The translations under genes were made by a program, and so were the position numbers. From NCBI RefSeq assembly GCF_964204865.1, contig NC_135254.1, forward strand, positions 4,283,001 through 4,347,000: a stretch of 64,000 nt of DNA, given 5' to 3'. The DNA is from Styela clava (taxonomy: Eukaryota > Chordata > Ascidiacea > Stolidobranchia > Styelidae). The stretch's first letter is position 1. Every line of letters begins with the position of its first letter. This document shows positions 1-64,000 of the stretch, one piece after another. The notes under the pieces were generated by a model. That model saw only the letters and a list, made by a program, of their open reading frames with translations, did no database searches and had not been told where the DNA came from.

Positions 1-351
1 CATTATCCAAGTTATTTCCTTTATCCAACCGTCTCTAGATTGATTCCTTATTTGCAGTTCCACATTCAGATTGTGTTGCCATTGATTGAGCAATAGAATG
101 AGCGCCAAGATTTGGAAGTATAATTGTTTGCTGTCCAAGGGTACGTATTGGGGCTGTGGCTCTTTGTTTATAGTTTATTATTTTAAACCCTGGCTCTTTG
201 CTATTTCTTGTAAAGTTGTTCAGCTACATTCTGCATCGGATGGCAAAGAACTCGCGATGTCTCACATAAAAGATTTGAACGCCATGAATCGTATTCTACG
301 TTACTGACAGACGAATCAATTAAAATTGCAACTTTTGCACATATCGTTTTT

Positions 352-377
352 ATTGTTGAGAACTTCTTCTCAACAAT
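352..377. repeat. 11-bp inverted repeat overlapping the promoter element
   Basis: ATTGTTGAGAA and TTCTCAACAAT flank a 4-base CTTC. The 11-bp arms occur only in A-type monomers with AACAATTAG (starts 1, 3710, 5925, 9634, 31007, 39084). Most other families keep about 9 bp, and C and D families only 5 because the left arm reads GTGGAGAA. The right arm, which is the PSEA-like core, is the conserved half. Confidence 0.85.
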
Positions 378-384
378 TAGTATA
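364..384 (+). promoter_or_regulatory. PSEA-like snRNA promoter element, A-type monomer
   Basis: TTCTTCTCAAC then AATTAGTATA at -60 to -40 from the U1 start at 424. From memory, insect PSEA has an AATTCCCAACT-like core followed by TTTWA and sits near -61 to -41, recruiting the SNAPc-type factor; the match is in position and in the TCAAC plus T/A tract. No TATA box lies between it and the gene, as expected for a Pol II snRNA gene. Nearly all copies keep TTCTCAAC at -57 to -50. Identification is inferred, not tested. Confidence 0.6.
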
Positions 385-423
385 GAACATTCATTCATGA
401 TGCGCAACCAATCGTCACAAATC

Positions 424-584
424 ATACTTACCTGACGAGGCAGTCAACCGCGATCACGAAGACGGTTCTGCCTAGGCGAGGTTTAGTCATTGCACCCAGA
501 CTAAATTGACCCTAGCGATTATCCCAAATGTGGATAACTCGGTCGTGTAATTTCTGCTTGTGGGGACTGCGTTGGCGCTATCCC
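424..584 (+). ncRNA. U1: U1 snRNA, copy 1 (A type)
   Basis: U1 forms the snRNP that recognises 5' splice sites in the nucleus. Seen here: 5' arm ATACTTACCTG (nt 1-11); SL1 with AACCGC/GCGGTT stem (nt 23-28/39-44) and U1-70K loop GATCACGAAG (nt 29-38); SL2 with a 7-bp stem and U1A loop ATTGCACCCA (nt 66-75); SL3 TTATCC/GGATAA (nt 96-101/109-114); Sm-like AATTTCTG (nt 126-133); SL4 (nt 140-161) with a TTCG loop. Differences from the array consensus: G39A breaks the SL1 closing pair, A136T, and C151G turns the SL4 loop into TTGG. Length 161 nt against about 164 in vertebrates. Identity is near certain; activity is unknown. Confidence 0.96.
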
Positions 585-640
585 TTTTATATATTTGCTC
601 ACGACCAATATCCTGTTGGCTTACGAGTTAGGTCAATGAG

Positions 641-670
641 CGGCCACGTTGCTTTCATTAGTTGTGGCCG
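641..670. other. Inverted repeat 3' of U1 (CGGCCAC/GTGGCCG)
   Basis: Seven-base perfect arms with a 16-base spacer, 57 bp past the gene end. It is present downstream of almost every copy; C-type monomers shorten it to six pairs (GTGGCCT), and one copy (near 61000) breaks it with GTGACCG. It could be a folded 3' transcript end or a chance GC-rich island. No classical 3' box was recognised in the 3' flank. Confidence 0.5.
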
Positions 671-1165
671 TATTGATCCTCGTTTAGGTGTGTTATTTTT
701 CTCATGACCAATCTTACAATCCATTTATTTATATTATTCCATGACATGCCTTGCCATTATCCAAGTTATCCCTTTATCCAACCGTCTCTAGATTGATTCC
801 CTTTTTGCAGTTCCACATTCAGATTGTGTTGCCATTGATTGAGCAATAGAATGAGCGCCAAGATTTGGAAGTATCATTGTTTGCTGTCCAAGGTACGTAT
901 TGGGGCTGTGGCTCTTTGTTTATAGTTTAATATTTCAAACCCTGGCTCTTTGCTATTTCTTGTAAAGTTGTTCAGCTTCATTCTGCATAGAACTCGCGAT
1001 GTATCACATAAAAGATTTGAACGCAATGAATCGTATTCTACGTTATTGACAGACGAATCAATTAAAATTGCAAATTTTGCACATATCGTTTTTATTGTTG
1101 AGAACTTCTTCTCAACATTTAGCATAGAACATTCATTCATGATGCGCAACCAATCGTCACAAATC

Positions 1166-1326
1166 ATACTTACCTGACGAGGCAGTCAACCGCGATCACG
1201 AAGACGGTTCTGCCTAGGCGAGGTTTAGTCATTGCACCCAGACTAAATTGACCCTAGCGATTATTCCAAGTGTCGATAACTCGGTCGTGTAATTTCTGCT
1301 TGTGAGGACTGCGTTCGCGCTATCCC
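1166..1326 (+). ncRNA. U1: U1 snRNA, copy 2 (B type)
   Basis: Differs from consensus at G39A, C100T, A105G, G109C, A136T and G140A. G109C puts a C opposite C101 in SL3, and G140A loses the outermost SL4 pair. The splice-site arm, both protein loops and the Sm site are intact. Confidence 0.94.
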
Positions 1327-1917
1327 TTTTATATATTTGCTCACGACCAATATCCTGTTGGCTTAAGAGTTAGGTCAATGAGCGGCCACGTTGCTTCCAT
1401 TAGTTGTGGCCGTATTGATCCTCGTTTGGGTGTGTTATATTTCTCATGACCAATCTTACCATCCATTTATTTATATTATTTCATGACATGCCTTGCCATT
1501 ATCCAAGTTATCCCTTTATCCAACCGTCTCTAGATTGATTCCTTATTTGCAGTTCCACATTCAGATTGTGTTGCCATTGATTGAGCAATAGAATGAGCGC
1601 CGAGATTTGGAAGTATCATTGTTTGCTGTCCAGGGTACGTATTGGGGCTGTGGCTCTTCGTTTATAGTTTAATATTTTGAACCCTGGCTCTTTGCTATTT
1701 CTTGTAAAGTTGTTCAGCTACATTCTGCATCGGATGGCAAAGAACTCGCGATGTCTCACATAAAAGATTTGAACGCAATGAATCGTATTCTACGTTACTG
1801 ACAGACGAATCAATTAAAATTGCAACTTTTGCACATATCGTTTCTATTGTGGAGAACTCCTTCTCAACGTTTAGCATAGAACATTCATTCATGATGCGCA
1901 ACCAATCGTCACAAACC

Positions 1918-2078
1918 ATACTTACCTGACGAGGCAGTCAACCGCGATCACGAAGGCGGTTCTGCCTAGGCGAGGTTTAGTCATTGCACCCAGACTAAAT
2001 TGACCCTAGCGATTATCCCAAATGTGAATACCTCGGTCGTGTAATTTCTGCTAGTGGGGACTGCGTTCGCGCTATCCC
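1918..2078 (+). ncRNA. U1: U1 snRNA, copy 3 (C type)
   Basis: Only G110A and A114C, both in the 3' strand of SL3, where they weaken two pairs. All protein-binding motifs match consensus. The upstream flank reads ACC before ATACTT. Confidence 0.95.
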
Positions 2079-2669
2079 TTTTATATATTTGCTCACGACC
2101 AATATCCTGTTGGCTTACGAGTTAGGTCAATGAGCGGCCACGTTGCTTTCATTAGTTGTGGCCTTATTGATCCTCGTTTGGGTGTGGTATATTTCTCATG
2201 AACAATCTTACAATCCATTCATTGATATTATTCCATGACATGCCTTGCCATTATCCAAGTTATTTCCTTTATCCAACCGTCTCTAGATTGATTCCTTATT
2301 TGCAGTTCCACATTCAGATTGTGTTGCCATTGATTGAGCAATAGAATGAGCGCCAAGATTTGGAAGTATCATTGTTTGCTGTCCAAGGTACGTATCGGGG
2401 CTGCGGCTCTTTGTTTATAGTTTAATATTTCAACCCCTGGTCCTTGCTATTTCTTGTAAAGTTGTTCAGCTTCATTCTGCATCGGATGGCAAAAAACTCA
2501 CGATGTATCACATAAAAGATTTGAACGCAATGAATCGTATTCTACGTTACTGACAGACGAATCAATTAAAATTGCAACTTTTGCACATATCGTTTTTATT
2601 GTGGAGAACTTCTTCTCAACGTTTAGCATAGAACATTCATTCATGATGCGCAACCAATCGTCACAAACC

Positions 2670-2830
2670 ATACTTACCTGACGAGGCAGTCAACCGCGAT
2701 CACGAAGGCGGTTCCGCCTAGGCGAGGTTTAGTCATTGCACCCAGACTAAATTGACCCTAGCGATTATCCCAAATGTGGATAACTCGGTCGTGTAATTTC
2801 TGCTAGTGGGGACTGCGTTCGCGCTATCCC
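2670..2830 (+). ncRNA. U1: U1 snRNA, copy 4 (D type)
   Basis: A single change, T46C, which makes an A-C mismatch in the outer SL1 stem. With the exact-consensus copies 25 and 70, D-type genes are the best candidates for fully functional U1. Confidence 0.96.
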
Positions 2831-3348
2831 TTTTATATACTTGCTCACTACCAATAATCTTGTTGTCTTTCGAGTTAGGTCAAAGAGCGGCCACGCTGCT
2901 TTCATTAGTTGTGGCCGTATTGATCCTCGTTTGGGTGTGTTATATTTCTCATGACCAATCTTACAATCCATTTATTGATATTATTCCATGACATGCTTTG
3001 CCATTATCCAAGTTATCCCTTCATCCGACCGTCCTTGCTTGCAGTTCCACATTCAGATTGTGTTGCCATTGATTGAGCAATAGAATGAGCGCCTAGTTTC
3101 GGAAATAGCGTTATTCTCTGTTTAGGGTACGTATCGGAGCTGCGGCTCTTTGTTTATAGTTTAATGTTTCAACCCCTGGTCCTTGCTATTTCTTGTAAAG
3201 TTGTTCAGCTTTATTCTGCATCGGATGGCAAAAAACTCACGATGTATCACATAAAAGATTTGAACGCAATGAATCGTATTCTATGTTACTGACAGACGAA
3301 TCAAATAAAATTGCAACTTTTGCACAAATCGTTTTTATTGTTGAGAAC

Positions 3349-3369
3349 TTCTTTTCAACGTTTAGCATA
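3349..3369 (+). promoter_or_regulatory. PSEA-like element, E-type variant
   Basis: CTTTTCAACG then TTTAGCATA at -60 to -40. All E-type copies read TTTTCAAC where other families read TTCTCAAC, a C-to-T in the core. Spacing to the gene at 3409 is the standard one. Confidence 0.5.
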
Positions 3370-3408
3370 GAACATTCATTCATGATGCGCAACCAATCGC
3401 CACAAGTC

Positions 3409-3568
3409 ATACTTACCTGACGAGGCAGTCAACCGCGATCACGAAGGCGGTTCTGCCTAGGCGAGGTTTAGTCATTGCACCCAGGCTAAATTGACCCTAG
3501 CGATTATCCCAAATGTGGATAACTCGGTCGCGTAATTTCTGCTAGTGGGACTGCGTTCGCGCTGTCCC
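3409..3568 (+). ncRNA. U1: U1 snRNA, copy 5 (E type, 160 nt)
   Basis: A77G (G-U wobble in SL2), T123C, one G lost from the G run at nt 139-142, and A157G. The last two make SL4 close as GGGAC/GTCCC, a better helix than consensus. The 3' flank lacks 29 bp starting about 15 bp after the gene, which may affect 3'-end formation. Confidence 0.95.
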
Positions 3569-4132
3569 TTTTATATATTTGCTTAGGTCAATGAGCGGCC
3601 ACGTTGCTTTCATTAGTTGTGGCCGTATTGATCCTCGTTTGGGTGTGGTATATTTCTCATGAACAATCTTACAATCCATTCATTGATATTATTCCATGAC
3701 ATGCCTTGCCATTATCCAAGTTATTTCCTTTATCCAACCGTCTCTAGATTGATTCCTTATTTGCAGTTCCACATTCAGATTGTGTTGCCATTGATTGAGC
3801 AATAGAATGAGCGCCAAGATTTGGAAGTATAATTGTTTGCTGTCCAAGGGTACGTATTGGGGCTGTGGCTCTTTGTTTATAGTTTATTATTTTAAACCCT
3901 GGCTCTTTGCTATTTCTTGTAAAGTTGTTCAGCTACATTCTGCATCGGATGGCAAAGAACTCGCGATGTCTCACATAAAAGATTTGAACGCCATGAATCG
4001 TATTCTACGTTACTGACAGACGAATCAATTAAAATTGCAACTTTTGCACATATCGTTTTTATTGTTGAGAACTTCTTCTCAACAATTAGTATAGAACATT
4101 CATTCATGATGCGCAACCAATCGTCACAAATC

Positions 4133-4293
4133 ATACTTACCTGACGAGGCAGTCAACCGCGATCACGAAGACGGTTCTGCCTAGGCGAGGTTTAGTCATT
4201 GCACCCAGACTAAATTGACCCTAGCGATTATCCCAAATGTGGATAACTCGGTCGTGTAATTTCTGCTTGTGGGGACTGCGTTGGCGCTATCCC
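4133..4293 (+). ncRNA. U1: U1 snRNA, copy 6 (A type)
   Basis: Same changes as copy 1: G39A, A136T, C151G. Its 3' flank switches to C-type sequence by 4379. Confidence 0.95.
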
Positions 4294-4884
4294 TTTTATA
4301 TATTTGCTCACGACCAATATCCTGTTGGCTTACGAGTTAGGTCAATGAGCGGCCACGTTGCTTTCATTAGTTGTGGCCTTATTGATCCTCGTTTGGGTGT
4401 GGTATATTTCTCATGAACAATCTTACAATCCATTCATTGATATTATTCCATGACATGCCTTGCCATTATCCAAGTTATTTCCTTTATCCAACCGTCTCTA
4501 GATTGATTCCTTATTTGCAGTTCCACATTCAGATTGTGTTGCCATTGATTGAGCAATAGAATGAGCGCCAAGATTTGGAAGTATCATTGTTTGCTGTCCA
4601 AGGTACGTATCGGGGCTGCGGCTCTTTGTTTATAGTTTAATATTTCAACCCCTGGTCCTTGCTATTTCTTGTAAAGTTGTTCAGCTTCATTCTGCATCGG
4701 ATGGCAAAAAACTCACGATGTATCACATAAAAGATTTGAACGCAATGAATCGTATTCTACGTTACTGACAGACGAATCAATTAAAATTGCAACTTTTGCA
4801 CATATCGTTTTTATTGTGGAGAACTTCTTCTCAACGTTTAGCATAGAACATTCATTCATGATGCGCAACCAATCGTCACAAACC

Positions 4885-5045
4885 ATACTTACCTGACGAG
4901 GCAGTCAACCGCGATCACGAAGGCGGTTCCGCCTAGGCGAGGTTTAGTCATTGCACCCAGACTAAATTGACCCTAGCGATTATCCCAAATGTGGATAACT
5001 CGGTCGTGTAATTTCTGCTAGTGGGGACTGCGTTCGCGCTATCCC
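4885..5045 (+). ncRNA. U1: U1 snRNA, copy 7 (D type)
   Basis: T46C only, as copy 4. Confidence 0.95.
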
Positions 5046-5623
5046 TTTTATATACTTGCTCACTACCAATAATCTTGTTGTCTTTCGAGTTAGGTCAAAG
5101 AGCGGCCACGCTGCTTTCATTAGTTGTGGCCGTATTGATCCTCGTTTGGGTGTGTTATATTTCTCATGACCAATCTTACAATCCATTTATTGATATTATT
5201 CCATGACATGCTTTGCCATTATCCAAGTTATCCCTTCATCCGACCGTCCTTGCTTGCAGTTCCACATTCAGATTGTGTTGCCATTGATTGAGCAATAGAA
5301 TGAGCGCCTAGTTTCGGAAATAGCGTTATTCTCTGTTTAGGGTACGTATCGGAGCTGCGGCTCTTTGTTTATAGTTTAATGTTTCAACCCCTGGTCCTTG
5401 CTATTTCTTGTAAAGTTGTTCAGCTTTATTCTGCATCGGATGGCAAAAAACTCACGATGTATCACATAAAAGATTTGAACGCAATGAATCGTATTCTATG
5501 TTACTGACAGACGAATCAAATAAAATTGCAACTTTTGCACAAATCGTTTTTATTGTTGAGAACTTCTTTTCAACGTTTAGCATAGAACATTCATTCATGA
5601 TGCGCAACCAATCGCCACAAGTC

Positions 5624-5783
5624 ATACTTACCTGACGAGGCAGTCAACCGCGATCACGAAGGCGGTTCTGCCTAGGCGAGGTTTAGTCATTGCACCCAGG
5701 CTAAATTGACCCTAGCGATTATCCCAAATGTGGATAACTCGGTCGCGTAATTTCTGCTAGTGGGACTGCGTTCGCGCTGTCCC
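5624..5783 (+). ncRNA. U1: U1 snRNA, copy 8 (E type)
   Basis: As copy 5. The immediate 3' flank has one private change, CCCTTTTGTATATT instead of CCCTTTTATATATT. Confidence 0.94.
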
Positions 5784-6347
5784 TTTTGTATATTTGCTTA
5801 GGTCAATGAGCGGCCACGTTGCTTTCATTAGTTGTGGCCGTATTGATCCTCGTTTGGGTGTGGTATATTTCTCATGAACAATCTTACAATCCATTCATTG
5901 ATATTATTCCATGACATGCCTTGCCATTATCCAAGTTATTTCCTTTATCCAACCGTCTCTAGATTGATTCCTTATTTGCAGTTCCACATTCAGATTGTGT
6001 TGCCATTGATTGAGCAATAGAATGAGCGCCAAGATTTGGAAGTATAATTGTTTGCTGTCCAAGGGTACGTATTGGGGCTGTGGCTCTTTGTTTATAGTTT
6101 ATTATTTTAAACCCTGGCTCTTTGCTATTTCTTGTAAAGTTGTTCAGCTACATTCTGCATCGGATGGCAAAGAACTCGCGATGTCTCACATAAAAGATTT
6201 GAACGCCATGAATCGTATTCTACGTTACTGACAGACGAATCAATTAAAATTGCAACTTTTGCACATATCGTTTTTATTGTTGAGAACTTCTTCTCAACAA
6301 TTAGTATAGAACATTCATTCATGATGCGCAACCAATCGTCACAAATC

Positions 6348-6508
6348 ATACTTACCTGACGAGGCAGTCAACCGCGATCACGAAGACGGTTCTGCCTAGG
6401 CGAGGTTTAGTCATTGCACCCAGACTAAATTGACCCTAGCGATTATCCCAAATGTGGATAACTCGGTCGTGTAATTTCTGCTTGTGGGGACTGCGTTGGC
6501 GCTATCCC
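6348..6508 (+). ncRNA. U1: U1 snRNA, copy 9 (A type)
   Basis: As copy 1, with the TTGG SL4 loop. Confidence 0.95.
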
Positions 6509-7089
6509 TTTTATATATTTGCTCACGACCAATATCCTGTTGGCTTACGAGTTAGGTCAATGAGCGGCCACGTTGCTTTCATTAGTTGTGGCCGTATTGA
6601 TCCTCGTTTAGGTGTGTTATATTTCTCATGACCAATCTTACAATCCATTTATTTATATTATTCCATGACATGCCTTGCCATTATCCAAGTTATCCCTTTA
6701 TCCAACCGTCTCTAGATTGATTCCCTTTTTGCAGTTCCACATTCAGATTGTGTTGCCATTGATTGAGCAATAGAATGAGCGCCAAGATTTGGAAGTATCA
6801 TTGTTTGCTGTCCAAGGTACGTATTGGGGCTGTGGCTCTTTGTTTATAGTTTAATATTTCAAACCCTGGCTCTTTGCTATTTCTTGTAAAGTTGTTCAGC
6901 TTCATTCTGCATAGAACTCGCGATGTATCACATAAAAGATTTGAACGCAATGAATCGTATTCTACGTTATTGACAGACGAATCAATTAAAATTGCAAATT
7001 TTGCACATATCGTTTTTATTGTTGAGAACTTCTTCTCAACATTTAGCATAGAACATTCATTCATGATGCGCAACCAATCGTCACAAATC

Positions 7090-7250
7090 ATACTTACCTG
7101 ACGAGGCAGTCAACCGCGATCACGAAGACGGTTCTGCCTAGGCGAGGTTTATTCATTGCACCCAGACTAAATTGACCCTAGCGATTATTCCAAGTGTCGA
7201 TAACTCGGTCGTGTAATTTCTGCTTGTGAGGACTGCGTTCGCGCTATCCC
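7090..7250 (+). ncRNA. U1: U1 snRNA, copy 10 (B type, SL2 mutation)
   Basis: B-type changes as copy 2 plus private G63T, which puts T opposite C78 in the middle of the SL2 stem that presents the U1A loop. Confidence 0.94.
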
Positions 7251-7841
7251 TTTTATATATTTGCTCACGACCAATATCCTGTTGGCTTAAGAGTTAGGTC
7301 AATGAGCGGCCACGTTGCTTCCATTAGTTGTGGCCGTATTGATCCTCGTTTGGGTGTGTTATATTTCTCATGACCAATCTTACCATCCATTTATTTATAT
7401 TATTTCATGACATGCCTTGCCATTATCCAAGTTATCCCTTTATCCAACCGTCTCTAGATTGATTCCTTATTTGCAGTTCCACATTCAGATTGTGTTGCCA
7501 TTGATTGAGCAATAGAATGAGCGCCGAGATTTGGAAGTATCATTGTTTGCTGTCCAGGGTACGTATTGGGGCTGTGGCTCTTCGTTTATAGTTTAATATT
7601 TTGAACCCTGGCTCTTTGCTATTTCTTGTAAAGTTGTTCAGCTACATTCTGCATCGGATGGCAAAGAACTCGCGATGTCTCACATAAAAGATTTGAACGC
7701 AATGAATCGTATTCTACGTTACTGACAGACGAATCAATTAAAATTGCAACTTTTGCACATATCGTTTCTATTGTGGAGAACTCCTTCTCAACGTTTAGCA
7801 TAGAACATTCATTCATGATGCGCAACCAATCGTCACAAACC

Positions 7842-8002
7842 ATACTTACCTGACGAGGCAGTCAACCGCGATCACGAAGGCGGTTCTGCCTAGGCGAGGT
7901 TTAGTCATTGCACCCAGACTAAATTGACCCTAGCGATTATCCCAAATGTGAATACCTCGGTCGTGTAATTTCTGCTAGTGGGGACTGCGTTCGCGCTATC
8001 CC
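7842..8002 (+). ncRNA. U1: U1 snRNA, copy 11 (C type)
   Basis: G110A and A114C, as copy 3. Confidence 0.95.
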
Positions 8003-8593
8003 TTTTATATATTTGCTCACGACCAATATCCTGTTGGCTTACGAGTTAGGTCAATGAGCGGCCACGTTGCTTTCATTAGTTGTGGCCTTATTGATCCTCG
8101 TTTGGGTGTGGTATATTTCTCATGAACAATCTTACAATCCATTCATTGATATTATTCCATGACATGCCTTGCCATTATCCAAGTTATTTCCTTTATCCAA
8201 CCGTCTCTAGATTGATTCCTTATTTGCAGTTCCACATTCAGATTGTGTTGCCATTGATTGAGCAATAGAATGAGCGCCAAGATTTGGAAGTATCATTGTT
8301 TGCTGTCCAAGGTACGTATCGGGGCTGCGGCTCTTTGTTTATAGTTTAATATTTCAACCCCTGGTCCTTGCTATTTCTTGTAAAGTTGTTCAGCTTCATT
8401 CTGCATCGGATGGCAAAAAACTCACGATGTATCACATAAAAGATTTGAACGCAATGAATCGTATTCTACGTTACTGACAGACGAATCAATTAAAATTGCA
8501 ACTTTTGCACATATCGTTTTTATTGTGGAGAACTTCTTCTCAACGTTTAGCATAGAACATTCATTCATGATGCGCAACCAATCGTCACAAACC

Positions 8594-8754
8594 ATACTTA
8601 CCTGACGAGGCAGTCAACCGCGATCACGAAGGCGGTTCCGCCTAGGCGAGGTTTAGTCATTGCACCCAGACTAAATTGACCCTAGCGATTATCCCAAATG
8701 TGGATAACTCGGTCGTGTAATTTCTGCTAGTGGGGACTGCGTTCGCGCTATCCC
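8594..8754 (+). ncRNA. U1: U1 snRNA, copy 12 (D type)
   Basis: T46C only. Confidence 0.95.
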
Positions 8755-9332
8755 TTTTATATACTTGCTCACTACCAATAATCTTGTTGTCTTTCGAGTT
8801 AGGTCAAAGAGCGGCCACGCTGCTTTCATTAGTTGTGGCCGTATTGATCCTCGTTTGGGTGTGTTATATTTCTCATGACCAATCTTACAATCCATTTATT
8901 GATATTATTCCATGACATGCTTTGCCATTATCCAAGTTATCCCTTCATCCGACCGTCCTTGCTTGCAGTTCCACATTCAGATTGTGTTGCCATTGATTGA
9001 GCAATAGAATGAGCGCCTAGTTTCGGAAATAGCGTTATTCTCTGTTTAGGGTACGTATCGGAGCTGCGGCTCTTTGTTTATAGTTTAATGTTTCAACCCC
9101 TGGTCCTTGCTATTTCTTGTAAAGTTGTTCAGCTTTATTCTGCATCGGATGGCAAAAAACTCACGATGTATCACATAAAAGATTTGAACGCAATGAATCG
9201 TATTCTATGTTACTGACAGACGAATCAAATAAAATTGCAACTTTTGCACAAATCGTTTTTATTGTTGAGAACTTCTTTTCAACGTTTAGCATAGAACATT
9301 CATTCATGATGCGCAACCAATCGCCACAAGTC

Positions 9333-9492
9333 ATACTTACCTGACGAGGCAGTCAACCGCGATCACGAAGGCGGTTCTGCCTAGGCGAGGTTTAGTCATT
9401 GCACCCAGGCTAAATTGACCCTAGCGATTATCCCAAATGTGGATAACTCGGTCGCGTAATTTCTGCTAGTGGGACTGCGTTCGCGCTGTCCC
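9333..9492 (+). ncRNA. U1: U1 snRNA, copy 13 (E type)
   Basis: As copy 5, with the linked 3'-flank deletion. Confidence 0.94.
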
Positions 9493-10056
9493 TTTTATAT
9501 ATTTGCTTAGGTCAATGAGCGGCCACGTTGCTTTCATTAGTTGTGGCCGTATTGATCCTCGTTTGGGTGTGGTATATTTCTCATGAACAATCTTACAATC
9601 CATTCATTGATATTATTCCATGACATGCCTTGCCATTATCCAAGTTATTTCCTTTATCCAACCGTCTCTAGATTGATTCCTTATTTGCAGTTCCACATTC
9701 AGATTGTGTTGCCATTGATTGAGCAATAGAATGAGCGCCAAGATTTGGAAGTATAATTGTTTGCTGTCCAAGGGTACGTATTGGGGCTGTGGCTCTTTGT
9801 TTATAGTTTATTATTTTAAACCCTGGCTCTTTGCTATTTCTTGTAAAGTTGTTCAGCTACATTCTGCATCGGATGGCAAAGAACTCGCGATGTCTCACAT
9901 AAAAGATTTGAACGCCATGAATCGTATTCTACGTTACTGACAGACGAATCAATTAAAATTGCAACTTTTGCACATATCGTTTTTATTGTTGAGAACTTCT
10001 TCTCAACAATTAGTATAGAACATTCATTCATGATGCGCAACCAATCGTCACAAATC

Positions 10057-10217
10057 ATACTTACCTGACGAGGCAGTCAACCGCGATCACGAAGACGGTT
10101 CTGCCTAGGCGAGGTTTAGTCATTGCACCCAGACTAAATTGACCCTAGCGATTATCCCAAATGTGGATAACTCGGTCGTGTAATTTCTGCTTGTGGGGAC
10201 TGCGTTGGCGCTATCCC
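10057..10217 (+). ncRNA. U1: U1 snRNA, copy 14 (A type)
   Basis: As copy 1: G39A, A136T, C151G. Confidence 0.95.
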
Positions 10218-10798
10218 TTTTATATATTTGCTCACGACCAATATCCTGTTGGCTTACGAGTTAGGTCAATGAGCGGCCACGTTGCTTTCATTAGTTGTGG
10301 CCGTATTGATCCTCGTTTGGGTGTGTTATATTTCTCATGACCAATCTTACAATCCATTTATTTATATTATTCCATGACATGCCTTGCCATTATCCAAGTT
10401 ATCCCTTTATCCAACCGTCTCTAGATTGATTCCCTTTTTGCAGTTCCACATTCAGATTGTGTTGCCATTGATTGAGCAATAGAATGAGCGCCAAGATTTG
10501 GAAGTATCATTGTTTGCTGTCCAAGGTACGTATTGGGGCTGTGGCTCTTTGTTTATAGTTTAATATTTCAAACCCTGGCTCTTTGCTATTTCTTGTAAAG
10601 TTGTTCAGCTTCATTCTGCATAGAACTCGCGATGTATCACATAAAAGATTTGAACGCAATGAATCGTATTCTACGTTATTGACAGACGAATCAATTAAAA
10701 TTGCAAATTTTGCACATATCGTTTTTATTGTTGAGAACTTCTTCTCAACATTTAGCATAGAACATTCATTCATGATGCGCAACCAATCGTCACAAATC

Positions 10799-10959
10799 AT
10801 ACTTACCTGACGAGGCAGTCAACCGCGATCACGAAGACGGTTCTGCCTAGGCGAGGTTTAGTCATTGCACCCAGACTAAATTGACCCTAGCGATTATTCC
10901 AAGTGTCGATAACTCGGTCGTGTAATTTCTGCTTGTGAGGACTGCGTTCGCGCTATCCC
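10799..10959 (+). ncRNA. U1: U1 snRNA, copy 15 (B type)
   Basis: As copy 2. Confidence 0.94.
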
Positions 10960-11551
10960 TTTTATATATTTGCTCACGACCAATATCCTGTTGGCTTAAG
11001 AGTTAGGTCAATGAGCGGCCACGTTGCTTCCATTAGTTGTGGCCGTATTGATCCTCGTTTGGGTGTGTTATATTTCTCATGACCAATCTTACCATCCATT
11101 TATTTATATTATTTCATGACATGCCTTGCCATTATCCAAGTTATCCCTTTATCCAACCGTCTCTAGATTGATTCCTTATTTGCAGTTCCACATTCAGATT
11201 GTGTTGCCATTGATTGAGCAATAGAATGAGCGCCGAGATTTGGAAGTATCATTGTTTGCTGTCCAAGGTACGTATTGGGGCTGTGGCTCTTTGTTTATAG
11301 TTTAATATTTCAAACCCTGGCTCTTTGCTATTTCTTGTAAAGTTGTTCAGTTTCATTCTGCCATCGGATGGCAAAGAACTCGCGATGTATCACATAAAAG
11401 ATTTGAACGCAATGAATCGTATTCTACGTTACTGACAGACGAATCAATTAAAATCGCAACTTTTGCACATATCGTTTTTATTGTTGAGAACTTCTTCTCA
11501 ACATTTAGCATAGAACATTCATTCATGATGCGCAACCAATCGTCACAAATC

Positions 11552-11712
11552 ATACTTACCTGACGGGGCAGTCAACCGTGATCACGTAGGCGGTTCTGCC
11601 TAGGCGAGGTTTAGTCATTGCACCCAGACTAAATTGACCCTAGCGATTATCCCAAATGTAGATCACTCGGTCGTGTAATTTCTGCTAGTGGGGACTGCGT
11701 TCGCGCTATCCC
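11552..11712 (+). ncRNA. U1: U1 snRNA, copy 16 (F type, altered U1-70K loop)
   Basis: A15G, C28T (T-G wobble closing SL1), A36T, G109A, and private A113C. A36T changes the conserved loop GATCACGAAG to GATCACGTAG, where U1-70K binds. The two SL3 changes remove pairs on the 3' strand. Confidence 0.93.
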
Positions 11713-12303
11713 TTTTATATATTTGCTTACGACCAATATCCTGTTAGCTTACGAGTTAGGTAAATGAGCGGCCACGTTGCTTTCATTAGTTGTGGCCGTA
11801 TTGATCCTCGTTTGGGTGTGGTATATTTCTCATGACCAATCTTACAATCCATTCATCGATATTATTCCATGACATGCCTTGCCATTATCCAAGTTATTTC
11901 CTTTATCCAACCGTCTCTAGATTGATTCCTTATTTGCAGTTCCACATTCAGATTGTGTTGCCATTGATCGAGCAATAGAATGAGCGCCAAGATTTGGAAG
12001 TATCATTGTTTGCTGTCCAAGGTACGTATCGGGGCTGCGGCTCTTTGTTTATAGTTTAATATTTCAACCCCTGGTCCTTGCTATTTCTTGTAAAGTTGTT
12101 CAGCTTCATTCTGCATCGGATGGCAAAAAACTCACGATGTATCACATAAAAGATTTGAACGCAATGAATCGTATTCTACGTTACTGACAGACGAATCAAT
12201 TAAAATTGCAACTTTTGCACATATCGTTTCTATTGTGGAGAACTCCTTCTCAACGTTTAGCATAGAACATTCATTCATGATGCGCAACCAATCGTCACAA
12301 ACC

Positions 12304-12464
12304 ATACTTACCTGACGAGGCAGTCAACCGCGATCACGAAGGCGGTTCTGCCTAGACGAGGTTTAGTCATTGCACCCAGACTAAATTGACCCTAGCGATT
12401 ATCCCAAATGTGGATACCTCGGTCGTGTAATTTCTGCTAGTGGGGACTGCGTTCGCGCTATCCC
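12304..12464 (+). ncRNA. U1: U1 snRNA, copy 17 (C type, G53A)
   Basis: G53A (CCTAGACGAGG, in the junction after SL1) and A114C. Shared with copies 51 and 62. Confidence 0.94.
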
Positions 12465-13055
12465 TTTTATATATTTGCTCACGACCAATATCCTGTTGGC
12501 TTACGAGTTAGGTCAATGAGCGGCCACGTTGCTTTCATTAGTTGTGGCCTTATTGATCCTCGTTTGGGTGTGGTATATTTCTCATGAACAATCTTACAAT
12601 CCATTCATTGATATTATTCCATGACATGCCTTGCCATTATCCAAGTTATTTCCTTTATCCAACCGTCTCTAGATTGATTCCTTATTTGCAGTTCCACATT
12701 CAGATTGTGTTGCCATTGATTGAGCAATAGAATGAGCGCCAAGATTTGGAAGTATCATTGTTTGCTGTCCAAGGTACGTATCGGGGCTGCGGCTCTTTGT
12801 TTATAGTTTAATATTTCAACCCCTGGTCCTTGCTATTTCTTGTAAAGTTGTTCAGCTTCATTCTGCATCGGATGGCAAAAAACTCACGATGTATCACATA
12901 AAAGATTTGAACGCAATGAATCGTATTCTACGTTACTGACAGACGAATCAATTAAAATTGCAACTTTTGCACATATCGTTTTTATTGTGGAGAACTTCTT
13001 CTCAACGTTTAGCATAGAACATTCATTCATGATGCGCAACCAATCGTCACAAACC

Positions 13056-13216
13056 ATACTTACCTGACGAGGCAGTCAACCGCGATCACGAAGGCGGTTC
13101 CGCCTAGGCGAGGTTTAGTCATTGCACCCAGACTAAATTGACCCTAGCGATTATCCCAAATGTGGATAACTCGGTCGTGTAATTTCTGCTAGTGGGGACT
13201 GCGTTCGCGCTATCCC
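13056..13216 (+). ncRNA. U1: U1 snRNA, copy 18 (D type)
   Basis: T46C only. Confidence 0.95.
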
Positions 13217-13794
13217 TTTTATATACTTGCTCACTACCAATAATCTTGTTGTCTTTCGAGTTAGGTCAAAGAGCGGCCACGCTGCTTTCATTAGTTGTGG
13301 CCGTATTGATCCTCGTTTGGGTGTGTTATATTTCTCATGACCAATCTTACAATCCATTTATTGATATTATTCCATGACATGCTTTGCCATTATCCAAGTT
13401 ATCCCTTCATCCGACCGTCCTTGCTTGCAGTTCCACATTCAGATTGTGTTGCCATTGATTGAGCAATAGAATGAGCGCCTAGTTTCGGAAATAGCGTTAT
13501 TCTCTGTTTAGGGTACGTATCGGAGCTGCGGCTCTTTGTTTATAGTTTAATGTTTCAACCCCTGGTCCTTGCTATTTCTTGTAAAGTTGTTCAGCTTCAT
13601 TCTGCATCGGATGGCAAAAAACTCACGATGTATCACATAAAAGATTTGAACGCAATGAATCGTATTCTATGTTACTGACAGACGAATCAAATAAAATTGC
13701 AACTTTTGCACATATCGTTTTTATTGTTGAGAACTTCTTTTCAACGTTTAGCATAGAACATTCATTCATGATGCGCAACCAATCGCCACAAATC

Positions 13795-13954
13795 ATACTT
13801 ACCTGACGAGGCAGTCAACCGCGATCACGAAGGCGGTTCTGCCTAGGCGAGGTTTAGTCATTGCACCCAGGCTAAATTGACCCTAGCGATTATCCCAAAT
13901 GTGGATAACTCGGTCGCGTAATTTCTGCTAGTGGGACTGCGTTCGCGCTGTCCC
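13795..13954 (+). ncRNA. U1: U1 snRNA, copy 19 (E type)
   Basis: Gene as copy 5. The upstream flank reads CACAAATCAT rather than CACAAGTCAT, the mark of a second E subtype shared with copies 26, 48, 59, 64 and 71. Confidence 0.94.
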
Positions 13955-14518
13955 TTTTATATATTTGCTTAGGTCAATGAGCGGCCACGTTGCTTTCATT
14001 AGTTGTGGCCGTATTGATCCTCGTTTGGGTGTGGTATATTTCTCATGAACAATCTTACAATCCATTCATTGATATTATTCCATGACATGCCTTGCCATTA
14101 TCCAAGTTATTTCCTTTATCCAACCGTCTCTAGATTGATTCCTTATTTGCAGTTCCACATTCAGATTGTGTTGCCATTGATTGAGAAATAGAATGAGCGC
14201 CAAGATTTGGAAGTATAATTGTTTGCTGTCCAAGGGTACGTATTGGGGCTGTGGCTCTTTGTTTATAGTTTATTATTTTAAACCCTGGCTCTTTGCTATT
14301 TCTTGTAAAGTTGTTCAGCTACATTCTGCATCGGATGGCAAAGAACTCGCGATGTCTCACATAAAAGATTTGAACGCCATGGATCGTATTCTACGTTACT
14401 GACAGACGAATCAATTAAAATTGCAACTTTTGCACATATCGTTTTTATTGTTGAGAACTTCTTCTCAACATTTAGTATAGAACATTCATTCATGATGCGC
14501 AACCAATCGTCACAAATC

Positions 14519-14679
14519 ATACTTACCTGACGAGGCAGTCAACCGCGATCACGAAGACGGTTCTGCCTAGGCGAGGTTTAGTCATTGCACCCAGACTAAA
14601 TTGACCCTAGCGATTATCCCAAATGTGGATAACTCGGTCGTGTAATTTCTGCTTGTGGGGACTGCGTTCGCGCTATCCC
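14519..14679 (+). ncRNA. U1: U1 snRNA, copy 20 (A type, normal SL4 loop)
   Basis: G39A and A136T. Unlike copy 1 it keeps the TTCG loop of SL4, so C151G arose, or was converted away, within the A family. Confidence 0.95.
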
Positions 14680-15260
14680 TTTTATATATTTGCTCACGAC
14701 CAATATCCTGTTGGCTTACGAGTTAGGTCAATGAGCGGCCACGTTGCTTCCATTAGTTGTGGCCGTATTGATCCTCGTTTGGGTGTGTTATATTTCTCAT
14801 GACCAATCTTACAATCCATTTATTTATATTATTCCATGACATGCCTTGCCATTATCCAAGTTATCCCTTTATCCAACCGTCTCTAGATTGATTCCTTATT
14901 TGCAGTTCCACATTCAGATTGTGTTGCCATTGATTGAGCAATAGAATGAGCGCCAAGATTTGGAAGTATCATTGTTTGCTGTCCAAGGTACGTATTGGGG
15001 CTGTGGCTCTTTGTTTATAGTTTAATATTTCAAACCCTGGCTCTTTGCTATTTCTTGTAAAGTTGTTCAGCTTCATTCTGCATAGAACTCGCGATGTATC
15101 ACATAAAAGATTTGAACGCAATGAATCGTATTCTACGTTATTGACAGACGAATCAATTAAAATTGCAAATTTTGCACATATCGTTTTTATTGTTGAGAAC
15201 TTCTTCTCAACATTTAGCATAGAACATTCATTCATGATGCGCAACCAATCGTCACAAATC

Positions 15261-15421
15261 ATACTTACCTGACGAGGCAGTCAACCGCGATCACGAAGAC
15301 GGTTCTGCCTAGGCGAGGTTTAGTCATTGCACCCAGACTAAATTGACCCTAGCGATTATTCCAAATGTCGATAACTCGGTCGTGTAATTTCTGCTTGTGA
15401 GGACTGCGTTCGCGCTATCCC
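15261..15421 (+). ncRNA. U1: U1 snRNA, copy 21 (B type)
   Basis: G39A, C100T, G109C, A136T, G140A. It lacks the A105G of copy 2. Confidence 0.94.
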
Positions 15422-16012
15422 TTTTATATATTTGCTCACGACCAATATCCTGTTGGCTTAAGAGTTAGGTCAATGAGCGGCCACGTTGCTTCCATTAGTT
15501 GTGGCCGTATTGATCCTCGTTTGGGTGTGTTATATTTCTCATGACCAATCTTACCATCCATTTATTTATATTATTTCATGACATGCCTTGCCATTATCCA
15601 AGTTATCCCTTTATCCAACCGTCTCTAGATTGATTCCTTATTTGCAGTTCCACATTCAGATTGTGTTGCCATTGATTGAGCAATAGAATGAGCGCCGAGA
15701 TTTGGAAGTATCATTGTTTGCTGTCCAGGGTACGTATTGGGGCTGTGGCTCTTCGTTTATAGTTTAATATTTTGAACCCTGGCTCTTTGCTATTTCTTGT
15801 AAAGTTGTTCAGCTACATTCTGCATCGGATGGCAAAGAACTCGCGATGTCTCACATAAAAGATTTGAACGCAATGAATCGTATTCTACGTTACTGACAGA
15901 CGAATCAATTAAAATTGCAACTTTTGCACATATCGTTTTTATTGTTGAGAACTTCTTCTCAACATTTAGTATAGAACATTCATTCATGATGCGCAACCAA
16001 TCGTCACAAATC

Positions 16013-16172
16013 ATACTTACCTGACGAGGCAGTCAACCGCGATCACGAAGACGGTTCTGCCTAGGCGAGGTTTAGTCATTGCACCCAGACTAAATTGACC
16101 CTAGTGATTATCCCAAATGTGGATAACTCGGTCGCGTAATTTCTGCTAGTGGGACTGCGTTCGCGCTGTCCC
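16013..16172 (+). ncRNA. U1: U1 snRNA, copy 22 (A/E chimera)
   Basis: The 5' half has the A-type G39A. The 3' half is E type (T123C, G loss, A157G), with C93T between. The gene looks recombinant, with the switch between nt 40 and 123. Six other copies share it (30, 45, 56, 67, 75, 79). Confidence 0.94.
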
Positions 16173-16734
16173 TTTTATATATTTGCTTAGGTCAATGAGC
16201 GGCCACGTTGCTTTCATTAGTTGTGGCCGTATTGATCCTCGTTTGGGTGTGTTATATTTCTCATGACCAATCTTACAATCCATTTATTTATATTATTCCA
16301 TGACATGCCTTGCCATTATCCAAGTTATTCATTCATCCAACCGTCTCTAGATTGATTCCGTATTTGCAGTTCCACATTCAGATTGTGTTGCCATTGATTG
16401 AGCAATAGAATGAGCGCCAAGATTCGGAAATATCATTATTCTCTGTTTAAGGTACGTATCGGAGCTGCGGCTCTTTGTTTATAGTTTGATATTTAAACCC
16501 CTGGTCCTTGCAATTTCTTGTAAAGTTGTTCAGTTTCATTCTGCCATCGGATGGCAAAGAACTCGCGATGTATCACATAAAAGATTTGAACGCAATGAAT
16601 CGTATTCTACGTTACTGACAGACGAATCAATTAAAATCGCAACTTTTGCACATATCGTTTTTATTGTTGAGAACTTCTTCTCAACATTTAGCATAGAACA
16701 TTCATTCATGATGCGCAACCAATCGTCACAAATC

Positions 16735-16895
16735 ATACTTACCTGACGGGGCAGTCAACCGTGATCACGTAGGCGGTTCTGCCTAGGCGAGGTTTAGTCA
16801 TTGCACCCAGACTAAATTGACCCTAGCGATTATCCCAAATGTAGATAACTCGGTCGTGTAATTTCTGCTAGTGGGGACTGCGTTCGCGCTATCCC
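16735..16895 (+). ncRNA. U1: U1 snRNA, copy 23 (F type)
   Basis: A15G, C28T, A36T in the U1-70K loop, and G109A in SL3. Confidence 0.93.
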
Positions 16896-17486
16896 TTTTA
16901 TATATTTGCTTACGACCAATATCCTGTTAGCTTACGAGTTAGGTAAATGAGCGGCCACGTTGCTTTCATTAGTTGTGGCCGTATTGATCCTCGTTTGGGT
17001 GTGGTATATTTCTCATGACCAATCTTACAAACCATTCATCGATATTATTCCATGACATGCCTTGCCATTATCCAAGGTATTTCCTTTATCCAACCGTCTC
17101 TAGATTGATTCCTTATTTGCAGTTCCACATTCAGATTGTGTTGCCATTGATTGAGCAATAGAATGAGCGCCAAGATTTGGAAGTATCATTGTTTGCTGTC
17201 CAAGGTACGTATCGGGGCTGCGGCTCTTTGTTTATAGTTTAATATTTCAACCCCTGGTCCTTGCTATTTCTTGTAAAGTTGTTCAGCTTCATTCTGCATC
17301 GGATGGCAAAAAACTCACGATGTATCACATAAAAGATTTGAACGCAATGAATCGTATTCTACGTTACTGACAGACGAATCAATTAAAATTGCAACTTTTG
17401 CACATATCGTTTTTATTGTGGAGAACTTCTTCTCAACGTTTAGCATAGAACATTCATTCATGATGCGCAACCAATCGTCACAAACC

Positions 17487-17647
17487 ATACTTACCTGACG
17501 AGGCAGTCAACCGCGATCACGAAGGCGGTTCTGCCTAGGCGAGGTTTAGTCATTGCACCCAGACTAAATTGACCCTAGCGATTATCCCAAATGTGGATAC
17601 CTCGGTCGTGTAATTTCTGCTAGTGGGGACTGCGTTCGCGCTATCCC
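17487..17647 (+). ncRNA. U1: U1 snRNA, copy 24 (C type)
   Basis: A114C only, a minor change at the base of SL3. Confidence 0.95.
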
Positions 17648-18238
17648 TTTTATATATTTGCTCACGACCAATATCCTGTTGGCTTACGAGTTAGGTCAAT
17701 GAGCGGCCACGTTGCTTTCATTAGTTGTGGCCTTATTGATCCTCGTTTGGGTGTGGTATATTTCTCATGAACAATCTTACAATCCATTCATTGATATTAT
17801 TCCATGACATGCCTTGCCATTATCCAAGTTATTTCCTTTATCCAACCGTCTCTAGATTGATTCCTTATTTGCAGTTCCACATTCAGATTGTGTTGCCATT
17901 GATTGAGCAATAGAATGAGCGCCAAGATTTGGAAGTATCATTGTTTGCTGTCCAAGGTACGTATCGGGGCTGCGGCTCTTTGTTTATAGTTTAATATTTC
18001 AACCCCTGGTCCTTGCTATTTCTTGTAAAGTTATTCAGCTACATTCTGCATCGGATGGCAAAAAACTCACGATGTATCACATAAAAGATTTGAACGCAAT
18101 GAATCGTATTCTACGTTACTGACAGACGAATCAATTAAAATTGCAACTTTTGCACATATCGTTTTTATTGTGGAGAACTTCTTCTCAACGTTTAGCATAG
18201 AACATTCATTCATGATGCGCAACCAATCGTCACAAACC

Positions 18239-18399
18239 ATACTTACCTGACGAGGCAGTCAACCGCGATCACGAAGGCGGTTCTGCCTAGGCGAGGTTTA
18301 GTCATTGCACCCAGACTAAATTGACCCTAGCGATTATCCCAAATGTGGATAACTCGGTCGTGTAATTTCTGCTAGTGGGGACTGCGTTCGCGCTATCCC
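18239..18399 (+). ncRNA. U1: U1 snRNA, copy 25 (consensus)
   Basis: Matches the array consensus at all 161 positions by eye, with every stem and protein site intact. Its PSEA-like element is the standard TTCTCAACGTTTAG. A strong candidate for a working gene. Confidence 0.96.
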
Positions 18400-18977
18400 T
18401 TTTATATACTTGCTCACTACCAATAATCTTGTTGTCTTTCGAGTTAGGTCAAAGAGCGGCCACGCTGCTTTCATTAGTTGTGGCCGTATTGATCCTCGTT
18501 TGGGTGTGTTATATTTCTCATGACCAATCTTACAATCCATTTATTGATATTATTCCATGACATGCTTTGCCATTATCCAAGTTATCCCTTTATCCGACCG
18601 TCCTTGCTTGCAGTTCCACATTCAGATTGTGTTGCCATTGATTGAGCAATAGAATGAGCGCCTAGTTTCGGAAATATCGTTATTCTCTGTTTAGGGTACG
18701 TATCGGAGCTGCGGCTCTTTGTTTATAGTTTAATGTTTCAACCCCTGGTCCTTGCTATTTCTTGTAAAGTTGTTCAGCTTCATTCTGCATCGGATGGCAA
18801 AAAACTCACGATGTATCACATAAAAGATTTGAACGCAATGAATCGTATTCTATGTTACTGACAGACGAATCAAATAAAATTGCAACTTTTGCACATATCG
18901 TTTTTATTGTTGAGAACTTCTTTTCAACGTTTAGCATAGAACATTCATTCATGATGCGCAACCAATCGCCACAAATC

Positions 18978-19137
18978 ATACTTACCTGACGAGGCAGTCA
19001 ACCGCGATCACGAAGGCGGTTCTGCCTAGGCGAGGTTTAGTCATTGCACCCAGGCTAAATTGACCCTAGCGATTATCCCAAATGTGGATAACTCGGTCGC
19101 GTAATTTCTGCTAGTGGGACTGCGTTCGCGCTGTCCC
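18978..19137 (+). ncRNA. U1: U1 snRNA, copy 26 (E type)
   Basis: As copy 5, with the CACAAATCAT upstream mark. Confidence 0.94.
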
Positions 19138-19557
19138 TTTTATATATTTGCTTAGGTCAATGAGCGGCCACGTTGCTTTCATTAGTTGTGGCCGTATTGA
19201 TCCTCGTTTGGGTGTGGTATATTTCTCATGAACAATCTTACAATCCATTCATTGATATTATTCCATGACATGCCTTGCCATTATCCAAGTTATTTCCTTT
19301 ATCCAACCGTCTCTAGATTGATTCCTTATTTGCAGTTCCACATTCAGATTGTGTTGCCATTGATTGAGCAATAGAATGAGCGCCAAGATTTGGAAGTATA
19401 ATTGTTTGCTGTCCAAGGGTACGTATTGGGGCTGTGGCTCTCTGTTTATAGTTTATTATTTTAAACCCTGGCTCTTTGCTATTTCTTGTAAAGTTGTTCA
19501 GCTACATTCTGCATCGGATGGCAAAGAACTCGCGATGTCTCACATAAAAGATTTGAA

Positions 19558-19583
19558 AGACGCGCAACCAACATTTAGTATAG
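19558..19583 (+). promoter_or_regulatory. Damaged PSEA-like element with filler insertion
   Basis: A net 80-bp loss removed the region upstream of CAACATTTAG, including TTCTT, and left a 13-base filler (19558-19570). Nine filler bases, GCGCAACCA, equal 19600-19608 just downstream. Only the 3' half of the element survives, so the U1 gene at 19622 is likely weak or silent. The same structure recurs at 52641. Confidence 0.75.
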
Positions 19584-19621
19584 AACATTCATTCATGATG
19601 CGCAACCAATCGTCACAAATC

Positions 19622-19782
19622 ATACTTACCTGACGAGGCAGTCAACCGCGATCACGAAGACGGTTCTGCCTAGGCGAGGTTTAGTCATTGCACCCAGACT
19701 AAATTGACCCTAGCGATTATCCCAAATGTGGATAACTCGGTCGTGTAATTTCTGCTTGTGGGGACTGCGTTCGCGCTATCCC
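19622..19782 (+). ncRNA. U1: U1 snRNA, copy 27 (A type, broken promoter)
   Basis: Gene body as copy 20 (G39A, A136T), but the upstream deletion and filler at 19558 remove half of the PSEA-like element. The gene body shows no extra decay. Confidence 0.93.
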
Positions 19783-20301
19783 TTTTATATATTTGCTCAC
19801 GACCAATATCCTGTTGGCTTACGAGTTAGGTCAATGAGCGGCCACGTTGCTTTCATTAGTTGTGGCCGTATTGATCCTCGTTTGGGTGTGTTATATTTCT
19901 CATGACCAATCTTACAATCCATTTATTTATATTATTCCATGACATGCCTTGCCATTCAGATTGTGTTATATTGATTGAGCAATAGAATGAGCGCCAAGAT
20001 TTGGAAGTATCATTGTTTGCTGTCCAAGGTACGTATTGGGGCTGTGGCTCTTTGTTTATAGTTTAATATTTCAAACCCTGGCTCTTTGCTATTTCTTGTA
20101 AAGTTGTTCAGCTTCATTCTGCATAGAACTCGCGATGTATCACATAAAAGATTTGAACGCAATGAATCGTATTCTACGTTACTGACAGACGAATCAATTA
20201 AAATTGCAAATTTTGCACATATCGTTTTTATTGTTGAGAACTTCTTCTCAACATTTAGCATAGAACATTCATTCATGATGCGCAACCAATCGTCACAAAT
20301 C

Positions 20302-20461
20302 ATACTTACCTGACGAGGCAGTCAACCGCGATCACGAAGACGGTTCTGCCTAGGCGAGGTTTAGTCATTGCACCCAGACTAAATTGACCCTAGCGATTAT
20401 CCCAAATGTAGATAACTCGGTCGCGTAATTTCTGCTAGTGGGACTGCGTTCGCGCTGTCCC
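20302..20461 (+). ncRNA. U1: U1 snRNA, copy 28 (B/E chimera)
   Basis: G39A, G109A, T123C, G loss and A157G. The monomer start is truncated by about 61 bp, far upstream of the promoter element, which is intact. Confidence 0.93.
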
Positions 20462-21023
20462 TTTTATATATTTGCTTAGGTCAATGAGCGGCCACGTTGC
20501 TTTCATTAGTTGTGGCCGTATTGATCCTCGTTTGGGTGTGTTATATTTCTCATGACCAATCTTACAATCCATTTATTTATATTATTCCATGACATGCCTT
20601 GCCATTATCCAAGTTATCCATTTATCCAACCGTCTCTACATTGATTCCTTATTTGCAGTTCCACTTTCAGATTGTGTTGCCATTGATTGAGCAATAGAAT
20701 GAGCGCCAAGATTCGGAAATATCATTATTCTCTGTTTAAGGTACGTATCTGAGCTGCGGCTCTTTGTTTATAGTTTGATATTTCAACCCCTGGTCCTTGC
20801 AATTTCTTGTAAAGTTGTTCAGTTTTATTCTGCCATCGGATGGCAAAGAACTCGCGATGTATCACATAAAAGATTTAAACGCAATGAATCGTATTCTACG
20901 TTACTGACAGACGAATCAATTAAAATCGCAACTTTTGCACATATCGTTTTTATTGTTGAGAACTTCTTCTCAACATTTAGCATAGAACATTCATTCAGGA
21001 TGCGCAACCAATCGTCCCAAATC

Positions 21024-21184
21024 ATACCTACCTGACGAGGCCGTCAACCGCGATCAAGAAGGCTGTTCTGCCTAGGCGAGGTTTAGTCATTGCACCCAGA
21101 ATAAATTGACCCTAGCGATTATTCCAAATGTCGATAACTCGGTCGTGTAATTTCTGCTTGTGAGGACTGCGTTCGCGCTATCCC
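21024..21184 (+). ncRNA. U1: Variant U1 snRNA, copy 29 (T5C)
   Basis: T5C changes the splice-site arm to ATACCTACCTG. Also A19C and G41T (both break SL1 pairs), C34A in the 70K loop (a position that varies between animals), C78A (breaks an SL2 pair), C100T, G109C, A136T and G140A. The Sm site and U1A loop are intact. Either a divergent U1 with altered pairing at intron position +4, or a decaying copy. Confidence 0.9.
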
Positions 21185-21775
21185 TTTTATATATTTGCTC
21201 ACGACCAATATCCTGTTGGCTTAAGAGTTAGGTCAATGAGCGGCCACGTTGCTTCCATTAGTTGTGGCCGTATTGATCCTCGTTTGGGTGTGTTATATTT
21301 CTCATGACCAATCTTACCATCCATTTATTTATATTATTTCATGACATGCCTTGCCATTATCCAATTTATCCCTTTATCCAACCGTCTCTAGATTGATTCC
21401 TTATTTGCAGTTCAACATTCAGATTGTGTTGCCATTGATTGAGCAATAGAATGAGCGCCGAGATTTGGAAGTATCATTGTTTGCTGTCCAGGGTACGTAT
21501 TGGGGCTGTGGCTCTTCGTTTATAGTTTAATATTTTGAACCCTGGCTCTTTGCTATTTCTTGTAAAGTTGTTCAGCTACATTCTGCATCGGATGGCAAAG
21601 AACTCGCGATGTCTCACATAAAAGATTTGAACGCAATGAATCGTATTCTACGTTACTGACAGACGAATCAATTAAAATTGCAACTTTTGCACATATCGTT
21701 TTTATTGTTGAGAACTTCTTCTCAACATTTAGTATAGAACATTCATTCATGATGCGCAACCAATCGTCACAAATC

Positions 21776-21935
21776 ATACTTACCTGACGAGGCAGTCAAC
21801 CGCGATCACGAAGACGGTTCTGCCTAGGCGAGGTTTAGTCATTGCACCCAGACTAAATTGACCCTAGTGATTATCCCAAATGTGGATAACTCGGTCGCGT
21901 AATTTCTGCTAGTGGGACTGCGTTCGCGCTGTCCC
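21776..21935 (+). ncRNA. U1: U1 snRNA, copy 30 (A/E chimera)
   Basis: As copy 22. Confidence 0.93.
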
Positions 21936-22437
21936 TTTTATATATTTGCTTAGGTCAATGAGCGGCCACGTTGCTTTCATTAGTTGTGGCCGTATTGATC
22001 CTCGTTTGGGTGTGTTATATTTCTCATGACCAATCTTACAATCCATTTATTTATATTATTCCATGACATGCCTTGCCATTATCCAAGTTATTCATTTATC
22101 CAACCGTCTCTAGGTTGATTCCTTATTTGCAGTTCCACATTCAGATTGTGTTGCCATTGATTGAGCAATAGAATGAGCGCCAAGATTCGGAAATATCATT
22201 ATTCTCTGTTTAAGGTACGTATCGGAGCTGCGGCTCTTTGTTTATAGTTTGATATTTCAACCCCTGGTCCTTGCAATTTCTTGTAAAGTTGTTCAGTTTC
22301 ATTCTGCCATCGGATGGCAAAGAACTCGCGATGTATCACATAAAAGATTTGAACGCAATGAATCGTATTCTACGTTACTGACAGGCGAATCAATTAAAAT
22401 CGCAACTTTTGCACATATCGTTTTTATTGTTGAGAAA

Positions 22438-22459
22438 TTCTTCTCAACATTTAGCATAG
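22438..22459 (+). promoter_or_regulatory. PSEA-like element of the T5C U1 variants
   Basis: ATTCTTCTCAAC then ATTTAGCATA. The core is intact, but the stretch to the gene at 22499 is one base longer because GGAATTCGC replaces ATGATGCGC, adding an EcoRI-type GAATTC. This variant promoter thus still looks usable. Confidence 0.5.
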
Positions 22460-22498
22460 AACATTTATTCAGGAATTCGCAACCAATCGTCCCAAATC

Positions 22499-22659
22499 AT
22501 ACCTACCTGACGAGGCCGTCAACCGCGATCACGAAGGCTGTTCTGACTAGGCGAGGTTTAGTCATTGCACCCAGACTAAATTGACCCTAGCGATTATCCC
22601 AAATGTGGATAACTCGGTCGTGTAATTTTTGCTTGTGGGGACTGCGTTCGCGCTATCCC
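22499..22659 (+). ncRNA. U1: Variant U1 snRNA, copy 31 (T5C, AATTTTTG Sm site)
   Basis: T5C, A19C, G41T, C48A (three broken SL1 pairs), C131T and A136T. C131T turns AATTTCTG into the classical Sm site AATTTTTG. The U1-70K and U1A loops are unchanged. Confidence 0.9.
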
Positions 22660-23249
22660 TTTTATATATTTGCTCACGACCAATATCCTGTTGGCTTACG
22701 AGTTAGGTCAATGAGCGGCCACGTTGCTTTCATTAGTTGTGGCCGTATTGATCCTCGTTTGGGTGTGTTATATTTCTCATGACCAATCTTACAATCCATT
22801 TATTTATATTATTCCATGACATGCCTTGCCATTATCCAAGTTATCCCTTTATCCAACCGTCTCTAGATTGATTCCTTATTTGCAGTTCCACATTCAGATT
22901 GTGTTGCTATTGATTGAGCAATAGAATGAGCGCCAAGATTTGGAAGTATCATTGTTTGCTGTCCAAGGTACGTATTGGGGCTGTGGCTCTTTGTTTATAG
23001 TTTAATATTTCAAACCCTGGCTCTTTCTATTTCTTGTAAAGTTGTTCAGCTTCATTCTGCATCGGATGGCAAAGAACTCGCGATGTATCACATAAAAGAT
23101 TTGAACGCAATGAATCGTATTCTACGTTACTGACAGACGAATCAATTAAAATTGCAAATTTTGCACATATCGTTTTTATTGTTGAGAACTTCTTCTCAAC
23201 ATTTAGCATAGAACATTCATTCATGATGCGCAACCAATCGTCACAAATC

Positions 23250-23409
23250 TTACTTACCTGACGAGGCAGTCAACCGCGATCACGAGGACGGTTCTGCCTA
23301 GGCGAGGTTTAGTCATTGCACCCAGACTAAATTGACCCTAGCGATTATCCCAAATGTGGATAACTCGGTCGCGTAATTTCTGCTAGTGGGACTGCGTTCG
23401 CGCTGTCCC
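23250..23409 (+). ncRNA. U1: Variant U1 snRNA, copy 32 (A1T)
   Basis: A1T gives TTACTTACCTG, the only such copy; it may shift or alter the cap-site base. A37G changes the 70K loop to GATCACGAGG, and G39A opens its closing pair. The 3' half is E type (T123C, G loss, A157G). Confidence 0.9.
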
Positions 23410-23972
23410 TTTTATATATTTGCTTAGGTCAATGAGCGGCCACGTTGCTTTCATTAGTTGTGGCCGTATTGATCCTCGTTTGGGTGTGTTATATTTCTCA
23501 TGACCAATCTTACAATCCATTTATTTATATTATTCCATGACATGCCTTGCCATTATCCAAGTTATTCATTTATCCAACCGTCTCTAGATTGATTCCTTAT
23601 TTGCAGTTCCACATTCAGATTGTGTTGCCATTGATTGAGCAATAGAATGAGCGCCAAGATTCGGAAATATCATTATTCTCTGTTTAAGGTACGTATCGGA
23701 GCTGCGGCTCTTTGTTTATAGTTTGATATTTCAACCCCTGGTCCTTGCAATTTCTTGTAAAGTTGTTCAGTTTCATTCTGCCATCGGATGGCAAAGAACT
23801 CGCGATGTATCACATAAAAGATTTGAACGCAATGAATCGTATTCTACGTTACTGACAGACGAATCAATTAAAATCGCAACTTTTGCACATATCGTTTTTA
23901 TTGTTGAGAAATTCTTCTCAACATTTAGCATAGAACATTTATTCAGGAATTCGCAACCAATCGTCCCAAATC

Positions 23973-24133
23973 ATACCTACCTGACGAGGCCGTCAACCGC
24001 GATCACGAAGGCTGTTCTGACTAGGCGAGGTTTAGTCATTGCACCCAGACTAAATTGACCCTAGCGATTATCCCAAATGTGGATAACTCGGTCGTGTAAT
24101 TTCTGCTTGTGGGGACTGCGTTCGCGCTATCCC
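23973..24133 (+). ncRNA. U1: Variant U1 snRNA, copy 33 (T5C)
   Basis: T5C, A19C, G41T, C48A, A136T. Sm site AATTTCTG, unlike copy 31. Confidence 0.9.
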
Positions 24134-24723
24134 TTTTATATATTTGCTCACGACCAATATCCTGTTGGCTTACGAGTTAGGTCAATGAGCGGCCACGTTG
24201 CTTTCATTAGTTGTGGCCGTATTGATCCTCGTTTGGGTGTGTTATATTTCTCATGACCAATCTTACAATCCATTTATTTATATTATTCCATGACATGCCT
24301 TGCCATTATCCAAGTTATCCCTTTATCCAACCGTCTCTAGATTGATTCCTTATTTGCAGTTCCACATTCAGATTGTGTTGCTATTGATTGAGCAATAGAA
24401 TGAGCGCCAAGATTTGGAAGTATCATTGTTTGCTGTCCAAGGTACGTATTGGGGCTGTGGCTCTTTGTTTATAGTTTAATATTTCAAACCCTGGCTCTTT
24501 CTATTTCTTGTAAAGTTGTTCAGCTTCATTCTGCATCGGATGGCAAAGAACTCGCGATGTATCACATAAAAGATTTGAACGCAATGAATCGTATTCTACG
24601 TTACTGACAGACGAATCAATTAAAATTGCAAATTTTGCACATATCGTTTTTATTGTTGAGAACTTCTTCTCAACATTTAGCATAGAACATTCATTCATGA
24701 TGCGCAACCAATCGTCACAAATC

Positions 24724-24883
24724 ATACTTACCTGACGAGGCAGTCAACCGCGATCACGAGGACGGTTCTGCCTAGGCGAGGTTTAGTCATTGCACCCAGA
24801 CTAAATTGACCCTAGCGATTATCCCAAATGTGGATAACTCGGTCGCGTAATTTCTGCTAGTGGGACTGCGTTCGCGCTGTCCC
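24724..24883 (+). ncRNA. U1: U1 snRNA, copy 34 (A37G loop)
   Basis: A37G and G39A around the 70K loop; E-type 3' half (T123C, G loss, A157G) with the flank deletion. The splice-site arm is normal. Confidence 0.92.
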
Positions 24884-25446
24884 TTTTATATATTTGCTTA
24901 GGTCAATGAGCGGCCACGTTGCTTTCATTAGTTGTGGCCGTATTGATCCTCGTTTGGGTGTGTTATATTTCTCATGACCAATCTTACAATCCATTTATTT
25001 ATATTATTCCATGACATGCCTTGCCATTATCCAAGTTATTCATTTATCCAACCGTCTCTAGATTGATTCCTTATTTGCAGTTCCACATTCAGATTGTGTT
25101 GCCATTGATTGAGCAATAGAATGAGCGCCAAGATTCGGAAATATCATTATTCTCTGTTTAAGGTACGTATCGGAGCTGCGGCTCTTTGTTTATAGTTTGA
25201 TATTTCAACCCCTGGTCCTTGCAATTTCTTGTAAAGTTGTTCAGTTTCATTCTGCCATCGGATGGCAAAGAACTCGCGATGTATCACATAAAAGATTTGA
25301 ACGCAATGAATCGTATTCTACGTTACTGACAGACGAATCAATTAAAATCGCAACTTTTGCACATATCGTTTTTATTGTTGAGAAATTCTTCTCAACATTT
25401 AGCATAGAACATTTATTCAGGAATTCGCAACCAATCGTCCCAAATC

Positions 25447-25607
25447 ATACCTACCTGACGAGGCCGTCAACCGCGATCACGAAGGCTGTTCTGACTAGGC
25501 GAGGTTTAGTCATTGCACCCAGACTAAATTGACCCTAGCGATTATCCCAAATGTGGATAACTCGGTCGTGTAATTTCTGCTTGTGGGGACTGCGTTCGCG
25601 CTATCCC
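25447..25607 (+). ncRNA. U1: Variant U1 snRNA, copy 35 (T5C)
   Basis: As copy 33; a 1474-bp dimer repeat of it. Confidence 0.9.
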
Positions 25608-26197
25608 TTTTATATATTTGCTCACGACCAATATCCTGTTGGCTTACGAGTTAGGTCAATGAGCGGCCACGTTGCTTTCATTAGTTGTGGCCGTATTGAT
25701 CCTCGTTTGGGTGTGTTATATTTCTCATGACCAATCTTACAATCCATTTATTTATATTATTCCATGACATGCCTTGCCATTATCCAAGTTATCCCTTTAT
25801 CCAACCGTCTCTAGATTGATTCCTTATTTGCAGTTCCACATTCAGATTGTGTTGCTATTGATTGAGCAATAGAATGAGCGCCAAGATTTGGAAGTATCAT
25901 TGTTTGCTGTCCAAGGTACGTATTGGGGCTGTGGCTCTTTGTTTATAGTTTAATATTTCAAACCCTGGCTCTTTCTATTTCTTGTAAAGTTGTTCAGCTT
26001 CATTCTGCATCGGATGGCAAAGAACTCGCGATGTATCACATAAAAGATTTGAACGCAATGAATCGTATTCTACGTTACTGACAGACGAATCAATTAAAAT
26101 TGCAAATTTTGCACATATCGTTTTTATTGTTGAGAACTTCTTCTCAACATTTAGCATAGAACATTCATTCATGATGCGCAACCAATCGTCACAAATC

Positions 26198-26358
26198 ATA
26201 CTTACCTGACGAGGCAGTCAACCGCGATCACGAGGACGGTTCTGCCTAGGCGAGGTTTAGTCATTGCACCCAGACTAAATTGACCCTAGCGATTATCCCA
26301 AATGTAGATAACTCGGTCGTATAATTTCTGCTAGTGGGGACTGCGTTCGCGCTATCCC
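26198..26358 (+). ncRNA. U1: U1 snRNA, copy 36 (A37G loop, normal 3' half)
   Basis: A37G, G39A, G109A and G124A. The 3' end is the 161-nt form without the E-type flank deletion, so it is a different recombinant from copy 34. Confidence 0.92.
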
Positions 26359-26950
26359 TTTTATATATTTGCTTACGACCAATATCCTGTTGGCTTACGA
26401 GTTAGGTCAATGAGCGGCCACGTTGCTTTCATTAGTTGTGGCCGTATTGATCCTCGTTTGGGTGTGGTATATTTCTCATGACCAATCTTACAATCCATTC
26501 ATTGATATTATTCCATGACATGCCTTGCCATTATCCAAGTTATTTCCTTTATCCAACCGTCTCTAGATTGATTCCTTATTTGCAGTTCCACATTCAGATT
26601 GTGTTGCCATTGATTGAGCAATAGAATGAGCGCCAAGATTTGGAAGTGTCATTGTTTGCTGTCCAAGGTACATATCGGAGCTGCGGCTCTTTGTTTATAG
26701 TTTGATATTTCAACCCCTGGTCCTTGCAATTTCTTGTAAAGTTGTTCAGTTTCATTCTGCCATCGGAAGGCAAAGAACTCGCGATGTATCACATAAAAGA
26801 TTTGAACGCAATGAATCGTATTCTATGTTACTGACAGACGAATCAATTAAAATTGCAACTTTTGCACATATCGTTTTTATTGTTGAGAACTTCTTCTCAA
26901 CGTTTAGCATAGAACATTCATTCATGATGCGCAACCAATCGTCACAAACC

Positions 26951-27111
26951 ACACTTACCTGACGAGGCAGTCAACCGAGATCACGAAGGCGGTTCTGCCT
27001 AGGCGAGGTTTAGTCATTGCACCCAGGCTAAATTGACCCTAGCGATTATCCCAAATGTGGATAACTCGGTCGTGTAATTTCTGCTAGTGGGGACTACGTT
27101 CGCGCTATCCC
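26951..27111 (+). ncRNA. U1: Variant U1 snRNA, copy 37 (T2C)
   Basis: T2C gives ACACTTACCTG in the splice-site arm. C28A opens the SL1 loop closing pair, A77G is an SL2 wobble, and G146A breaks a pair next to the SL4 TTCG loop. The PSEA-like element is intact. Confidence 0.9.
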
Positions 27112-27705
27112 TTTTATATATTTGCTCACTACCAATAATCTTGTTGGTTTTCGAGTTAGGTCAATGAGCGGCCACGCTGCTTTCATTAGTTGTGGCCGTA
27201 TTGATCCTCGTTTGGGTGTGGTATATTTCTCATGAACAATCTTACAATCCATTCATTGATATTATTCCATGACATGCCTTGCCATTATCCAAGTTATTTC
27301 CTTTATCCAACCGTCTCTAGATTGATTCCTTATTTGCAGTTCCACATTCAGATTGTGTTGCCATTGATTGAGCAATAGAATGAGCGCCAAGATTTGGAAG
27401 TATAATTGTTTGCTGTCCAAGGGTACGTATTGGGGCTGTGGCTCTTTGTTTATAGTTTATTATTTTAAACCCTGGCTCTTTGCTATTTCTTGTAAAGTTG
27501 TTCAGCTTCATTCTGCATCGGATGGCAAAGAACTTGCGATGTATCACATAAAAGATTTGAACGCAATGAATCGTATTCTACGTTACTGACAGACGGATCA
27601 ATTAAAATCGCAACTTTTGCAAATATCGTTTTTATTGTTGAGAACTTCTTCTCAACATTTAGCATAGAACATTCATTCATGATGCGCAACCAATCGTCAC
27701 AAATC

Positions 27706-27866
27706 ATACTTACCTGACGAGGCAGTCAACCGTGATCACGTAAGCGGTTCTGCCTAGGCGAGGTCCAGTCATTGCACCCAGACTAAATTGACACTAGCGA
27801 TTATCCCAAATGTGGATAACTCGGTCGTGTAATTTCTGCTAGTGGGGACTGCGTTCGCGCTATCCC
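27706..27866 (+). ncRNA. U1: U1 snRNA, copy 38 (H type, damaged SL2)
   Basis: C28T, A36T and G38A (loop GATCACGTAA), C88A, plus T60C and T61C, which make two mismatches at the base of SL2. Both protein-binding hairpins are affected; likely impaired. Confidence 0.9.
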
Positions 27867-28460
27867 TTTTATATATTTGTTCACTACCAATAATCTTGTT
27901 GTCTTACGAGTTAGGTCAATGAGCGGCCACGTTGCTTTCATTAGTTGTGGCCGTATTGATCCTCGTTTGGGTGTGGTATATTTCTCATGAACAATCTTAC
28001 AATCCATTCATTGATATTATTCCATGACATGCCTTGCCATTATCCAAGTTATTTCCTTTATCCAACCGTCTCTAGATTGATTCCTTATTTGCAGTTCCAC
28101 ATTCAGATTGTGTTGCCATTGATTGAGCAATAGAATGAGCGCCAAGATTTGGAAGTATAATTGTTTGCTGTCCAAGGGTACGTATTGGGGCTGTGGCTCT
28201 TTGTTTATAGTTTATTATTTTAAACCCTGGCTCTTTGCTATTTCTTGTAAAGTTGTTCAGCTTCATTCTGCATCGGATGGCAAAGAACTTGCGATGTATC
28301 ACATAAAATATTTGAACGCAATGAATCGTATTCTACGTTACTGACAGACGAATCAATTAAAATCGCAACTTTTGCAAATATCGTTTTTATTGTTGAGAAC
28401 TTCTTCTCAACATTTAGCATAGAACATTCATTCATGATGCGCAACCAATCGTCACAAATC

Positions 28461-28621
28461 ATACTTACCTGACGAGGCAGTCAACCGTGATCACGTAAGC
28501 GGTTCTGCCTAGGCGAGGTTTAGTCATTGCACCCAGACTAAATTGACACTAGCGATTATCCCAAATGTGGATAACTCGGTCGTGTAATTTCTGCTAGTGG
28601 GGACTGCGTTCGCGCTATCCC
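28461..28621 (+). ncRNA. U1: U1 snRNA, copy 39 (H type)
   Basis: C28T, A36T, G38A, C88A. SL2 intact. Confidence 0.92.
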
Positions 28622-29214
28622 TTTTATATATTTGCTCACTACCAATAATCTTGTTGGTTTTCGAGTTAGGTCAATGAGCGGCCACGCTGCTTTCATTAGT
28701 TGTGGCCGTATTGATCCTCGTTTGGGTGTGTTATATTTCTCATGACCAATCTTACAATCCATTTATTGATATTATTCCATGACATGCTTTGCCATTATCC
28801 AAGTTATCACTTTATCCGACCGTCTCTAGATTGATTCCTTATTTGCAGTTCCACATTCAGATTGTGTTGCCATTGATTGAGCAATAGAATGAGCGCCAAG
28901 ATTTGGAAGTATAATTGTTTGCTGTCCAAGGGTACGTATTGGGGCTGTGGCTCTTTGTTTATAGTTTATTATTTTAAACCCTGGCTCTTTGCTATTTCTT
29001 GTAAAGTTGTTCAGCTTCATTCTGCATCGGATGGCAAAGAACTCGCGATGTATCACATAAAAGATTTGAACGCAATGAATCGTATTCTACGTTACTGACA
29101 GACGAATCAATTGAAATCGCAACTTTTGCACATATCGTTTTAATTGTTGAGAACTTCTTCTCAACATTCAGCATAGAACATTCATTCATGATGCGCAACC
29201 AATCGTCACAAATC

Positions 29215-29375
29215 ATACTTACCTGACGAGGCAGTCAACCGTGATCACGAAGGCGGTTCTGCCTAGGCGAGGTTTAGTCATTGCACCCAGACTAAATTGA
29301 CCCTAGCGATTATCCCAAATGTGAATACCTCGGTCGTGTAATTTCTGCTAGTGGGGACTGCGTTCGCGCTATCCC
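29215..29375 (+). ncRNA. U1: U1 snRNA, copy 40 (H/C chimera)
   Basis: C28T from the H family, then consensus 70K loop and C-type G110A and A114C. Its upstream flank, with CATTCAGCATAG, matches copy 87. The family switch lies between nt 28 and 36. Confidence 0.94.
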
Positions 29376-29966
29376 TTTTATATATTTGCTCACGACCAAT
29401 ATCCTGTTGGCTTACGAGTTAGGTCAATGAGCGGCCACGTTGCTTTCATTAGTTGTGGCCTTATTGATCCTCGTTTGGGTGTGGTATATTTCTCATGAAC
29501 AATCTTACAATCCATTCATTGATATTATTCCATGACATGCCTTGCCATTATCCAAGTTATTTCCTTTATCCAACCGTCTCTAGATTGATTCCTTATTTGC
29601 AGTTCCACATTCAGATTGTGTTGCCATTGATTGAGCAATAGAATGAGCGCCAAGATTTGGAAGTATCATTGTTTGCTGTCCAAGGTACGTATCGGGGCTG
29701 CGGCTCTTTGTTTATAGTTTAATATTTCAACCCCTGGTCCTTGCTATTTCTTGTAAAGTTGTTCAGCTTCATTCTGCATCGGATGGCAAAAAACTCACGA
29801 TGTATCACATAAAAGATTTGAACGCAATGAATCGTATTCTACGTTACTGACAGACGAATCAATTAAAATTGCAACTTTTGCACATATCGTTTTTATTGTG
29901 GAGAACTTCTTCTCAACGTTTAGCATAGAACATTCATTCATGATGCGCAACCAATCGTCACAAACC

Positions 29967-30127
29967 ATACTTACCTGACGAGGCAGTCAACCGCGATCAC
30001 GAAGGCGGTTCCGCCTAGGCGAGGTTTAGTCATTGCACCCAGACTAAATTGACCCTAGCGATTATCCCAAATGTGGATAACTCGGTCGTGTAATTTCTGC
30101 TAGTGGGGACTGCGTTCGCGCTATCCC
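29967..30127 (+). ncRNA. U1: U1 snRNA, copy 41 (D type)
   Basis: T46C only. Confidence 0.95.
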
Positions 30128-30705
30128 TTTTATATACTTGCTCACTACCAATAATCTTGTTGTCTTTCGAGTTAGGTCAAAGAGCGGCCACGCTGCTTTC
30201 ATTAGTTGTGGCCGTATTGATCCTCGTTTGGGTGTGTTATATTTCTCATGACCAATCTTACAATCCATTTATTGATATTATTCCATGACATGCTTTGCCA
30301 TTATCCAAGTTATCCCTTCATCCGACCGTCCTTGCTTGCAGTTCCACATTCAGATTGTGTTGCCATTGATTGAGCAATAGAATGAGCGCCTAGTTTCGGA
30401 AATAGCGTTATTCTCTGTTTAGGGTACGTATCGGAGCTGCGGCTCTTTGTTTATAGTTTAATGTTTCAACCCCTGGTCCTTGCTATTTCTTGTAAAGTTG
30501 TTCAGCTTTATTCTGCATCGGATGGCAAAAAACTCACGATGTATCACATAAAAGATTTGAACGCAATGAATCGTATTCTATGTTACTGACAGACGAATCA
30601 AATAAAATTGCAACTTTTGCACAAATCGTTTTTATTGTTGAGAACTTCTTTTCAACGTTTAGCATAGAACATTCATTCATGATGCGCAACCAATCGCCAC
30701 AAGTC

Positions 30706-30865
30706 ATACTTACCTGACGAGGCAGTCAACCGCGATCACGAAGGCGGTTCTGCCTAGGCGAGGTTTAGTCATTGCACCCAGGCTAAATTGACCCTAGCGA
30801 TTATCCCAAATGTGGATAACTCGGTCGCGTAATTTCTGCTAGTGGGACTGCGTTCGCGCTGTCCC
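30706..30865 (+). ncRNA. U1: U1 snRNA, copy 42 (E type)
   Basis: As copy 5, with the CACAAGTCAT upstream mark of copies 5, 8, 13 and 53. Confidence 0.94.
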
Positions 30866-31429
30866 TTTTATATATTTGCTTAGGTCAATGAGCGGCCACG
30901 TTGCTTTCATTAGTTGTGGCCGTATTGATCCTCGTTTGGGTGTGGTATATTTCTCATGAACAATCTTACAATCCATTCATTGATATTATTCCATGACATG
31001 CCTTGCCATTATCCAAGTTATTTCCTTTATCCAACCGTCTCTAGATTGATTCCTTATTTGCAGTTCCACATTCAGATTGTGTTGCCATTGATTGAGCAAT
31101 AGAATGAGCGCCAAGATTTGGAAGTATAATTGTTTGCTGTCCAAGGGTACGTATTGGGGCTGTGGCTCTTTGTTTATAGTTTATTATTTTAAACCCTGGC
31201 TCTTTGCTATTTCTTGTAAAGTTGTTCAGCTACATTCTGCATCGGATGGCAAAGAACTCGCGATGTCTCACATAAAAGATTTGAACGCCATGAATCGTAT
31301 TCTACGTTACTGACAGACGAATCAATTAAAATTGCAACTTTTGCACATATCGTTTTTATTGTTGAGAACTTCTTCTCAACAATTAGTATAGAACATTCAT
31401 TCATGATGCGCAACCAATCGTCACAAATC

Positions 31430-31590
31430 ATACTTACCTGACGAGGCAGTCAACCGCGATCACGAAGACGGTTCTGCCTAGGCGAGGTTTAGTCATTGCA
31501 CCCAGACTAAATTGACCCTAGCGATTATCCCAAATGTGGATAACTCGGTCGTGTAATTTCTGCTTGTGGGGACTGCGTTGGCGCTATCCC
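31430..31590 (+). ncRNA. U1: U1 snRNA, copy 43 (A type)
   Basis: As copy 1, TTGG loop in SL4. Confidence 0.95.
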
Positions 31591-32171
31591 TTTTATATAT
31601 TTGCTCACGACCAATATCCTGTTGGCTTACGAGTTAGGTCAATGAGCGGCCACGTTGCTTTCATTAGTTGTGGCCGTATTGATCCTCGTTTGGGTGTGTT
31701 ATATTTCTCATGACCAATCTTACAATCCATTTATTTATATTATTCCATGACATGCCTTGCCATTATCCAAGTTATCCCTTTATCCAACCGTCTCTAGATT
31801 GATTCCCTTTTTGCAGTTCCACATTCAGATTGTGTTGCCATTGATTGAGCAATAGAATGAGCGCCAAGATTTGGAAGTATCATTGTTTGCTGTCCAAGGT
31901 ACGTATTGGGGCTGTGGCTCTTTGTTTATAGTTTAATATTTCAAACCCTGGCTCTTTGCTATTTCTTGTAAAGTTGTTCAGCTTCATTCTGCATAGAACT
32001 CGCGATGTATCACATAAAAGATTTGAACGCAATGAATCGTATTCTACGTTATTGACAGACGAATCAATTAAAATTGCAAATTTTGCACATATCGTTTTTA
32101 TTGTTGAGAACTTCTTCTCAACATTTAGCATAGAACATTCATTCATGATGCGCAACCAATCGTCACAAATC

Positions 32172-32332
32172 ATACTTACCTGACGAGGCAGTCAACCGCG
32201 ATCACGAAGACGGTTCTGCCTAGGCGAGGTTTAGTCATTGCACCCAGACTAAATTGACCCTAGCGATTATTCCAAGTGTCGATAACTCGGTCGTGTAATT
32301 TCTGCTTGTGAGGACTGCGTTCGCGCTATCCC
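32172..32332 (+). ncRNA. U1: U1 snRNA, copy 44 (B type)
   Basis: As copy 2, including A105G. Confidence 0.94.
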
Positions 32333-32923
32333 TTTTATATATTTGCTCACGACCAATATCCTGTTGGCTTAAGAGTTAGGTCAATGAGCGGCCACGTTGC
32401 TTCCATTAGTTGTGGCCGTATTGATCCTCGTTTGGGTGTGTTATATTTCTCATGACCAATCTTACCATCCATTTATTTATATTATTTCATGACATGCCTT
32501 GCCATTATCCAAGTTATCCCTTTATCCAACCGTCTCTAGATTGATTCCTTATTTGCAGTTCCACATTCAGATTGTGTTGCCATTGATTGAGCAATAGAAT
32601 GAGCGCCGAGATTTGGAAGTATCATTGTTTGCTGTCCAGGGTACGTATTGGGGCTGTGGCTCTTCGTTTATAGTTTAATATTTTGAACCCTGGCTCTTTG
32701 CTATTTCTTGTAAAGTTGTTCAGCTACATTCTGCATCGGATGGCAAAGAACTCGCGATGTCTCACATAAAAGATTTGAACGCAATGAATCGTATTCTACG
32801 TTACTGACAGACGAATCAATTAAAATTGCAACTTTTGCACATATCGTTTTTATTGTTGAGAACTTCTTCTCAACATTTAGTATAGAACATTCATTCATGA
32901 TGCGCAACCAATCGTCACAAATC

Positions 32924-33083
32924 ATACTTACCTGACGAGGCAGTCAACCGCGATCACGAAGACGGTTCTGCCTAGGCGAGGTTTAGTCATTGCACCCAGA
33001 CTAAATTGACCCTAGTGATTATCCCAAATGTGGATAACTCGGTCGCGTAATTTCTGCTAGTGGGACTGCGTTCGCGCTGTCCC
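32924..33083 (+). ncRNA. U1: U1 snRNA, copy 45 (A/E chimera)
   Basis: As copy 22. The 3' flank has TGAACGGCCAC, shared only with copy 56. Confidence 0.93.
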
Positions 33084-33645
33084 TTTTATATATTTGCTTA
33101 GGTCAATGAACGGCCACGTTGCTTTCATTAGTTGTGGCCGTATTGATCCTCGTTTGGGTGTGTTATATTTCTCATGACCAATCTTACAATCCATTTATTT
33201 ATATTATTCCATGACATGCCTTGCCATTATCCAAGTTATTCATTTATCCAACCGTCTCTAGATTGATTCCTTATTTGCAGTTCCACATTCAGATTGTGTT
33301 GCCATTGATTGAGCAATAGAATGAGCGCCAAGATTCGGAAATATCATTATTCTCTGTTTAAGGTACGTATCGGAGCTGCGGCTCTTTGTTTATAGTTTGA
33401 TATTTCAACCCCTGGTCCTTGCAATTTCTTGTAAAGTTGTTCAGTTTCATTCTGCCATCGGATGGCAAAGAACTCGCGATGTATCACATAAAAGATTTGA
33501 ACGCAATGAATCGTATTCTACGTTACTGACAGACGAATCAATTAAAATCGCAACTTTTGCACATATCGTTTTTATTGTTGAGAACTTCTTCTCAACATTT
33601 AGCATAGAACATTCATTCATGATGCGCAACCAATCGTCACAAATC

Positions 33646-33806
33646 ATACTTACCTGACGGGGCAGTCAACCGTGATCACGTAGGCGGTTCTGCCTAGGCG
33701 AGGTTTAGTCATTGCACCCAGACTGAATTGACCCTAGCGATTATCCCAAATGTAGATAACTCGGTCGTGTAATTTCTGCTAGTGGGGACTGCGTTCGCGC
33801 TATCCC
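33646..33806 (+). ncRNA. U1: U1 snRNA, copy 46 (F type)
   Basis: F-type changes (A15G, C28T, A36T, G109A) plus private A80G, a T-G wobble in SL2. Confidence 0.93.
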
Positions 33807-34397
33807 TTTTATATATTTGCTTACGACCAATATCCTGTTAGCTTACGAGTTAGGTAAATGAGCGGCCACGTTGCTTTCATTAGTTGTGGCCGTATTGATC
33901 CTCGTTTGGGTGTGGTATATTTCTCATGACCAATCTTACAATCCATTCATCGATATTATTCCATGACATGCCTTGCCATTATCCAAGGTATTTCCTTTAT
34001 CCAACCGTCTCTAGATTGATTCCTTATTTGCAGTTCCACATTCAGATTGTGTTGCCATTGATTGAGCAATAGAATGAGCGCCAAGATTTGGAAGTATCAT
34101 TGTTTGCTGTCCAAGGTACGTATCGGGGCTGCGGCTCTCTGTTTATAGTTTAATATTTCAACCCCTGGTCCTTGCTATTTCTTGTAAAGTTGTTCAGCTT
34201 CATTCTGCATCGGATGGCAAAAAACTCACGATGTATCACATAAAAGATTTGAACGCAATGAATCGTATTCTACGTTACTGACAGACGAATCAATTAAAAT
34301 TGCAACTTTTGCACATATCGTTTTTATTGTGGAGAACTTCTTCTCAACGTTTAGCATAGAACATTCATTCATGATGCGCAACCAATCGTCACAAACC

Positions 34398-34558
34398 ATA
34401 CTTACCTGACGAGGCAGTCAACCGCGATCACGAAGGCGGTTCTGCCTAGGCGAGGTTTAGTCATTGCACCCAGACTAAATTGACCCTAGCGATTATCCCA
34501 AATGTGGATACCTCGGTCGTGTAATTTCTGCTAGTGGGGACTGCGTTCGCGCTATCCC
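34398..34558 (+). ncRNA. U1: U1 snRNA, copy 47 (C type)
   Basis: A114C only. Its monomer ends with D-type sequence (TTTATTGATATTATTCCATG, then CATGCTTTGCC), a C/D exchange that removed one monomer compared with 17066-18570. Confidence 0.95.
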
Positions 34559-35135
34559 TTTTATATATTTGCTCACGACCAATATCCTGTTGGCTTACGA
34601 GTTAGGTCAATGAGCGGCCACGTTGCTTTCATTAGTTGTGGCCTTATTGATCCTCGTTTGGGTGTGGTATATTTCTCATGAACAATCTTACAATCCATTT
34701 ATTGATATTATTCCATGACATGCTTTGCCATTATCCAAGTTATCCCTTTATCCGACCGTCCTTGCTTGCAGTTCCACATTCAGATTGTGTTGCCATTGAT
34801 TGAGCAATAGAATGAGCGCCTAGTTTCGGAAATATCGTTATTCTCTGTTTAGGGTACGTATCGGAGCTGCGGCTCTTTGTTTATAGTTTAATGTTTCAAC
34901 CCCTGGTCCTTGCTATTTCTTGTAAAGTTGTTCAGCTTCATTCTGCATCGGATGGCAAAAAACTCACGATGTATCACATAAAAGATTTGAACGCAATGAA
35001 TCGTATTCTATGTTACTGACAGACGAATCAAATAAAATTGCAACTTTTGCACATATCGTTTTTATTGTTGAGAACTTCTTTTCAACGTTTAGCATAGAAC
35101 ATTCATTCATGATGCGCAACCAATCGCCACAAATC

Positions 35136-35295
35136 ATACTTACCTGACGAGGCAGTCAACCGCGATCACGAAGGCGGTTCTGCCTAGGCGAGGTTTAGTC
35201 ATTGCACCCAGGCTAAATTGACCCTAGCGATTATCCCAAATGTGGATAACTCGGTCGCGTAATTTCTGCTAGTGGGACTGCGTTCGCGCTGTCCC
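35136..35295 (+). ncRNA. U1: U1 snRNA, copy 48 (E type)
   Basis: As copy 5. Later 3' flank reads CATGAGCAATC, shared only with copy 59. Confidence 0.94.
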
Positions 35296-35786
35296 TTTTA
35301 TATATTTGCTTAGGTCAATGAGCGGCCACGTTGCTTTCATTAGTTGTGGCCGTATTGATCCTCGTTTGGGTGTGGTATATTTCTCATGAGCAATCTTACA
35401 ATCCATTCATTGATATTATTCCATGACATGCCTTGCCATTATCCAAGTTATTTCCTTTATCCAACCGTCTCTAGATTGATTCCTTATTTGCAGTTCCACA
35501 TTCAGATTGTGTTGCCATTGATTGAGCAATAGAATGAGCGCCAAGATTTGGAAGTATAATTGTTTGCTGTCCAAGGGTACGTATTGGGGCTGTGGCTCTT
35601 TGTTTATAGTTTATTATTTTAAACCCTGGCTCTTTGCTATTTCTTGTAAAGTTGTTCAGCTACATTCTGCATCGGATGGCAAAGAACTCGCGATGTCTCA
35701 CATAAAAGATTTGAAAGATTGAGAACTTCTTCTCAACATTTAGTATAGAACATTCATTCATGATGCGCAACCAATCGTCACAAATC

Positions 35787-35947
35787 ATACTTACCTGACG
35801 AGGCAGTCAACCGCGATCACGAAGACGGTTCTGCCTAGGCGAGGTTTAGTCATTGCACCCAGACTAAATTGACCCTAGCGATTATCCCAAATGTGGATAA
35901 CTCGGTCGTGTAATTTCTGCTTGTGGGGACTGCGTTCGCGCTATCCC
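35787..35947 (+). ncRNA. U1: U1 snRNA, copy 49 (A type, 73-bp upstream deletion)
   Basis: Gene as copy 20. The deletion joins GATTTGAA to GATTGAGAAC and stops just short of the PSEA-like core, so TTCTTCTCAACATTTAG is retained at the normal spacing. Confidence 0.95.
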
Positions 35948-36539
35948 TTTTATATATTTGCTCACGACCAATATCCTGTTGGCTTACGAGTTAGGTCAAT
36001 GAGCGGCCACGTTGCTTTCATTAGTTGTGGCCGTATTGATCCTCGTTTGGGTGTGTTATATTTCTCATGACCAATCTTACAATCCATTTATTTATATTAT
36101 TCCATGACATGCCTTGCCATTATCCAAGTTATCCCTTTATCCAACCGTCTCTAGATTGATTCCTTATTTGCAGTTCCACATTCAGATTGTGTTGCCATTG
36201 ATTGAGCAATAGAATGAGCGCCAAGATTTGGAAGTATCATTGTTTGCTGTCCAAGGTACGTATTGGGGCTGTGGCTCTTTGTTTATAGTTTAATATTTCA
36301 AACCCTGGCTCTTTGCTATTTCTTGTAAAGTTGTTCAGTTTCATTCTGCCATCGGATGGCAAAGAACTCGCGATGTATCACATAAAAGATTTGAACGCAA
36401 TGAATCGTATTCTACGTTACTGACAGACGAATCAATTAAAATCGCAACTTTTGCACATATCGTTTTTATTGTTGAGAACTTCTTCTCAACATTTAGCATA
36501 GAACATTCATTCATGATGCGCAACCAATCGTCACAAATC

Positions 36540-36700
36540 ATACTTACCTGACGGGCCAGTCAACCGTGATCACGTAGGCGGTTCTGCCTAGGCGAGGTTT
36601 AGTCATTGCACCCAGACTAAATTGACCCTAGCGATTATCCCAAATGTAGATAACTCGGTCGTGTAATTTCTGCTAGTGGGGACTGCGTTCGCGCTATCCC
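36540..36700 (+). ncRNA. U1: U1 snRNA, copy 50 (F type, G17C)
   Basis: A15G, G17C, C28T, A36T, G109A. G17C breaks an outer SL1 pair in addition to the altered 70K loop. Confidence 0.92.
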
Positions 36701-37291
36701 TTTTATATATTTGCTTACGACCAATATCCTGTTAGCTTACGAGTTAGGTAAATGAGCGGCCACGTTGCTTTCATTAGTTGTGGCCGTATTGATCCTCGTT
36801 TGGGTGTGGTATATTTCTCATGACCAATCTTACAATCCATTCATCGATATTATTCCATGACATGCCTTGCCATTATCCAAGTTATTTCCTTTATCCAACC
36901 GTCTCTAGATTGATTCCTTATTTGCAGTTCCACATTCAGATTGTGTTGCCATTGATCGAGCAATAGAATGAGCGCCAAGATTTGGAAGTATCATTGTTTG
37001 CTGTCCAAGGTACGTATCGGGGCTGCGGCTCTTTGTTTATAGTTTAATATTTCAACCCCTGGTCCTTGCTATTTCTTGTAAAGTTGTTCAGCTTCATTCT
37101 GCATCGGATGGCAAAAAACTCACGATGTATCACATAAAAGATTTGAACGCAATGAATCGTATTCTACGTTACTGACAGACGAATCAATTAAAATTGCAAC
37201 TTTTGCACATATCGTTTCTATTGTGGAGAACTCCTTCTCAACGTTTAGCATAGAACATTCATTCATGATGCGCAACCAATCGTCACAAACC

Positions 37292-37452
37292 ATACTTACC
37301 TGACGAGGCAGTCAACCGCGATCACGAAGGCGGTTCTGCCTAGACGAGGTTTAGTCATTGCACCCAGACTAAATTGACCCTAGCGATTATCCCAAATGTG
37401 GATACCTCGGTCGTGTAATTTCTGCTAGTGGGGACTGCGTTCGCGCTATCCC
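37292..37452 (+). ncRNA. U1: U1 snRNA, copy 51 (C type, G53A)
   Basis: As copy 17. Confidence 0.94.
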
Positions 37453-38043
37453 TTTTATATATTTGCTCACGACCAATATCCTGTTGGCTTACGAGTTAGG
37501 TCAATGAGCGGCCACGTTGCTTTCATTAGTTGTGGCCTTATTGATCCTCGTTTGGGTGTGGTATATTTCTCATGAACAATCTTACAATCCATTCATTGAT
37601 ATTATTCCATGACATGCCTTGCCATTATCCAAGTTATTTCCTTTATCCAACCGTCTCTAGATTGATTCCTTATTTGCAGTTCCACATTCAGATTGTGTTG
37701 CCATTGATTGAGCAATAGAATGAGCGCCAAGATTTGGAAGTATCATTGTTTGCTGTCCAAGGTACGTATCGGGGCTGCGGCTCTTTGTTTATAGTTTAAT
37801 ATTTCAACCCCTGGTCCTTGCTATTTCTTGTAAAGTTGTTCAGCTTCATTCTGCATCGGATGGCAAAAAACTCACGATGTATCACATAAAAGATTTGAAC
37901 GCAATGAATCGTATTCTACGTTACTGACAGACGAATCAATTAAAATTGCAACTTTTGCACATATCGTTTTTATTGTGGAGAACTTCTTCTCAACGTTTAG
38001 CATAGAACATTCATTCATGATGCGCAACCAATCGTCACAAACC

Positions 38044-38204
38044 ATACTTACCTGACGAGGCAGTCAACCGCGATCACGAAGGCGGTTCCGCCTAGGCGAG
38101 GTTTAGTCATTGCACCCAGACTAAATTGACCCTAGCGATTATCCCAAATGTGGATAACTCGGTCGTGTAATTTCTGCTAGTGGGGACTGCGTTCGCGCTA
38201 TCCC
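38044..38204 (+). ncRNA. U1: U1 snRNA, copy 52 (D type)
   Basis: T46C only. Confidence 0.95.
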
Positions 38205-38782
38205 TTTTATATACTTGCTCACTACCAATAATCTTGTTGTCTTTCGAGTTAGGTCAAAGAGCGGCCACGCTGCTTTCATTAGTTGTGGCCGTATTGATCC
38301 TCGTTTGGGTGTGTTATATTTCTCATGACCAATCTTACAATCCATTTATTGATATTATTCCATGACATGCTTTGCCATTATCCAAGTTATCCCTTCATCC
38401 GACCGTCCTTGCTTGCAGTTCCACATTCAGATTGTGTTGCCATTGATTGAGCAATAGAATGAGCGCCTAGTTTCGGAAATAGCGTTATTCTCTGTTTAGG
38501 GTACGTATCGGAGCTGCGGCTCTTTGTTTATAGTTTAATGTTTCAACCCCTGGTCCTTGCTATTTCTTGTAAAGTTGTTCAGCTTTATTCTGCATCGGAT
38601 GGCAAAAAACTCACGATGTATCACATAAAAGATTTGAACGCAATGAATCGTATTCTATGTTACTGACAGACGAATCAAATAAAATTGCAACTTTTGCACA
38701 AATCGTTTTTATTGTTGAGAACTTCTTTTCAACGTTTAGCATAGAACATTCATTCATGATGCGCAACCAATCGCCACAAGTC

Positions 38783-38942
38783 ATACTTACCTGACGAGGC
38801 AGTCAACCGCGATCACGAAGGCGGTTCTGCCTAGGCGAGGTTTAGTCATTGCACCCAGGCTAAATTGACCCTAGCGATTATCCCAAATGTGGATAACTCG
38901 GTCGCGTAATTTCTGCTAGTGGGACTGCGTTCGCGCTGTCCC
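38783..38942 (+). ncRNA. U1: U1 snRNA, copy 53 (E type)
   Basis: As copy 5, CACAAGTCAT upstream mark. Confidence 0.94.
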
Positions 38943-39506
38943 TTTTATATATTTGCTTAGGTCAATGAGCGGCCACGTTGCTTTCATTAGTTGTGGCCGT
39001 ATTGATCCTCGTTTGGGTGTGGTATATTTCTCATGAACAATCTTACAATCCATTCATTGATATTATTCCATGACATGCCTTGCCATTATCCAAGTTATTT
39101 CCTTTATCCAACCGTCTCTAGATTGATTCCTTATTTGCAGTTCCACATTCAGATTGTGTTGCCATTGATTGAGCAATAGAATGAGCGCCAAGATTTGGAA
39201 GTATAATTGTTTGCTGTCCAAGGGTACGTATTGGGGCTGTGGCTCTTTGTTTATAGTTTATTATTTTAAACCCTGGCTCTTTGCTATTTCTTGTAAAGTT
39301 GTTCAGCTACATTCTGCATCGGATGGCAAAGAACTCGCGATGTCTCACATAAAAGATTTGAACGCCATGAATCGTATTCTACGTTACTGACAGACGAATC
39401 AATTAAAATTGCAACTTTTGCACATATCGTTTTTATTGTTGAGAACTTCTTCTCAACAATTAGTATAGAACATTCATTCATGATGCGCAACCAATCGTCA
39501 CAAATC

Positions 39507-39667
39507 ATACTTACCTGACGAGGCAGTCAACCGCGATCACGAAGACGGTTCTGCCTAGGCGAGGTTTAGTCATTGCACCCAGACTAAATTGACCCTAGCG
39601 ATTATCCCAAATGTGGATAACTCGGTCGTGTAATTTCTGCTTGTGGGGACTGCGTTGGCGCTATCCC
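39507..39667 (+). ncRNA. U1: U1 snRNA, copy 54 (A type)
   Basis: As copy 1; this is the last TTGG-loop copy in the window. Confidence 0.95.
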
Positions 39668-40248
39668 TTTTATATATTTGCTCACGACCAATATCCTGTT
39701 GGCTTACGAGTTAGGTCAATGAGCGGCCACGTTGCTTTCATTAGTTGTGGCCGTATTGATCCTCGTTTGGGTGTGTTATATTTCTCATGACCAATCTTAC
39801 AATCCATTTATTTATATTATTCCATGACATGCCTTGCCATTATCCAAGTTATCCCTTTATCCAACCGTCTCTAGATTGATTCCCTTTTTGCAGTTCCACA
39901 TTCAGATTGTGTTGCCATTGATTGAGCAATAGAATGAGCGCCAAGATTTGGAAGTATCATTGTTTGCTGTCCAAGGTACGTATTGGGGCTGTGGCTCTTT
40001 GTTTATAGTTTAATATTTCAAACCCTGGCTCTTTGCTATTTCTTGTAAAGTTGTTCAGCTTCATTCTGCATAGAACTCGCGATGTATCACATAAAAGATT
40101 TGAACGCAATGAATCGTATTCTACGTTATTGACAGACGAATCAATTAAAATTGCAAATTTTGCACATATCGTTTTTATTGTTGAGAACTTCTTCTCAACA
40201 TTTAGCATAGAACATTCATTCATGATGCGCAACCAATCGTCACAAATC

Positions 40249-40409
40249 ATACTTACCTGACGAGGCAGTCAACCGCGATCACGAAGACGGTTCTGCCTAG
40301 GCGAGGTTTAGTCATTGCACCCAGACTAAATTGACCCTAGCGATTATTCCAAGTGTCGATAACTCGGTCGTGTAATTTCTGCTTGTGAGGACTGCGTTCG
40401 CGCTATCCC
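40249..40409 (+). ncRNA. U1: U1 snRNA, copy 55 (B type)
   Basis: As copy 2. Confidence 0.94.
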
Positions 40410-41000
40410 TTTTATATATTTGCTCACGACCAATATCCTGTTGGCTTAAGAGTTAGGTCAATGAGCGGCCACGTTGCTTCCATTAGTTGTGGCCGTATTG
40501 ATCCTCGTTTGGGTGTGTTATATTTCTCATGACCAATCTTACCATCCATTTATTTATATTATTTCATGACATGCCTTGCCATTATCCAAGTTATCCCTTT
40601 ATCCAACCGTCTCTAGATTGATTCCTTATTTGCAGTTCCACATTCAGATTGTGTTGCCATTGATTGAGCAATAGAATGAGCGCCGAGATTTGGAAGTATC
40701 ATTGTTTGCTGTCCAGGGTACGTATTGGGGCTGTGGCTCTTCGTTTATAGTTTAATATTTTGAACCCTGGCTCTTTGCTATTTCTTGTAAAGTTGTTCAG
40801 CTACATTCTGCATCGGATGGCAAAGAACTCGCGATGTCTCACATAAAAGATTTGAACGCAATGAATCGTATTCTACGTTACTGACAGACGAATCAATTAA
40901 AATTGCAACTTTTGCACATATCGTTTTTATTGTTGAGAACTTCTTCTCAACATTTAGTATAGAACATTCATTCATGATGCGCAACCAATCGTCACAAATC

Positions 41001-41160
41001 ATACTTACCTGACGAGGCAGTCAACCGCGATCACGAAGACGGTTCTGCCTAGGCGAGGTTTAGTCATTGCACCCAGACTAAATTGACCCTAGTGATTATC
41101 CCAAATGTGGATAACTCGGTCGCGTAATTTCTGCTAGTGGGACTGCGTTCGCGCTGTCCC
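41001..41160 (+). ncRNA. U1: U1 snRNA, copy 56 (A/E chimera)
   Basis: As copy 22, with the TGAACGGCCAC flank. Confidence 0.93.
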
Positions 41161-41625
41161 TTTTATATATTTGCTTAGGTCAATGAACGGCCACGTTGCT
41201 TTCATTAGTTGTGGCCGTATTGATCCTCGTTTGGGTGTGTTATATTTCTCATGACCAATCTTACAATCCATTTATTTATATTATTCCATGACATGCCTTG
41301 CCATTATCCAAGTTATTCATTTATCCAACCGTCTCTAGATTGATTCCTTATTTGCAGTTCCACATTCAGATTGTGTTGCCATTGATTGAGCAATAGAATG
41401 AGCGCCAAGATTCGGAAATATCATTATTCTCTGTTTAAGGTACGTATCGGAGCTGCGGCTCTTTGTTTATAGTTTGATATTTCAACCCCTGGTCCTTGCA
41501 ATTTCTTGTAAAGTTGTTCAGTTTCATTCTGCCATCGGATGGCAAAGAACTCGCGATGTATCACATAAAAGATTTGAACGCAATGAATCGTATTCTACGT
41601 TACTGACAGACGAATCAATTAAAAT

Positions 41626-41661
41626 CGCAACTTTTGCACATATCGCAACTTTTGCACATAT
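41626..41661 (+). repeat. 18-bp tandem duplication upstream of a U1 promoter
   Basis: CGCAACTTTTGCACATAT occurs twice in a row. Sister monomers at 33225, 16314 and 49397 have it once. It lies about 80-115 bp upstream of the U1 start at 41741, outside the PSEA-like element, whose spacing to the gene is unchanged. Confidence 0.95.
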
Positions 41662-41740
41662 CGTTTTTATTGTTGAGAACTTCTTCTCAACATTTAGCAT
41701 AGAACATTCATTCATGATGCGCAACCAATCGTCACAAATC

Positions 41741-41901
41741 ATACTTACCTGACGGGGCAGTCAACCGTGATCACGTAGGCGGTTCTGCCTAGGCGAGGTT
41801 TAGTCATTGCACCCAGACTAAATTGACCCTAGCGATTATCCCAAATGTAGATAACTCGGTCGTGTAATTTCTGCTAGTGGGGACTGCGTTCGCGCTATCC
41901 C
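41741..41901 (+). ncRNA. U1: U1 snRNA, copy 57 (F type)
   Basis: As copy 23. The private 18-bp duplication lies about 80-115 bp upstream. Confidence 0.93.
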
Positions 41902-42492
41902 TTTTATATATTTGCTTACGACCAATATCCTGTTAGCTTACGAGTTAGGTAAATGAGCGGCCACGTTGCTTTCATTAGTTGTGGCCGTATTGATCCTCGT
42001 TTGGGTGTGGTATATTTCTCATGACCAATCTTACAATCCATTCATCGATATTATTCCATGACATGCCTTGCCATTATCCAAGGTATTTCCTTTATCCAAC
42101 CGTCTCTAGATTGATTCCTTATTTGCAGTTCCACATTCAGATTGTGTTGCCATTGATTGAGCAATAGAATGAGCGCCAAGATTTGGAAGTATCATTGTTT
42201 GCTGTCCAAGGTACGTATCGGGGCTGCGGCTCTCTGTTTATAGTTTAATATTTCAACCCCTGGTCCTTGCTATTTCTTGTAAAGTTGTTCAGCTTCATTC
42301 TGCATCGGATGGCAAAAAACTCACGATGTATCACATAAAAGATTTGAACGCAATGAATCGTATTCTACGTTACTGACAGACGAATCAATTAAAATTGCAA
42401 CTTTTGCACATATCGTTTTTATTGTGGAGAACTTCTTCTCAACGTTTAGCATAGAACATTCATTCATGATGCGCAACCAATCGTCACAAACC

Positions 42493-42653
42493 ATACTTAC
42501 CTGACGAGGCAGTCAACCGCGATCACGAAGGCGGTTCTGCCTAGGCGAGGTTTAGTCATTGCACCCAGACTAAATTGACCCTAGCGATTATCCCAAATGT
42601 GGATACCTCGGTCGTGTAATTTCTGCTAGTGGGGACTGCGTTCGCGCTATCCC
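42493..42653 (+). ncRNA. U1: U1 snRNA, copy 58 (C type)
   Basis: A114C only, in the same C/D exchange monomer as copy 47. Confidence 0.95.
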
Positions 42654-43230
42654 TTTTATATATTTGCTCACGACCAATATCCTGTTGGCTTACGAGTTAG
42701 GTCAATGAGCGGCCACGTTGCTTTCATTAGTTGTGGCCTTATTGATCCTCGTTTGGGTGTGGTATATTTCTCATGAACAATCTTACAATCCATTTATTGA
42801 TATTATTCCATGACATGCTTTGCCATTATCCAAGTTATCCCTTTATCCGACCGTCCTTGCTTGCAGTTCCACATTCAGATTGTGTTGCCATTGATTGAGC
42901 AATAGAATGAGCGCCTAGTTTCGGAAATATCGTTATTCTCTGTTTAGGGTACGTATCGGAGCTGCGGCTCTTTGTTTATAGTTTAATGTTTCAACCCCTG
43001 GTCCTTGCTATTTCTTGTAAAGTTGTTCAGCTTCATTCTGCATCGGATGGCAAAAAACTCACGATGTATCACATAAAAGATTTGAACGCAATGAATCGTA
43101 TTCTATGTTACTGACAGACGAATCAAATAAAATTGCAACTTTTGCACATATCGTTTTTATTGTTGAGAACTTCTTTTCAACGTTTAGCATAGAACATTCA
43201 TTCATGATGCGCAACCAATCGCCACAAATC

Positions 43231-43390
43231 ATACTTACCTGACGAGGCAGTCAACCGCGATCACGAAGGCGGTTCTGCCTAGGCGAGGTTTAGTCATTGC
43301 ACCCAGGCTAAATTGACCCTAGCGATTATCCCAAATGTGGATAACTCGGTCGCGTAATTTCTGCTAGTGGGACTGCGTTCGCGCTGTCCC
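43231..43390 (+). ncRNA. U1: U1 snRNA, copy 59 (E type)
   Basis: As copy 48. Confidence 0.94.
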
Positions 43391-43881
43391 TTTTATATAT
43401 TTGCTTAGGTCAATGAGCGGCCACGTTGCTTTCATTAGTTGTGGCCGTATTGATCCTCGTTTGGGTGTGGTATATTTCTCATGAGCAATCTTACAATCCA
43501 TTCATTGATATTATTCCATGACATGCCTTGCCATTATCCAAGTTATTTCCTTTATCCAACCGTCTCTAGATTGATTCCTTATTTGCAGTTCCACATTCAG
43601 ATTGTGTTGCCATTGATTGAGCAATAGAATGAGCGCCAAGATTTGGAAGTATAATTGTTTGCTGTCCAAGGGTACGTATTGGGGCTGTGGCTCTTTGTTT
43701 ATAGTTTATTATTTTAAACCCTGGCTCTTTGCTATTTCTTGTAAAGTTGTTCAGCTACATTCTGCATCGGATGGCAAAGAACTCGCGATGTCTCACATAA
43801 AAGATTTGAAAGATTGAGAACTTCTTCTCAACATTTAGTATAGAACATTCATTCATGATGCGCAACCAATCGTCACAAATC

Positions 43882-44042
43882 ATACTTACCTGACGAGGCA
43901 GTCAACCGCGATCACGAAGACGGTTCTGCCTAGGCGAGGTTTAGTCATTGCACCCAGACTAAATTGACCCTAGCGATTATCCCAAATGTGGATAACTCGG
44001 TCGTGTAATTTCTGCTTGTGGGGACTGCGTTCGCGCTAACCC
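43882..44042 (+). ncRNA. U1: U1 snRNA, copy 60 (A type, SL4 mutation)
   Basis: As copy 49 plus private T158A, which puts A opposite A143 in SL4. Confidence 0.94.
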
Positions 44043-44634
44043 TTTTATATATTTGCTCACGACCAATATCCTGTTGGCTTACGAGTTAGGTCAATGAGCG
44101 GCCACGTTGCTTTCATTAGTTGTGGCCGTATTGATCCTCGTTTGGGTGTGTTATATTTCTCATGACCAATCTTACAATCCATTTATTTATATTATTCCAT
44201 GACATGCCTTGCCATTATCCAAGTTATCCCTTTATCCAACCGTCTCTAGATTGATTCCTTATTTGCAGTTCCACATTCAGATTGTGTTGCCATTGATTGA
44301 GCAATAGAATGAGCGCCAAGATTTGGAAGTATCATTGTTTGCTGTCCAAGGTACGTATTGGGGCTGTGGCTCTTTGTTTATAGTTTAATATTTCAAACCC
44401 TGGCTCTTTGCTATTTCTTGTAAAGTTGTTCAGTTTCATTCTGCCATCGGATGGCAAAGAACTCGCGATGTATCACATAAAAGATTTGAACGCAATGAAT
44501 CGTATTCTACGTTACTGACAGACGAATCAATTAAAATCGCAACTTTTGCACATATCGTTTTTATTGTTGAGAACTTCTTCTCAACATTTAGCATAGAACA
44601 TTCATTCATGATGCGCAACCAATCGTCACAAATC

Positions 44635-44795
44635 ATACTTACCTGACGGGCCAGTCAACCGTGATCACGTAGGCGGTTCTGCCTAGGCGAGGTTTAGTCA
44701 TTGCACCCAGACTAAATTGACCCTAGCGATTATCCCAAATGTAGATAACTCGGTCGTGTAATTTCTGCTAGTGGGGACTGCGTTCGCGCTATCCC
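44635..44795 (+). ncRNA. U1: U1 snRNA, copy 61 (F type, G17C)
   Basis: As copy 50. Confidence 0.92.
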
Positions 44796-45386
44796 TTTTA
44801 TATATTTGCTTACGACCAATATCCTGTTAGCTTACGAGTTAGGTAAATGAGCGGCCACGTTGCTTTCATTAGTTGTGGCCGTATTGATCCTCGTTTGGGT
44901 GTGGTATATTTCTCATGACCAATCTTACAATCCATTCATCGATATTATTCCATGACATGCCTTGCCATTATCCAAGTTATTTCCTTTATCCAACCGTCTC
45001 TAGATTGATTCCTTATTTGCAGTTCCACATTCAGATTGTGTTGCCATTGATCGAGCAATAGAATGAGCGCCAAGATTTGGAAGTATCATTGTTTGCTGTC
45101 CAAGGTACGTATCGGGGCTGCGGCTCTTTGTTTATAGTTTAATATTTCAACCCCTGGTCCTTGCTATTTCTTGTAAAGTTGTTCAGCTTCATTCTGCATC
45201 GGATGGCAAAAAACTCACGATGTATCACATAAAAGATTTGAACGCAATGAATCGTATTCTACGTTACTGACAGACGAATCAATTAAAATTGCAACTTTTG
45301 CACATATCGTTTCTATTGTGGAGAACTCCTTCTCAACGTTTAGCATAGAACATTCATTCATGATGCGCAACCAATCGTCACAAACC

Positions 45387-45547
45387 ATACTTACCTGACG
45401 AGGCAGTCAACCGCGATCACGAAGGCGGTTCTGCCTAGACGAGGTTTAGTCATTGCACCCAGACTAAATTGACCCTAGCGATTATCCCAAATGTGGATAC
45501 CTCGGTCGTGTAATTTCTGCTAGTGGGGACTGCGTTCGCGCTATCCC
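45387..45547 (+). ncRNA. U1: U1 snRNA, copy 62 (C type, G53A)
   Basis: As copy 17. Confidence 0.94.
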
Positions 45548-46138
45548 TTTTATATATTTGCTCACGACCAATATCCTGTTGGCTTACGAGTTAGGTCAAT
45601 GAGCGGCCACGTTGCTTTCATTAGTTGTGGCCTTATTGATCCTCGTTTGGGTGTGGTATATTTCTCATGAACAATCTTACAATCCATTCATTGATATTAT
45701 TCCATGACATGCCTTGCCATTATCCAAGTTATTTCCTTTATCCAACCGTCTCTAGATTGATTCCTTATTTGCAGTTCCACATTCAGATTGTGTTGCCATT
45801 GATTGAGCAATAGAATGAGCGCCAAGATTTGGAAGTATCATTGTTTGCTGTCCAAGGTACGTATCGGGGCTGCGGCTCTTTGTTTATAGTTTAATATTTC
45901 AACCCCTGGTCCTTGCTATTTCTTGTAAAGTTGTTCAGCTTCATTCTGCATCGGATGGCAAAAAACTCACGATGTATCACATAAAAGATTTGAACGCAAT
46001 GAATCGTATTCTACGTTACTGACAGACGAATCAATTAAAATTGCAACTTTTGCACATATCGTTTTTATTGTGGAGAACTTCTTCTCAACGTTTAGCATAG
46101 AACATTCATTCATGATGCGCAACCAATCGTCACAAACC

Positions 46139-46299
46139 ATACTTACCTGACGAGGCAGTCAACCGCGATCACGAAGGCGGTTCCGCCTAGGCGAGGTTTA
46201 GTCATTGCACCCAGACTAAATTGACCCTAGCGATTATCCCAAATGTGGATAACTCGGTCGTGTAATTTCTGCTAGTGGGGACTGCGTTCGCGCTATCCC
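46139..46299 (+). ncRNA. U1: U1 snRNA, copy 63 (D type)
   Basis: T46C only. Confidence 0.95.
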
Positions 46300-46877
46300 T
46301 TTTATATACTTGCTCACTACCAATAATCTTGTTGTCTTTCGAGTTAGGTCAAAGAGCGGCCACGCTGCTTTCATTAGTTGTGGCCGTATTGATCCTCGTT
46401 TGGGTGTGTTATATTTCTCATGACCAATCTTACAATCCATTTATTGATATTATTCCATGACATGCTTTGCCATTATCCAAGTTATCCCTTCATCCGACCG
46501 TCCTTGCTTGCAGTTCCACATTCAGATTGTGTTGCCATTGATTGAGCAATAGAATGAGCGCCTAGTTTCGGAAATAGCGTTATTCTCTGTTTAGGGTACG
46601 TATCGGAGCTGCGGCTCTTTGTTTATAGTTTAATGTTTCAACCCCTGGTCCTTGCTATTTCTTGTAAAGTTGTTCAGCTTCATTCTGCATCGGATGGCAA
46701 AAAACTCACGATGTATCACATAAAAGATTTGAACGCAATGAATCGTATTCTATGTTACTGACAGACGAATCAAATAAAATTGCAACTTTTGCACATATCG
46801 TTTTTATTGTTGAGAACTTCTTTTCAACGTTTAGCATAGAACATTCATTCATGATGCGCAACCAATCGCCACAAATC

Positions 46878-47037
46878 ATACTTACCTGACGAGGCAGTCA
46901 ACCGCGATCACGAAGGCGGTTCTGCCTAGGCGAGGTTTAGTCATTGCACCCAGGCTAAATTGACCCTAGCGATTATCCCAAATGTGGATAACTCGGTCGC
47001 GTAATTTCTGCTAGTGGGACTGCGTTCGCGCTGTCCC
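46878..47037 (+). ncRNA. U1: U1 snRNA, copy 64 (E type)
   Basis: As copy 19 rather than copy 53, judged by upstream marks. Confidence 0.94.
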
Positions 47038-47601
47038 TTTTATATATTTGCTTAGGTCAATGAGCGGCCACGTTGCTTTCATTAGTTGTGGCCGTATTGA
47101 TCCTCGTTTGGGTGTGGTATATTTCTCATGAACAATCTTACAATCCATTCATTGATATTATTCCATGACATGCCTTGCCATTATCCAAGTTATTTCCTTT
47201 ATCCAACCGTCTCTAGATTGATTCCTTATTTGCAGTTCCACATTCAGATTGTGTTGCCATTGATTGAGCAATAGAATGAGCGCCAAGATTTGGAAGTATA
47301 ATTGTTTGCTGTCCAAGGGTACGTATTGGGGCTGTGGCTCTTTGTTTATAGTTTATTATTTTAAACCCTGGCTCTTTGCTATTTCTTGTAAAGTTGTTCA
47401 GCTACATTCTGCATCGGATGGCAAAGAACTCGCGATGTCTCACATAAAAGATTTGAACGCCATGGATCGTATTCTACGTTACTGACAGACGAATCAATTA
47501 AAATTGCAACTTTTGCACATATCGTTTTTATTGTTGAGAACTTCTTCTCAACATTTAGTATAGAACATTCATTCATGATGCGCAACCAATCGTCACAAAT
47601 C

Positions 47602-47762
47602 ATACTTACCTGACGAGGCAGTCAACCGCGATCACGAAGACGGTTCTGCCTAGGCGAGGTTTAGTCATTGCACCCAGACTAAATTGACCCTAGCGATTAT
47701 CCCAAATGTGGATAACTCGGTCGTGTAATTTCTGCTTGTGGGGACTGCGTTCGCGCTATCCC
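47602..47762 (+). ncRNA. U1: U1 snRNA, copy 65 (A type, normal SL4 loop)
   Basis: As copy 20. The spacer also shares CGCCATGGATCG with it. Confidence 0.95.
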
Positions 47763-48343
47763 TTTTATATATTTGCTCACGACCAATATCCTGTTGGCTT
47801 ACGAGTTAGGTCAATGAGCGGCCACGTTGCTTCCATTAGTTGTGGCCGTATTGATCCTCGTTTGGGTGTGTTATATTTCTCATGACCAATCTTACAATCC
47901 ATTTATTTATATTATTCCATGACATGCCTTGCCATTATCCAAGTTATCCCTTTATCCAACCGTCTCTAGATTGATTCCTTATTTGCAGTTCCACATTCAG
48001 ATTGTGTTGCCATTGATTGAGCAATAGAATGAGCGCCAAGATTTGGAAGTATCATTGTTTGCTGTCCAAGGTACGTATTGGGGCTGTGGCTCTTTGTTTA
48101 TAGTTTAATATTTCAAACCCTGGCTCTTTGCTATTTCTTGTAAAGTTGTTCAGCTTCATTCTGCATAGAACTCGCGATGTATCACATAAAAGATTTGAAC
48201 GCAATGAATCGTATTCTACGTTATTGACAGACGAATCAATTAAAATTGCAAATTTTGCACATATCGTTTTTATTGTTGAGAACTTCTTCTCAACATTTAG
48301 CATAGAACATTCATTCATGATGCGCAACCAATCGTCACAAATC

Positions 48344-48504
48344 ATACTTACCTGACGAGGCAGTCAACCGCGATCACGAAGACGGTTCTGCCTAGGCGAG
48401 GTTTAGTCATTGCACCCAGACTAAATTGACCCTAGCGATTATTCCAAATGTCGATAACTCGGTCGTGTAATTTCTGCTTGTGAGGACTGCGTTCGCGCTA
48501 TCCC
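48344..48504 (+). ncRNA. U1: U1 snRNA, copy 66 (B type)
   Basis: As copy 21, lacking A105G. Confidence 0.94.
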
Positions 48505-49095
48505 TTTTATATATTTGCTCACGACCAATATCCTGTTGGCTTAAGAGTTAGGTCAATGAGCGGCCACGTTGCTTCCATTAGTTGTGGCCGTATTGATCCT
48601 CGTTTGGGTGTGTTATATTTCTCATGACCAATCTTACCATCCATTTATTTATATTATTTCATGACATGCCTTGCCATTATCCAAGTTATCCCTTTATCCA
48701 ACCGTCTCTAGATTGATTCCTTATTTGCAGTTCCACATTCAGATTGTGTTGCCATTGATTGAGCAATAGAATGAGCGCCGAGATTTGGAAGTATCATTGT
48801 TTGCTGTCCAGGGTACGTATTGGGGCTGTGGCTCTTCGTTTATAGTTTAATATTTTGAACCCTGGCTCTTTGCTATTTCTTGTAAAGTTGTTCAGCTACA
48901 TTCTGCATCGGATGGCAAAGAACTCGCGATGTCTCACATAAAAGATTTGAACGCAATGAATCGTATTCTACGTTACTGACAGACGAATCAATTAAAATTG
49001 CAACTTTTGCACATATCGTTTTTATTGTTGAGAACTTCTTCTCAACATTTAGTATAGAACATTCATTCATGATGCGCAACCAATCGTCACAAATC

Positions 49096-49255
49096 ATACT
49101 TACCTGACGAGGCAGTCAACCGCGATCACGAAGACGGTTCTGCCTAGGCGAGGTTTAGTCATTGCACCCAGACTAAATTGACCCTAGTGATTATCCCAAA
49201 TGTGGATAACTCGGTCGCGTAATTTCTGCTAGTGGGACTGCGTTCGCGCTGTCCC
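49096..49255 (+). ncRNA. U1: U1 snRNA, copy 67 (A/E chimera)
   Basis: As copy 22. Confidence 0.93.
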
Positions 49256-49817
49256 TTTTATATATTTGCTTAGGTCAATGAGCGGCCACGTTGCTTTCAT
49301 TAGTTGTGGCCGTATTGATCCTCGTTTGGGTGTGTTATATTTCTCATGACCAATCTTACAATCCATTTATTTATATTATTCCATGACATGCCTTGCCATT
49401 ATCCAAGTTATTCATTCATCCAACCGTCTCTAGATTGATTCCGTATTTGCAGTTCCACATTCAGATTGTGTTGCCATTGATTGAGCAATAGAATGAGCGC
49501 CAAGATTCGGAAATATCATTATTCTCTGTTTAAGGTACGTATCGGAGCTGCGGCTCTTTGTTTATAGTTTGATATTTAAACCCCTGGTCCTTGCAATTTC
49601 TTGTAAAGTTGTTCAGTTTCATTCTGCCATCGGATGGCAAAGAACTCGCGATGTATCACATAAAAGATTTGAACGCAATGAATCGTATTCTACGTTACTG
49701 ACAGACGAATCAATTAAAATCGCAACTTTTGCACATATCGTTTTTATTGTTGAGAACTTCTTCTCAACATTTAGCATAGAACATTCATTCATGATGCGCA
49801 ACCAATCGTCACAAATC

Positions 49818-49978
49818 ATACTTACCTGACGGGGCAGTCAACCGTGATCACGTAGGCGGTTCTGCCTAGGCGAGGTTTAGTCATTGCACCCAGACTAAAT
49901 TGACCCTAGCGATTATCCCAAATGTAGATAACTCGGTCGTGTAATTTCTGCTAGTGGGGACTGCGTTCGCGCTATCCC
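49818..49978 (+). ncRNA. U1: U1 snRNA, copy 68 (F type)
   Basis: As copy 23. Confidence 0.93.
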
Positions 49979-50569
49979 TTTTATATATTTGCTTACGACC
50001 AATATCCTGTTAGCTTACGAGTTAGGTAAATGAGCGGCCACGTTGCTTTCATTAGTTGTGGCCGTATTGATCCTCGTTTGGGTGTGGTATATTTCTCATG
50101 ACCAATCTTACAAACCATTCATCGATATTATTCCATGACATGCCTTGCCATTATCCAAGGTATTTCCTTTATCCAACCGTCTCTAGATTGATTCCTTATT
50201 TGCAGTTCCACATTCAGATTGTGTTGCCATTGATTGAGCAATAGAATGAGCGCCAAGATTTGGAAGTATCATTGTTTGCTGTCCAAGGTACGTATCGGGG
50301 CTGCGGCTCTTTGTTTATAGTTTAATATTTCAACCCCTGGTCCTTGCTATTTCTTGTAAAGTTGTTCAGCTTCATTCTGCATCGGATGGCAAAAAACTCA
50401 CGATGTATCACATAAAAGATTTGAACGCAATGAATCGTATTCTACGTTACTGACAGACGAATCAATTAAAATTGCAACTTTTGCACATATCGTTTTTATT
50501 GTGGAGAACTTCTTCTCAACGTTTAGCATAGAACATTCATTCATGATGCGCAACCAATCGTCACAAACC

Positions 50570-50730
50570 ATACTTACCTGACGAGGCAGTCAACCGCGAT
50601 CACGAAGGCGGTTCTGCCTAGGCGAGGTTTAGTCATTGCACCCAGACTAAATTGACCCTAGCGATTATCCCAAATGTGGATACCTCGGTCGTGTAATTTC
50701 TGCTAGTGGGGACTGCGTTCGCGCTATCCC
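50570..50730 (+). ncRNA. U1: U1 snRNA, copy 69 (C type)
   Basis: A114C only. Confidence 0.95.
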
Positions 50731-51321
50731 TTTTATATATTTGCTCACGACCAATATCCTGTTGGCTTACGAGTTAGGTCAATGAGCGGCCACGTTGCTT
50801 TCATTAGTTGTGGCCTTATTGATCCTCGTTTGGGTGTGGTATATTTCTCATGAACAATCTTACAATCCATTCATTGATATTATTCCATGACATGCCTTGC
50901 CATTATCCAAGTTATTTCCTTTATCCAACCGTCTCTAGATTGATTCCTTATTTGCAGTTCCAAATTCAGATTGTGTTGCCATTGATTGAGCAATAGAATG
51001 AGCGCCAAGATTTGGAAGTATCATTGTTTGCTGTCCAAGGTACGTATCGGGGCTGCGGCTCTTTGTTTATAGTTTAATATTTCAACCCCTGGTCCTTGCT
51101 ATTTCTTGTAAAGTTATTCAGCTACATTCTGCATCGGATGGCAAAAAACTCACGATGTATCACATAAAAGATTTGAACGCAATGAATCGTATTCTACGTT
51201 ACTGACAGACGAATCAATTAAAATTGCAACTTTTGCACATATCGTTTTTATTGTGGAGAACTTCTTCTCAACGTTTAGCATAGAACATTCATTCATGATG
51301 CGCAACCAATCGTCACAAACC

Positions 51322-51482
51322 ATACTTACCTGACGAGGCAGTCAACCGCGATCACGAAGGCGGTTCTGCCTAGGCGAGGTTTAGTCATTGCACCCAGACT
51401 AAATTGACCCTAGCGATTATCCCAAATGTGGATAACTCGGTCGTGTAATTTCTGCTAGTGGGGACTGCGTTCGCGCTATCCC
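51322..51482 (+). ncRNA. U1: U1 snRNA, copy 70 (consensus)
   Basis: Identical to copy 25 and to the array consensus. Confidence 0.96.
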
Positions 51483-52060
51483 TTTTATATACTTGCTCAC
51501 TACCAATAATCTTGTTGTCTTTCGAGTTAGGTCAAAGAGCGGCCACGCTGCTTTCATTAGTTGTGGCCGTATTGATCCTCGTTTGGGTGTGTTATATTTC
51601 TCATGACCAATCTTACAATCCATTTATTGATATTATTCCATGACATGCTTTGCCATTATCCAAGTTATCCCTTTATCCGACCGTCCTTGCTTGCAGTTCC
51701 ACATTCAGATTGTGTTGCCATTGATTGAGCAATAGAATGAGCGCCTAGTTTCGGAAATATCGTTATTCTCTGTTTAGGGTACGTATCGGAGCTGCGGCTC
51801 TTTGTTTATAGTTTAATGTTTCAACCCCTGGTCCTTGCTATTTCTTGTAAAGTTGTTCAGCTTCATTCTGCATCGGATGGCAAAAAACTCACGATGTATC
51901 ACATAAAAGATTTGAACGCAATGAATCGTATTCTATGTTACTGACAGACGAATCAAATAAAATTGCAACTTTTGCACATATCGTTTTTATTGTTGAGAAC
52001 TTCTTTTCAACGTTTAGCATAGAACATTCATTCATGATGCGCAACCAATCGCCACAAATC

Positions 52061-52220
52061 ATACTTACCTGACGAGGCAGTCAACCGCGATCACGAAGGC
52101 GGTTCTGCCTAGGCGAGGTTTAGTCATTGCACCCAGGCTAAATTGACCCTAGCGATTATCCCAAATGTGGATAACTCGGTCGCGTAATTTCTGCTAGTGG
52201 GACTGCGTTCGCGCTGTCCC
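52061..52220 (+). ncRNA. U1: U1 snRNA, copy 71 (E type)
   Basis: As copy 26. Confidence 0.94.
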
Positions 52221-52640
52221 TTTTATATATTTGCTTAGGTCAATGAGCGGCCACGTTGCTTTCATTAGTTGTGGCCGTATTGATCCTCGTTTGGGTGTGG
52301 TATATTTCTCATGAACAATCTTACAATCCATTCATTGATATTATTCCATGACATGCCTTGCCATTATCCAAGTTATTTCCTTTATCCAACCGTCTCTAGA
52401 TTGATTCCTTATTTGCAGTTCCACATTCAGATTGTGTTGCCATTGATTGAGCAATAGAATGAGCGCCAAGATTTGGAAGTATAATTGTTTGCTGTCCAAG
52501 GGTACGTATTGGGGCTGTGGCTCTCTGTTTATAGTTTATTATTTTAAACCCTGGCTCTTTGCTATTTCTTGTAAAGTTGTTCAGCTACATTCTGCATCGG
52601 ATGGCAAAGAACTCGCGATGTCTCACATAAAAGATTTGAA

Positions 52641-52666
52641 AGACGCGCAACCAACATTTAGTATAG
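52641..52666 (+). promoter_or_regulatory. Damaged PSEA-like element, 33-kb copy
   Basis: Same filler and loss as at 19558, displaced by 33,083 bp, so the event predates the super-unit duplication. It serves the U1 copy at 52705. Confidence 0.75.
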
Positions 52667-52704
52667 AACATTCATTCATGATGCGCAACCAATCGTCACA
52701 AATC

Positions 52705-52865
52705 ATACTTACCTGACGAGGCAGTCAACCGCGATCACGAAGACGGTTCTGCCTAGGCGAGGTTTAGTCATTGCACCCAGACTAAATTGACCCTAGCGAT
52801 TATCCCAAATGTGGATAACTCGGTCGTGTAATTTCTGCTTGTGGGGACTGCGTTCGCGCTATCCC
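52705..52865 (+). ncRNA. U1: U1 snRNA, copy 72 (A type, broken promoter)
   Basis: As copy 27, with the same filler-bearing deletion upstream. Confidence 0.93.
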
Positions 52866-53384
52866 TTTTATATATTTGCTCACGACCAATATCCTGTTGG
52901 CTTACGAGTTAGGTCAATGAGCGGCCACGTTGCTTTCATTAGTTGTGGCCGTATTGATCCTCGTTTGGGTGTGTTATATTTCTCATGACCAATCTTACAA
53001 TCCATTTATTTATATTATTCCATGACATGCCTTGCCATTCAGATTGTGTTATATTGATTGAGCAATAGAATGAGCGCCAAGATTTGGAAGTATCATTGTT
53101 TGCTGTCCAAGGTACGTATTGGGGCTGTGGCTCTTTGTTTATAGTTTAATATTTCAAACCCTGGCTCTTTGCTATTTCTTGTAAAGTTGTTCAGCTTCAT
53201 TCTGCATAGAACTCGCGATGTATCACATAAAAGATTTGAACGCAATGAATCGTATTCTACGTTACTGACAGACGAATCAATTAAAATTGCAAATTTTGCA
53301 CATATCGTTTTTATTGTTGAGAACTTCTTCTCAACATTTAGCATAGAACATTCATTCATGATGCGCAACCAATCGTCACAAATC

Positions 53385-53544
53385 ATACTTACCTGACGAG
53401 GCAGTCAACCGCGATCACGAAGACGGTTCTGCCTAGGCGAGGTTTAGTCATTGCACCCAGACTAAATTGACCCTAGCGATTATCCCAAATGTAGATAACT
53501 CGGTCGCGTAATTTCTGCTAGTGGGACTGCGTTCGCGCTGTCCC
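53385..53544 (+). ncRNA. U1: U1 snRNA, copy 73 (B/E chimera)
   Basis: As copy 28. Confidence 0.93.
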
Positions 53545-54106
53545 TTTTATATATTTGCTTAGGTCAATGAGCGGCCACGTTGCTTTCATTAGTTGTGGCC
53601 GTATTGATCCTCGTTTGGGTGTGTTATATTTCTCATGACCAATCTTACAATCCATTTATTTATATTATTCCATGACATGCCTTGCCATTATCCAAGTTAT
53701 CCATTTATCCAACCGTCTCTACATTGATTCCTTATTTGCAGTTCCACTTTCAGATTGTGTTGCCATTGATTGAGCAATAGAATGAGCGCCAAGATTCGGA
53801 AATATCATTATTCTCTGTTTAAGGTACGTATCTGAGCTGCGGCTCTTTGTTTATAGTTTGATATTTCAACCCTTGGTCCTTGCAATTTCTTGTAAAGTTG
53901 TTCAGTTTTATTCTGCCATCGGATGGCAAAGAACTCGCGATGTATCACATAAAAGATTTAAACGCAATGAATCGTATTCTACGTTACTGACAGACGAATC
54001 AATTAAAATCGCAACTTTTGCACATATCGTTTTTATTGTTGAGAACTTCTTCTCAACATTTAGCATAGAACATTCATTCAGGATGCGCAACCAATCGTCC
54101 CAAATC

Positions 54107-54267
54107 ATACCTACCTGACGAGGCCGTCAACCGCGATCAAGAAGGCTGTTCTGCCTAGGCGAGGTTTAGTCATTGCACCCAGAATAAATTGACCCTAGCG
54201 ATTATTCCAAATGTCGATAACTCGGTCGTGTAATTTCTGCTTGTGAGGACTGCGTTCGCGCTATCCT
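54107..54267 (+). ncRNA. U1: Variant U1 snRNA, copy 74 (T5C, C161T)
   Basis: As copy 29 plus C161T, which pairs with A140 and so restores the outer SL4 pair lost through G140A. C161T is absent from copy 29 and shared with copy 78. Confidence 0.9.
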
Positions 54268-54858
54268 TTTTATATATTTGCTCACGACCAATATCCTGTT
54301 GGCTTAAGAGTTAGGTCAATGAGCGGCCACGTTGCTTCCATTAGTTGTGGCCGTATTGATCCTCGTTTGGGTGTGTTATATTTCTCATGACCAATCTTAC
54401 CATCCATTTATTTATATTATTTCATGACATGCCTTGCCATTATCCAAGTTATCCCTTTATCCAACCGTCTCTAGATTGATTCCTTATTTGCAGTTCAACA
54501 TTCAGATTGTGTTGCCATTGATTGAGCAATAGAATGAGCGCCGAGATTTGGAAGTATCATTGTTTGCTGTCCAGGGTACGTATTGGGGCTGTGGCTCTTC
54601 GTTTATAGTTTAATATTTTGAACCCTGGCTCTTTGCTATTTCTTGTAAAGTTGTTCAGCTACATTCTGCATCGGATGGCAAAGAACTCGCGATGTCTCAC
54701 ATAAAAGATTTGAACGCAATGAATCGTATTCTACGTTACTGACAGACGAATCAATTAAAATTGCAACTTTTGCACATATCGTTTTTATTGTTGAGAACTT
54801 CTTCTCAACATTTAGTATAGAACATTCATTCATGATGCGCAACCAATCGTCACAAATC

Positions 54859-55018
54859 ATACTTACCTGACGAGGCAGTCAACCGCGATCACGAAGACGG
54901 TTCTGCCTAGGCGAGGTTTAGTCATTGCACCCAGACTAAATTGACCCTAGTGATTATCCCAAATGTGGATAACTCGGTCGCGTAATTTCTGCTAGTGGGA
55001 CTGCGTTCGCGCTGTCCC
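54859..55018 (+). ncRNA. U1: U1 snRNA, copy 75 (A/E chimera)
   Basis: As copy 22. Confidence 0.93.
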
Positions 55019-55581
55019 TTTTATATATTTGCTTAGGTCAATGAGCGGCCACGTTGCTTTCATTAGTTGTGGCCGTATTGATCCTCGTTTGGGTGTGTTA
55101 TATTTCTCATGACCAATCTTACAATCCATTTATTTATATTATTCCATGACATGCCTTGCCATTATCCAAGTTATTCATTTATCCAACCGTCTCTAGATTG
55201 ATTCCTTATTTGCAGTTCCACATTCAGATTGTGTTGCCATTGATTGAGCAATAGAATGAGCGCCAAGATTCGGAAATATCATTATTCTCTGTTTAAGGTA
55301 CGTATCGGAGCTGCGGCTCTTTGTTTATAGTTTGATATTTCAACCCCTGGTCCTTGCAATTTCTTGTAAAGTTGTTCAGTTTCATTCTGCCATCGGATGG
55401 CAAAGAACTCGCGATGTATCACATAAAAGATTTGAACGCAATGAATCGTATTCTACGTTACTGACAGGCGAATCAATTAAAATCGCAACTTTTGCACATA
55501 TCGTTTTTATTGTTGAGAAATTCTTCTCAACATTTAGCATAGAACATTTATTCAGGAATTCGCAACCAATCGTCCCAAATC

Positions 55582-55742
55582 ATACCTACCTGACGAGGCC
55601 GTCAACCGCGATCACGAAGGCTGTTCTGACTAGGCGAGGTTTAGTCATTGCACCCAGACTAAATTGACCCTAGCGATTATCCCAAATGTGGATAACTCGG
55701 TCGTGTAATTTTTGCTTGTGGGGACTGCGTTCGCGCTATCCC
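55582..55742 (+). ncRNA. U1: Variant U1 snRNA, copy 76 (T5C, AATTTTTG)
   Basis: As copy 31. Confidence 0.9.
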
Positions 55743-56332
55743 TTTTATATATTTGCTCACGACCAATATCCTGTTGGCTTACGAGTTAGGTCAATGAGCG
55801 GCCACGTTGCTTTCATTAGTTGTGGCCGTATTGATCCTCGTTTGGGTGTGTTATATTTCTCATGACCAATCTTACAATCCATTTATTTATATTATTCCAT
55901 GACATGCCTTGCCATTATCCAAGTTATCCCTTTATCCAACCGTCTCTAGATTGATTCCTTATTTGCAGTTCCACATTCAGATTGTGTTGCTATTGATTGA
56001 GCAATAGAATGAGCGCCAAGATTTGGAAGTATCATTGTTTGCTGTCCAAGGTACGTATTGGGGCTGTGGCTCTTTGTTTATAGTTTAATATTTCAAACCC
56101 TGGCTCTTTCTATTTCTTGTAAAGTTGTTCAGCTTCATTCTGCATCGGATGGCAAAGAACTCGCGATGTATCACATAAAAGATTTGAACGCAATGAATCG
56201 TATTCTACGTTACTGACAGACGAATCAATTAAAATTGCAAATTTTGCACATATCGTTTTTATTGTTGAGAACTTCTTCTCAACATTTAGCATAGAACATT
56301 CATTCATGATGCGCAACCAATCGTCACAAATC

Positions 56333-56492
56333 ATACTTACCTGACGAGGCAGTCAACCGCGATCACGAGGACGGTTCTGCCTAGGCGAGGTTTAGTCATT
56401 GCACCCAGACTAAATTGACCCTAGCGATTATCCCAAATGTGGATAACTCGGTCGCGTAATTTCTGCTAGTGGGACTGCGTTCGCGCTGTCCC
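56333..56492 (+). ncRNA. U1: U1 snRNA, copy 77 (A37G loop)
   Basis: As copy 34. It occupies the position of copy 32 in the other super-unit but has a normal nt 1, so A1T in copy 32 is private. Confidence 0.92.
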
Positions 56493-57054
56493 TTTTATAT
56501 ATTTGCTTAGGTCAATGAGCGGCCACGTTGCTTTCATTAGTTGTGGCCGTATTGATCCTCGTTTGGGTGTGTTATATTTCTCATGACCAATCTTACAATC
56601 CATTTATTTATATTATTCCATGACATGCCTTGCCATTATCCAAGTTATTCATTTATCCAACCGTCTCTAGGTTGATTCCTTATTTGCAGTTCCACATTCA
56701 GATTGTGTTGCCATTGATTGAGCAATAGAATGAGCGCCAAGATTCGGAAATATCATTATTCTCTGTTTAAGGTACGTATCGGAGCTGCGGCTCTTTGTTT
56801 ATAGTTTGATATTTCAACCCCTGGTCCTTGCAATTTCTTGTAAAGTTGTTCAGTTTCATTCTGCCATCGGATGGCAAAGAACTCGCGATGTATCACATAA
56901 AAGATTTGAACGCAATGAATCGTATTCTACGTTACTGACAGACGAATCAATTAAAATCGCAACTTTTGCACATATCGTTTTTATTGTTGAGAAATTCTTC
57001 TCAACATTTAGCATAGAACATTCATTCAGGATGCGCAACCAATCGTCCCAAATC

Positions 57055-57215
57055 ATACCTACCTGACGAGGCCGTCAACCGCGATCAAGAAGGCTGTTCT
57101 GCCTAGGCGAGGTTTAGTCATTGCACCCAGAATAAATTGACCCTAGCGATTATTCCAAATGTCGATAACTCGGTCGTGTAATTTCTGCTTGTGAGGACTG
57201 CGTTCGCGCTATCCT
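57055..57215 (+). ncRNA. U1: Variant U1 snRNA, copy 78 (T5C, C161T)
   Basis: Gene as copy 74. The upstream flank is recombinant: TGAGAAATTC as in the copy 31 type, then CAGGATGCGC as in the copy 29 type. Confidence 0.9.
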
Positions 57216-57806
57216 TTTTATATATTTGCTCACGACCAATATCCTGTTGGCTTAAGAGTTAGGTCAATGAGCGGCCACGTTGCTTCCATTAGTTGTGGCC
57301 GTATTGATCCTCGTTTGGGTGTGTTATATTTCTCATGACCAATCTTACCATCCATTTATTTATATTATTTCATGACATGCCTTGCCATTATCCAAGTTAT
57401 CCCTTTATCCAACCGTCTCTAGATTGATTCCTTATTTGCAGTTCAACATTCAGATTGTGTTGCCATTGATTGAGCAATAGAATGAGCGCCGAGATTTGGA
57501 AGTATCATTGTTTGCTGTCCAGGGTACGTATTGGGGCTGTGGCTCTTCGTTTATAGTTTAATATTTTGAACCCTGGCTCTTTGCTATTTCTTGTAAAGTT
57601 GTTCAGCTACATTCTGCATCGGATGGCAAAGAACTCGCGATGTCTCACATAAAAGATTTGAACGCAATGAATCGTATTCTACGTTACTGACAGACGAATC
57701 AATTAAAATTGCAACTTTTGCACATATCGTTTTTATTGTTGAGAACTTCTTCTCAACATTTAGTATAGAACATTCATTCATGATGCGCAACCAATCGTCA
57801 CAAATC

Positions 57807-57966
57807 ATACTTACCTGACGAGGCAGTCAACCGCGATCACGAAGACGGTTCTGCCTAGGCGAGGTTTAGTCATTGCACCCAGACTAAATTGACCCTAGTG
57901 ATTATCCCAAATGTGGATAACTCGGTCGCGTAATTTCTGCTAGTGGGACTGCGTTCGCGCTGTCCC
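57807..57966 (+). ncRNA. U1: U1 snRNA, copy 79 (A/E chimera)
   Basis: As copy 22. Confidence 0.93.
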
Positions 57967-58529
57967 TTTTATATATTTGCTTAGGTCAATGAGCGGCCAC
58001 GTTGCTTTCATTAGTTGTGGCCGTATTGATCCTCGTTTGGGTGTGTTATATTTCTCATGACCAATCTTACAATCCATTTATTTATATTATTCCATGACAT
58101 GCCTTGCCATTATCCAAGTTATTCATTTATCCAACCGTCTCTAGATTGATTCCTTATTTGCAGTTCCACATTCAGATTGTGTTGCCATTGATTGAGCAAT
58201 AGAATGAGCGCCAAGATTCGGAAATATCATTATTCTCTGTTTAAGGTACGTATCGGAGCTGCGGCTCTTTGTTTATAGTTTGATATTTCAACCCCTGGTC
58301 CTTGCAATTTCTTGTAAAGTTGTTCAGTTTCATTCTGCCATCGGATGGCAAAGAACTCGCGATGTATCACATAAAAGATTTGAACGCAATGAATCGTATT
58401 CTACGTTACTGACAGGCGAATCAATTAAAATCGCAACTTTTGCACATATCGTTTTTATTGTTGAGAAATTCTTCTCAACATTTAGCATAGAACATTTATT
58501 CAGGAATTCGCAACCAATCGTCCCAAATC

Positions 58530-58690
58530 ATACCTACCTGACGAGGCCGTCAACCGCGATCACGAAGGCTGTTCTGACTAGGCGAGGTTTAGTCATTGCA
58601 CCCAGACTAAATTGACCCTAGCGATTATCCCAAATGTGGATAACTCGGTCGTGTAATTTTTGCTTGTGGGGACTGCGTTCGCGCTATCCC
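58530..58690 (+). ncRNA. U1: Variant U1 snRNA, copy 80 (T5C, AATTTTTG)
   Basis: As copy 31. Confidence 0.9.
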
Positions 58691-59280
58691 TTTTATATAT
58701 TTGCTCACGACCAATATCCTGTTGGCTTACGAGTTAGGTCAATGAGCGGCCACGTTGCTTTCATTAGTTGTGGCCGTATTGATCCTCGTTTGGGTGTGTT
58801 ATATTTCTCATGACCAATCTTACAATCCATTTATTTATATTATTCCATGACATGCCTTGCCATTATCCAAGTTATCCCTTTATCCAACCGTCTCTAGATT
58901 GATTCCTTATTTGCAGTTCCACATTCAGATTGTGTTGCTATTGATTGAGCAATAGAATGAGCGCCAAGATTTGGAAGTATCATTGTTTGCTGTCCAAGGT
59001 ACGTATTGGGGCTGTGGCTCTTTGTTTATAGTTTAATATTTCAAACCCTGGCTCTTTCTATTTCTTGTAAAGTTGTTCAGCTTCATTCTGCATCGGATGG
59101 CAAAGAACTCGCGATGTATCACATAAAAGATTTGAACGCAATGAATCGTATTCTACGTTACTGACAGACGAATCAATTAAAATTGCAAATTTTGCACATA
59201 TCGTTTTTATTGTTGAGAACTTCTTCTCAACATTTAGCATAGAACATTCATTCATGATGCGCAACCAATCGTCACAAATC

Positions 59281-59440
59281 ATACTTACCTGACGAGGCAG
59301 TCAACCGCGATCACGAGGACGGTTCTGCCTAGGCGAGGTTTAGTCATTGCACCCAGACTAAATTGACCCTAGCGATTATCCCAAATGTGGATAACTCGGT
59401 CGCGTAATTTCTGCTAGTGGGACTGCGTTCGCGCTGTCCC
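59281..59440 (+). ncRNA. U1: U1 snRNA, copy 81 (A37G loop)
   Basis: As copy 34. Confidence 0.92.
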
Positions 59441-60003
59441 TTTTATATATTTGCTTAGGTCAATGAGCGGCCACGTTGCTTTCATTAGTTGTGGCCGTAT
59501 TGATCCTCGTTTGGGTGTGTTATATTTCTCATGACCAATCTTACAATCCATTTATTTATATTATTCCATGACATGCCTTGCCATTATCCAAGTTATTCAT
59601 TTATCCAACCGTCTCTAGGTTGATTCCTTATTTGCAGTTCCACATTCAGATTGTGTTGCCATTGATTGAGCAATAGAATGAGCGCCAAGATTCGGAAATA
59701 TCATTATTCTCTGTTTAAGGTACGTATCGGAGCTGCGGCTCTTTGTTTATAGTTTGATATTTCAACCCCTGGTCCTTGCAATTTCTTGTAAAGTTGTTCA
59801 GTTTCATTCTGCCATCGGATGGCAAAGAACTCGCGATGTATCACATAAAAGATTTGAACGCAATGAATCGTATTCTACGTTACTGACAGACGAATCAATT
59901 AAAATCGCAACTTTTGCACATATCGTTTTTATTGTTGAGAAATTCTTCTCAACATTTAGCATAGAACATTTATTCAGGAATTCGCAACCAATCGTCCCAA
60001 ATC

Positions 60004-60164
60004 ATACCTACCTGACGAGGCCGTCAACCGCGATCACGAAGGCTGTTCTGACTAGGCGAGGTTTAGTCATTGCACCCAGACTAAATTGACCCTAGCGATT
60101 ATCCCAAATGTGGATAACTCGGTCGTGTAATTTCTGCTTGTGGTGACTGCGTTCGCGCTATCCC
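60004..60164 (+). ncRNA. U1: Variant U1 snRNA, copy 82 (T5C, G141T)
   Basis: As copy 33 plus private G141T, which breaks a G-C pair of SL4. Confidence 0.9.
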
Positions 60165-60754
60165 TTTTATATATTTGCTCACGACCAATATCCTGTTGGC
60201 TTACGAGTTAGGTCAATGAGCGGCCACGTTGCTTTCATTAGTTGTGGCCGTATTGATCCTCGTTTGGGTGTGTTATATTTCTCATGACCAATCTTACAAT
60301 CCATTTATTTATATTATTCCATGACATGCCTTGCCATTATCCAAGTTATCCCTTTATCCAACCGTCTCTAGATTGATTCCTTATTTGCAGTTCCACATTC
60401 AGATTGTGTTGCTATTGATTGAGCAATAGAATGAGCGCCAAGATTTGGAAGTATCATTGTTTGCTGTCCAAGGTACGTATTGGGGCTGTGGCTCTTTGTT
60501 TATAGTTTAATATTTCAAACCCTGGCTCTTTCTATTTCTTGTAAAGTTGTTCAGCTTCATTCTGCATCGGATGGCAAAGAACTCGCGATGTATCACATAA
60601 AAGATTTGAACGCAATGAATCGTATTCTACGTTACTGACAGACGAATCAATTAAAATTGCAAATTTTGCACATATCGTTTTTATTGTTGAGAACTTCTTC
60701 TCAACATTTAGCATAGAACATTCATTCATGATGCGCAACCAATCGTCACAAATC

Positions 60755-60915
60755 ATACTTACCTGACGAGGCAGTCAACCGCGATCACGAGGACGGTTCT
60801 GCCTAGGCGAGGTTTAGTCATTGCACCCAGACTAAATTGACCCTAGCGATTATCCCAAATGTAGATAACTCGGTCGTATAATTTCTGCTAGTGGGGACTG
60901 CGTTCGCGCTATCCC
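60755..60915 (+). ncRNA. U1: U1 snRNA, copy 83 (A37G loop, normal 3' half)
   Basis: As copy 36. The downstream inverted repeat is broken here (GTTGTGACCG). Confidence 0.92.
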
Positions 60916-61507
60916 TTTTATATATTTGCTTACGACCAATATCCTGTTGGCTTACGAGTTAGGTCAATGAGCGGCCACGTTGCTTTCATTAGTTGTGACC
61001 GTATTGATCCTCGTTTGGGTGTGGTATATTTCTCATGACCAATCTTACAATCCATTCATTGATATTATTCCATGACATGCCTTGCCATTATCCAAGTTAT
61101 TTCCTTTATCCAACCGTCTCTAGATTGATTCCTTATTTGCAGTTCCACATTCAGATTGTGTTGCCATTGATTGAGCAATAGAATGAGCGCCAAGATTTGG
61201 AAGTGTCATTGTTTGCTGTCCAAGGTACATATCGGAGCTGCGGCTCTTTGTTTATAGTTTGATATTTCAACCCCTGGTCCTTGCAATTTCTTGTAAAGTT
61301 GTTCAGTTTCATTCTGCCATCGGAAGGCAAAGAACTCGCGATGTATCACATAAAAGATTTGAACGCAATGAATCGTATTCTATGTTACTGACAGACGAAT
61401 CAATTAAAATTGCAACTTTTGCACATATCGTTTTTATTGTTGAGAACTTCTTCTCAACGTTTAGCATAGAACATTCATTCATGATGCGCAACCAATCGTC
61501 ACAAACC

Positions 61508-61668
61508 ACACTTACCTGACGAGGCAGTCAACCGAGATCACGAAGGCGGTTCTGCCTAGGCGAGGTTTAGTCATTGCACCCAGGCTAAATTGACCCTAGC
61601 GATTATCCCAAATGTGGATAACTCGGTCGTGTAATTTCTGCTAGTGGGGACTACGTTCGCGCTATCCC
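61508..61668 (+). ncRNA. U1: Variant U1 snRNA, copy 84 (T2C)
   Basis: As copy 37. Confidence 0.9.
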
Positions 61669-62262
61669 TTTTATATATTTGCTCACTACCAATAATCTTG
61701 TTGGTTTTCGAGTTAGGTCAATGAGCGGCCACGCTGCTTTCATTAGTTGTGGCCGTATTGATCCTCGTTTGGGTGTGGTATATTTCTCATGAACAATCTT
61801 ACAATCCATTCATTGATATTATTCCATGACATGCCTTGCCATTATCCAAGTTATTTCCTTTATCCAACCGTCTCTAGATTGATTCCTTATTTGCAGTTCC
61901 ACATTCAGATTGTGTTGCCATTGATTGAGCAATAGAATGAGCGCCAAGATTTGGAAGTATAATTGTTTGCTGTCCAAGGGTACGTATTGGGGCTGTGGCT
62001 CTTTGTTTATAGTTTATTATTTTAAACCCTGGCTCTTTGCTATTTCTTGTAAAGTTGTTCAGCTTCATTCTGCATCGGATGGCAAAGAACTTGCGATGTA
62101 TCACATAAAAGATTTGAACGCAATGAATCGTATTCTACGTTACTGACAGACGGATCAATTAAAATCGCAACTTTTGCAAATATCGTTTTTATTGTTGAGA
62201 ACTTCTTCTCAACATTTAGCATAGAACATTCATTCATGATGCGCAACCAATCGTCACAAATC

Positions 62263-62423
62263 ATACTTACCTGACGAGGCAGTCAACCGTGATCACGTAA
62301 GCGGTTCTGCCTAGGCGAGGTCCAGTCATTGCACCCAGACTAAATTGACACTAGCGATTATCCCAAATGTGGATAACTCGGTCGTGTAATTTCTGCTAGT
62401 GGGGACTGCGTTCGCGCTATCCC
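62263..62423 (+). ncRNA. U1: U1 snRNA, copy 85 (H type, damaged SL2)
   Basis: As copy 38. Confidence 0.9.
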
Positions 62424-63017
62424 TTTTATATATTTGTTCACTACCAATAATCTTGTTGTCTTACGAGTTAGGTCAATGAGCGGCCACGTTGCTTTCATTA
62501 GTTGTGGCCGTATTGATCCTCGTTTGGGTGTGGTATATTTCTCATGAACAATCTTACAATCCATTCATTGATATTATTCCATGACATGCCTTGCCATTAT
62601 CCAAGTTATTTCCTTTATCCAACCGTCTCTAGATTGATTCCTTATTTGCAGTTCCACATTCAGATTGTGTTGCCATTGATTGAGCAATAGAATGAGCGCC
62701 AAGATTTGGAAGTATAATTGTTTGCTGTCCAAGGGTACGTATTGGGGCTGTGGCTCTTTGTTTATAGTTTATTATTTTAAACCCTGGCTCTTTGCTATTT
62801 CTTGTAAAGTTGTTCAGCTTCATTCTGCATCGGATGGCAAAGAACTTGCGATGTATCACATAAAAGATTTGAACGCAATGAATCGTATTCTACGTTACTG
62901 ACAGACGAATCAATTAAAATCGCAACTTTTGCAAATATCGTTTTTATTGTTGAGAACTTCTTCTCAACATTTAGCATAGAACATTCATTCATGATGCGCA
63001 ACCAATCGTCACAAATC

Positions 63018-63178
63018 ATACTTACCTGACGAGGCAGTCAACCGTGATCACGTAAGCGGTTCTGCCTAGGCGAGGTTTAGTCATTGCACCCAGACTAAAT
63101 TGACACTAGCGATTATCCCAAATGTGGATAACTCGGTCGTGTAATTTCTGCTAGTGGGGACTGCGTTCGCGCTATCCC
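63018..63178 (+). ncRNA. U1: U1 snRNA, copy 86 (H type)
   Basis: As copy 39. Confidence 0.92.
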
Positions 63179-63771
63179 TTTTATATATTTGCTCACTACC
63201 AATAATCTTGTTGGTTTTCGAGTTAGGTCAATGAGCGGCCACGCTGCTTTCATTAGTTGTGGCCGTATTGATTCTCGTTTGGGTGTGTTATATTTCTCAT
63301 GACCAATCTTACAATCCATTTATTGATATTATTCCATGACATGCTTTGCCATTATCCAAGTTATCACTTTATCCGACCGTCTCTAGATTGATTCCTTATT
63401 TGCAGTTCCACATTCAGATTGTGTTGCCATTGATTGAGCAATAGAATGAGCGCCAAGATTTGGAAGTATAATTGTTTGCTGTCCAAGGGTACGTATTGGG
63501 GCTGTGGCTCTTTGTTTATAGTTTATTATTTTAAACCCTGGCTCTTTGCTATTTCTTGTAAAGTTGTTCAGCTTCATTCTGCATCGGATGGCAAAGAACT
63601 CGCGATGTATCACATAAAAGATTTGAACGCAATGAATCGTATTCTACGTTACTGACAGACGAATCAATTGAAATCGCAACTTTTGCACATATCGTTTTAA
63701 TTGTTGAGAACTTCTTCTCAACATTCAGCATAGAACATTCATTCATGATGCGCAACCAATCGTCACAAATC

Positions 63772-63932
63772 ATACTTACCTGACGAGGCAGTCAACCGTG
63801 ATCACGTAAGCGGTTCTGCCTAGGCGAGGTTTAGTTATTGCACCCAGACTAAATTGACACTAGCGATTATCCCAAATGTGGATAACTCGGTCGTGTAATT
63901 TCTGCTAGTGGGGACTGCGTTCGCGCTATCCC
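63772..63932 (+). ncRNA. U1: U1 snRNA, copy 87 (H type)
   Basis: C28T, A36T, G38A, C88A and private C65T, a T-G wobble at the top of SL2. The gene is complete, though its monomer is cut by the window end. Confidence 0.92.
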
Positions 63933-64000
63933 TTTTATATATTTGCTCACTACCAATAATCTTGTTGGCTTTCGAGTTAGGTCAATGAGCGGCCACGCTG

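Follow-up and report, generated by a model that had tools for sequence, protein, structure and literature searches.

Nested multi-gene order in a tandem array of U1 snRNA genes of the ascidian Styela clava

U1 genes in the 64-kb window

The window, by which we mean the whole 64,000-nt stretch analyzed here (C5:4283001-4347000, C5 being the chromosome), is from position 1 to position 64000 a portion of a + strand U1 snRNA gene array, as judged from its Rfam matches, its placement and the ends of the array. An Rfam scan at gathering score returned 87 matches, all to U1 (RF00003) and all on the + strand, spanning model positions 1-166. Their scores, 115.8-145.4 bits, all exceed the cut-off of 69.5. 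The covariance model evaluates sequence and structure together, and all 87 genes passed it. The top score of 145.4 bits belongs to a gene of family G (see below) at 18239-18401 (+) and is equaled at 51322-51484. No other RNA family reached its own cut-off in the 64 kb, ARAGORN found no tRNAs in the window, and the only open reading frames of at least 110 aa are six of 111 aa each, all with a TTG start. The window contains no N bases. A preliminary description of this DNA had claimed 87 head-to-tail U1 genes and proposed an Rfam U1 scan, expected to give about 87 + strand matches, as a check; the scan bore this out.

The array that includes the window is 172 kb long (C5:4178073-4350534). It is bounded by truncated monomers, and both ends pass into other DNA.

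Monomer families and higher-order units

We defined a monomer as the segment cut 400 bp before each U1. This gave 86 complete monomers of 644-755 bp; the last of the 87 genes lacks a complete monomer and was omitted from the family counts. Single-link clustering at no more than 8 differences grouped the 86 into 18 families, with a mean of 3.8 differences inside families (maximum 16; 259 pairs) and 39 across families (minimum 14; 3,396 pairs). The monomer order contains 27 distinct neighbor pairs; 2,000 shuffles averaged 70 and never gave fewer than 61. None of the 85 adjacent pairs are of the same family, and neighbors differ at 39.8 positions versus 39.0 for non-neighbors of different families. 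As a function of lag in monomers, the mean monomer difference drops to 16.0 (lag 45) and 28.7 (lag 11), with values from 28.6 (lag 34) to 41.2 at the remaining lags within 1-59. TRF reported no arrays in the window because its longest period is 500. These results uphold the earlier proposals that families recur in fixed multi-monomer orders and that they stay distinct while equivalent positions are nearly identical.

Several units can be read from the order. A five-monomer unit, ABCDE, occupies 24-3732 (+; 3,709 bp) and recurs at 5948-9656, and an HLMLML block with a two-monomer period of 1,474 bp lies at 21376-25797 (+). Eleven monomers in the order DEABHIGEAFG, as assigned from monomer families and order, make up the 8.1-kb unit, which has complete + strand copies at 29567-37643 (8,077 bp) and 37644-45738 (8,095 bp), followed by the initial seven monomers, DEABHIG, of a third copy at 45739-50921 (+). 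For an 8,081-bp comparison between copies, BLAST gave 98.9% identity. With its recurring 11-mer and divergent neighboring monomers, the array has the fixed order, like units and unlike monomers of a higher-order repeat.

At a larger scale, the 15.6 kb at 10731-26375 (+) matches 43814-59457 (+) at 99.64% identity, an offset of 33,083 bp, and a second segment of the same repeat aligns 19953-29439 with 54499-63997 at 98.85% identity. Differences between the two copies are patchy, and the longest exact run is 3,694 bp. As 64 kb is shorter than two 33-kb periods, this level is a two-copy duplication with no iterated period. Of the 8.1-kb and 33-kb repeats claimed before, the first does recur; the second exists, but as a single duplication.

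Scale of exchange

The absence of same-family neighbors, together with the finding that neighbors resemble each other no more than distant genes do, supports the conclusion that recent copying shifted multi-gene blocks. We also looked below this scale, using 70 informative biallelic sites in the 18 family consensuses. Four-gamete incompatibility climbs with distance: it is 6% for sites 1-25 bp apart and 57% for those more than 350 bp apart. In a PHI-like test on the consensuses, 0 of 1,000 permutations were as low as the observed value. The families are therefore recombinant below the size of a single gene unit, and as sub-gene mosaics they indicate that shorter exchange occurred too. The suggestion that homogenization acts on multi-gene units rather than single genes thus holds for the block-wise copying but not for its exclusivity.

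U1 genes elsewhere in the genome

At least six U1 arrays, in both orientations, lie inside 2.3 Mb of C5, and samples between them are array-free. Three arrays other than that of the window have periods of their own: the one at 3.51 Mb repeats every 4,365 bp (6 genes); the one at 3.71 Mb every 12,012 bp (15 U1 matches), with the repeat identical across an 8-kb sampled overlap; and the one at 2.4-2.5 Mb has a 6,653-bp period (9 genes) plus a 1,514-bp dimer. Excluding intervals longer than 900 bp in the other arrays from the monomer comparison, we found that 157 of 162 monomers in the sampled arrays have their nearest neighbor in their own array. A multi-megabase centromeric U1 satellite, suggested by 5,897 first-look candidates, was rejected in view of the separate arrays and the array-free samples between them on C5.

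Outside the arrays, we identified at least six dispersed U1 genes; the scored set comprised 42 of 5,897 first-look candidates, so there may be more such copies. The highest array U1 score is 147.3 bits, compared to 143.3-148.2 for the dispersed genes, and in an alignment read by eye, the stem-loop II differences between array and dispersed genes mostly affect both arms of the stem. Tandem variant U1 genes and separate dispersed U1 genes are thus both present, as in the embryonic type of array. U2, U4, U5 and U6 likewise lie in same-strand clusters, on other chromosomes, so that all five spliceosomal snRNAs are clustered. The U1 sequence had hinted at an arthropod source, which is unlikely: a 30-base (TTAGG)6 pattern gave no matches, and a TTAGGG pattern gave 3,124 forward and 5,355 reverse matches, the first of those listed lying at the start of C1. 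Pattern scans of collections of genome contigs and viral contigs also gave no matches.

Sequence conservation

Between arrays, U1 is conserved relative to its spacer; among the families of the window, no constraint is detectable. U1 differs by 4.2% between arrays 1 and 5, and two parts of the spacer by 9.2% and 9.4%. Over four arrays, with two 419-bp monomers excluded, U1 has a mean column diversity of 0.035 and the spacer one of 0.094 (P = 9e-11). We considered four key motifs of U1: the 5′-splice-site end, GAUCA of loop I, AUUGCAC of loop II and the Sm site. Changes at their 29 positions are rarer than expected in the sampled arrays (9 versus 16.9; P = 0.007), and all four equal the majority sequence in 134/160 sampled copies, including 82/92 in the window's array. 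Exact AUACUUACCUG is present in 75/87 window genes.

The 18 families of the window show no stronger conservation of U1 than of the spacer (34/162 versus 62/356 variable columns; P = 0.33), and a U1 changing at half the spacer rate is rejected (P = 1e-6). Family-specific positions of U1 include 5, 28, 36, 39, 123 and 157. The 36 changes in these families look randomly placed with respect to motifs and pairs, and over all arrays no avoidance of pair-breaking changes was seen (42 versus 40.8 expected).

Upstream elements and variant 5′ ends

The six dispersed genes have a 24-bp upstream element in common, which does not occur in the U1 arrays within one mismatch. Comparison with these genes left only TTAGCATA, a candidate degenerate snRNA promoter element that may correspond to a proximal sequence element, at 18192-18199 (+), which is -47 of the U1 at 18239; it lies at -47 or -48 in 66/87 window U1 genes.

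Gene alignment revealed two variant 5′ ends. AUACCUACCUG is found in 9/87 window genes, all of families K and L, beginning with the K gene at 21024-21186 (+) and followed by those at 22499, 23973, 25447, 54107, 55582, 57055, 58530 and 60004. ACACUUACCUG is found in the family O gene at 26951-27113 (+) and again at 61508. The AUACCUACCUG end would pair best with a G at position +4 of the 5′ splice site. If AUACCUACCUG genes are expressed, higher-order units would co-amplify splice-site specificities, and array structure would set the U1 isoform mix; that block-wise copying maintains a repertoire of isoforms in fixed proportions is very unlikely.

Discussion

The most probable explanation is that the window is one stretch of a large array of variant U1 genes in tandem, whose copies would add dosage and whose nested order arose by block-wise unequal exchange plus sub-gene exchange. 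The array genes are probably transcribed, and their copies would probably raise U1 dosage beside the dispersed canonical genes. Repeated unequal crossing-over, which we infer as the mechanism of block copying, or an equivalent tandem segmental duplication, would have moved between 2 and over 20 genes at a time, and sub-gene exchange before or alongside it would have made the families mosaic.

It is rather unlikely that the array is instead a U1-derived satellite, mostly silent, with its genes drifting as pseudogenes while the dispersed genes supply all needed U1. Undetectable constraint among window families, pair-breaking changes that are not avoided, and the lack of an intact dispersed-type upstream element in the array are consistent with such silence. 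Conservation between arrays and the depletion of changes in motifs argue against it, as do retention of all four motifs in most sampled copies, array scores that reach into the range of the dispersed genes and the clustering of U2, U4, U5 and U6. It is extremely improbable that the array is a centromeric or other structural element in which U1 hitch-hikes and the higher-order repeats have a chromosomal function like those of alpha satellite. Its higher-order organization and array-specific units do resemble that satellite, but the clusters of U2, U4, U5 and U6 on other chromosomes, the conserved motifs, and the scattering of six arrays in both orientations with array-free samples between them speak against such a function.

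Misjoining or duplication of long near-identical repeats during assembly could in principle have created part of the order, and the 3,694-bp exact run between the 33-kb copies and the 12,012-bp repeat, identical across its sampled 8-kb overlap, are what such an error might leave. We regard this as highly unlikely: the copies differ in patches, the window has no N, order and period vary from array to array, and other DNA is reached at both array ends.

Comparison with known systems

The embryonic U1 genes of Xenopus and sea urchin are tandem, and in Xenopus the unit contains two genes. Our best reading is that the window array may be comparable to these, with head-to-tail variant U1 genes beside dispersed ones. 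Unlike them, the Styela clava array has unit orders of 11 or more genes, and 18 families are found within its 64-kb window; its periods are array-specific. The primate RNU2 array is homogeneous and single-unit and is not known to have higher-order units; the U1 array is likewise a tandem snRNA gene array with concerted evolution but has higher-order units.

The preliminary description knew of no earlier account of nested structure for a U1 cluster. Searches of open-licence PubMed Central full texts turned up no U1 array described as carrying nested higher-order repeats, although the dimeric Xenopus unit might count as a minimal multi-gene unit and temper this novelty. Further precedent exists in 5S rDNA, whose genes are Pol III genes. 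In pikes, these amplified small-RNA genes form higher-order blocks, a portion of them inverted and with spacer variants intermingled, and the genes are less variable than the spacers (0.0145 versus 0.0508) (PMC5437419). Unlike the U1 array, the blocks and mixed variants seen there in 10-30 kb reads are not described, in the parts of that study drawn on here, as fixed multi-monomer orders (PMC5437419).

The presence of U1, U2, U4, U5 and U6 clusters in one genome raises a testable question, namely why amplification extends to a full set of spliceosomal RNAs. The usual view of tandem RNA-gene arrays is of pools homogenized gene by gene; here, one assembled array shows exchange both below gene size, in its mosaic families, and above it, in its fixed multi-gene orders. 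In alpha satellite, 171-bp monomers 20-40% apart form families in fixed multi-monomer, array-specific units. The U1 array shares distinct families in fixed units, units far more alike than adjacent monomers, and array specificity. It differs in that its monomers are genic, about 740 bp long (range as above, outside the roughly 171 bp of alpha satellite) and about 5% apart, and in that its units are irregular and nested. It thus provides a genic equivalent of the higher-order repeats of satellites, one that lets selection on a known RNA be measured simultaneously.

Gene content and monomer order

All 87 Rfam matches above the gathering score in the 64-kb window are full-length U1 genes on the + strand, as the preliminary description had counted them. 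ARAGORN found no tRNA in the same 64 kb, and the open reading frames of at least 110 aa number six, each 111 aa with a TTG start. With the monomer boundary set 400 bp before each U1, monomers (one gene plus spacer) are 644-755 bp long, and the 164-base gene occurs in 31 distinct sequences. Nine U1 genes, in families K and L only, carry AUACCUACCUG (window 21024-25609 and 54107-60167).

Clustering the 86 complete monomers at no more than 8 differences gave families A-R, which run along the window in the order ABCDE ADE ABCDE AB FG DEABHIG DEAJKHLMLMLNOPQR DEABHIGEAFG DEABHIGEAFG DEABHIG DEAJKHLMKHLMLNOPQ. Monomers differ on average at 3.8 positions within families and 39 between them, and the order contains 27 distinct neighbor pairs, compared to a minimum of 61 across 2,000 shuffles. 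The proposal that families recur in fixed multi-monomer orders is thus borne out. Both of the larger repeats proposed with it were also found: two complete copies of the 11-monomer unit DEABHIGEAFG (8,077 and 8,095 bp) and, as the top large repeat besides this one, 15.6 kb at an offset of 33,083 bp with 99.64% identity, whose 56 differing columns are unevenly spread (26 within one kilobase). However, because the window fits only two copies, the 33-kb repeat stands as a duplication and not as a proven period.

Scale of exchange

None of the 85 adjacent monomer pairs belongs to the same family, and neighbors differ as much (39.8) as non-neighbors of different families (39.0), which speaks against recent single-gene duplication. 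Within monomers, however, the proportion of site pairs incompatible with a single tree rises from 6% at 25 bp or less to 57% beyond 350 bp, and none of 1,000 permutations gave near-site incompatibility as low as observed. Families E, H, J and M have U1 positions 123 and 157 and a downstream 30-bp deletion in common, and their upstream parts differ. From these sequence patterns, exchange has acted at both the sub-gene and the multi-gene scale, so that homogenization by multi-gene units holds, but not to the exclusion of smaller events.

Other U1 arrays on the same contig

In the 376.6-Mb assembly (379 contigs), the window (C5:4283001-4347000) lies in an array at C5:4178073-4350534 with truncated monomers at each end, which we estimate from its 172-kb length to hold roughly 230 genes. 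Monomers at the left edge match window families at 92-97.5%, except one 229-bp fragment (88.6%), and those past the window's right end at 94-99%.

Samples and matches place five more U1 arrays on C5, on both strands with array-free samples in between, at about 2.38-2.55, 3.29-3.31, 3.47-3.53, 3.71-3.73 and 4.64-4.66 Mb; these were sampled at points, with the stretches between points within each array covered in part. Two contiguous 20-kb and two 10-kb stretches of these other arrays revealed array-specific periods: a dimer of 1,514 bp and longer units of 4,365 bp (99.9% matching), 6,653 bp and 12,012 bp (100% over the overlap). A direct offset scan gives only a weak signal (0.399) at 6,653 bp, but this period is seen in U1-start spacing and equal-score matches. 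The nearest neighbor lay within the same array for 157 of 162 monomers, one array being represented by a single monomer, for which a self-match is impossible. The 12,012-bp repeat (C5:3710001-3730000) includes 1,868-bp and 419-bp intervals between U1 matches, so it carries more than the plain monomer along.

Probable weak selection on array U1, and the dispersed genes

Between arrays 1 and 5, U1 differs by 4.2% and spacer by 9.2% and 9.4%; between arrays 3 and 5 the gap is narrow (U1 4.0%, spacer 5.2% and 3.7%). Key motifs carry fewer changes than expected (9 vs 16.9, P 0.007), and avoidance of pair-breaking changes was not found (42 vs 40.8 expected). Among window families alone, constraint was not seen (variable columns 34/162 in U1 vs 62/356 in spacer, p 0.33), changes are placed randomly with respect to motifs, and a U1 rate half that of spacer is rejected (P 1e-6). 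We read these comparisons as weak selection on each of many redundant copies, with the pool staying functional. The main rival is that the array is silent and its U1 descends from an earlier, functional form.

Six U1 genes lie outside arrays, on C2, C10 (four) and C18, scoring 143.3-148.2 bits (42 of 5,897 candidates scored). A 24-bp upstream element, allowing at most one mismatch, occurs six times genome-wide, each just upstream of a dispersed U1 gene; its reversed control has 0 occurrences. At -47 or -48, 66 of the 87 window genes have TTAGCATA, the rest of the element not being kept.

Comparison with other snRNA clusters and known arrays

For U2, U4, U5 and U6, only the best candidates were scored, and clusters are known from those matches. 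U2 has 39 of 46 in a + strand cluster (C6:17529476-17788488), whose first part, 17.529 to 17.567 Mb, steps largely by 1,169 bp or multiples. Among scored matches, four dispersed U2 genes (C10, C3) score higher (171-179 bits) than the clustered copies (141-154 bits), which resembles the situation for U1; top-scoring U4 and U6 copies lie within clusters. U4 has 30 of 42 on the + strand at C4:20092264-20161924 and ten more on mixed strands at C10:7360266-7434107, a group that sits between dispersed U1 genes. U5 (42 of 46, - strand, C13:6266491-6467598) shows some recurring start distances, with 2,418 bp found two times, a hint that blocks may be repeated there, and U6 has 47 of 48 on the - strand at C1:19464571-19601185. 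Telomere-type TTAGGG repeats occur genome-wide, the first at C1:37; (TTAGG)6 had no match genome-wide, a combination that speaks against most insects.

A full-text search of open-licence PubMed Central papers found no U1 array described as having nested higher-order repeats. Of the papers searched, PMC7754599 alone combines the terms higher-order repeat, tandem array and U1 snRNA; passages of it speak of higher-order repeats in connection with satellites, whereas U1 appears there as a tandem multigene family and as a reference sequence. As an idea, higher-order arrays of small-RNA genes are not new; the extent and nesting seen here in a U1 array are, as far as this search reaches.
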